Source: Bacteroidaceae bacterium (GTDB lineage: Bacteria > Bacteroidota > Bacteroidia > Bacteroidales > Bacteroidaceae). Taken from it: a stretch of DNA of 35,813 nt. The notes below the pieces were generated by a model that was not told the DNA's origin, did no database searches, and worked only from the letters and a program-made list of their open reading frames with translations. The stretch spans positions 1 through 35,813 of the forward strand of contig JAGCGS010000038.1 of NCBI GenBank assembly GCA_017649485.1, given 5' to 3'. This document shows positions 1 to 35,813 of this stretch, piece by piece; within the stretch, counting starts at the first letter, position 1, and every line of letters starts with the position of its first letter. Position numbers and translations under genes: made by a program.

Positions 1-27
1 ACACATTAAAAAAAACAAATGTGACAG

Positions 28-231
28 CGTGACACGTAGTGAGCCAATCAATTGCTCGGAGTAAAAGGATTAATTGCTCGGAGTAAATGGCTCAATTAGT
101 CGGAGCAATTGCCATAGGATGAAGCAGGCGATTCTTCAGCTGCCGGCTCGAGACTCATCAGGCGACGCCTGGCAAGGCATCAGCTGTCGGTAAGCGACCC
201 TTTTACTGGCGGTAAGCGACCCCGACTACAT
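28..231. repeat. 22-bp-period tandem repeat block in gene-free DNA
   Basis: Three clear 22-bp units start at 50, 72 and 94. The first two share the core AATTGCTCGGAGTAAA and the third is diverged. Farther right the sequence changes but short matches keep a 22-bp spacing: CTTCAG/CATCAG/CATCAG at 134, 156 and 178; CAGCTGCCGG at 137 and CAGCTGTCGG at 181 (44 apart); CGGTAAGCGACCC at 188 and 210. CAATTGCTC (49-57) is the reverse complement of GAGCAATTG (104-112), so a transcript could fold. CAGGCG-A-CGCCTG (159-171) is a small palindrome. No coding sequence is supported here. The function is unknown. Confidence 0.6.
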
Positions 232-283
232 GGCATACAATCTTGACCCTATCACTGGTGAAGACCTTCGGCTAAGACATCGG

Positions 284-1411
284 CTAAGGCAAGTCGTAAA
301 CAAAGACTTTGGCGTCTTGATGGTCCTGGATGGTATAGAGCTTGCCATCCTTCACAAAGATATTGCGAGTGGGGCGATCCAACAAGAATTTATGAACTAT
401 CTCACCTGATTGAATATCAAAAACATGGATTTCACGTTCAAAATGACCAATCTCATCATCCTCAGCCTCGCCAACAAGCAAGGCATAGACAAGCTCATCT
501 GTGAGTGAAACATGAGAATAGCCTGCCTTGTTCTTTTCCACAAATGAAGAAATGCCTGTTGGCATATAATCCAGCTCTTCCTCCACATACTCCCACTTCT
601 TCTCCATATCCCTGTCTTTCAGCTCATAAAGGGTAAGGATGGGAGCTGCCGAGATGCAATCAGCCAGATAGCGACGATTGGGCGACAAGCCCTGAGAACC
701 ATAATTGGCGATATTATGCACATTGTCAACAATATCCGGACGGGATTTTGGACGCAAGCTACCCGCATAGCCGATGATCTGCAGGGAATCGTTCATGATG
801 GCAAACTTACCTCCATGAGGCCCCACATCATCCTCCTCAATGACCTTACCGTTAACAATCAGACTATTGCGCTCATAATAGAACTTGCCTGAGGCCACAT
901 AGCCGTCGTTTGTCATATAAACATTCCAGATAAAGGGAAACTCATCCCAAAACCTCTGTTCTCGCTCAGGCATCGCCCTGTTCTTGTCACGCAAAAGGGT
1001 GGAGAGGTTGTAGGTCAGTATTTTATAGCCAAAATCACACACACTCACCTTCTCTACACCATCCTCTGTAAAAAAGTCGAACTGACTGGCACTCATACAT
1101 TTGCCATACGCGTCGCCTTGGGGAACAAAGGAGAACAGGTATTGCCCTGCTGGCATTCGGAACACCTGGATGAAGTTGTCGTAGCATCTGTAATCGACTA
1201 CAAACAACAGGGAATCATGTAGATAGAGATCAATAGGCAAACCCATGTCCAACTCTATGGAATCAGCGGGCATCAGAATTTCCCAAGCATCTTCTTCCTC
1301 CTGATGGCTATGGCAAGAAGCCATTATCAGCAACCAGCATAATCCAATGATTGACAGGAACCTGCCTGCACTAAATCTCATGTATCGCATTTCTTCTCCC
1401 TTCATTTTCAT
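284..1411 (-). CDS. BF3164-like (TolB-like beta-propeller) lipoprotein, copy B
   Basis: A 375-residue predicted lipoprotein. A hydrophobic signal segment (about residues 16-32) ends in MASC, with Cys33 as the likely lipid-anchored residue. The body resembles the BF3164 family of Bacteroidota lipoproteins with a six-bladed propeller-like fold, whose role is unknown. It is a paralogue of the product at 3003-4034: both have MPADSI(E/D)L just after the anchor, a YLADC...APxLTLYEL segment and a late VHVFDI/IHVFDI strand. It is the last gene of a minus-strand operon. Its first ATG overlaps the stop of the TPR/HTH regulator (ATGA), implying translational coupling; an internal ATG at 1390, preceded by an AG-rich stretch, is an alternative start. 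It probably sits in the periplasm or outer membrane facing the regulator's sensor part (inference). Confidence 0.75.
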   Translation of the reverse strand: MKMKGEEMRYMRFSAGRFLSIIGLCWLLIMASCHSHQEEEDAWEILMPADSIELDMGLPIDLYLHDSLLFVVDYRCYDNFIQVFRMPAGQYLFSFVPQGDAYGKCMSASQFDFFTEDGVEKVSVCDFGYKILTYNLSTLLRDKNRAMPEREQRFWDEFPFIWNVYMTNDGYVASGKFYYERNSLIVNGKVIEEDDVGPHGGKFAIMNDSLQIIGYAGSLRPKSRPDIVDNVHNIANYGSQGLSPNRRYLADCISAAPILTLYELKDRDMEKKWEYVEEELDYMPTGISSFVEKNKAGYSHVSLTDELVYALLVGEAEDDEIGHFEREIHVFDIQSGEIVHKFLLDRPTRNIFVKDGKLYTIQDHQDAKVFVYDLP

Positions 1412-2997
1412 AATTTCATGATTATCTCATCCCAATCCTCTGCTTTGCCAACCTTGCCTGTTACCTTTTTATACATCCGCGCGCGAGCATTGGTGATAGT
1501 GTTTCGCTCCCTCGACACCAAGCGAGCTATCTCTGATGGCTTGAAGCCCATCTTCATCGCCTTGCAAACCCTCAATTCCTGTTCTTTGACAATGCCTAAA
1601 GCCCCCAAGCGAGAGAGGAAGTCGGGATAGACCTGATTGATCAGGGTGTTCATCTCCTCCCAATCAGCATCCTTGGCAGGCATCAGCGATTTTTTCAACC
1701 TTGTGTAGAGATCGCTTGCGAAGATGGTCTGCTGCTGCTCGTCCACCTGCTTCACGGTAAACTGGTCGAGCAGGGCATTGTTGGCACGAAGTTGCTGAAT
1801 CTCAGCCTGTGTGATGCGATAATAGACCATCACACCAGCCACCAGAGCCAACAACAGCAAGGCGATGACGATTGTCAGATATACATATCGCTGGTTCTCC
1901 TTATGGAGAGTCTCAATCTGACGCTCCAACTGGCGACTGTTGTACAAGGCATTGATGCGGGCAATATTCTCAGTATCAGTGATGCTCAACACAGAATCCG
2001 TATATTGCTGGTATTGCAGCAAGTAGGGTAACATCTGTTGCTTATCGCCTGCCCGGGCTGCTATATACAACAGTTTCCCGCTTGCTTCACGCTTGGCTCG
2101 AACAGACTCCATCTGCAAAAGCCGGTTGTAATAGTAAGCGGCTGAGTCATAGTTTTGCTGATGGGCGTGGAAATCACCGGCTATGGAGTAGAGCAGCTCC
2201 TTATCATCGGTTGAGCGAGGACGCTTGAGAAATATGTCTAATAGGTTCTCTACAGAGATCCATTCATCCTCAGCCATATAAAGCAGACACTCCTGCATGA
2301 GCACAGAACGGTAAAGTCCGCCATCATGCCTGATGAGCAGAGACAGGTTGGATGCCACATTGAGGTTGTGATGAGCCATCAGGTAGTCCTTCTTCTGCAA
2401 GAAAATCCTCCCCACATCGCGGTAAATGCGAATCATTCCGATAGTGTCATTCAGCTGCTTGGCTATGGAGCGCGCCTTTTTCAGCGACTCATGGGCCTGT
2501 TCAGTAAGTTGTTGGCCATAGAAGAGATGGCCCATCTGCTCGAAGACATGCTCCTTAGCCAGCAAAGACTGCTCGTCTTGCTTGCCCTCCATCGTGTCGA
2601 GGGCTTTCTGGTAGTACTCCAAAGCGCGGTTGGCATCGTTGAAGTCTTGATAAATGTTGCCTGCATAATAATAGGCATCGCTCAGGTAGGCCTTGCTGCC
2701 TCCAAGCTCATAGTAGTCCACCACAGAGAGGGCAAGGCTATCTGATGAAGGACGGATGCCCAACTCTTTGTCTGTCTTAATTTTCAGCAGATGATAGCGC
2801 ATCCTCACCGACTTGCCTTCCTGCATGACTTCACCATTGATGCTATCGAGCATCCGCCTTGTCTCTACGAACCTTGACTCAGCAAACAACTGCTCTGCCC
2901 GGTTCATGGCAGGGGAATAACCGGCATACCAAACCAGCCAAATGCCTATACACATCAGGCAACACATCAGCATTATATAGACTATCCGCTTCAGCAT
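1408..2997 (-). CDS. Membrane-spanning TPR protein with C-terminal LuxR-like HTH (transcriptional regulator)
   Basis: A 529-residue protein. Visible parts in order: a TM segment at about residues 5-25; a TPR-like helical array at about 30-345, with AxxYYQKALD- and AAYYYNRLL-type helices; a coiled-coil-like segment; a second TM at about 371-393; another coiled coil; and a C-terminal helix-turn-helix at about 473-515, with KEQELRVCKAMKMG followed by PSEIARLVSRERNTI. This predicts an extracytoplasmic TPR sensor joined to a cytoplasmic DNA-binding domain, an architecture common in Bacteroidota. It lies 5 bases after one BF3164-like lipoprotein gene and overlaps the next by 4 bases, so the three are surely co-transcribed. 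The target genes and the ligand are unknown. That the lipoproteins are its sensory partners is inference. Confidence 0.8.
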   Translation of the reverse strand: MLKRIVYIMLMCCLMCIGIWLVWYAGYSPAMNRAEQLFAESRFVETRRMLDSINGEVMQEGKSVRMRYHLLKIKTDKELGIRPSSDSLALSVVDYYELGGSKAYLSDAYYYAGNIYQDFNDANRALEYYQKALDTMEGKQDEQSLLAKEHVFEQMGHLFYGQQLTEQAHESLKKARSIAKQLNDTIGMIRIYRDVGRIFLQKKDYLMAHHNLNVASNLSLLIRHDGGLYRSVLMQECLLYMAEDEWISVENLLDIFLKRPRSTDDKELLYSIAGDFHAHQQNYDSAAYYYNRLLQMESVRAKREASGKLLYIAARAGDKQQMLPYLLQYQQYTDSVLSITDTENIARINALYNSRQLERQIETLHKENQRYVYLTIVIALLLLALVAGVMVYYRITQAEIQQLRANNALLDQFTVKQVDEQQQTIFASDLYTRLKKSLMPAKDADWEEMNTLINQVYPDFLSRLGALGIVKEQELRVCKAMKMGFKPSEIARLVSRERNTITNARARMYKKVTGKVGKAEDWDEIIMKL

Positions 2998-3002
2998 ACT
3001 AT

Positions 3003-4034
3003 CTATTCTTCTAAGTTGTAAACCTGCACAACGGGATTAATGTCATAAGTCAAAGCATACATCTTGCCATCATTCCATAGGACATCTAAGGAAGGACGAC
3101 TCAGGAGATATTGCTTTACCAACTCACCTGTTTCTATATCAAACACATGCACTTCTCTTCTATAATGCCCCACTTCATCTTCATCCGGCTCACCTATATA
3201 AAGTGCATAAAGATATTTTTCTGAAAAGGTGGTTGAGCCGTATCCCGACTTGCTTTTAGGCACAAAAGCAAAGTCTTCAATAGGCTCATAATCTATTTCC
3301 TCTTTTAGATACTCCCATCGCTTCCGCATATCGCCATCTGTTAACTCATAAAGCGTCAAAACAGGGGCAATAGTCACACAATCAGCCAAATACTTCCTGT
3401 CTGGCGAAACTCTCACTTCTCCATAGTTCGCCATAATGTGGACGGTGTCTGATACAAATTTATCAACTTTAGGGCGATAGCTACCTGCATACTTCACCTC
3501 CTCTAAAGAATCGGTAAGAAGCAGGAATTTTCCTTCGGTGCGAATACCAGTAGAAATATAGCCATTGCTGACTTTAATGACTTGCAAAATATGGGGGAAC
3601 TTCCCGTGTACAATGCGTTCCATCAAAGGCTTTGCTGCATATTTTTCTCGCATGACGGCATCATAGCTGTAAGTGATAATCTTCTCGTTGAAAACTATCA
3701 GGTCAACTCTTTCCTCACCATTCACCTCATAGAAATCAATATGACTTACACTGTTTGTGCCATAATTTTCATTAAGGTTTTGTTTACCATAACCAAAAGA
3801 GAACAGGAATTGCAGGGTATTGAGGTCATAAACCTGAACAGCTCCATCTATTGTTTGGGTATCAATTACAAAGAGTTTGTCATCATAAACTTGCATACTT
3901 TTATGATGACCAATTTCCAAATCAATGGAATCAGCAGGCATGATTACCTCCATTTCAGGCACTTGCAATCTTTGCTGGCAAGAAAACAAAGCCAACATAC
4001 AAAACATCATGCCTACAATTCCTATTCTCTTCAT
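3003..4034 (-). CDS. BF3164-like (TolB-like beta-propeller) lipoprotein, copy A
   Basis: A 343-residue predicted lipoprotein. The signal peptide ends in LFSC, with Cys19 as the anchor. The rest reads as repeated propeller-like strands (VYDDKLFVID, VQVYDLNTLQFLFSFG, HVFDIETGELV) and matches the BF3164-like Bacteroidota lipoprotein family. It is clearly paralogous to the product of 284-1411, with shared MPADSI, YLADC, APVLTLYEL, KRWEYLKEEIDY and REVHVFDI segments. It lies 15 bases downstream of the thioredoxin-like gene and 5 bases upstream of the TPR/HTH gene, in the same operon. In related genomes such lipoproteins can accompany small NVEALA-motif peptides; I looked for such a peptide gene around this operon and did not find one. 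The biochemical function is unknown. Confidence 0.78.
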   Translation of the reverse strand: MKRIGIVGMMFCMLALFSCQQRLQVPEMEVIMPADSIDLEIGHHKSMQVYDDKLFVIDTQTIDGAVQVYDLNTLQFLFSFGYGKQNLNENYGTNSVSHIDFYEVNGEERVDLIVFNEKIITYSYDAVMREKYAAKPLMERIVHGKFPHILQVIKVSNGYISTGIRTEGKFLLLTDSLEEVKYAGSYRPKVDKFVSDTVHIMANYGEVRVSPDRKYLADCVTIAPVLTLYELTDGDMRKRWEYLKEEIDYEPIEDFAFVPKSKSGYGSTTFSEKYLYALYIGEPDEDEVGHYRREVHVFDIETGELVKQYLLSRPSLDVLWNDGKMYALTYDINPVVQVYNLEE

Positions 4035-4049
4035 AAATTAGTAATTCAA

Positions 4050-5249
4050 TTAATTATCAAACAGTTCGGCAAAGATAGCCCTGAAAGGCTCTTCCATGAA
4101 CCCTTTTATCTGCTTCTCTATCTTGCCTTCAGGGTTGATCAGCACATAGTAGGGAATGCCCATGATGCGATAGTTCGTGTAGATGCCACCCTCGCCCTTC
4201 ATCTCATTCCAATTGCTCCAAGTAATATCATGCTCTGCGGAAGCCTTGTGCCAACGGCTGTCGGTGTCAGTGCTCATGCTCACAATGGCAAGCTTGCCGG
4301 CATACTGCTCGTACAACTGCTTCATGACTGGAAAAGCCTGGATGCATGGTCCGCAACCGCTGCTCCAGAAGTCGAGCAAGATATACTTGCCCTTATGCTC
4401 TGCGATGTGATGCAGATTGCCCTCAAGATCATAGAAATCGGCATCAGGGAAGTCATCCCCGTTCATAGCCTGTTTGGGCGGATAGAGACTGGCATAAATC
4501 TCCATACCCTGCTTGGTCTGCTTCAATTCATCTGGCAAAGACTGATACAGGGCTTTGGCATCCTCAGTAAAAGCATAGTCGGGATAAGCAATCGACATCC
4601 CCGCCATACCAGACAACTCACTCAGCCAAGGCTCCGAGGGCTTTACGCGCTTCATAATCTCCACTTGCTTGCCTTGTATGATTTGGTAGATAGAATCCGA
4701 CTGCTCACTAATGGCTGCATAACGATTATAGGCCTCACGATAACGCTCCTTCTCAGTAGTTCTGTCGATTGCGAACAGTTCATTTGTGATTTTCGTTCTT
4801 TCAAGTGCCACATCCTGAAACGCCTCATACTCAGGTATCGCTTGCAGTTCATCATAGGCAATCTGCTCAGGCACTTTGCTTTCCACTTGCCAAGTCTTGA
4901 TGTGATAGCCACTCCCCTTAACTTTTACATGGGCACCAGGCATTACATAGATGTCTCTGCTCAACGGGGGAAAATCATTATCGCGAACCCTTAGCGTGAG
5001 CTTGTTCAGCTCAGGTTCCTGCATCTGTTGCTCGAAATGGAACTTCCCCCCGACAATGGTGTCTGTGGCAATCCGGGTGCCTACATTGCCATCATACTGG
5101 TAAAGACCAATCTCTATCCCTTCTCTCACTCCTGTCAGCTCGCCATCAATTATATATGGTGTGTCGAAACTGACGGGCTTTTCTGAACAAGCAGCCACGA
5201 TTAAAGCGAGAACTGCCATCAACCAGATTTTTGCTTTCATTATCTTCAT
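4050..5249 (-). CDS. Thioredoxin-like (TlpA/ResA family) lipoprotein with N-terminal DUF4369-type domain
   Basis: A 399-residue thiol-disulfide oxidoreductase of the TlpA/ResA/AhpC-TSA type. A lipoprotein signal ends in VAAC (Cys21). Residues about 25-130 look like the DUF4369 beta domain common in Bacteroidota, followed by a helical linker. The thioredoxin domain begins near residue 270 and carries the redox motif CGPC at 299-302 in an LLDFWSSGCGPC context, with the cis-proline motif GIP near residue 366. Expected role: reducing periplasmic disulfides or detoxifying peroxides at the envelope; the substrate is not visible. It is the first gene of the minus-strand operon with the two BF3164-like lipoproteins and the TPR/HTH regulator, and has a perfect Bacteroidota -7 element upstream. 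Confidence 0.85.
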   Translation of the reverse strand: MKIMKAKIWLMAVLALIVAACSEKPVSFDTPYIIDGELTGVREGIEIGLYQYDGNVGTRIATDTIVGGKFHFEQQMQEPELNKLTLRVRDNDFPPLSRDIYVMPGAHVKVKGSGYHIKTWQVESKVPEQIAYDELQAIPEYEAFQDVALERTKITNELFAIDRTTEKERYREAYNRYAAISEQSDSIYQIIQGKQVEIMKRVKPSEPWLSELSGMAGMSIAYPDYAFTEDAKALYQSLPDELKQTKQGMEIYASLYPPKQAMNGDDFPDADFYDLEGNLHHIAEHKGKYILLDFWSSGCGPCIQAFPVMKQLYEQYAGKLAIVSMSTDTDSRWHKASAEHDITWSNWNEMKGEGGIYTNYRIMGIPYYVLINPEGKIEKQIKGFMEEPFRAIFAELFDN

Positions 5250-5271
5250 TCATTTAGTTTAAAATTCACTG

Positions 5272-5279
5272 CAAAGATA
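5272..5279 (-). promoter_or_regulatory. Candidate -7 promoter element for the lipoprotein/regulator operon
   Basis: The minus strand reads TATCTTTG, a perfect match to the Bacteroidota -7 consensus TAnnTTTG. It lies 23 bases before the start codon of the thioredoxin-like gene. No clear TTTG is seen at the -33 spacing, so confidence is moderate. Confidence 0.5.
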
Positions 5280-5351
5280 GGTAGCAAACCTTGAAGAACT
5301 GTTCCCAAGGAGTTCACTTTTTATTCACTTTTGGCAAAAAGGGGTTAAAAA

Positions 5352-7193
5352 TCAGCCCAACGACTGCATATCGTTCAGCTTTTTGTAATAGCCATTTTGG
5401 TGCAGGAGATCGTCGTGCTTGCCATGCTCAACAATCTGACCTTCATGGAGCACATAAATCTCATCGGCATTGCGGATGGTACTGAGGCGATGGGCAATAG
5501 CAACAGTGGTGCGAGTTTTCATCAAGCGCTCAAGGGCATCCTGCACCAGGCGTTCACTTTCTGTGTCGAGGGCAGAGGTAGCCTCATCGAGAATCAGGAT
5601 AGGAGGGTTTTTCAATATGGCACGAGCTATGCTAACACGCTGTCGCTGACCTCCTGACAGACGGCCACCACGATCGCCGATGTTGGTATCATAGCCCTGC
5701 TCAGACGCCAGGATGAACTCATGGGCATTGGCAATGCGAGCTGCCTGCTCCACTTGTTCGCGAGTAGCTCCATCCACCCCAAATGAGATATTATTAAAGA
5801 AGGTATCGTTGAAAAGAATAGCCTCCTGATTCACATTACCAATGAGCTGGCGCAGGTCGTGAATGCCCAGATCCTTGACATTGATGCCATCAATAAGTAC
5901 CTCACCTTCTTGTACATCATAATAACGGGGGATAAGGTCCACCAAGGTGGATTTACCTCCTCCGCTCTGTCCTACCAAGGCGATGGTCTTACCTTTCTCG
6001 ATGGTGAGGTTGATATCTCGCAACACCCACTTGTCGGCATACTTGAACGACACATGACGAAATTCAATCTGATGTTGGAAATCAGCAATATGCACAGGAT
6101 GTTCAGGCTCAAGGATATTGTTTTCAGCCATCAAAATCTTATCCACTCGCTCCATAGATGCCAAACCCTTGGGGATGTTGTAGCTGGCGCGTGAGAACTC
6201 CTTCAGGGGGTTGATGATACTATAGAGAATTACCAGATAATAGACAAAGGTGGAGCCATCGAGTACTTGCTGGTTCAACACCAGGATACCACCAAACCAT
6301 AAGACAATGACAATCATCACAGTACCTAAGAACTCACTCATGGGGTGTGCCATTGACTGACGGATATTCACTCGCATAATGTGGTCGCGATAACCAGAAT
6401 TAATCTTGTCGAAGCGACGATTCATCTTCTCTTCGGCATTGAAAGCCTTGATGATGCGCAGGCCTCCTAACGTTTCCTCCACAATGCTCATAGTGTCGCT
6501 CCAAAGCGACTGAGCCTTGATGCTCTTGGCTTTCAGCTTTCTTCCCACAAAGCCCATGAACCAACCAAAAATGGGCACAAACACCAAAGTAAACAAGGTG
6601 AGCTGCCAAGATACCACCAACAAGGCGATAAAATAGGAGATGATAAGGATGGGATTCTTAAAAAGCATATCAAGGCTTGCCATAATGGAGTTCTCAATCT
6701 CCTGTACATCACCACTCATACGTGCTATGATGTCGCCCTTGCGTTCCTCGCTAAAGAAGCCCAATGGCAAAGAGTTGATTTTCTGATAAAGCTGATTGCG
6801 GATATCCCTCACCACACCTGTCCTTACAGGAACAATCGTGGCTGATGAAAGAAAATAGGCACCAGTTTTAAGGAAGGTGGCAAAAGCCAGAAAGATACCT
6901 ATCACCAGCATGGTAGTGGTTGGCCCCAAGCTTGTTACCATATACTGCACAAAACTATTGGCATTGTTGCTTATCACATCGCTGATGTTACCCAAAGTCA
7001 TCTCACTCCAAGGGATCCATTCCACAGGCTCCATCGACCCTTCTGTCTGGAATAATATATTAAGGATGGGGATGATTGCCATAAACGAGAAGATATTGAG
7101 CAACGCACTGAGGATGTTGAACAGTACAGTCAGTACCAAGTATTTTTTATAGGGTGGTACAAATCTTTTCAGTACCTGGATAAATTCTTTCAT
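5352..7193 (-). CDS. ABC transporter, fused permease and ATPase (MsbA-like exporter)
   Basis: A 613-residue half-transporter that would work as a homodimer in the inner membrane. The N-terminal half (to about residue 340) has six predicted TM helices with exporter-type coupling segments. The nucleotide-binding domain has Walker A GQSGGGKST (408-416), Q-loop Gln456, signature LSGGQ (513-517), Walker B ILILDE (532-537) and H-loop His568, so it should be catalytically competent. The length and TM-NBD order fit the MsbA/lipid A flippase and multidrug exporter family. A role in lipid A or lipid export is suggested by the LPS-type genes transcribed divergently from 7274, but the substrate cannot be read from sequence. 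It is followed after 102 bases by a separately promoted operon. Confidence 0.88.
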   Translation of the reverse strand: MKEFIQVLKRFVPPYKKYLVLTVLFNILSALLNIFSFMAIIPILNILFQTEGSMEPVEWIPWSEMTLGNISDVISNNANSFVQYMVTSLGPTTTMLVIGIFLAFATFLKTGAYFLSSATIVPVRTGVVRDIRNQLYQKINSLPLGFFSEERKGDIIARMSGDVQEIENSIMASLDMLFKNPILIISYFIALLVVSWQLTLFTLVFVPIFGWFMGFVGRKLKAKSIKAQSLWSDTMSIVEETLGGLRIIKAFNAEEKMNRRFDKINSGYRDHIMRVNIRQSMAHPMSEFLGTVMIVIVLWFGGILVLNQQVLDGSTFVYYLVILYSIINPLKEFSRASYNIPKGLASMERVDKILMAENNILEPEHPVHIADFQHQIEFRHVSFKYADKWVLRDINLTIEKGKTIALVGQSGGGKSTLVDLIPRYYDVQEGEVLIDGINVKDLGIHDLRQLIGNVNQEAILFNDTFFNNISFGVDGATREQVEQAARIANAHEFILASEQGYDTNIGDRGGRLSGGQRQRVSIARAILKNPPILILDEATSALDTESERLVQDALERLMKTRTTVAIAHRLSTIRNADEIYVLHEGQIVEHGKHDDLLHQNGYYKKLNDMQSLG

Positions 7194-7215
7194 ATTTTTT
7201 TCTTCTTCAAACGTG

Positions 7216-7246
7216 CAAAATTACAAAATCTTACTATATTTGCAAG
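7216..7246 (-). promoter_or_regulatory. Candidate promoter of the ABC exporter gene
   Basis: The minus strand has a perfect -7 element TAATTTTG (7216-7223) and, 19 bases upstream, CTTG (7243-7246) as a one-mismatch -33 TTTG. The start codon is at 7193, giving a leader of roughly 15 bases. It overlaps the divergent promoter region for the 7274 gene. Confidence 0.5.
7235..7242 (+). promoter_or_regulatory. Candidate -7 element of the LPS-type cassette
   Basis: TATATTTG matches TAnnTTTG perfectly and lies 31 bases before the ATG at 7274. A -33 element is not clear. The intergenic region is only 80 bp, so the two divergent promoters overlap and could be co-regulated. Confidence 0.5.
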
Positions 7247-7273
7247 ATAGTTATTGATAAAAAACCTTACGAC

Positions 7274-7882
7274 ATGAAATTTACTGAGTTAAGCAACAGC
7301 ATTTTCGTGACTGTGATTGACAATTATCACAAGACCGACAACGTGGATACACCCATCCAAAACCCCTATCCTATGAAAAGCATCGAATTCTATCTGTATC
7401 TGAAGAATTGGATAGACACTGTGCAATGGCATCTGGAGGATATCATACGAGATCCGATTATTGAACCTGTAGAAGCACTGCAAATCAAGCGCAGAATCGA
7501 CAAGTCGAACCAAGACCGCACTGACTTGGTGGAGCTGATTGACAGCTACTTCTTAGACAAGTATAAAGATGTGGAAGTGCTACCGGATGCCACCATCAAC
7601 ACTGAAAGTCCGGCTTGGGCGATAGACCGCTTGTCGATTCTGTCACTAAAGATTTACCACATGCGTGAACAGGTTGAGCGTCAAGACTCTACCCCTGAGC
7701 ACCATGAGGCTTGCCAGAAGAAACTGGATGTGCTATTGGAGCAACAGAAGGATTTGAGTACTGCCATCGATCAGCTCTTAGCTGACATTGAGGCTGGCAG
7801 GAAGTACATGAAGGTTTATAAACAGATGAAGATGTACAACGATCCAGCATTGAACCCTGTGCTCTACGGACAGAAGAAATGA
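7274..7882 (+). CDS. DUF4254 family protein
   Basis: A 202-residue soluble, mostly helical protein recognised as DUF4254, a family of unknown function found in Bacteroidota next to glycosyltransferase genes. Conserved-looking features are the N-terminal NxY/WxxDxxD-like stretch, the ELIDSYF segment and an SPAWAIDRLSILSLKIYHM segment, followed by a long helical tail rich in Gln and Leu. No signal peptide or TM helix is seen, so it is probably cytoplasmic. Its stop overlaps the start of the GT9 gene by 4 bases (ATGA), so the two are translationally coupled. A role in assembly of lipopolysaccharide or another surface glycan is inferred from context only. Confidence 0.8.
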   Translation: MKFTELSNSIFVTVIDNYHKTDNVDTPIQNPYPMKSIEFYLYLKNWIDTVQWHLEDIIRDPIIEPVEALQIKRRIDKSNQDRTDLVELIDSYFLDKYKDVEVLPDATINTESPAWAIDRLSILSLKIYHMREQVERQDSTPEHHEACQKKLDVLLEQQKDLSTAIDQLLADIEAGRKYMKVYKQMKMYNDPALNPVLYGQKK

Positions 7883-8913
7883 AACTGCTCGCCATCAGAT
7901 TCTCGGCTTTGGGTGATGTGGCAATGACAGTGCCTGTGATTGACTCATTGGCTAGGCAGTATCCCGACCTCAGCATTACAATACTGAGCAAAGGTTTTGT
8001 TGCTCCACTGTTTGCCCACATGCCTGCAAATGTTCAGTTCAAAGGTGTAAACCTAAACGACTACAAAGGCTTGAGCGGACTCTATCGCCTGTTTAAAGAG
8101 CTGAAGAGAGAGCAGTTTGATGCCATTGCCGACATCCATGATGTGCTTCGCACAAAGATTCTACGATTGTTCTTTGCTCTTTCAGGCGTAAAGATTGCCC
8201 ATATCGACAAAGGTAGGAAAGAGAAAAAAGCACTTTGCCAACCTAAGTCCAAACACATGGTTCTGCTAAAAAGCTCTTTTCAGCGCTATGCTGATGTATT
8301 TCAATCGTTAGGCTTTCCTGTAAAAGTGCAATTCCATTCTATATTTGACGGGGAAAAGGGAAATGCTACCCTGTTTGACCAATTGGCTAAACCAGTAGCA
8401 AACGAACGGTGGATAGGCTTCGCGCCCTTTGCCACCCATAAAGGCAAGATATTACCCATAGCTACTACAACTGAAGTAATTAATCTGCTTTGCGAGGATA
8501 AGCATAATCAGCTCTTCCTCTTTGGAGGCGGACAGGAAGAAATCAAACAACTGAACGCTTTGGCTGAGGGAAAATCCCAAGTAATAGTTGTGGCAGGCAA
8601 ATTGAAGATGACAGGAGAATTAGCTTTGATGAGCTACCTGGACGTAATGATATCGATGGATTCTGCCAATATGCACTTGGCATCTTTGGTAGGCATTCCC
8701 GTTGTTTCTATATGGGGAGCCACCCATCCTTATGCTGGTTTTATGGGATGGGGGCAATCTGAAAACCTTGCTGTACAGACGGCATTGAGTTGCCGCCCCT
8801 GCTCAATTTTTGGCAACAAGCCCTGTATGCGAAATGACTATGCCTGCCTGAACGACCTGACTGCCCAAGAGATAGTCAGCAAAGTGAAATCCTTATTCCT
8901 TCATGAGACATGA
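7879..8913 (+). CDS. Glycosyltransferase family 9 (heptosyltransferase-like)
   Basis: A 344-residue GT-B fold glycosyltransferase of family 9, the ADP-heptose:LPS heptosyltransferase type. The N-terminus MKLLAIRFSALGDVAMTVPV is the typical first strand and loop. The C-terminal donor-binding region has the SMDSANMHLASLVGIPVVSIWGA stretch (about residues 253-276), followed by THP and a Cys-rich CRPCSIFGNKPC segment. It probably transfers a sugar to the LPS core at the cytoplasmic face of the inner membrane; the actual donor sugar is not certain. It overlaps its neighbours at both ends by 4 bases (ATGA at 7879 and at 8910), forming a tight three-gene cassette with DUF4254 and a WaaP-like kinase. 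Confidence 0.87.
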   Translation: MKLLAIRFSALGDVAMTVPVIDSLARQYPDLSITILSKGFVAPLFAHMPANVQFKGVNLNDYKGLSGLYRLFKELKREQFDAIADIHDVLRTKILRLFFALSGVKIAHIDKGRKEKKALCQPKSKHMVLLKSSFQRYADVFQSLGFPVKVQFHSIFDGEKGNATLFDQLAKPVANERWIGFAPFATHKGKILPIATTTEVINLLCEDKHNQLFLFGGGQEEIKQLNALAEGKSQVIVVAGKLKMTGELALMSYLDVMISMDSANMHLASLVGIPVVSIWGATHPYAGFMGWGQSENLAVQTALSCRPCSIFGNKPCMRNDYACLNDLTAQEIVSKVKSLFLHET

Positions 8914-9662
8914 ATAATTTACTCGTTAATCCCAAATATGAGGCACTGAGAAGCTATTTGGAGAGCATACCAGAGAGGATGCTCTATGAAGGCACAACGC
9001 TGTATCAAAAGCGCAACCTCATCAAGGAACTGGTAACCCCTGATGGCTTGCACATCAACGTGAAGCGATATCATAAGCCATTTATCATCAACGCCATCGT
9101 GTATTCCACAGGTATCAGGAAACCCAAAGGACAAAGAGCTTATGAGTATCCCCTGATTCTGGCTAATAAAGGCATTAATACCCCTGAGCCGATTGCCTAT
9201 ATAGAGGAGAGGAAGATGGGACTTCTGCAGTTTAGCTATTTCATCAGCATCCAGGCGCAGGGCTACAAAACGCTTTATGAAGTGGGCAATGCCAAGGAGG
9301 GAACCTACGAAGCATTGGCAGGGGCTTTGGGAGTCTTTACCGCTGAGATGCACAAAAAAGAAGTGTTGCACAAGGATTACTCGCCTGGCAACATTCTATA
9401 TAAGGTGGAGCATGACAATTATCTGTTCACTATCGTCGATATTAACCGCATGCAATTTGGCCCTGTAGATCAGAGAACAGGGTGCCAAAACTTTGCCCGC
9501 TTATGGGGACCCAAACGCTTCATTATCCTGATGGTAGAGGCTTACGCCCGTCATCGAGGCTTCAATGTGGAAACTTGCGTTGAAGTTGCCCTTGAAGAAC
9601 GCAGACGATTCTGGCGCAACTACCAGAAGAAACATTCCGTTGGCTTTGACTTAGAACTATAG
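8910..9662 (+). CDS. Lipopolysaccharide kinase-like protein (WaaP/InaA family)
   Basis: A 250-residue protein with a eukaryotic-like kinase fold of the LPS core kinase type (WaaP/RfaP, InaA). It has a candidate ATP-binding Lys52 in VKRYHKP, the catalytic loop HKDYSPGN with Asp156 and Asn161, and the metal-binding DINR with Asp177 where kinases have DFG. The expected role is phosphorylation of a core sugar, which stabilises the outer membrane; the precise acceptor is unknown. It overlaps the GT9 gene by 4 bases. Its last six bases, CTATAG, also contain the stop of the convergent purN gene, so both genes end in TAG on a shared palindrome and no terminator separates them. Confidence 0.82.
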   Translation: MNNLLVNPKYEALRSYLESIPERMLYEGTTLYQKRNLIKELVTPDGLHINVKRYHKPFIINAIVYSTGIRKPKGQRAYEYPLILANKGINTPEPIAYIEERKMGLLQFSYFISIQAQGYKTLYEVGNAKEGTYEALAGALGVFTAEMHKKEVLHKDYSPGNILYKVEHDNYLFTIVDINRMQFGPVDQRTGCQNFARLWGPKRFIILMVEAYARHRGFNVETCVEVALEERRRFWRNYQKKHSVGFDLEL

Positions 9663-10229
9663 TTCACTGATAAGTTTTTCAACCACTTTTGGATAATATT
9701 CATATTCCAAGGCATGCACCCTGGTAGCCAAAGTCTCTGGGGTATCATCTGGTTTTACCTCACAACGGTATTGCGCCACAATCTGACCGGCATCATACAC
9801 CTCACTGGTGTAATGGATGGTGATACCACTTTCTTTATCTCCACATTTCAACACATCTTCATGCACCCTGTCGCCATACATGCCTTTACCTCCATGAAGT
9901 GGTAAAAGTGAAGGATGAATATTCACCATCCGATGAGGATAAGCCTTTAATATGGCATCAGGCACCTTAGCTAAAAAACCTGCCAAAACTACGAAATCTA
10001 TATTATAAGAATGGAGAAGGCCAAGCACAGCCTCACCATCCTGCCAAAACTCCTTGGAGAAATAGGCACAAGGGATGTCCAAATTACGGGCCCTCTGCAA
10101 GGCAAAAGCTTTCTGACTATTGGTAAGCACCAACGCTACTTTAACATCAGGATTCGACATAAAATAGCGAGCAATATTTTCGGCATTTGTGCCATTGCCT
10201 GAAGCGAGAATTGCGACGTTTGTAATCAT
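9657..10229 (-). CDS. purN: Phosphoribosylglycinamide formyltransferase (GAR transformylase)
   Basis: A 190-residue enzyme using 10-formyl-tetrahydrofolate to formylate glycinamide ribonucleotide, the third step of purine synthesis, in the cytoplasm. The start is placed at 10229 because MITNVAILASGNGTNAENI is the family's normal N-terminus; the open frame runs 36 codons farther upstream but that stretch is AT-rich and unrelated. Catalytic residues are visible: Asn103 and His105 in NIHPSLLP and Asp147 in YDAGQI, equivalent to Asn106, His108 and Asp144 of E. coli. The length equals the family norm. It is transcribed divergently from acpP, and its end overlaps the WaaP-like gene by six bases. 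Confidence 0.93.
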   Translation of the reverse strand: MITNVAILASGNGTNAENIARYFMSNPDVKVALVLTNSQKAFALQRARNLDIPCAYFSKEFWQDGEAVLGLLHSYNIDFVVLAGFLAKVPDAILKAYPHRMVNIHPSLLPLHGGKGMYGDRVHEDVLKCGDKESGITIHYTSEVYDAGQIVAQYRCEVKPDDTPETLATRVHALEYEYYPKVVEKLISEL

Positions 10230-10297
10230 AAAAAAACTATTTTTGCTGCACACAACTCTTAATTTTGTGCAAAAAAGCACATTTAATCTATCAAATA

Positions 10298-10329
10298 TTT
10301 GTTTTGTAAAAGAAAAAATTATTCCTTTG
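10298..10329 (+). promoter_or_regulatory. Candidate promoter for acpP-fabF-rnc
   Basis: TTTG (10298-10301), a 20-base spacer and TTCCTTTG (10322-10329), which matches the -7 consensus TAnnTTTG in all but one fixed position. The leader to the acpP ATG would be about 110 bases. A perfect TATTTTTG at 10238-10245 is an alternative but lacks a partner at -33. Confidence 0.4.
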
Positions 10330-10447
10330 CATCGCAAAAATAGTCTAAAGTGGGGACAAATGCAAGAAACTGCATGTGTTTTTCACTTGGATAGAGTTTT
10401 TGCCCTGAAAGAAGATTATTATTTTTACTAATTAAAAACTAAAAGTT

Positions 10448-10693
10448 ATGACAACAGAAGAAATTTCTGCAAATGTTTATGCTATCATTGCAGACAAGTT
10501 GGGCGTTGAGCCATCTGAAATCACCAACGAAGCTAGCTTTACTAATGATCTTGGCGCAGATTCACTGGACACAGTTGAATTAATTATGGAGTTTGAGAAG
10601 GTTTTCGAACTGCAGATTCCTGATGAAAAGGCTGAAACTATCCTGACTGTCGGTGACGCTATCGAATACATTAAGGCTAATCTGCCTAAATAA
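10448..10693 (+). CDS. acpP: Acyl carrier protein
   Basis: An 81-residue, highly acidic four-helix carrier protein. The phosphopantetheine attachment serine is Ser39 in GADSLD. It shuttles growing acyl chains between the enzymes of type II fatty acid synthesis and also supplies lipid A acyltransferases. It lies 18 bases upstream of fabF, the standard arrangement, with rnc following. The sequence before the ATG is A-rich with no Shine-Dalgarno motif, as is usual for Bacteroidota. Length and motif are entirely normal. Confidence 0.97.
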
Positions 10694-10711
10694 ACCTTGT
10701 ATAGCTGAAAT

Positions 10712-11974
10712 ATGGAGTTAAAAAGAGTCGTAGTAACTGGTCTTGGCGCAATCACACCCCTGGGCAACACCGTAGAAGAAACATGGGAAAACCTGTTGAA
10801 GGGTGAAAGTGGTGCAGGACCGATTACTCGTTTTGATGCTTCACTTTTCAAGACACAAATCGCATGTGAGGTTAAAGGCTTCGACCCAAGTCAATTTATT
10901 GACCGTAAGGAAGCCAGGAAAATGGACATCTACACACAGTTTGCTGTGGCTGTGGCTAAGCAAGCTGTGGCTGATGCTGCCATAAACCTTGAAACAGAAG
11001 ATTTGAACCGCATAGGCGTGGTGTTTGGTGCCGGCATTGGTGGCATCCGCACCTTTGAAGACGAGATTGGATATTACTACCAGCACCAGAACTTGGGTCC
11101 TAAGTTCAATCCATTCTTCATCCCCAAGATGATTTCGGACATTGCTGCAGGTCAGATTTCCATCGTTTTTGGCTTCCACGGCCCTAACTACTCTGTGGCA
11201 TCTGCCTGTGCAACTTCTACCAACGCTATTGCCGACGCCTTCAACTTAATACGTTTAGGCAAGGCAAACATCATGGTGTCAGGCGGCTCTGAGGCTGCTA
11301 TCACAGCCGGAGGAGTAGGTGGATTCAATGCTATGCATGCTCTGACAACCCGCAATGACTCACCAAAAACAGCTTCACGCCCCTTCAGTGGAAGTCGTGA
11401 TGGCTTTATAATGGGTGAAGGAGCAGGTTGCTTGATTCTTGAAGAACTTGAACATGCAAAGGCACGCGGAGCCAAGATTTATGCAGAAATTGTAGGTGAA
11501 GGCATGTCTGCTGATGCTTACCACCTTACAGCTTCTCATCCTGATGGATTAGGTGCCATCCTGGTTATGCGTAATGCACTGGAAGATGCTGGTCTTAAGC
11601 CAGAAGACATTGACTACATCAATGTACATGGTACATCAACCCCTGTAGGTGATGTTTCTGAAGTGAAAGCTATCAAAGAGGTGTTTGGAGAACACGCTTA
11701 TAAACTGAATATCAGTTCTACCAAGTCAATGACAGGTCACATGCTGGGTGCTGCAGGCGCAGCTGAAGCCATCTTTAGTATCCTGTCCGTCATGAACGAC
11801 ATCGTTCCCCCAACCATCAACCATGAAGAGGGTGACAATGACGAGAACATTGACTATAACCTGAACTTTACATTCAATGAAGCGCAGAAACGCACCGTGA
11901 ATACCGCACTGTCCAATACATTTGGTTTCGGTGGTCACAATGCGTGTCTTATTGTTAGGAAATATGCAGAGTAA
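10712..11974 (+). CDS. fabF: 3-oxoacyl-ACP synthase II (KAS II)
   Basis: A 420-residue condensing enzyme of type II fatty acid synthesis, which extends acyl-ACP with malonyl-ACP. The Cys-His-His triad is visible: Cys166 in SACATS, His306 in VHGTST and His343 in KSMTGHMLGA, with Lys338 also in place. The length matches FabF. It is co-transcribed with acpP upstream and rnc downstream; its last 11 bases overlap the rnc start. Nothing unusual is seen. Confidence 0.96.
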   Translation: MELKRVVVTGLGAITPLGNTVEETWENLLKGESGAGPITRFDASLFKTQIACEVKGFDPSQFIDRKEARKMDIYTQFAVAVAKQAVADAAINLETEDLNRIGVVFGAGIGGIRTFEDEIGYYYQHQNLGPKFNPFFIPKMISDIAAGQISIVFGFHGPNYSVASACATSTNAIADAFNLIRLGKANIMVSGGSEAAITAGGVGGFNAMHALTTRNDSPKTASRPFSGSRDGFIMGEGAGCLILEELEHAKARGAKIYAEIVGEGMSADAYHLTASHPDGLGAILVMRNALEDAGLKPEDIDYINVHGTSTPVGDVSEVKAIKEVFGEHAYKLNISSTKSMTGHMLGAAGAAEAIFSILSVMNDIVPPTINHEEGDNDENIDYNLNFTFNEAQKRTVNTALSNTFGFGGHNACLIVRKYAE

Positions 11975-12713
11975 TCTCAATTACTGGCTGCAAGTGATTT
12001 ATTGGAGGGTAAAGCTTCTTTTCAAACATGACAAGAAGCGTTACCTTTCTTTGTTTCATAACCTGGGTATCATGGCAAATGATATCCTGTATTACGATGT
12101 AGCGCTAAGCCATAAGTCGAAGTCTATCTATTTGAACGGACGCCGTATGAACAACGAGCGTCTAGAGTTTCTTGGCGATGCCGTACTTAGCATGGCAGTG
12201 GCCGACTACCTTTTCAAGCATTACCAGAAAGCCAAGGAGAGCATGTTGACCTCCAGTCGAGCCAAGATTGTCAATCGACAGAACCTCAATAAGATTGCCA
12301 TAGACATGAACATCCAGAAGATGATGCGAAAAGACAACACGCTTTTCTCTCTAAAGAGCAATGTTTATGGTAATACTTTGGAAGCTTTGCTGGGTGCTAT
12401 CTATTTGGACAGGGGCTACAATGCCAGCTGCCAATATATTTATAAACATATCATCAAGAATCCTGAGTACATAGAGTCTGTCATCAGAAAAGAAACAAAC
12501 CACAAAGCTAAGATACTGGAGTGGTGCCAGAAGAACAAAAAGTCACACTTTTTCGAGTTGCTTTCTGAGAAGCAAGACGCATATTCCCAGATAGTATTCG
12601 AGGTACAAATCTTAATTGATGGCGAGCCATACGGAATTGGCTCAGGCCATTCAAAGAAAGAAGCCGAGCAACATGCTGCAGAAGAGGCGTTGAAACGTAT
12701 CGAAAACTTGTAA
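11964..12713 (+). CDS. rnc: Ribonuclease III
   Basis: A 249-residue double-stranded-RNA endonuclease for rRNA and mRNA processing. The signature NERLEFLGDAV supplies Glu65, Glu68 and Asp72. The second metal-site motif reads GNTLEALLGAIYLD, so Glu140 is present but the position equivalent to E. coli Asp114 is Asn137. The C-terminal double-stranded RNA-binding domain (about residues 180-249) ends in KKEAEQHAAEEALKRI. The start at 11964 is chosen because it needs only an 11-base overlap with fabF; an open frame from 11922 would overlap 53 bases. Residues 1-37 form a basic N-terminal extension compared with E. coli. It converges on pfkA with a 4-base gap and no terminator. Confidence 0.93.
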   Translation: MQSNLNYWLQVIYWRVKLLFKHDKKRYLSLFHNLGIMANDILYYDVALSHKSKSIYLNGRRMNNERLEFLGDAVLSMAVADYLFKHYQKAKESMLTSSRAKIVNRQNLNKIAIDMNIQKMMRKDNTLFSLKSNVYGNTLEALLGAIYLDRGYNASCQYIYKHIIKNPEYIESVIRKETNHKAKILEWCQKNKKSHFFELLSEKQDAYSQIVFEVQILIDGEPYGIGSGHSKKEAEQHAAEEALKRIENL

Positions 12714-12717
12714 ATGT

Positions 12718-13731
12718 TCAACCGAAGCAAACACCTATCCTACGACCTTCCAACACCAGATCATCTCGTTCAGACACATATTTCTGCTTGCCTGCCACAT
12801 CACGAATATCTACCGATGTAATCTTACGTCCTTGTAGAGCTACCATACGACCAAACTGCTGATTAGCTATCAGTTCCACAGCATGACCTCCCATGCGGGT
12901 TGCCAGGTTACGGTCGAAAGAAGTGGGCGAACCTCCTCGCTGGATATACCCCAACACCGTTTGACGAGTTTCAATACCAGTTTCATACTCTATCTCCTCG
13001 GCTATGAACTCACCAGCATGTTTCCTGGGACTGGAGGTTTTGATGCCTTCCGCCACCACCACAATGGAATAAGTCTTGCCTTTCTTGATACGATCTATCA
13101 AGGCATTGCCTACATTGGTGATATTGAAAGGTATCTCAGGCAACAGGATCACATCACCTCCACCAGCCATACCAGAATAGAGAGCTATCCAGCCAGACTT
13201 ATGCCCCATCACTTCTATCACCATCACTCGCTTATGCGAACTGGCGGTAGAATGCAAGCGGTCAATGGCATCTGTGGCAACGCTAACGGCAGAGTCGAAG
13301 CCGAAAGTAGTGTCTGTACCCCACACATCGTTGTCAATGGTCTTTGGAATAGACACCACATTGATGCCCAATCCCATCATCTTAGCTGCTGTATCCATGG
13401 TTCCGTTACCTCCAATGCAAACCACGCAATCGAGACGCAAATCTTGCACATTCTTCTTGATGAGTGTAGGCTTATCGGCATCGGGCATGATGCCCCCTCG
13501 CTTAAAAGGTTGTTCGCGTGAAGAGCCTAAGATTGTACCATTCTGACTGAGCAACCCCGACAAAGCTGCCTCGTCAAGCACCTCCACTTCCTTGGTCAAT
13601 AGTCCTTCAAAACCACTATGAATACCTATCACTTCCATGCCATAATGGCTCATGGCACACTTGCATACACCACGGATTGCCGCATTGATGCCAGGACAAT
13701 CACCACCCGATGTTAAAACCCCTATTCTCAT
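12718..13731 (-). CDS. pfkA: 6-phosphofructokinase
   Basis: A 337-residue phosphofructokinase that phosphorylates fructose 6-phosphate in glycolysis. N-terminal TSGGDCPGINAAIRG is the phosphoryl-donor loop. The specificity positions are mixed: Gly110 in GGNGT (E. coli Gly104, the ATP-type residue) but Lys130 in PKTIDND (E. coli Gly124, where Lys is typical of PPi-dependent enzymes). This Gly/Lys pair is known from group III PFKs, some of which use ATP, so the donor should be treated as ATP-likely but not certain. Asp133 and Asp135 of TIDND are present for catalysis. It is transcribed divergently from the GH3 gene and converges on rnc. Confidence 0.92.
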   Translation of the reverse strand: MRIGVLTSGGDCPGINAAIRGVCKCAMSHYGMEVIGIHSGFEGLLTKEVEVLDEAALSGLLSQNGTILGSSREQPFKRGGIMPDADKPTLIKKNVQDLRLDCVVCIGGNGTMDTAAKMMGLGINVVSIPKTIDNDVWGTDTTFGFDSAVSVATDAIDRLHSTASSHKRVMVIEVMGHKSGWIALYSGMAGGGDVILLPEIPFNITNVGNALIDRIKKGKTYSIVVVAEGIKTSSPRKHAGEFIAEEIEYETGIETRQTVLGYIQRGGSPTSFDRNLATRMGGHAVELIANQQFGRMVALQGRKITSVDIRDVAGKQKYVSERDDLVLEGRRIGVCFG

Positions 13732-13753
13732 ACCTTAATCAATATTTTGTTTA

Positions 13754-13761
13754 CAAAAGTA
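13754..13761 (-). promoter_or_regulatory. Candidate -7 element of pfkA
   Basis: The minus strand reads TACTTTTG, a perfect TAnnTTTG match 22 bases before the start codon at 13731. No convincing -33 TTTG is seen. Confidence 0.4.
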
Positions 13762-13834
13762 TAAAATCTTGTTTATTCGACGTGTAAAGTTAGAAAAAAA
13801 ACTTAAAAAAGATAGAGATGCCAAGATAAAAGAT

Positions 13835-13855
13835 TAATTTTGCACATTAATTTTG
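13835..13855 (+). promoter_or_regulatory. Two candidate -7 elements of the GH3 gene
   Basis: TAATTTTG occurs at 13835-13842 and again at 13848-13855, both perfect matches to TAnnTTTG, upstream of the ATG at 13870. The first would place the transcription start close to the ATG; the second would leave almost no leader. Neither has a clear -33 partner. Confidence 0.4.
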
Positions 13856-13869
13856 AAGATTGCAGATAA

Positions 13870-15384
13870 ATGGACTTTATTACAAGCTTAGCTAATAGCG
13901 TTTATTTTGCTCCTCGCTACCACAGGATTGAGCGTTATGCCACCCATGCGGCAGAGATACAAAAGCAGGTTTTGCGATGGCTCATCGACAAGGCCTCCCG
14001 TACAGAATGGGGTAAGCAATATGGATATAAAGATATAAAAGATTTCACACAGTTCAGCAAACGAGTGCCTATTCAAACCTATGAAGAAGTGAAGCCTTGG
14101 GTGGAACGCATCCGTCGAGGAGAGCAGAACCTGCTCTGGCCAGGTAATACAGTATGGTTTGCCAAGTCTTCAGGCACCACGAACGACAAGAGTAAATTCA
14201 TCCCGGTTACCAGCGACTCTATCCAAGACACCCATTACCGTGGTGGAAAAGATGCCGTAGCTTTATATTTGCACATGAATCCCAAAAGTCGTTTCTCAAA
14301 GGGCAAGAGTCTTGTTTTGGGAGGAAGTCATGCTCCCAACCTCAATACCAACCATAGTCTGGTGGGCGACTTGAGTGCCATCCTGATTGAGAATATGCCC
14401 GCTATGGGTATGTATCTTCGAGTGCCAAGCAAGCAAACGGCATTGATGGATCAGTTTGAGCCCAAGATGGAGGCGATAGCTCGTGAAACCATAGGTCAAA
14501 AGGTGGTGAGTCTGGCAGGAGTACCTTCTTGGATGCTGGTACTCATCAAGCACATCTTGGAAAAAACAGGTAAGCAGAGCTTAGAGCAGGTGTGGCCAGA
14601 CTTGGAGGTGTTCTTCCACGGGGGTGTGGCATTTACCCCTTATCGCGAACAATACAAGCAGATTATCCGGAAGCAGGATATGCTATATGTTGAGACCTAT
14701 AACGCATCCGAAGGATACTTTGCTACACAGAATGACCTCACTGACCCTGCTATGCTTTTGATGATTGACTATGGTGTTTTCTATGAGTTCATCCCTTTGG
14801 AGGAAGTAGGCAAAGAGAATCCCAAGATTGTTCCTTTGTGGGATGTCAAGTTGAATAAGAACTATGCAATGGTTATTTCTACCTCAGCTGGTTTGTGGAG
14901 ATACATGATTGGAGACACAGTGAAGTTTACCAGCAAAGACCCTTACAAGATAGTCATCACGGGTCGCACCAAGCATTTCATCAATGCTTTTGGCGAGGAA
15001 CTGATTGTGGATAATGCCGAGAAGGGGTTGGCAAAGGCTTGCGCCGAGACAGGCGCATTGATTACTGATTATTCTGCGGCTCCCGTCTTCATGGATGAAA
15101 ATGCGAAATGCCGCCACCAGTGGCTCATTGAGTTCGCCAAGATGCCTGATAATTTGGAACGTTTCGCTAAGATCTTGGATGACACACTCAAGGAAATCAA
15201 CTCCGATTATGAGGCAAAGCGTCAGAATAACCTGGCTCTGCAACAGTTGGAAATCATCGTAGCACGAAAAGGATTGTTCCACGATTGGCTCGACAGGAAG
15301 GGCAAACTGGGCGGACAACATAAGATTCCACGATTAAGCAATACACGTACCTATATAGAAGACATGTTAATCTTGAACAGATAA
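13870..15384 (+). CDS. GH3 family acyl-adenylate-forming protein
   Basis: A 504-residue member of the GH3 superfamily, named after plant auxin-responsive acyl-acid amido synthetases; bacterial members are common in Bacteroidota and their substrates are mostly unknown. The ATP/AMP-binding P-loop-like motif [12 protein letters not shown] is at residues 98-109. Later adenylate-forming motifs are visible as [12 protein letters not shown], the [11 protein letters not shown] stretch and the [15 protein letters not shown] hinge region. It probably activates a carboxylic acid with ATP and may conjugate it to an amine (family knowledge; the substrate is not predictable). It is cytoplasmic. cysS follows after 5 bases, so the two are likely co-transcribed. 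Confidence 0.88.
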
Positions 15385-15389
15385 GAGTT

Positions 15390-16862
15390 ATGAGAAACTT
15401 GGTTATTTACAACACACTGAGCAGACAGAAAGAAAGATTCACTCCGCTACATGCCCCTCATGTTGGAATGTATGTTTGCGGACCTACCGTATATGGTGAC
15501 CCACACTTGGGTCACGCTCGTCCTGCCATCACCTTCGACATCCTGTTCCGATACCTCAAGCACATCGGCTATAAAGTGCGCTATGTGAGGAACATTACCG
15601 ATGTGGGACATTTAGAGCATGATGCCGACGAGGGCGAGGACAAGATAGCAAAGAAAGCACGACTGGAACAGTTAGAACCCATGGAAGTGGCACAATTCTA
15701 TATCAACCGCTACCACCAAGCTATGGATGCCTTGAATGTGTTGCCGCCCAGCATTGAGCCTCATGCTTCTGGACACATCATCGAGCAGATAGAACTGGTG
15801 AAGCAGATCCTGGACAACGGTTATGGCTATGTTAGCGATGGCTCTGTTTATTTCGACGTACCTAAATACAACCAAGACCATCATTATGGCAAGCTTTCAG
15901 GCAGAAACCTGACGGATGTCATCAATACATCCCGTGAACTGGACGGACAGGACGAGAAGCACAACCCAGTTGATTTCGCCTTGTGGAAGAAGGCACAACC
16001 TGAGCACATCATGCGTTGGCCTTCACCTTGGAGCGATGGTTTCCCTGGTTGGCATTGCGAGTGCACAGCTATGGGTAAGAAATACTTAGGTTCCCACTTC
16101 GACATCCACGGTGGTGGCATGGATTTGGTGTTCCCTCATCATGAGTGTGAGATAGCACAGAGTGTGGCATCTCAGGGTGACGATATGGTACACTACTGGA
16201 TGCACAACAACATGATTACCATCAACGGACAGAAGATGGGCAAGAGCCTTGGTAACTTCATCACCCTGTTCGAGTTCTTCGATGGTAGCAATAAGAATCT
16301 GGATAAGGCTTATACACCTATGACCATCCGTTTCTTTATCTTGCAAGCCCACTATCGCAGTACAGTGGATTTCAGCAATGATGCTTTGCAAGCTGCCGAG
16401 AAAGGATTAGAGAGAATGATGGATGCCGTTCATGCATTGGATAAGATTCAGCCATCAAATACCACCAGCATGTCTGTCAACGATTTGCGTGAGAAGTGCT
16501 ATGAAGCGATGGACGACGATCTGAATACACCTATCGTCATTGCCCATCTTTTTGATGCCGCCCGCACCATCAACTCATTGGCAGATGGTAAGGCCACTAT
16601 TACCGCAGAAGATTTGACGGCATTGAAAGAGACCTTCCATACCTTCTGCTTCGACATTTTAGGCTTACAAGAGGATCATGCCTCTAATGCTGGACGTGAA
16701 GAAGCTTTCGCTGGGGCAGTAAACTTGTTGTTGGCAGAGCGTCAGGAAGCCAAGGCAAACAAAGACTGGGCTAAGTCCGACCGCATACGAAATGAGTTGG
16801 CCGCCTTGGGCTTTGAAATTAAGGATGGCAAGAATGGTGCAGAGTGGAAATTGAACCGATGA
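15390..16862 (+). CDS. cysS: Cysteinyl-tRNA synthetase
   Basis: A 490-residue class I aminoacyl-tRNA synthetase charging tRNA-Cys. The HIGH motif is HLGH at 39-42 and the KMSKS motif is KMGKS at 282-286. Zinc-site ligands match E. coli: Cys30, Cys225 in WHCECTAMG, His250 and Glu254 in PHHECE. A short insertion ([10 protein letters not shown]) lies after the KMGKS helix. The C-terminus GAEWKLNR resembles the normal end. The stop codon TGA (16860-16862) lies inside the first, imperfect unit of a downstream heptamer array. Confidence 0.96.
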
Positions 16863-16892
16863 CTATTGACTATTGACCATTGACCATTGAGC
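16859..16892 (-). repeat. Heptamer array A (reverse orientation), cysS-DUF2723 gap
   Basis: Units ATGACT, ATTGACT, ATTGACC, ATTGACC, ATTGAGC: the reverse complement of the GTCAATG family. It begins at the cysS stop codon. Because the period is 7, perfect reverse-orientation units put TGA in all three frames within 21 bases. Confidence 0.85.
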
Positions 16893-16935
16893 TTGTGGTT
16901 CCAACAGCTGAATATTAATTTAAGAACATTTTAGG

Positions 16936-19900
16936 ATGAAACAGTATAGATTAATCAATAACATTGTGGGGTGGATAGTTTTCGCCATAGCTGCTATTGT
17001 TTATTGCATGACGATAGAGCCCACAGCCAGTTTCTGGGATTGCCCAGAGTTTATCACCACAGGCTATAAGTTGGAGGTTGGGCATCCCCCTGGCGCACCA
17101 TTCTTCATGCTGGTAGCCAACCTCTTCTCACAGTTTGCCTCCGACACTACCCAAGTGGCAAAGATGGTGAACTATATGAGTGCCCTCATGAGTGCAGGCT
17201 GTATCCTGTTCTTGTTCTGGACCATCACCCACTTAGTACGCAAGTTAGTGATTTCAGAAGAACAATGGAAAATGATGAGTGATTCATCAGCATTGGTTAA
17301 TGATCAACGGTCAACGGTCAACGGTCAACTGATTACCATCATGGGTAGTGGCGTAGTGGGAGCCTTGGTTTATACCTTCAGTGACACCTTCTGGTTCAGT
17401 GCAGTGGAAGGTGAAGTCTATGCCTTCTCCTCTTTGTTCACCGCAGCGGTTTTCTGGTTGATACTGAAGTGGGAGGATGTGGCAGACCAGCCTCACAGCG
17501 ACAGATGGTTGGTTTTGATTGCCTATCTCACAGGCTTGAGCATTGGCGTACACCTATTGAATCTGCTCTGCTTGCCTGCCATCGTGTTGGTATATTATTA
17601 CAAACGCGTTCCAAATGCCACCGCCAAAGGTTCTTTGTTGGCTCTGTTCGCTTCTGCTGTATTGGTAGCTTTGGTGCTTTATGGCATTGTGCCTGGCATC
17701 GTAAAGGTGGGTGGCTGGTTCGAACTCTTGTTTGTCAACGATCTGGGTATGTCGTTCAATACAGGTGTCTTCGTCTATATCCTCGTTGCCTCGGCTACTA
17801 TCATCTGGGGAGTATATGAGAGCTATGTTGGCAAGAGCGAAAACCGCATGATTTGGAGTTTTATCCTCACTGTGGGTTTGTTGGGTATTCCTTTCTACGG
17901 ACACGGCAAAACCTCCGTTATCATAGGCATCATCGTACTGAGCCTGTTGTGGCTTTACCTGCGTCCTGCTACACAACGCAGCTTGAGTCCCAGTTGGAAG
18001 ATTTCAGCACGCGTACTAAACACCACCATGCTGAGCATCATGATGATTGTGATTGGCTATTCGTCTTACGCCTTGATCGTGGTTCGTTCTACCGCCAATA
18101 CGCCTATGGATCAGAACTCTCCTGAGGATATTTTCACTTTAGGAGAATACTTGGGACGCGAGCAATATGGAACACGTCCGTTGTTCTATGGTCCTACTTT
18201 CGCTTCAAAGGTAGCTTTTCAGGAAAAAGACGGCTATTGCGAACCTGTGATAGCCGAGCAACAAATGAAGTGGATACGCAAGGAAAAGAGCAATCCAAAC
18301 GAGTCAGATAGCTACATACAGGAAGAGAGCCGCATAGAATATAAGTATGCACAGAACATGCTGTTCCCCCGCATGTACAGCTCTTCCATGAACCACCCAC
18401 AGCTCTACAAGGCATGGATGAATATCGAGGGTCACGATGTGCCCTACAGCCAATGTGGTGAGGGAGTACAGATGGTGAATATCCCCACCATGTGGGAGAA
18501 CATTCAATTCTTCTTCTCTTACCAGGTGAACTGGATGTATTGGCGTTACTTCATGTGGAACTTCGTAGGTCGCCAGAACGACATACAAGGTAACGGTGAG
18601 CTGGAGCATGGCAATTGGATATCAGGCATTTCTTGGTTTGATAACCTAATGTTGGGCAACCAAAACCTGCTACCAGATGAGTTGAGAGAGAACAAGGGTC
18701 ACAATGTTTATTATGCTTTGCCCCTCATCCTGGGTTTGATAGGCTTGCTTTGGCAGGCATACAAAGGACAGAAGGGCATCAAGCAGTTCTGGGTGGTATT
18801 CTTCCTGTTCTTCATGACTGGCATCGCCATCGTGTTCTACCTCAATCAGACACCAGGTCAGCCTCGTGAGCGTGACTATGCTTATGCCGGCTCGTTCTAT
18901 GCCTTCGCCATCTGGGTAGGTATGGGTGTAGCTGGCTTGATTCACATCATCCACGACCTCTTCTCCAAACCTGAAGATAATGGTCAAAGTTCAATGGCCA
19001 ATGGTCAATCATCAATCGTCAATGGTCAATGGTTAATGCCTCTCATCGTATCATTGGTTTGCTTGCTTGTCCCCATTCAGATGGCGTCACAAACTTGGGA
19101 TGACCACGACCGTAGCGATCGCTATCTGACCCGTGACTTCGGTCAGAACTACCTGATGTCATTGCAGGAAACTGGTAATCCAATCATCTATACCAATGGC
19201 GACAACGATACTTTCCCATTGTGGTACAACCAAGAAACGGAAGGTTTCCGCACAGATGCCCGTACTTGCAACCTGAGTTACCTGCAAACCGACTGGTACA
19301 TTGACCAGATGAAACGTCCTTCATACCTATCTCCTTCTTTGCCAATCACTTGGGACAGAACGGAATATGTAGAAGGCACCAATGAGTATGTCGTGATTCA
19401 ACCAGAATATAAGAAGAGCATCGACGAAATGTATGCATCTGCCCGTAAGGATGCTCTGAACGGCAACACTGAAAGCTTGCTGAACGTGGAACGTGAGTTT
19501 GGCGACAATCCTTACGAACTGAAAAACATCCTGAAATACTGGGTGCGTGGCAAGCACAGCGACCTGCATGTCATTCCTACCGATAGCATTGTACTAAAGA
19601 TTGACAAGGATGCAGTTCGCAGAAGTGGCATGATGATTCCAAGCGATAGCATACCTGACTATATGCACATCTCCCTGAAGGGACAACGAGCACTCTATAA
19701 GAAAGACCTAATGAAGCTGGAAATGCTGGCAGAAACCAACTGGGAACGTCCCATCTACATGGCAGTGAGTGTGGGTAGCGACGAACACATGGGGCTGTCA
19801 GACTACTTCATACTAGAAGGCCTTGCCTATCGCTTCACACCTTTCAACAAAAACGAAACAGGTGTTAGCTTGGATAGCGAGAAGATGTTTGACAACCTGA

Positions 19901-20388
19901 TGCACAAATTCAAGTTTGGCGGACTCGATAAGCCCGGACTCTATATTGATGAGAATGCTTCCCGTATGTGCTATACCCATCGTCGGATGTTCGCCCTGCT
20001 GGTAGAGCAACTCATGAAGGAAGGCAAGCGTGATAAGGCTAAGGAGGCTCTCGACTATGCCGAGAAGATGATTCCTTCCTATAATGTGGCTTGGGACTAT
20101 CAGAATGGAGCGGTGGATATGGCTTCAGCCTATTATGAATTAGGAGAAACCGAAACAGCAGAGCACATGATGAACACAATGGCCGAGAAAGAGATTCAGT
20201 ATATGACTTACTACCTCAGTCTTGACGATTGGCGTCTAAGTATCTCTGCAGGCGAGTTTGAATACCATACTGCCGTGTTGAACCGCATCATCTCCATCAT
20301 GGAGGAATATGAATCACCTCGAGTGGAAGAACTGGACGACACACTGAACGAGCTGTTTAGCATTTACAAACAAAGAATGGGTGAGTGA
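16936..20388 (+). CDS. DUF2723 family multi-pass membrane protein (candidate GT-C O-glycosyltransferase)
   Basis: A 1150-residue integral membrane protein. The DUF2723 signature is near the N-terminus: TASFWDCPEFI followed by GHPPGAPFF within the first 65 residues, in the loop after TM1 where GT-C enzymes keep their catalytic acidic residue. About ten or more hydrophobic helices fill residues 10-380 and 610-720, and the C-terminal part is soluble with TPR-like helices near 1040-1120. The human relative TMEM260 has been reported to be a protein O-mannosyltransferase, so protein O-glycosylation is a reasonable but unproven role here. Two heptamer-repeat stretches are translated in frame in loops: residues about 121-132 and 683-701. 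It is followed directly by a polysaccharide deacetylase gene (stop and start share one base). Confidence 0.85.
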   Translation: MKQYRLINNIVGWIVFAIAAIVYCMTIEPTASFWDCPEFITTGYKLEVGHPPGAPFFMLVANLFSQFASDTTQVAKMVNYMSALMSAGCILFLFWTITHLVRKLVISEEQWKMMSDSSALVNDQRSTVNGQLITIMGSGVVGALVYTFSDTFWFSAVEGEVYAFSSLFTAAVFWLILKWEDVADQPHSDRWLVLIAYLTGLSIGVHLLNLLCLPAIVLVYYYKRVPNATAKGSLLALFASAVLVALVLYGIVPGIVKVGGWFELLFVNDLGMSFNTGVFVYILVASATIIWGVYESYVGKSENRMIWSFILTVGLLGIPFYGHGKTSVIIGIIVLSLLWLYLRPATQRSLSPSWKISARVLNTTMLSIMMIVIGYSSYALIVVRSTANTPMDQNSPEDIFTLGEYLGREQYGTRPLFYGPTFASKVAFQEKDGYCEPVIAEQQMKWIRKEKSNPNESDSYIQEESRIEYKYAQNMLFPRMYSSSMNHPQLYKAWMNIEGHDVPYSQCGEGVQMVNIPTMWENIQFFFSYQVNWMYWRYFMWNFVGRQNDIQGNGELEHGNWISGISWFDNLMLGNQNLLPDELRENKGHNVYYALPLILGLIGLLWQAYKGQKGIKQFWVVFFLFFMTGIAIVFYLNQTPGQPRERDYAYAGSFYAFAIWVGMGVAGLIHIIHDLFSKPEDNGQSSMANGQSSIVNGQWLMPLIVSLVCLLVPIQMASQTWDDHDRSDRYLTRDFGQNYLMSLQETGNPIIYTNGDNDTFPLWYNQETEGFRTDARTCNLSYLQTDWYIDQMKRPSYLSPSLPITWDRTEYVEGTNEYVVIQPEYKKSIDEMYASARKDALNGNTESLLNVEREFGDNPYELKNILKYWVRGKHSDLHVIPTDSIVLKIDKDAVRRSGMMIPSDSIPDYMHISLKGQRALYKKDLMKLEMLAETNWERPIYMAVSVGSDEHMGLSDYFILEGLAYRFTPFNKNETGVSLDSEKMFDNLMHKFKFGGLDKPGLYIDENASRMCYTHRRMFALLVEQLMKEGKRDKAKEALDYAEKMIPSYNVAWDYQNGAVDMASAYYELGETETAEHMMNTMAEKEIQYMTYYLSLDDWRLSISAGEFEYHTAVLNRIISIMEEYESPRVEELDDTLNELFSIYKQRMGE
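17297..17331 (+). repeat. Heptamer array B, inside the DUF2723 gene
   Basis: Units TTAATGA, TCAACGG (three times) and TCAACTG on a strict 7-bp period, translated in frame as part of VNDQRSTVNGQL between two membrane helices. Confidence 0.85.
18983..19038 (+). repeat. Heptamer array C, inside the DUF2723 gene
   Basis: Eight units: GTCAAAG, TTCAATG, GCCAATG, GTCAATC, ATCAATC, GTCAATG, GTCAATG, GTTAATG. They are translated as a 7-residue peptide period (NGQSSMA, NGQSSIV, NGQWLM) in a loop just before a TM helix. Four consecutive units are in the same variant order as in array D. Confidence 0.9.
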
Positions 20389-21140
20389 TGCTGATTGAGC
20401 AACCCAACATATTGCTAAAGAAAATATATCCATCGGCACTTTGGCGGATGAATCCAGAAGAGAAAGCTATCTATTTGACTTTCGATGATGGTCCCATCCC
20501 CGAAGTGACTCCTTGGGTACTCGATAAGCTCGACCAGTTTGGTGCCAAAGCCACCTTCTTTATGGTGGGCGACAATGTTCGCAAGCATCCCGACATCTTC
20601 CGCATGGTGGTAGAACGAGGTCACGGTTTTGGCAACCACACCATGCACCACATCAAGTTCTTCGACCGCAACTCCCTGCGTTATATGGATGATGTAAGGG
20701 AGGCTGACAAGGTTTTCATTGACAATTTACCACATTCACCATTGAACATTGACCATTTACTATTGACCATTGAGCAACCGTCAAAAGGTCAATCATCAAT
20801 CGTCAATGGTCAATCGCCAATGGTCAATGGCCAATCGTCAATCGTCAACGGTCAATGTCGCCTATTCCGCCCTCCGCATGGTTTCATGAACCACTACCAA
20901 TACAAGAAACTGCAGTGGGCAGGCTACAAGATTGTGATGTGGGATCTTGTTACTCGTGACTACAGCAACAAACTCACTCCCCCACAGGTATTGTCAAACG
21001 TACTCCGCTACACCCGCAATGGTAGCATCATCACCTTCCACGACTCCCTAAAGTCCTGGAATGGAGGCAACTTGCAATATGCCCTCTCCCACGCCCTTTG
21101 GTTCCTCAAGGAAGAAGGCTACCAGTTCAAACTCTTGTAA
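20388..21140 (+). CDS. Polysaccharide deacetylase (NodB homology domain, CE4)
   Basis: A 250-residue carbohydrate esterase family 4 protein that would remove N- or O-acetyl groups from a surface or cell-wall polysaccharide. The motifs are intact: TFDDGP with the catalytic Asp and metal Asp, HTMHH with the metal histidines, RPPHG, and the late TFHDS with the catalytic His. No signal peptide is obvious, although the N-terminus is short and hydrophobic. An insertion of about 45 residues (residues 111-157) made of heptamer-derived sequence separates the normal VFIDN region from RLFRPPHG. The start is taken as ATG at 20388, overlapping the DUF2723 stop by one base; the GTG at 20385 one codon earlier is possible. 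It converges on ppdK. Confidence 0.88.
   Translation: MLIEQPNILLKKIYPSALWRMNPEEKAIYLTFDDGPIPEVTPWVLDKLDQFGAKATFFMVGDNVRKHPDIFRMVVERGHGFGNHTMHHIKFFDRNSLRYMDDVREADKVFIDNLPHSPLNIDHLLLTIEQPSKGQSSIVNGQSPMVNGQSSIVNGQCRLFRPPHGFMNHYQYKKLQWAGYKIVMWDLVTRDYSNKLTPPQVLSNVLRYTRNGSIITFHDSLKSWNGGNLQYALSHALWFLKEEGYQFKLL
20718..20857 (+). repeat. Head-to-head heptamer array D, inside the deacetylase gene
   Basis: The left half (20718-20775) has about eight reverse-orientation units of ATTGACC type. The right half (20788-20857) has ten forward units of GTCAATG type on a strict 7-bp period. The whole is open in the gene's frame and encodes a Leu/Pro/Ile-rich stretch, then GQSSIVN/GQSPMVN/GQSSIVN repeats. The two halves are complementary, so the mRNA could form a long hairpin here. 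Confidence 0.92.
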
Positions 21141-21250
21141 TAGATTAAGGCATCCCGAAGAAAGCCCTTTTCTTTAAAACCTCTTTATTGTAATTATTGT
21201 AAGAATGATAGTAACTGTATACATGTATATACTTGCATTTCTGCAAAGCA

Positions 21251-21280
21251 TAAAAAAGGGGGAAGTTTATCACTTCCCCC
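21251..21280 (-). terminator. Rho-independent terminator of ppdK
   Basis: The stem GGGGGAAGT (21258-21266) pairs with ACTTCCCCC (21272-21280) around a 5-base loop. On the minus strand it is followed by TTTTTTA, so it terminates ppdK transcripts. It lies between ppdK and the convergent deacetylase gene. Confidence 0.85.
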
Positions 21281-21306
21281 TAATCTTTACGATGGCTAAA
21301 AGGCTT

Positions 21307-24090
21307 TTATGCGATTGCTTGTGCCTGAGCCTCTGCCTTCTTGCGCTTCTTCTCTGCCTCCTCAGCAATGAGGTCCTCTACGGCTGCCTGGGCGGCAGCT
21401 AAGCGAGCGATAGGTACACGGAACGGTGAGCAGCTCACGTAGTTCAAACCAACTCGGTGGCAGAACTTAACGGATGATGGCTCACCACCATGCTCACCGC
21501 AGATACCGCAGATGAGTTGTGGACGAGTGGCGCGACCCTTCTTCACAGCCATGTCGATGAGCTGACCAACACCCTCCTGGTCGAGCACCTGGAATGGGTC
21601 AACGCTCAGAATCTTCTTCTCCAGATATACAGGCAAGAAGCTGGCAATATCGTCGCGGCTATAACCGAAGGTCATCTGAGTCAAGTCGTTGGTACCGAAG
21701 CTGAAGTACTCGGCATGCTTAGCAATCTTATCTGCTGTCAAAGCAGCACGAGGAATCTCGATCATGGTACCGATACGGAAACGAACCACGATGCCCTCTT
21801 CCTTGAACATCTTCTCTGCAGTTTCACGAATCACCTTCTCCTGCAGGTCGAACTCATTAACCAAACCAATCAGTGGCACCATAATTTCAGGGCGTGGGTC
21901 GTAGCCTTCCTTACGCAACTTGATGGCAGCACCCAGAATGGCGCGTGTCTGCATAGCGGTGATTTCAGGATAGGTGTTACCCAGACGGCAACCACGATGT
22001 CCCAGCATTGGGTTACTCTCGTTCAAGCTTGCCACGCGTTGCTGAATCTCCTGAACGGTTACGCCCATATCCTGAGCCATAGCTTCCTGACCAGCCAGAT
22101 CATGAGGAACGAACTCATGCAAAGGTGGGTCAAGCAGACGGATATTGACCGGACAGTTGTCCATTGTCTTCAGGATTTCATAGAAGTCAATCATCTGGTA
22201 AGGCAGGATCTTCTCAAGTGCCTTCTCACGACCTTCCTTCGTCTCAGAAAGAATCATCTCACGCATAGCGCGAATCTTCTTAGCCTCAAAGAACATGTGC
22301 TCTGTACGGCAAAGACCGATACCTTCGGCACCGAAGCTATGAGCCACAGCTGCATCACGAGGTGTATCAGCGTTCGTACGAACATGCAACTTGGTGTATT
22401 TGTCGCAGAGGTACATCAGCTCGGCGAAGTCGCCAGTTACCTCAGCTGCCTTGGTGTCGATACGGCCCAAGAGAACCTCACCAGTAGAACCATTCAATGA
22501 CAGGTAATCACCCTCATGCAATACCTCACCATTGATTTCCAGAGTCTTGTTCTTATAGTCAACCACCATAGCACCAGCACCTGTAACACAGCACTTACCC
22601 ATACCACGAGCCACAACGGCAGCGTGGCTGGTCATACCACCACGGCAGGTTACGATACCCTGAGCCACAGCCATACCGGCAAGGTCTTCAGGAGAGGTCT
22701 CCATACGCACCAGGATGACACGCTTGCCCAAGCCGTGAATGCGAGCGGCATCGTCGGCAAAGAAAGTGATGTGACCGCAGGCAGCACCTGGAGATGCAGG
22801 CAAACCACGAGTGAGCACCTTGGCGCGACGCAGAGAGCGAGGCTCGAATACTGGGTGCAACAGCTCGTCGAGCTTGTTAGGCTCGCAGCGCATGATGGCA
22901 GTCTTCTCGTCGATAACATCTTCACGCAGCAAGTCCATAGCAATCTTCACCATAGCGGTACCTGTGCGCTTGCCGTTACGTGTCTGCAAGAACCACAGCT
23001 TGCCTTCCTGTACGGTGAACTCCATGTCCTGCATGTCCTTATAGTGTTTCTCCAGTTTATCCTGGATAGCATACAGCTGCTTGTAGATCTCAGGCATTGA
23101 CTCCTCCATAGAAGGATACTTGGAAGCACGCTCCTCCTCGCTGATGCCCTGCAACTTAGCCCAACGGCGAGAGCCTTCGAGGGTAATCTGCTGAGGTGTT
23201 CGGATACCAGCCACCACGTCTTCACCCTGAGCATTCACCAGGTATTCACCATTGAATATGTTCTCACCAGTAGCGGCATCACGGCTGAAGCATACACCTG
23301 TTGCGGAAGTATCGCCCATGTTACCGAATACCATTGCCATCACACTAACAGCGGTACCCCACTCTGAAGGTATGCCTTCCATCTTACGGTAGAGGATAGC
23401 ACGCTCGTTCATCCAGCTATCGAACACAGCACAGATGGCACCCCACAGCTGCTCTACTGGATCATCTGGGAAGTCTTTGCCTGTTCTCTCCTTGATGGCT
23501 TCCTTGAACAGCTTCACCAGTTTGCGGAGCTCCTCAACATTCAGGTCTTTATCGAGCTGGATGCCTCGTTCTTCCTTTACCTTATCTATAATAGCTTCGA
23601 AAGGATCTATTTCTGTTTTGTTGGCAGGTTTCATGCCCAGCACCACATCACCATACATCTGTACGAAACGGCGATAGCTGTCATATACGAAACGGTCATT
23701 GCCCGTTTTCTTTACCATACCTTCAGCCACCTTGTCGTTCAGACCCAGGTTCAGGATAGTATCCATCATACCTGGCATTGAGGCGCGAGCACCAGAGCGT
23801 ACTGACACCAGCAGAGGGTTCTTAGTATCGCCGAACTTACTGTTCATCAGCTTCTCGATGTGAGCTACAGCTTTTTCCACATCATCTTTGAGGAGGGCGA
23901 TCACATTTTCCTTTCCCTTCTGGAAATACTCGTTGCAGACCTCAGTAGTGATGGTGAAGCCTGGAGGTACAGGAACACCAATCAGATTCATTTCGGCACA
24001 GTTGGCGCCTTTACCACCTAAAAGGTTACGCATGTCAGCGCGTCCTTCAGCCTGGCCGTTACCAAAAGTATAAACTCTTTTGTCTTCCAT
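21307..24090 (-). CDS. ppdK: Pyruvate, phosphate dikinase
   Basis: A 927-residue enzyme interconverting pyruvate + ATP + Pi and PEP + AMP + PPi in the cytoplasm. It has the N-terminal nucleotide-binding domain (GGKGANCAEM), the swivelling phosphohistidine domain GGMTSHAAVVARG with His489 as the phosphorylated residue, and the C-terminal PEP/pyruvate barrel with GTNDLTQ, CGICGEHGG and VSCSPFRVPIARLAAAQA. A charged Lys/Glu/Ala tail of about 20 residues extends the C-terminus beyond the usual end. It is a single-gene transcript, with a -7 element upstream and a strong terminator downstream. In anaerobic Bacteroidota it can serve PPi-linked glycolysis or gluconeogenesis. Confidence 0.96.
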   Translation of the reverse strand: MEDKRVYTFGNGQAEGRADMRNLLGGKGANCAEMNLIGVPVPPGFTITTEVCNEYFQKGKENVIALLKDDVEKAVAHIEKLMNSKFGDTKNPLLVSVRSGARASMPGMMDTILNLGLNDKVAEGMVKKTGNDRFVYDSYRRFVQMYGDVVLGMKPANKTEIDPFEAIIDKVKEERGIQLDKDLNVEELRKLVKLFKEAIKERTGKDFPDDPVEQLWGAICAVFDSWMNERAILYRKMEGIPSEWGTAVSVMAMVFGNMGDTSATGVCFSRDAATGENIFNGEYLVNAQGEDVVAGIRTPQQITLEGSRRWAKLQGISEEERASKYPSMEESMPEIYKQLYAIQDKLEKHYKDMQDMEFTVQEGKLWFLQTRNGKRTGTAMVKIAMDLLREDVIDEKTAIMRCEPNKLDELLHPVFEPRSLRRAKVLTRGLPASPGAACGHITFFADDAARIHGLGKRVILVRMETSPEDLAGMAVAQGIVTCRGGMTSHAAVVARGMGKCCVTGAGAMVVDYKNKTLEINGEVLHEGDYLSLNGSTGEVLLGRIDTKAAEVTGDFAELMYLCDKYTKLHVRTNADTPRDAAVAHSFGAEGIGLCRTEHMFFEAKKIRAMREMILSETKEGREKALEKILPYQMIDFYEILKTMDNCPVNIRLLDPPLHEFVPHDLAGQEAMAQDMGVTVQEIQQRVASLNESNPMLGHRGCRLGNTYPEITAMQTRAILGAAIKLRKEGYDPRPEIMVPLIGLVNEFDLQEKVIRETAEKMFKEEGIVVRFRIGTMIEIPRAALTADKIAKHAEYFSFGTNDLTQMTFGYSRDDIASFLPVYLEKKILSVDPFQVLDQEGVGQLIDMAVKKGRATRPQLICGICGEHGGEPSSVKFCHRVGLNYVSCSPFRVPIARLAAAQAAVEDLIAEEAEKKRKKAEAQAQAIA

Positions 24091-24168
24091 AATAAATCAG
24101 CTATAATGTTTAATAAAATTATTGTCAATATCATAGGTACACTTCGTAGAGTACCCCTTATTAGATTG

Positions 24169-24176
24169 CAAAGATA
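24169..24176 (-). promoter_or_regulatory. Candidate -7 element of ppdK
   Basis: The minus strand reads TATCTTTG, a perfect TAnnTTTG match 79 bases before the ppdK start at 24090. No TTTG is found at the -33 spacing. Confidence 0.45.
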
Positions 24177-24237
24177 CTGTCTTTTTTTATATTTTTTGTT
24201 TTTTTATTCAAAAAAGAGGGAGAAAATGGCGTTTTAT

Positions 24238-24268
24238 TTTGTAATGTTGTTTTTTATTCCTAATTTTG
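24238..24268 (+). promoter_or_regulatory. Promoter of the rimP-nusA-infB-cvpA-suf operon
   Basis: A close-to-ideal Bacteroidota promoter: TTTG (24238-24241), a 19-base spacer and TAATTTTG (24261-24268). The start point would be near 24275, giving a leader of about 65 bases before the rimP ATG at 24340. Confidence 0.65.
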
Positions 24269-24288
24269 CAGCCGTTATGATGAAATTG

Positions 24289-24315
24289 AGGAGGGGCTTA
24301 GGGCTCCTTTTTTTA
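24289..24315 (+). terminator. Candidate attenuator hairpin in the rimP leader
   Basis: AGGAG (24289-24293) can pair with CTCCT (24304-24308), followed directly by a run of T. It sits inside the predicted 5' leader of an operon encoding NusA, a termination and antitermination factor, so leader attenuation is plausible. The stem is only five pairs, so this is weak. Confidence 0.3.
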
Positions 24316-24339
24316 TTGTATTAATGTTAGAACGTATTT

Positions 24340-24807
24340 ATGATTAACAAAGAATTTGTTGAGAACATCGCACTGGAATGGCTGAAAGAGAAGGACTACT
24401 TCTTGGTGGATGTAGTAATGGGAGTTGACAAAAAGATTAGCGTGGAGATTGACCATCAAGATGGTGTATGGATTGACGATTGCGCCGAGTTGAGCCGCTT
24501 TATTGAGGAGCGTTTAGGCGAGGAAGGTGCCGACTATGACTTGGAAGTGGGCTCTGCAGGATTGGGACAGCCCTTTAAGATTTTACGCCAGTATGAATGT
24601 CATGTGGGTAAGGATGTGGAGACATTAACCACTGACGGACGCAAGCTGAAGGGTACGCTGAAAGAGGTGGATGCCGACCATATCGTGATTACCGTTCAGG
24701 AGAAGATTAAACCTGAAGGAGCAAAAAGGCCTAAGCTGACGGATGTTGATATCTGTTTGAAGATGGAGGAAATAAAATATACTAAATACTTAATCAGCTT
24801 TAAATAA
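24340..24807 (+). CDS. rimP: Ribosome maturation factor RimP
   Basis: A 155-residue cytoplasmic factor needed for maturation of the 30S subunit. It has the usual two-domain plan: an N-terminal alpha/beta domain ending in DLEVGSAGLGQPFK (the family's conserved S-pG-hyd-P segment appears here as GSAGLGQPF), then an SH3-like C-terminal domain. It precedes nusA by 5 bases, the arrangement conserved in most bacteria. It is the first gene of a long operon running to sufS. Confidence 0.93.
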   Translation: MINKEFVENIALEWLKEKDYFLVDVVMGVDKKISVEIDHQDGVWIDDCAELSRFIEERLGEEGADYDLEVGSAGLGQPFKILRQYECHVGKDVETLTTDGRKLKGTLKEVDADHIVITVQEKIKPEGAKRPKLTDVDICLKMEEIKYTKYLISFK

Positions 24808-24812
24808 AAGTT

Positions 24813-26075
24813 ATGGCTAAAAAAGCAGAAACCGTGAGCATGATTGATACCTTTAAGGAATTCAAAGACTCACAAAGCATTGACCGCACCACGTTGGTGA
24901 GCGTGATGGAAGAGAGTTTCAGAAACGTGATTGCAAAGATTTTCGGCTCGGACGAGAATTATGACGTGATTGTGAACCCTGACAAAGGTGACTTGGAGAT
25001 AAGACGTAACCGCGAAGTGGTGGCAGATGGTGAAGTGACTGACCCCAACATGCAAATATCACTCTCGGAGGCAAGAAAGGTTGACGAGGATTATGAAGTG
25101 GGTGAGGAATACACTGACGAGGTGGATTTCAGCAAGTTTGGAAGACGTGCCATCTTGAACTTGCGTCAGACACTGAGCAGCAAAATCCTGGAGTTGCAGA
25201 AGGATGCCATTTACAACCACTATATTGATAAGGTGGGCACCATCGTGAGCGCTGAGGTGTATCAGATTTGGAAGAGAGAGATGTTGCTCTTGGACGAGGA
25301 TGGCAATGAGCTGTTGTTGCCGAAGCAGGAACAGATTCCTACCGATTACTATCGCAAGGGCGAAACAGCCAGAGCGGTGGTGGCTCGTGTTGAGAACAAG
25401 AATAACAACCCGAAGATTATTCTGAGCCGTACAAGTCCGTTGTTCCTGCAAAGGCTGTTCGAGATTGAGGTGCCTGAAATCAACGATGGCTTGATTACCA
25501 TCCGTAAGATTGCCCGCATACCTGGCGAACGTGCTAAGATTGCCGTTGAGAGCTATGACGACCGTATTGACCCAGTGGGCGCTTGCGTGGGCGTAAAAGG
25601 TAGCCGCATACACGGTATTGTGCGCGAGTTGAGGAATGAGAACATCGATGTGATTAACTACACCGCCAATACGGCTCTGTTCATCCAGCGTGCCCTGAGT
25701 CCTGCACGCGTGAGCAGTGTCAAACTGAACGAAGAGGAGCGCAAGGCTGAGGTTTATCTGAAGCCAGAGGAGGTGAGCCTCGCCATTGGTAAGGGTGGTA
25801 TGAACATCAAGTTGGCTTGTATGCTGACCGACTATACAATTGACGTGTTCCGTGAACTGGATGGCGAAGGCACAGAGGATGAGGATATCTACTTGGATGA
25901 GTTCCGCGATGAGATTGACGGCTGGGTGATCGACGCTTTCAAGTCGATAGGCATTGAAACCGCCAAAACGGCACTGAACGCAACACGCGAGATGATTATC
26001 AAGAAGACCGACCTGGAAGAGGAAACGGTTGACTATGTTTTGGACGTTTTGCGTAAAGAGTTTGAGGACGATTGA
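24813..26075 (+). CDS. nusA: Transcription termination/antitermination factor NusA
   Basis: A 420-residue RNA-polymerase-associated factor. The N-terminal polymerase-binding domain covers about residues 1-130, an S1 domain about 135-200 and two KH domains about 230-345, including VGACVGVKGSRI and AIGKGGMNIKLA, the RNA-binding GxxG loops. A short acidic C-terminus follows, without the two acidic repeats of E. coli NusA, as is normal for shorter NusA forms. It is co-transcribed with rimP; infB follows after 103 bases that contain a heptamer array. Confidence 0.95.
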   Translation: MAKKAETVSMIDTFKEFKDSQSIDRTTLVSVMEESFRNVIAKIFGSDENYDVIVNPDKGDLEIRRNREVVADGEVTDPNMQISLSEARKVDEDYEVGEEYTDEVDFSKFGRRAILNLRQTLSSKILELQKDAIYNHYIDKVGTIVSAEVYQIWKREMLLLDEDGNELLLPKQEQIPTDYYRKGETARAVVARVENKNNNPKIILSRTSPLFLQRLFEIEVPEINDGLITIRKIARIPGERAKIAVESYDDRIDPVGACVGVKGSRIHGIVRELRNENIDVINYTANTALFIQRALSPARVSSVKLNEEERKAEVYLKPEEVSLAIGKGGMNIKLACMLTDYTIDVFRELDGEGTEDEDIYLDEFRDEIDGWVIDAFKSIGIETAKTALNATREMIIKKTDLEEETVDYVLDVLRKEFEDD

Positions 26076-26130
26076 GAATTAAATATTAAACAACCCGATC
26101 ATTGAATCGACCTTGATTATTATCACTTCG

Positions 26131-26165
26131 GGAAATGGTCAACGGTCAATGGTAAATGGTCAATA
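26131..26165 (+). repeat. Heptamer array E, nusA-infB gap
   Basis: Units GGAAATG, GTCAACG, GTCAATG, GTAAATG, GTCAATA on a 7-bp period. It occupies much of the 103-base gap and ends 13 bases before the infB GTG. Confidence 0.85.
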
Positions 26166-26178
26166 AATAATTATTAGA

Positions 26179-29145
26179 GTGGCTGTTAGATTAAATAAAG
26201 TAACAAGAGATTTGAACGTGGGTATCAGTACCGCCGTTGAGTTCCTGAGAAAGAAGGGATTTGAGGTGGAGGAAAACCCGAACGCCAAGATCACCGACGA
26301 GCAGTTCGACTTGCTTCGTCAGGAGTTCAGTACCGACAAGGCACTGAAGGTGAAGTCTGACCAGTTCATTCTCGGCAGAAAGGAAAAAGACAAAGATAAG
26401 GTTAAGAAACCTGCTGTGGCTATAAAGGGTTATGAACCAGAGCCCGAAAAGACTAAGCAGAAATTCAAGCCTCTGGGCAAGATTGACCTTGAAAAGCTGA
26501 ACAAGCCTGCCAAACAGGAAGAGAAAGCAGAGGAAAAGCCTGAACAAGTGAAGCCCCAACCACAGGCTGAACCTGCCAACAAGCCTGTGAACGAACCCGT
26601 AGAAGTACAGGAGCAGAAGCCTGTTACTACTGTTGTTGCCGAGCAACAGAAAACGGAAGTTAAGGAGCAACAGGATGCCAAAAGCGAAAAGAAGGTGGAG
26701 CCAAAGACTCAGCAACCTGCCGAGCAACAAGCTAAGACACAGAAGCCAACCTCTGAAGGAAAGACGGAAACTCCTGCCACAGAAGAGAAAAAGGCAAACG
26801 CTCCTCGTGAAGAAGCTAAAAACGATGGCATCTTCCGCCTGAAGACTGATGTGAAGGTGAGCAAGCTGAATGTGGTGGGACATGTTGACCTCGACCAACT
26901 GAATACTTCTACCCGTCCGAAGAAGAAGACGAAGGAGGAGAGAAAGAAGGAACGCGATGAGCGCGAGAAGCAACGCCTGAGTCAGCGTCGCCAGATGAAA
27001 GAGGATATCATGAAGGAAATCCGTGGCAATGAAGAAACTACGGAAACCGCTGCTCCCAATACGAGCCAAGAGGGAAAGAAGAAACGCAACCGCATTGGCA
27101 AGGAGAAGGTGGACATCAAGAAGGCTGCCCGTGAAAACGACTTCAAGCGTAAACGCGAGGAACAACAAGGAGGCGATCGCAACGATAATAATAAGGGAAA
27201 GAAGGGTAAGGATCGCTATCGCAAGCCTGTGTTCAAACAGGAGGTAAGCGAGGAAGACGTAACGAAGCAGGTAAAGGAAACCTTGGCACGTCTTACCAAC
27301 AAGACTAAGAGCAAGGGTGCCAAGTATCGTAAGGAGAAACGCGAACTGGCTTCTGAGCGTATGCTGGAGCAGGAAAACTTGGAGATGGAAGAGAGCAAGA
27401 TACTGAAGCTCACTGAGTTCGTTACCGCCAATGAGTTGGCTAACATGATGAACGTGCAAGTTACACAGGTCATTGCTACCTGTATGAGCGTGGGCATCAT
27501 GGTGAGCATCAACCAACGTCTGGATGCAGAAACCATCAACTTGGTAGCTGAAGAGTTTGGCTATAAGACTGAATATGTAAGTGCTGAGGTTTCTCAGGCA
27601 GTCGTGGAAGAGGAAGACGATGAGAAAGACCTGGTGCCAAGAGCTCCTATCGTTACCGTGATGGGTCATGTGGATCATGGTAAGACTTCTTTGCTCGACT
27701 ATATCCGCAAGAGTAACGTGATTGCCGGTGAGGCTGGTGGTATCACCCAGCATATCGGTGCTTACAACGTGACGATGGAAGACGGACGAAAGATTACCTT
27801 CCTCGACACTCCTGGTCACGAGGCATTTACCGCTATGCGTGCCCGTGGTGCTAAGGTAACGGATATCGCCATCATCATCGTAGCCGCAGATGATAGCGTG
27901 ATGCCTCAGACGCGTGAGGCCATCAACCACGCTATGGCTGCTGGTGTGCCTATCGTATTTGCTATCAACAAGATTGACAAGCCAGGTGCTAACCCCGATA
28001 AGATTAAGGAAGAACTTGCTGCTATGAACTTCCTCGTAGAGGAATGGGGCGGCAAGTATCAGAGCCAAGACATCAGTGCCAAGAAAGGTATTGGTGTGGA
28101 GGAACTGATGGAGAAAGTTCTTTTAGAGGCAGAATTGCTGGAGCTGAAGGCTAACCCGAACCGCAAGGCTACAGGTTCCATCATCGAGTCATCATTAGAC
28201 AAGGGACGTGGTTATGTGGCTACAGTGTTGGTAAGCAATGGTACATTGAAGATTGGCGACATCGTGCTGGCAGGTTCAAACTTTGGACGTGTGAAAGCAA
28301 TGTTCAACGAGCGCAACCAACGTATCGACAAAGCATTACCTGCTGAGCCAGCCTTGATCTTAGGTTTGAATGGCGCACCTGCCGCTGGCGATAGCTTCCA
28401 CGTGTTTGATACCGATCAGGAAGCCCGTGAGATTGCCAACAAGCGTGAGCAGTTGCAACGTGAGCAAGGTTTGCGTACCCAGAAGATGCTGACCCTCGAC
28501 GAGGTAGGTCGTCGTCTGGCTTTGGGCGATTTCCACGAGCTGAACATCATCGTAAAGGGCGACGTGGATGGCTCAGTGGAGGCATTGAGCGACTCACTGA
28601 TCAAGCTTTCTACCGACAAGATTCAGGTGAATGTGATTCACCAGGGTGTTGGTCAGATTTCAGAGTCCGATGTTTCACTGGCCGCTGCATCCGATGCCAT
28701 CATTGTGGGCTTCCAGGTTCGTCCATCTACCGGTGCTGCCAAGTTGGCTGAGCAGGAAGGTGTTGATATCCGCAAGTATTCTATCATCTACGATGCTATC
28801 GAGGAGGTGAAGGCCGCTATGGAAGGTATGCTCGCTCCAACATTGAAGGAGCAGGTTACCGCTACCATCGAAGTGCGTGAGGTATTCAACATCAGCAAGG
28901 TAGGTATGGTGGCTGGTGCTATGGTGAAGACGGGTAAGGTGAAACGTTCCGACAAGGCTCGTCTGATTCGCGACGGTATCGTCATCTATACAGGTAACAT
29001 CAACGCCTTGAAACGATTCAAGGACGACGTGAAGGAGGTACTTACTAACTTTGAGTGTGGTATCAGCTTGACGAACTGTAACGATATTAAGGTGAATGAT
29101 GTGATTGAAACGTTTGAGGAAATTGAAGTTAAGCAAACACTGTAA
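26179..29145 (+). CDS. infB: Translation initiation factor IF-2
   Basis: A 988-residue GTPase that brings initiator tRNA to the 30S subunit. It starts with GTG at 26179; the following [20 protein letters not shown] is a proper IF-2 N-terminal domain, and no in-frame ATG fits. Residues about 80-330 are low complexity, rich in Lys, Glu, Gln and Pro. A second N-terminal-type domain is at about 412-470. The GTPase core has G1 GHVDHGKT (496-503), DTPGHE and NKID, then the beta-barrel and fMet-tRNA-binding domains. cvpA follows after 2 bases. The biased linker produces a long spurious open frame on the other strand. Confidence 0.96.
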
Positions 29146-29147
29146 TT

Positions 29148-29672
29148 ATGCAGGTAATTGATATTATCATTTTGATTTTGGTGCTGGCTGGAGTTGTGGT
29201 AGGATTCCGTAAGGGCTTTATCAAACAGTTGGCATCGCTGGCAGGCCTCCTGATTGGTCTGCTGGCAGCTAAGGCACTCTATGGTGTGGTGGGTGACAAG
29301 CTGGTAGGAACTATCACCTCTGACACAACCTTCGCCCATATCCTCGCCTTTGTGCTGATTTGGATTGTGGTGCCTATCGTGTTCACATTGGTGGCTTCAT
29401 TACTCACCAAAGCATTGGAGGTCATCTATCTGGGATGGCTCAACCGTTTGCTTGGTGCTGCTTTGGGAGGTGTGAAGTGGTTATTATTCATCAGTCTCGC
29501 TATCTGTGCGATAGAATATATCGACTCAGATAATATGATGATTGAGAAGAAGACCAAGGAGACATCTGCTTTGTATTATCCAATACGGGAATTAGCAGGT
29601 TTGTTCATGCCTGCCGTACAGGATTTTACAAAAGATATCCTCAACACGGAGCATGGAACAAAGGAAATATAA
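29148..29672 (+). CDS. cvpA: CvpA family membrane protein
   Basis: A 174-residue inner-membrane protein of the CvpA/colicin V production family with four predicted TM helices (about residues 4-24, 28-48, 62-85 and 102-122) and the typical [10 protein letters not shown] segment after the first. E. coli CvpA is required for colicin V production and affects envelope stress tolerance; the molecular activity is not established. It sits between infB (2 bases) and sufB (20-base overlap), with no obvious functional link to either. The symbol is by family similarity. Confidence 0.82.
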
Positions 29673-31110
29673 GGATAACGACTATGTGCGTCAAGTAGCG
29701 GAGGAGAAGTACAAATACGGCTTCACCACCGATGTGCATACCGAAGTCATCGACCGTGGCCTCAACGAGGATGTGGTGCGCCTGATTTCCGAAAAGAAAG
29801 GAGAGCCCGAGTGGTTGCTTGTATTTCGCCTGAAAGCCTATCGTCATTGGACGAAGATGACGATGCCCACATGGGCTCATTTGCGCATTCCCGAAATCGA
29901 CTATCAGGCCATCTCTTACTATGCCGACCCCACCAAGAAACGTAAGGATGAGGGAAAGAAGGAGATTGACCCAGAGTTGATGAAGACCTTCGACAAGTTG
30001 GGTATCCCTCTGGAGGAACGTATGGCGCTGAGTGGCTTGGCGGTAGATGCCGTCATGGACTCCGTGTCAGTTAAGACCACCTTCAAGGAGCAGCTCAAAG
30101 AGAAGGGAATCATCTTCTGCTCTATGAGCGAGGCGGTGCAGGAGCATCCCGACTTGGTGCGTCAGTACTTGGGTTCTGTGGTTCCTTATACCGATAATTT
30201 CTATGCTGCCTTAAATTCAGCGGTATTTAGCGACGGATCGTTTGTGTATATCCCCAAGGGCGTAAGATGTCCGATGGAGCTATCTACCTATTTCCGCATC
30301 AATGCCCGAAACACGGGTCAGTTTGAGCGTACGCTCATTGTGGCTGACGACGATGCTTATGTGTCTTACCTCGAAGGGTGTACGGCTCCCATGCGAGACG
30401 AGAACCAGCTGCATGCCGCCATCGTGGAGATTGTGGTGCACGAGCGGGCTGAAGTGAAATACAGTACGGTGCAGAATTGGTACCCTGGCGATGCCGAGGG
30501 AAAAGGTGGCGTTTATAACTTCGTAACAAAACGAGGTCATCTGCGTGGCAACAACAGCAAACTGTCGTGGACACAGGTGGAAACGGGCTCTGCCATCACA
30601 TGGAAATATCCTTCTTGCATCTTGCAGGGAGATAACTCTACGGCTGAGTTCTATAGTGTGGCAGTAACCAACAATTACCAGCAAGCCGATACGGGTACGA
30701 AGATGATTCACTTAGGAAAGAATACCCGAAGCACTATCGTGAGCAAGGGTATCTCTGCCGGCAAGAGCGAGAACTCCTACCGCGGATTGGTGCGTGTGGC
30801 GGCAAAGGCAGAAAATGCCCGCAACTATAGTCAGTGCGACTCTCTACTTCTGGGCGACCAGTGTGGGGCTCACACCTTCCCTTATATGGACATCCACAAC
30901 GAGACAGCGGTGGTGGAACACGAGGCTACTACCAGTAAGATCAACGAGGAGCAGATTTTCTACTGCAACCAACGAGGTATCTCGACAGAAGATGCAGTAG
31001 GTCTGATAGTGAATGGCTATGCCAAGGAGGTACTGAACAAGTTGCCTATGGAGTTTGCCGTAGAGGCGCAAAAGTTGCTCAGCGTCTCTTTAGAAGGTAG
31101 TGTAGGATGA
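29653..31110 (+). CDS. sufB: Fe-S cluster assembly scaffold SufB
   Basis: A 485-residue scaffold subunit of the SufBCD complex, on which Fe-S clusters are built. The conserved C-terminal core is complete: the [17 protein letters not shown] stretch with the Cys used for sulfur transfer or cluster binding, then [10 protein letters not shown] and [13 protein letters not shown], and the family's C-terminal [19 protein letters not shown]. The beta-helix repeats lie in the middle. The ATG at 29653 overlaps the end of cvpA by 20 bases. sufC follows after 21 bases. Length is normal. Confidence 0.95.
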
Positions 31111-31131
31111 TTCATTGAATATATTATTGTA

Positions 31132-31881
31132 ATGTTAGAGATACGTGATTTACATGCCAGTGTGGCTGGCAAAGAAATACTGAAAGGTATCAACCTGCAG
31201 GTGAAGCCAGGAGAGACACATGCCATCATGGGACCCAATGGCTCAGGCAAGAGTACGCTGTCATCCGTATTGGTTGGTAATCCACAATATGAGGTGACAC
31301 AAGGAACCGTCACTTTCAACGGCAAGAATCTGTTGGAACTGTCACCAGAGGATCGCAGTCACGAGGGCTTGTTCCTCAGTTTCCAATATCCTGTGGAGAT
31401 TCCAGGGGTGAGCATGACCAACTTCATGCGCACTGCCATCAATGAGAAACGAAAATACCTCAACCTGCCTGCCCTCAGTGCCAGCGAGTTCCTGAAACTG
31501 ATGCGTGAGAAGCGTGCAGTGGTGCAACTGGACAACAAACTGGCTAACCGTTCAGTAAACGAAGGTTTCTCCGGCGGTGAGAAGAAGCGTAACGAGATTT
31601 TCCAGATGGCTATGCTGGAACCCAAACTGAGCATCCTCGACGAGACCGACTCGGGTCTTGACATCGATGCACTGCGCATCGTGGCAGAAGGAGTAAACAA
31701 ACTCAAGACCCCTGAAACCAGCTATATCGTCATCACCCACTACCAGCGTCTACTCGACTATATCAAGCCCGACATTGTGCATGTACTCTATCAGGGACGC
31801 ATCGTCATGACGGCTGGTCCAGAGTTGGCGTTGGAGCTTGAGAAGCGTGGCTATGATTGGATTAAGGAGATGATTTTCTAA
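31132..31881 (+). CDS. sufC: Fe-S assembly ATPase SufC
   Basis: A 249-residue ABC-type ATPase of the SufBCD complex; cytoplasmic, with no TM segments. Walker A is GPNGSGKST (34-42), the signature is [11 protein letters not shown] and Walker B is [12 protein letters not shown], with the H-loop His in [14 protein letters not shown] hydrolysis drives the shape change that lets SufB and SufD build a cluster. It lies 21 bases from both sufB and sufD. Confidence 0.96.
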
Positions 31882-31902
31882 GATAAAAGAGTAAAATAGG
31901 AT

Positions 31903-32697
31903 ATGGAGATTATTGTCGCTAAAGGGTCTGTGGAGAAGAAGACGCTGCAACTGTCTGAAGGCCAACAGTTGCGCATCAACATTGAGGAGAGAGCCCAGCT
32001 GCAATTACTGTTAGAAGGTGGTTGTGGAGAGGTCACTACCGATGTATTGGTGGGCAAAGGTGCCACACTCGACCTCTGCGACTTAGACCTTAGCCTTGTC
32101 GGAACTACCCGCTCTCATCAGATCCATATCCGTCAAGAGGCAGACAGCCAAGTGTTTGTGCAAAGCGTCAGCTTGGCTTCTGGTAGCACAACCAATACCA
32201 CCAACGTTGATTTGTGCGGCGAAGGAGCAGAGCTCAGCCTTAACGGACTGGTGATTGCTGGCGGGTCGCAACACATTGACAACCACACGCTGGTACAACA
32301 CATGGTGCCCCACACCACAAGTCACCAATTGTTTAAATACGTGTTGAATGAACAGTCAGTGGGCACTTATGCTGGTTTGGTCAAGGTGCTAAGTGGTGCT
32401 CACCACACGGTGTCTGAGCAAACCAACCGTAACCTCTGCACCACCCGTGAGGCACGCATGTTTGCCCAACCTCAGTTGGAAATATACAACGACGATGTGC
32501 GCTGCAACCATGGTTCGAGTACTGGACAGCTTGATGAGAGTGCCCTGTTCTACATGCAGCAACGTGGCATCTCCCTTCCCGAGGCTCGCCTCCTACTCAT
32601 GTCTGCATTTGCAGCCGAGGTGATTGACCAAATACGCATCCCTACCCTGCGTGATCGTCTGCATGAAATGGTTGCAAACAGATTCAGAAACTTTTAA
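31903..32697 (+). CDS. sufD: Fe-S assembly protein SufD, short form
   Basis: A 264-residue SufD-like protein, much shorter than E. coli SufD (about 423 residues). The beta-helix core and the C-terminal helical domain that bind SufB and SufC are present, including the DDVRCNHGSSTGQLDESALFYMQQRG region with the conserved His of NHG. The N-terminal helical domain of roughly 150 residues is absent: the protein starts at MEIIVAKGSVEKKTLQL and only 21 bases separate it from sufC, so no upstream fragment exists. It is likely functional in a minimal SufBCD complex (inference). A heptamer array begins right after its stop. Confidence 0.9.
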   Translation: MEIIVAKGSVEKKTLQLSEGQQLRINIEERAQLQLLLEGGCGEVTTDVLVGKGATLDLCDLDLSLVGTTRSHQIHIRQEADSQVFVQSVSLASGSTTNTTNVDLCGEGAELSLNGLVIAGGSQHIDNHTLVQHMVPHTTSHQLFKYVLNEQSVGTYAGLVKVLSGAHHTVSEQTNRNLCTTREARMFAQPQLEIYNDDVRCNHGSSTGQLDESALFYMQQRGISLPEARLLLMSAFAAEVIDQIRIPTLRDRLHEMVANRFRNF

Positions 32698-32699
32698 TA

Positions 32700-32755
32700 G
32701 TCAATGGTCAATAGTCAATGGTAAATGGTAAATAGTCAATGGTAAATGTTCAATC
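32700..32755 (+). repeat. Heptamer array F, sufD-sufS junction, containing the sufS start codon
   Basis: Eight units: GTCAATG, GTCAATA, GTCAATG, GTAAATG, GTAAATA, GTCAATG, GTAAATG, TTCAATC. It fills the whole gap after the sufD stop. The sufS ATG is the last three bases of the sixth unit (32739-32741), and the first codons of sufS come from units seven and eight. Confidence 0.92.
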
Positions 32756-34016
32756 AATAAGGCAAGACTTTCCCATATTACAGACGGAAGTATATGGTCA
32801 TCCCCTCGTCTATCTTGACAATGGGGCAACCACCCAGAAGCCACGTCAGGTGGTAGAGGCGATGGTGAATCAGTATTATCACACCAATGCCAATGTACAT
32901 CGTGGCGTGCATCATCTTTCGGTTGTTGCCACTGATATGTTAGAGCAGAGCCGCGAAACAGTGAGGAAATTTATCCATGCTGCTTCTGTTGATGAGATCG
33001 TTTTTACCCGTGGCACCACCGAGGCCATCAACCTGGTAGCATCATCTTTCTGTCAGCAGGAGATGCAGGCAGGCGATGAGGTGATTGTCAGCGCTATGGA
33101 GCATCATAGCAACATCGTTCCCTGGCAATTGCAGGCAGAGCGTAAAGGCATAATCGTAAAGGTTATCCCCATCACAGATGAGGGGATCTTGCTGGTGGAT
33201 GAATACGAAAAACTGTTTACCCCTAAAACCAAGATAGTGAGTGTGGCTCATGTCAGCAATGTTTTGGGCACCATCAACCCTGTGGCCGATATCATCCGCA
33301 TAGCCCACGATCATGGAGTTCCTGTACTCATTGACGGAGCCCAGAGTGTGCCCCACATGCCTGTAGATGTGCAGGCTCTCGATGCCGATTTTTATTGCTT
33401 TTCAGGTCACAAGGTCTATGGCCCTACCGGCATCGGCGTATTATATGGCAAGCGCGAGTGGCTCGACCGGTTGCCTCCCTATCAGGGTGGTGGTGAGATG
33501 ATTGGCACCGTCAGCTTCGAGCACACCACTTTCAACCAACTGCCATACAAGTTTGAGGCTGGCACCCCAAACTATGTAGGTGCCACAGGTCTTGCAGCAG
33601 CGTTGGAGTATGTCAGCAATATAGGCATGCAAGCAATCGCCGCTTACGAAGCCGAATTAACGCAATATGCCCTGCGGCAGATGATACAGATACCAGGTAT
33701 GAAAATCTTCGGTCCCCTTGTCAATCCTCAATCGTCAATCGTCAATTGTCAATTGTCGCAGCAAGATGGGAGCGAAGTTCAATGTTCTCGTGGTAGTGTC
33801 ATCTCCTTCTTAGTGGGCAATATCCACCATTTAGACATGGGTACCCTACTCGACCGCTTGGGCATAGCAGTCCGCACAGGTCACCATTGCGCCGAGCCGT
33901 TGATGCACCGCTTAGGCATAGAAGGCACCCTCCGTGCTTCCTTTGCCCTTTACAACACCCTTGAAGAGGTGGATGCCCTCGTGGCTGGCATCAAGCGTGT
34001 GGCAAGTATGTTCTAA
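32739..34016 (+). CDS. sufS: Cysteine desulfurase SufS
   Basis: A 425-residue PLP enzyme supplying sulfur from cysteine to the Suf system. PLP lysine Lys225 is in FSGHKVYGPTG, and the persulfide-bearing catalytic Cys384 is in RTGHHCAEPLMHR. E. coli SufS has its Cys at 364, and the 20-residue difference corresponds to an insertion at about residues 327-350, the first half of which is translated heptamer repeat (VNPQSSIVNCQLS). The start at 32739 is the only in-frame ATG in the upstream array that is not blocked by a stop, and MVNVQSIRQDFPIL aligns with the normal SufS N-terminus. No sufE or sufA gene is in the window. Confidence 0.94.
   Translation: MVNVQSIRQDFPILQTEVYGHPLVYLDNGATTQKPRQVVEAMVNQYYHTNANVHRGVHHLSVVATDMLEQSRETVRKFIHAASVDEIVFTRGTTEAINLVASSFCQQEMQAGDEVIVSAMEHHSNIVPWQLQAERKGIIVKVIPITDEGILLVDEYEKLFTPKTKIVSVAHVSNVLGTINPVADIIRIAHDHGVPVLIDGAQSVPHMPVDVQALDADFYCFSGHKVYGPTGIGVLYGKREWLDRLPPYQGGGEMIGTVSFEHTTFNQLPYKFEAGTPNYVGATGLAAALEYVSNIGMQAIAAYEAELTQYALRQMIQIPGMKIFGPLVNPQSSIVNCQLSQQDGSEVQCSRGSVISFLVGNIHHLDMGTLLDRLGIAVRTGHHCAEPLMHRLGIEGTLRASFALYNTLEEVDALVAGIKRVASMF
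33721..33755 (+). repeat. Heptamer array G, inside sufS
   Basis: Five units on a strict 7-bp period: TCAATCC, TCAATCG, TCAATCG, TCAATTG, TCAATTG. They are translated in frame in a surface-loop position between the PLP lysine and the catalytic cysteine. Confidence 0.9.
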
Positions 34017-34036
34017 AGAGATAAGTAATGCGTCAC

Positions 34037-34142
34037 ACCAAAACAAGTTGTTTTGGTACGAGAGAAAGCTATCTGACACCTTGCAGGAAGCTATCTGACG
34101 ATACCAAAACAACTTGTTTTGGTGCCAGTGTATGCCAGTGTA
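34037..34142. repeat. Palindrome pair flanking a 22-bp direct repeat
   Basis: Two near-perfect palindromes, ACCAAAACAA-N-TTGTTTTGGT, lie at 34037-34057 (centre G) and 34103-34123 (centre C). They are 66 bases apart and are reverse complements of each other. Between them AAGCTATCTGAC occurs at 34066 and 34088, 22 bases apart. A 10-bp tandem TGCCAGTGTA follows at 34123 and 34133. The block divides into four 22-bp units in the order A-B-B'-A'. It starts 20 bases after the sufS stop. Function unknown. Confidence 0.8.
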
Positions 34143-34340
34143 ACTTTCGAGAGAAGGTACATTAACTTAAAGGCAATAAGTATCAAGCGATTAACAAGCA
34201 TAGTGTAACTATGTAACTAAAACAGCAAAAAAATAATTTGGAGAAGAGGAGAAGCAGACAACAAACTGCTTTTTATTTAATACTAAGATACTTGCCAGCT
34301 TTCAAGCAGAAGCAGGCAGGGCGAAAATGCCCTGCCTTTT
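34143..34340 (+). other. Gene-free stretch ending in a terminator; possible small transcript
   Basis: Nearly 200 bases without a supportable reading frame between the palindrome block and the hairpin at 34315. It is AT-rich at 34195-34240 and purine-rich at 34240-34260. It may simply be the 3' untranslated region of the suf operon. I see no tRNA-like or known riboswitch fold. The remaining bases to 34383 hold nothing recognisable. Confidence 0.3.
34315..34340 (+). terminator. Rho-independent terminator, plus strand
   Basis: GGCAGGGC (34315-34322) pairs perfectly with GCCCTGCC (34329-34336) around a 6-base loop and is followed by TTTT. It probably ends the operon finishing with sufS, 300 bases upstream. 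On the minus strand the stem lacks a following T run, so it is a poorer terminator for the convergent serpin. Confidence 0.8.
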
Positions 34341-34383
34341 ACATATCAAAAGGAATGGATTAGTTATAACCCTAAATCAAGTA

Positions 34384-35667
34384 TTAGTTGCCATAGTAGC
34401 CGATGAAGAGCGGACACTGGGTGTTGCTCTCCACAATGGCATAGAAGAACGGACGGTCGAGGCGCATCTCAACAGTTTCGTATTTTATGCCGGAATCACC
34501 AAGGTGATAAATGTCAGTTACTGCCGCAGCTTCTGCACCCGTTTCATCCACCAAGATAAATGTCTTCTGCAAGGCCGATAGCACACTGTCATCATTCACA
34601 GGGTCATCAAAGAACTTCAATTCGCCGGCTTTAAAGCATAATGAAGGATTGATATTCTTCATGTAGGCAAATAATTTACTCTCAGTATATTCAGATGTGA
34701 ATTTAGGCACATACAAATCAACTACCTTCACTTCAGGTTTTCCTGGATAGACCTCAGCTGTAGCACTTAACAAACAATCCAATGCCTCTGGTATCGCATC
34801 CTCCATCTTCACACCCTCCTTTGGAAGGATGAACACCATTTGGAATGCGTTATCAACAAAGGGCTCGACACATTGCTGGAACTTATCGGTTTCTGCGTAA
34901 GATGTTGTAATCTTGGTGTGCATCAAATCCACATCAGCAGTAGAACCATTAGCATAATGAAAAGGCTGCTTTGTCGTAACGCTTTTGACAAACTGTAATT
35001 GCCATTGAGCTTTGAAATACACTGCATTCATCAGATGAAAAAAGTCAGCCTCCGAAGTCTCTTCAACCATTTTCTTGATTCTGTTTTCTGTCTGCTCCGC
35101 ACACCAGGCATTGATGATGTCCTTAGTCTTTGAATCTGAGAAATCCACAGCCTCTGTCTTGGCATCATAGCCTGTCTGGATAACTGACAGGAAATCCTTG
35201 TTGGCAGTCTTGTTCTTGTTGTACCAGAATGAATTAGCACTTTTGAAGATAGCCGCTTCATCCGCTTTCTCAATGCCTGTCATCATCGTCTTGAAATAGT
35301 CATTGATCTGCTCTTTGCCGAAGCTTTCCAAGCCCATAGTCTTCAACACTTCCTGCAAGGTTTCTCCCTCCAAGCCATTGATAAACATACCCAAATCAAC
35401 CTCCAAACTGATGGGGGAAATCATCAAGTTGATACCTTCATCACGATTGGCATACACCTCTTTAAACAACTTCCATGAGAACTCTTGCAACTTGGCATTG
35501 ATGGCCTGTTGGGTTTCATTCAGTTGTACAGGCTTATAACTATGTCGTGTTTCTGCCTGTTCTTGGCTTTCAGGAGCGATGCCTGTCAACCAATCATCGT
35601 TGTTACTATTGCAAGCACCTAAGCAAAGTGCAGTCAGCATACTTAATAAAACAGTTTTTGTCTTCAT
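34384..35667 (-). CDS. Serpin family lipoprotein (protease inhibitor)
   Basis: A 427-residue serine/cysteine protease inhibitor of the serpin family with a lipoprotein signal ending in LGAC (Cys19), so probably anchored at the cell surface or in the periplasm, comparable to miropin of Tannerella forsythia. The serpin C-terminal half is clear: FKAQWQLQF, the hinge DETGAEAAAVT (from residue 374) with small residues that permit loop insertion, and the closing DRPFFYAIVESN...PLFIGYYG. Counting 17 residues from the hinge Glu375 places P1-P1' at Asp391-Ser392, but the stretch after P1' is about four residues longer than in alpha-1-antitrypsin, so the exact scissile bond is uncertain. An intact hinge suggests an inhibitory serpin (inference). 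Confidence 0.92.
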   Translation of the reverse strand: MKTKTVLLSMLTALCLGACNSNNDDWLTGIAPESQEQAETRHSYKPVQLNETQQAINAKLQEFSWKLFKEVYANRDEGINLMISPISLEVDLGMFINGLEGETLQEVLKTMGLESFGKEQINDYFKTMMTGIEKADEAAIFKSANSFWYNKNKTANKDFLSVIQTGYDAKTEAVDFSDSKTKDIINAWCAEQTENRIKKMVEETSEADFFHLMNAVYFKAQWQLQFVKSVTTKQPFHYANGSTADVDLMHTKITTSYAETDKFQQCVEPFVDNAFQMVFILPKEGVKMEDAIPEALDCLLSATAEVYPGKPEVKVVDLYVPKFTSEYTESKLFAYMKNINPSLCFKAGELKFFDDPVNDDSVLSALQKTFILVDETGAEAAAVTDIYHLGDSGIKYETVEMRLDRPFFYAIVESNTQCPLFIGYYGN

Positions 35668-35752
35668 ATTTCCACTTATTTAAGTTTCACTTCCTGCCTC
35701 TTAAATGCCGAAAAGTAAAAACCTTGCATGAAAAAATGTTAATTCTTACACT

Positions 35753-35813
35753 TTATCTCCCATAGTAGCCGATGTAGTAAGCCGTTATAGTGCTTCTGCT
35801 TCAAACTCCAATG
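35753..35813 (-). pseudogene. C-terminal end of a second serpin-like gene, cut by the window edge, with in-frame TGA
   Basis: The minus strand ends in codons for TAYYIGYYGR and a TAA stop, matching the FIGYYGN end of the serpin at 34384 in sequence and in codon phase; a 15-base string (CCATAGTAGCCGATG on the plus strand, 35760-35774) is identical to 34391-34405. In this frame a TGA occurs at 35801-35803, where a serpin would have the Glu of AIVES. The gene is therefore either a pseudogene or a truncated copy; only 61 bases are visible. Confidence 0.4.

Follow-up and report, generated by a model that had tools for sequence, protein, structure and literature searches.

The locus examined here raises the question of why heptanucleotide arrays should stand both between and within the genes of a single Bacteroidaceae contig, and whether they are switches or repeat DNA of another kind. 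The window, by which we mean the whole 35,813-nucleotide stretch of DNA that was analysed, had been described as holding seven arrays of a dispersed, strictly 7-bp GTCAATG-type family, with none in its first 16.8 kb. Analysis with Tandem Repeats Finder bears out that the family is real; its first period-7 row lies at 16860, with no such row ahead of it in the window, and the GTCAAT-family caller finds 0 arrays when run on 30 shuffled versions of the window (second-order Markov). The count of seven holds for sites, but these contain eight arrays, one place (20718 in the original prediction) being an inverted pair of two arrays in opposite orientation. Near 17297 there is indeed a period-7 array, starting at 17304, but it consists of the variant TCAACGG x3.7 and not of GTCAATG-type units; it is the one array missed by the GTCAAT-family caller, which recovers 7/8. 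The division into four sites inside genes and three between genes or at their junctions stands (Table 1). A Prevotella/Segatella setting had been assumed; the best named orthologues are from Bacteroides and the host is a gut Bacteroides MAG.

Table 1. Period-7 arrays of the window and the genes that carry or adjoin them (TRF, Tandem Repeats Finder; caller, GTCAAT-family caller).
Feature	Position	Strand	Basis and context
Array 1	16859..16891	-	TRF 16860-16890; caller 16865-16891, minus
Array 2, variant TCAACGG x3.7	17304..17329	+	TRF; in frame within TMEM260-like gene
Array 3, NGQSSMANGQSSIVNGQWLM	18979..19038	+	TRF and caller; in frame within TMEM260-like gene
Array 4a	20733..20774	-	TRF 20733-20773 and caller; antisense, inside polysaccharide deacetylase gene
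Array 4b	20788..20856	+	TRF and caller; sense, polysaccharide deacetylase gene; inverted pair with 4a
Array 5	26134..26164	+	TRF; between nusA and infB
Array 6	32696..32754	+	TRF; runs from sufD stop into sufS
Array 7	33720..33757	+	TRF; in frame within sufS
cysS (cysteinyl-tRNA synthetase)	15390..16862	+	PF01406; ends at array 1
TMEM260-like gene	16936..20388	+	PF11028; carries arrays 2 and 3
Polysaccharide deacetylase gene	20385..21140	+	PF01522; carries arrays 4a and 4b
nusA	24813..26075	+	PF08529, PF13184; upstream of array 5
infB	26179..29145	+	PF11987 and others; downstream of array 5
sufD-like gene	31903..32697	+	PF01458; upstream of array 6
sufS-like aminotransferase V gene	32739..34016	+	PF00266; arrays 6 (start) and 7

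Array 1 lies at the cysS stop codon, ahead of the TMEM260-like gene, and is transcribed there as its ATTGAC strand; cysS ends there with TGA at 16862, while its orthologue in locus L044 ends with TAA and has no array at that place. The TMEM260-like protein is about 13-15 residues longer than its L044 counterpart at array 2 and 9 residues longer at array 3, and the alignment of the deacetylase has a 24-residue gap in L044 at array 4b, with the frame kept in each case. The units of array 4a are degenerate and without an in-frame stop, and the inverted pair 4a/4b gives a strong predicted RNA hairpin (z = -6.74). The ATG and first residues of SufS, a name inferred from the family and the neighbouring genes, are supplied by array 6 (MVNVQSIRQDFPIL, against MYDIQQIRTDFPIL in locus L037).

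Beyond the window, the host genome (G000) contains one heptamer family in tandem at roughly a hundred or more dispersed places. We called 113 arrays of the family KTCAATN in 760 kb of it, made up of stretches chosen near matches and not at random; the congeneric second species (G013) gave 50 calls and the nearest named relative (G161) gave 4 in 423 kb. These counts are slightly high because a few near-palindromic arrays were called on both strands (L115 937/954, L151 19701/19718). Counting each overlapping match within an array, GTCAATNGTCAATNGTCAAT has 57+96 exact matches in the host genome, and 192+216 with one mismatch, against 0 and 0 for the reversed-pattern control (TAACTGN x3), so that the arrays exceed chance. 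The concern that they might be an artefact of this assembly is answered by the second species, which has 130+136 exact matches. The core is TCAAT and variation falls mainly on the seventh and first bases, with units differing even within single arrays (unit counts). Over these two variable bases, within-array identity is 0.36 compared with 0.23 after shuffling units between arrays, which we count as local turnover of units. In a 409 kb sample of the host genome, not one of four scrambled cores occurred as an exact run of even two, and one of them, GATCAT, with one mismatch allowed gave 18 runs of three or more. The single heptamer GTCAATG is found outside arrays 112 times where 114 are expected, and the hexamer GTCAAT 314 times where 254 are expected; thus not every lone heptamer is at chance.

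The two strands of the repeat differ in their coding properties, as the GTCAATN strand has no stop in any frame and its complement has a TGA in each frame within 21 bp. Placement relative to genes follows this asymmetry. With any-unit period-7 arrays in the 760 kb of host sequence, the stop-free strand is sense in 24 coding arrays and antisense in 3, while at stop codons the stop-bearing strand is sense in 47 and antisense in 6; the latter bias is confined to the stop itself, with only 11 against 15 at 6-60 bp past it. Divergent intergenic regions hold an array in 1/73 cases, compared with 69/388 of other intergenic regions (Fisher 5.5e-5). The second species shows the same placement rule over 619 kb, with 15 against 1 in coding sequence, 23 against 6 at the stop, 2 against 8 further downstream, and arrays in 1/71 divergent and 32/333 other regions (p = 0.017). 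Genes were called by a home-made codon-usage caller with uncertain start sites, and predicted starts that fall inside sense arrays are probably often artefacts of this caller. The rule does not extend to the other period-7 units of the mixed Bacteroidales loci L052-L110 (divergent 6/82 against 38/536 others; stop-free strand sense in 7 coding arrays and antisense in 9), and at gene ends in G161 there are just 4 arrays, oriented 2 against 2.

The anchoring to stop codons is precise. In the 409 kb sample, the 3' end of a gene is adjoined by an antisense array in 37 cases, and in 31/37 the array falls at -20..+5 relative to the stop; were arrays spread evenly over the space available in each region, 6.1 would be expected at 0..5. 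The adjoining stop is TGA in 35/37 cases, compared with 118/324 across all genes, and the commonest distances between array and stop (-4, -11 and -18) place the stop in unit 1, 2 or 3, such that an array at a gene end usually provides the TGA itself. A gene that reads into an antisense array ends there by definition; it is the position and the kept protein length that are informative. Length is kept in 30/31 gene-orthologue pairs (from 25 genes), which end within 6 residues of one another, as do 364/382 controls. Where a gene has its own TGA and an array-free orthologue, the orthologue also uses TGA in 13/24 pairs and in 58/116 controls, and exchange of the stop codon does not stand out from background. 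Inside genes, 31/40 coding array calls in the two species (23 in the host and 17 in the second species, two arrays being called on both strands) have a homologue in the samples, and homology resumes in frame on both sides in 22/31; the remaining 9/31 are close to the end of a gene, stand next to a further insert, or have a homologue that is weak or shorter.

From this analysis, and with somewhat better than even confidence, we propose that the arrays are a lineage-specific heptamer satellite, multiplied within the genome and sorted by translation, rather than a set of switches. Arrays would grow by 7-bp tandem duplication, and insertions that break genes or promoters would be purged. An antisense array would close all three frames, and because of this the native stop would become dispensable; once that stop had gone the array would be hard to lose, a form of neutral lock-in. 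A sense array inside a gene would act as an in-frame linker, and no function of their own need be required of the arrays. Spread to new sites may be aided by a hairpin element, E1, as its association with the arrays suggests. Random insertion and purging alone leave unexplained why arrays abut the stop rather than lying anywhere 3' of the gene, and lock-in is an added assumption of the model.

E1 is a hairpin element of about 70 bp, apparently undescribed so far, which is set between heptamers in a fixed register and flanked by some of the arrays. Its alignment has compensatory changes in 12/19 predicted pairs, and a 21-pair structure has 69 cells changed on both sides compared with 23.5 when shuffled and at most 9 when slid; further pair types are not above shuffles (171/500 reach the value). 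A single copy folded by itself as DNA does not exceed its shuffles (z -0.61), and the structure is visible only by alignment. E1 is thus a conserved foldable structure in many copies, as for a MITE or mobile palindrome. Rfam at gathering scores returned only a tRNA match, and no E1 family, for six loci (five or more with E1), and nothing for the neighbourhood of one E1 pair with E values of up to 1 admitted. We rejected a RAYT as its driver, since the one in the host genome (NF047646, 102 bits) has GTTCGGATTACAAATCCGAAC palindromes of another family in its flank of about 740 bp, and no E1 there; Y1_Tnp has no match in G013 or G161. The idea that CTC-type first units are E1-derived ends was also set aside, as edge decay explains them equally, judged by eye.

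The link to E1 suggests a tentative answer to the size of the unit, in which E1 is the source of the period: insertion would duplicate a target of about 7 bp, loss of the hairpin would leave a unit, and repeated cycles would build arrays, with solitary arrays as scars. This reading is compatible with the satellite explanation and not exclusive of it, and we hold it to be possible but doubtful. A GTCAAT-type unit lies on both sides of E1 in 25/27 copies in the host sample, and on one side in the other 2. Among the higher-scoring 67 of 103 matches (9 genomes), the right flank of a copy agrees with its own left 7-mer at 5.78/7 positions and with the left 7-mers of other copies in the same genome at 5.01 (Wilcoxon 5e-7), tandem copies not being independent because their flanks are shared; the effect persists in the 24 copies outside G000, G013 and G161 (5.58 against 4.60, p 0.002), and copies flanked by different heptamers such as AATTGAG, AATGGAG and CAACTAT show it too. 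Five sites have E1 in one genome and an array without E1 in another. GTCAATN arrays occur in 12/13 genomes with at least nine E1 matches and in 22/136 others (Fisher 3.8e-8), although phylogeny is not taken into account in these counts and the threshold of nine was set once they were known.

E1 may, however, insert into pre-existing arrays, which accounts for the flank data just as well. GTCAAT-type units stand on both sides in only 7/15 copies in G013 (6 with none) and 4/9 in G161 (3 with none), some of the G013 copies without them sitting in AATGAAN units. Arrays touching E1 number 25/113 in G000, 7/50 in G013 and 1/4 in G161, and B. stercorirosoris (G047) has 30 array matches and 2 of E1. 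For 16 E1 sites the orthologous position could be aligned, and 11/16 of these positions were called neither array nor E1, at least one of them (G161 L149) having sub-threshold AACGGTC units; empty sites are about 80% identical to filled ones, too diverged for a target-site duplication to be read. The fuller scenario, in which E1 cycles write the arrays, antisense copies become obligatory stops and sense copies become protein linkers, is unlikely in our view; if the duplication reading were true, a mobile element would be rewriting gene ends and protein loops across the genome.

The stop-codon anchoring and the avoidance of divergent regions could also point to a functional 3'-end element in the mRNA, acting as an all-frame fail-safe stop, a spacer before the terminator, a stabilizer or a termination aid. 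Inward-facing array pairs in convergent regions would suit such a role, and between one of these pairs (L112 3418/3553) a separate terminator-like hairpin is seen by eye. We judge this unlikely, as coding sequence also holds arrays, turned the other way round (24 against 3), only 12 of the 24 host arrays aligned in G013 were called as arrays there (2 as E1 and 10 as neither), and the nearest named relative has just 4 in 423 kb. A role as translational-regulator binding sites beside start codons, as proposed for TAACTGA repeats, is very improbable: 13 sense arrays do stand between one gene and the start of the following one (409 kb), most of these starts falling inside the array and being perhaps caller artefacts, but divergent regions, with two starts each, are nearly array-free and gene 3' ends hold more arrays (37).

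Phase-variable contingency loci, switching by gain or loss of a 7-bp unit as first suggested for the coding arrays, receive even less of our belief. Seven is not a multiple of three and the unit number of orthologous arrays differs between species, as switching would allow; against this, every in-gene array of the window leaves its gene open (TMEM260-like, polysaccharide deacetylase and sufS, functions being looked up for the window genes), there are no long perfect tracts (within genes the longest stretch of identical units is 3 in G000 and 4 in G013), and in-gene orientation is as though an open frame were selected. The proteins keep frame and length, and phase switching is therefore not supported. 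That a reverse transcriptase writes the repeat from a short RNA template is scarcely credible, and the idea was rejected: sequence-specific dispersal with a fixed core would need some copying route, but units vary within arrays and RVT_1 has no match in the sequence searched of the array-rich G000 (82.6% complete) and G013 (89%), against three in the array-poor G161. Spread by phage was not adopted; 44 viral-contig stretches carry four exact units.

For the satellite reading that we favour, the frame arithmetic of a 7-mer with one open and one closed strand predicts where arrays survive in two species, and the link to E1 offers a testable answer to the unit size. There is also a warning for annotation, in that stops, starts and loops of ordinary proteins such as those of cysS and sufS can be repeat DNA. 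The repeat sequence, the anchoring to stop codons and the E1 link are new here; genome-specific heptamers such as TAACTGA and GGGNATC are a known kind.

Heptamer repeats are reported from unrelated bacteria, with different causes proposed (PMC4692102, PMC4679880), and the suggestion that the arrays of the window are comparable in kind to heptamer families of other bacteria is borne out. The GGGNATC-type heptamers of Xanthomonas and Nostoc are genome-specific and dispersed, with one free base, and mostly non-coding; they are under-represented between divergent ORFs, lie near or overlap stop codons with a strand bias, and form quadruplexes through their G-tracts, with four units preferred (PMC4692102). 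Their authors thought phase variation unlikely and in general saw no link with mobile elements; of the repeats in Xcc, 83% are shared with Xac (PMC4692102). KTCAATN is similarly rare between divergent ORFs (1/73 in G000, 1/71 in G013), but its unit has no GGG tract (unit counts), and a stop codon inside the unit is a feature of its complement for which we found no mention in the parts of PMC4692102 drawn on. The TAACTGA direct repeats of Beggiatoaceae, Cyanobacteria and a few Bacteroidetes, with a sporadic phylogeny, have stops in all frames on one strand and none on the other, overlapping stop codons in one orientation and sitting in ORFs in the other (PMC4679880). KTCAATN shares this pairing of a closed and an open strand with orientation-dependent sites, but TAACTGA lies mostly just upstream of start codons (PMC4679880) and KTCAATN mostly at stops (37 antisense arrays at 3' ends, 13 sense arrays upstream). 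The units also differ, TAACTGN x3 having 0 matches in G000; that TAACTGA in reverse order gives AGTCAAT is probably coincidental.

Long simple sequence repeats with units of 5-11 nt, for which polymerase slippage is proposed, have 7 nt as the commonest unit in most such genomes (Mrazek et al., cited in PMC4679880); unlike these, the arrays described here are degenerate, with one core common to many sites. The BrickBuilt MITE of Porphyromonas gingivalis, which has a tandem 23-nt unit inside the element and is always intergenic (PMC4596501), is likewise a Bacteroidales miniature element linked to a tandem repeat, but our 7-nt arrays lie outside the hairpin of E1 and also within genes. As a short dispersed palindrome E1 resembles the REP/RAYT system and the Rickettsia palindromic elements, the latter often in frame in genes (PMC3733652, PMC10969869). 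Unlike REP/RAYT it has no transposase tied to it, the host RAYT being flanked by another palindrome, and its fixed register with the heptamers is a feature that sets E1 apart from both.

All seven array sites of the original prediction are real, with TRF rows of period 7 at every one, and the first 16.8 kb of the window is without such a row, as had been claimed; a family-specific caller finds seven arrays in the window and none in 30 Markov shuffles of it. At 20718, two arrays of opposite orientation form a pair within a polysaccharide deacetylase gene. A 22-bp tandem repeat outside the heptamer family (2.7 copies) lies at positions 47-105.

Across 409 kb of the host genome (G000; 2.6 Mb in 69 contigs, 82.6% complete), 66 array calls share a near-invariant core TCAAT, with mostly G or T at base 1 and any base at base 7, a composition partly dependent on the core built into the caller. 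Units are more alike within arrays (0.36) than between them (0.23). Outside arrays, lone heptamers occur at about chance (GTCAATG 112 versus 114 expected, GTCAATC 98 versus 84, GTCAATT 36 versus 44) and the hexamer GTCAAT somewhat above it (314 versus 254). It is possible that arrays grow by slippage, since lenient run counts fall gradually from two units upward (53, 17, 14, 11, 12 and 6); a Markov copy yields 24 doublets and nothing longer.

A 7-bp unit gives the same seven codons in every frame. GTCAATN read in this way contains no stop and its complement NATTGAC contains TGA, and therefore a sense array is a linker, and an antisense array a stop, whatever the frame. Placement in the 409 kb follows this division: in-gene arrays carry the GTCAAT strand as sense in 12 cases and antisense in 3 (one of these being a sense array called again). 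Antisense arrays next to the 3' end of a gene number 37; 31 of them lie within -20 to +5 of the stop, and for 35 of the 37 that stop is TGA. The pattern is unchanged for any period-7 unit when 760 kb are sampled from G000 and 619 kb from G013, a congeneric array-rich genome; array numbers are too small for such a reading in the related genome G161 (8) and other named Bacteroides loci (7), and the rule is absent from 74 arrays of other units in mixed Bacteroidales loci (L052-L110). Array-ended proteins are within 6 aa of the orthologue's length in 30 of 31 pairs (25 genes), and controls in 364 of 382. The opposite orientations in genes and at gene ends fit, we infer, a translation filter and not a transcription-oriented mechanism. 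With modest confidence, we consider a proliferating satellite the most likely explanation: the heptamer would multiply, translation would filter where arrays remain, and arrays at stops would become locked in.

A less probable account, partly overlapping the satellite, is that arrays are generated by E1, a dispersed ~70-bp element beside arrays. E1 has at least 32 BLAST matches in G000, several partial (40 of 93 candidates scored), and the sampled stretches hold 27 copies in G000, 15 in G013 and 9 in G161; the window has no match. An alignment of 39 copies shows compensatory changes in 12 of 19 predicted pairs, and shuffled and slid controls back the pairing on most measures. E1 has no match in Rfam, and nothing like it by description is among the papers listed for REP/RAYT, heptamers and miniature elements. 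Of 149 genomes in the genus, 70 match an E1 model, 13 of them at nine or more places (about 31 candidates scored per genome, high counts being minimum values); GTCAATN arrays occur in 12 of these 13 versus 22 of the 136 others. The copies examined are flanked by direct heptamer-like repeats in fixed register, whose sequence differs between genomes. In five places an E1 copy in one genome aligns with an array lacking E1 in another, and for 11 of the 16 E1 sites with an aligned counterpart, that counterpart was called without array or E1, one of them having sub-threshold units. E1 is sometimes in tandem, and the L115 copy is apparently translated in frame within gene 262-1890. The variant E2 adjoins heptamers or, in L118 and L121, sits within a GTTCGGATT palindrome; the G000 tyrosine transposase has both a heptamer array and GTTCGGATTACAAATCCGAAC palindromes in its flanks.

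Features associated with the heptamer arrays
Feature	Location	Description
Inverted array pair, inside gene	window 20733-20856	strong predicted mRNA hairpin, z -6.74
E1 copies	L259:6206-6372, L115:1028-1107, others	hairpin, covarying stems, between heptamers
E2, E1 variant with other ends (AAATCGCGAG..GCGATTTATCTAA)	L156:1248-1325, L154:728-805, L153:5876-5955	
REP-associated tyrosine transposase, G000	L224:1432-1977	NF047646, 102 bits

That the arrays are functional 3' elements, to which their position at stops could point, we regard as slightly less probable than generation by E1. Phase switching, proposed originally for the coding arrays, is unlikely, because 22 of the 31 in-gene calls with a homologue have in-frame homology on both sides (a further 9 of the 40 calls have no homologue within the sampled genomes). 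Regulation at start sites is also unlikely: none of the 66 arrays lies between divergent genes. The start codon of sufS in the window is supplied by an array.

G000 holds 57+96 exact three-unit matches, 192+216 allowing one mismatch, and none to the reversed pattern. Exact matches are not confined to this assembly: of 149 genomes in the genus, 34 have at least one, with the most in G013 (266) and G000 (153), then G047 (30) and G006 (24). They are found in 13 of the 49 genomes behind named loci (from 50 of 80 loci) and, phylum-wide, in 15 of 296. The reversed pattern is TAACTGN, that is, the published TAACTGA family, and it matches other Bacteroidota (37+5 in G324; 25 to 42 each in G324, G481, G424 and G226); it is therefore not a neutral control at phylum level. 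For the window's TMEM260-like gene, orthologues are found in Bacteroides, the closest (88% identical, L044) in the goat-reticulum MAG RGIG3355, which is G161 and apparently also G029 (identical match positions). G000, G013 and G161 are roughly equidistant (79.5-81.1% over aligned DNA).

Viral contigs L171-L214 contain 44 stretches with four GTCAATN units, two apiece, 659 bp apart, in L175, L180, L190 and L213. Among short periods, 7 is the most frequent in L052-L110, with many different units (TRF rows: 94 of period 7, 70 of period 9, 38 of period 8, 0-7 for periods 2-6). G013 (L155, L157, L158, L163) has a second family, AATGAAN, likewise at gene ends and with its own E1 end type.

In the open-access literature searched, no paper joining heptamer repeats with Prevotella was listed, and for heptanucleotide tandem repeats in Bacteroidetes only PMC4679880, whose TAACTGA repeats share the strand logic of the GTCAATN arrays. 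GGGNATC-type repeats of Xanthomonas and Nostoc (PMC4692102) have in common with these arrays the avoidance of divergent regions and nearness to stops. Given these shared features, the GTCAATN arrays belong to a known kind of repeat, as a new form of it.
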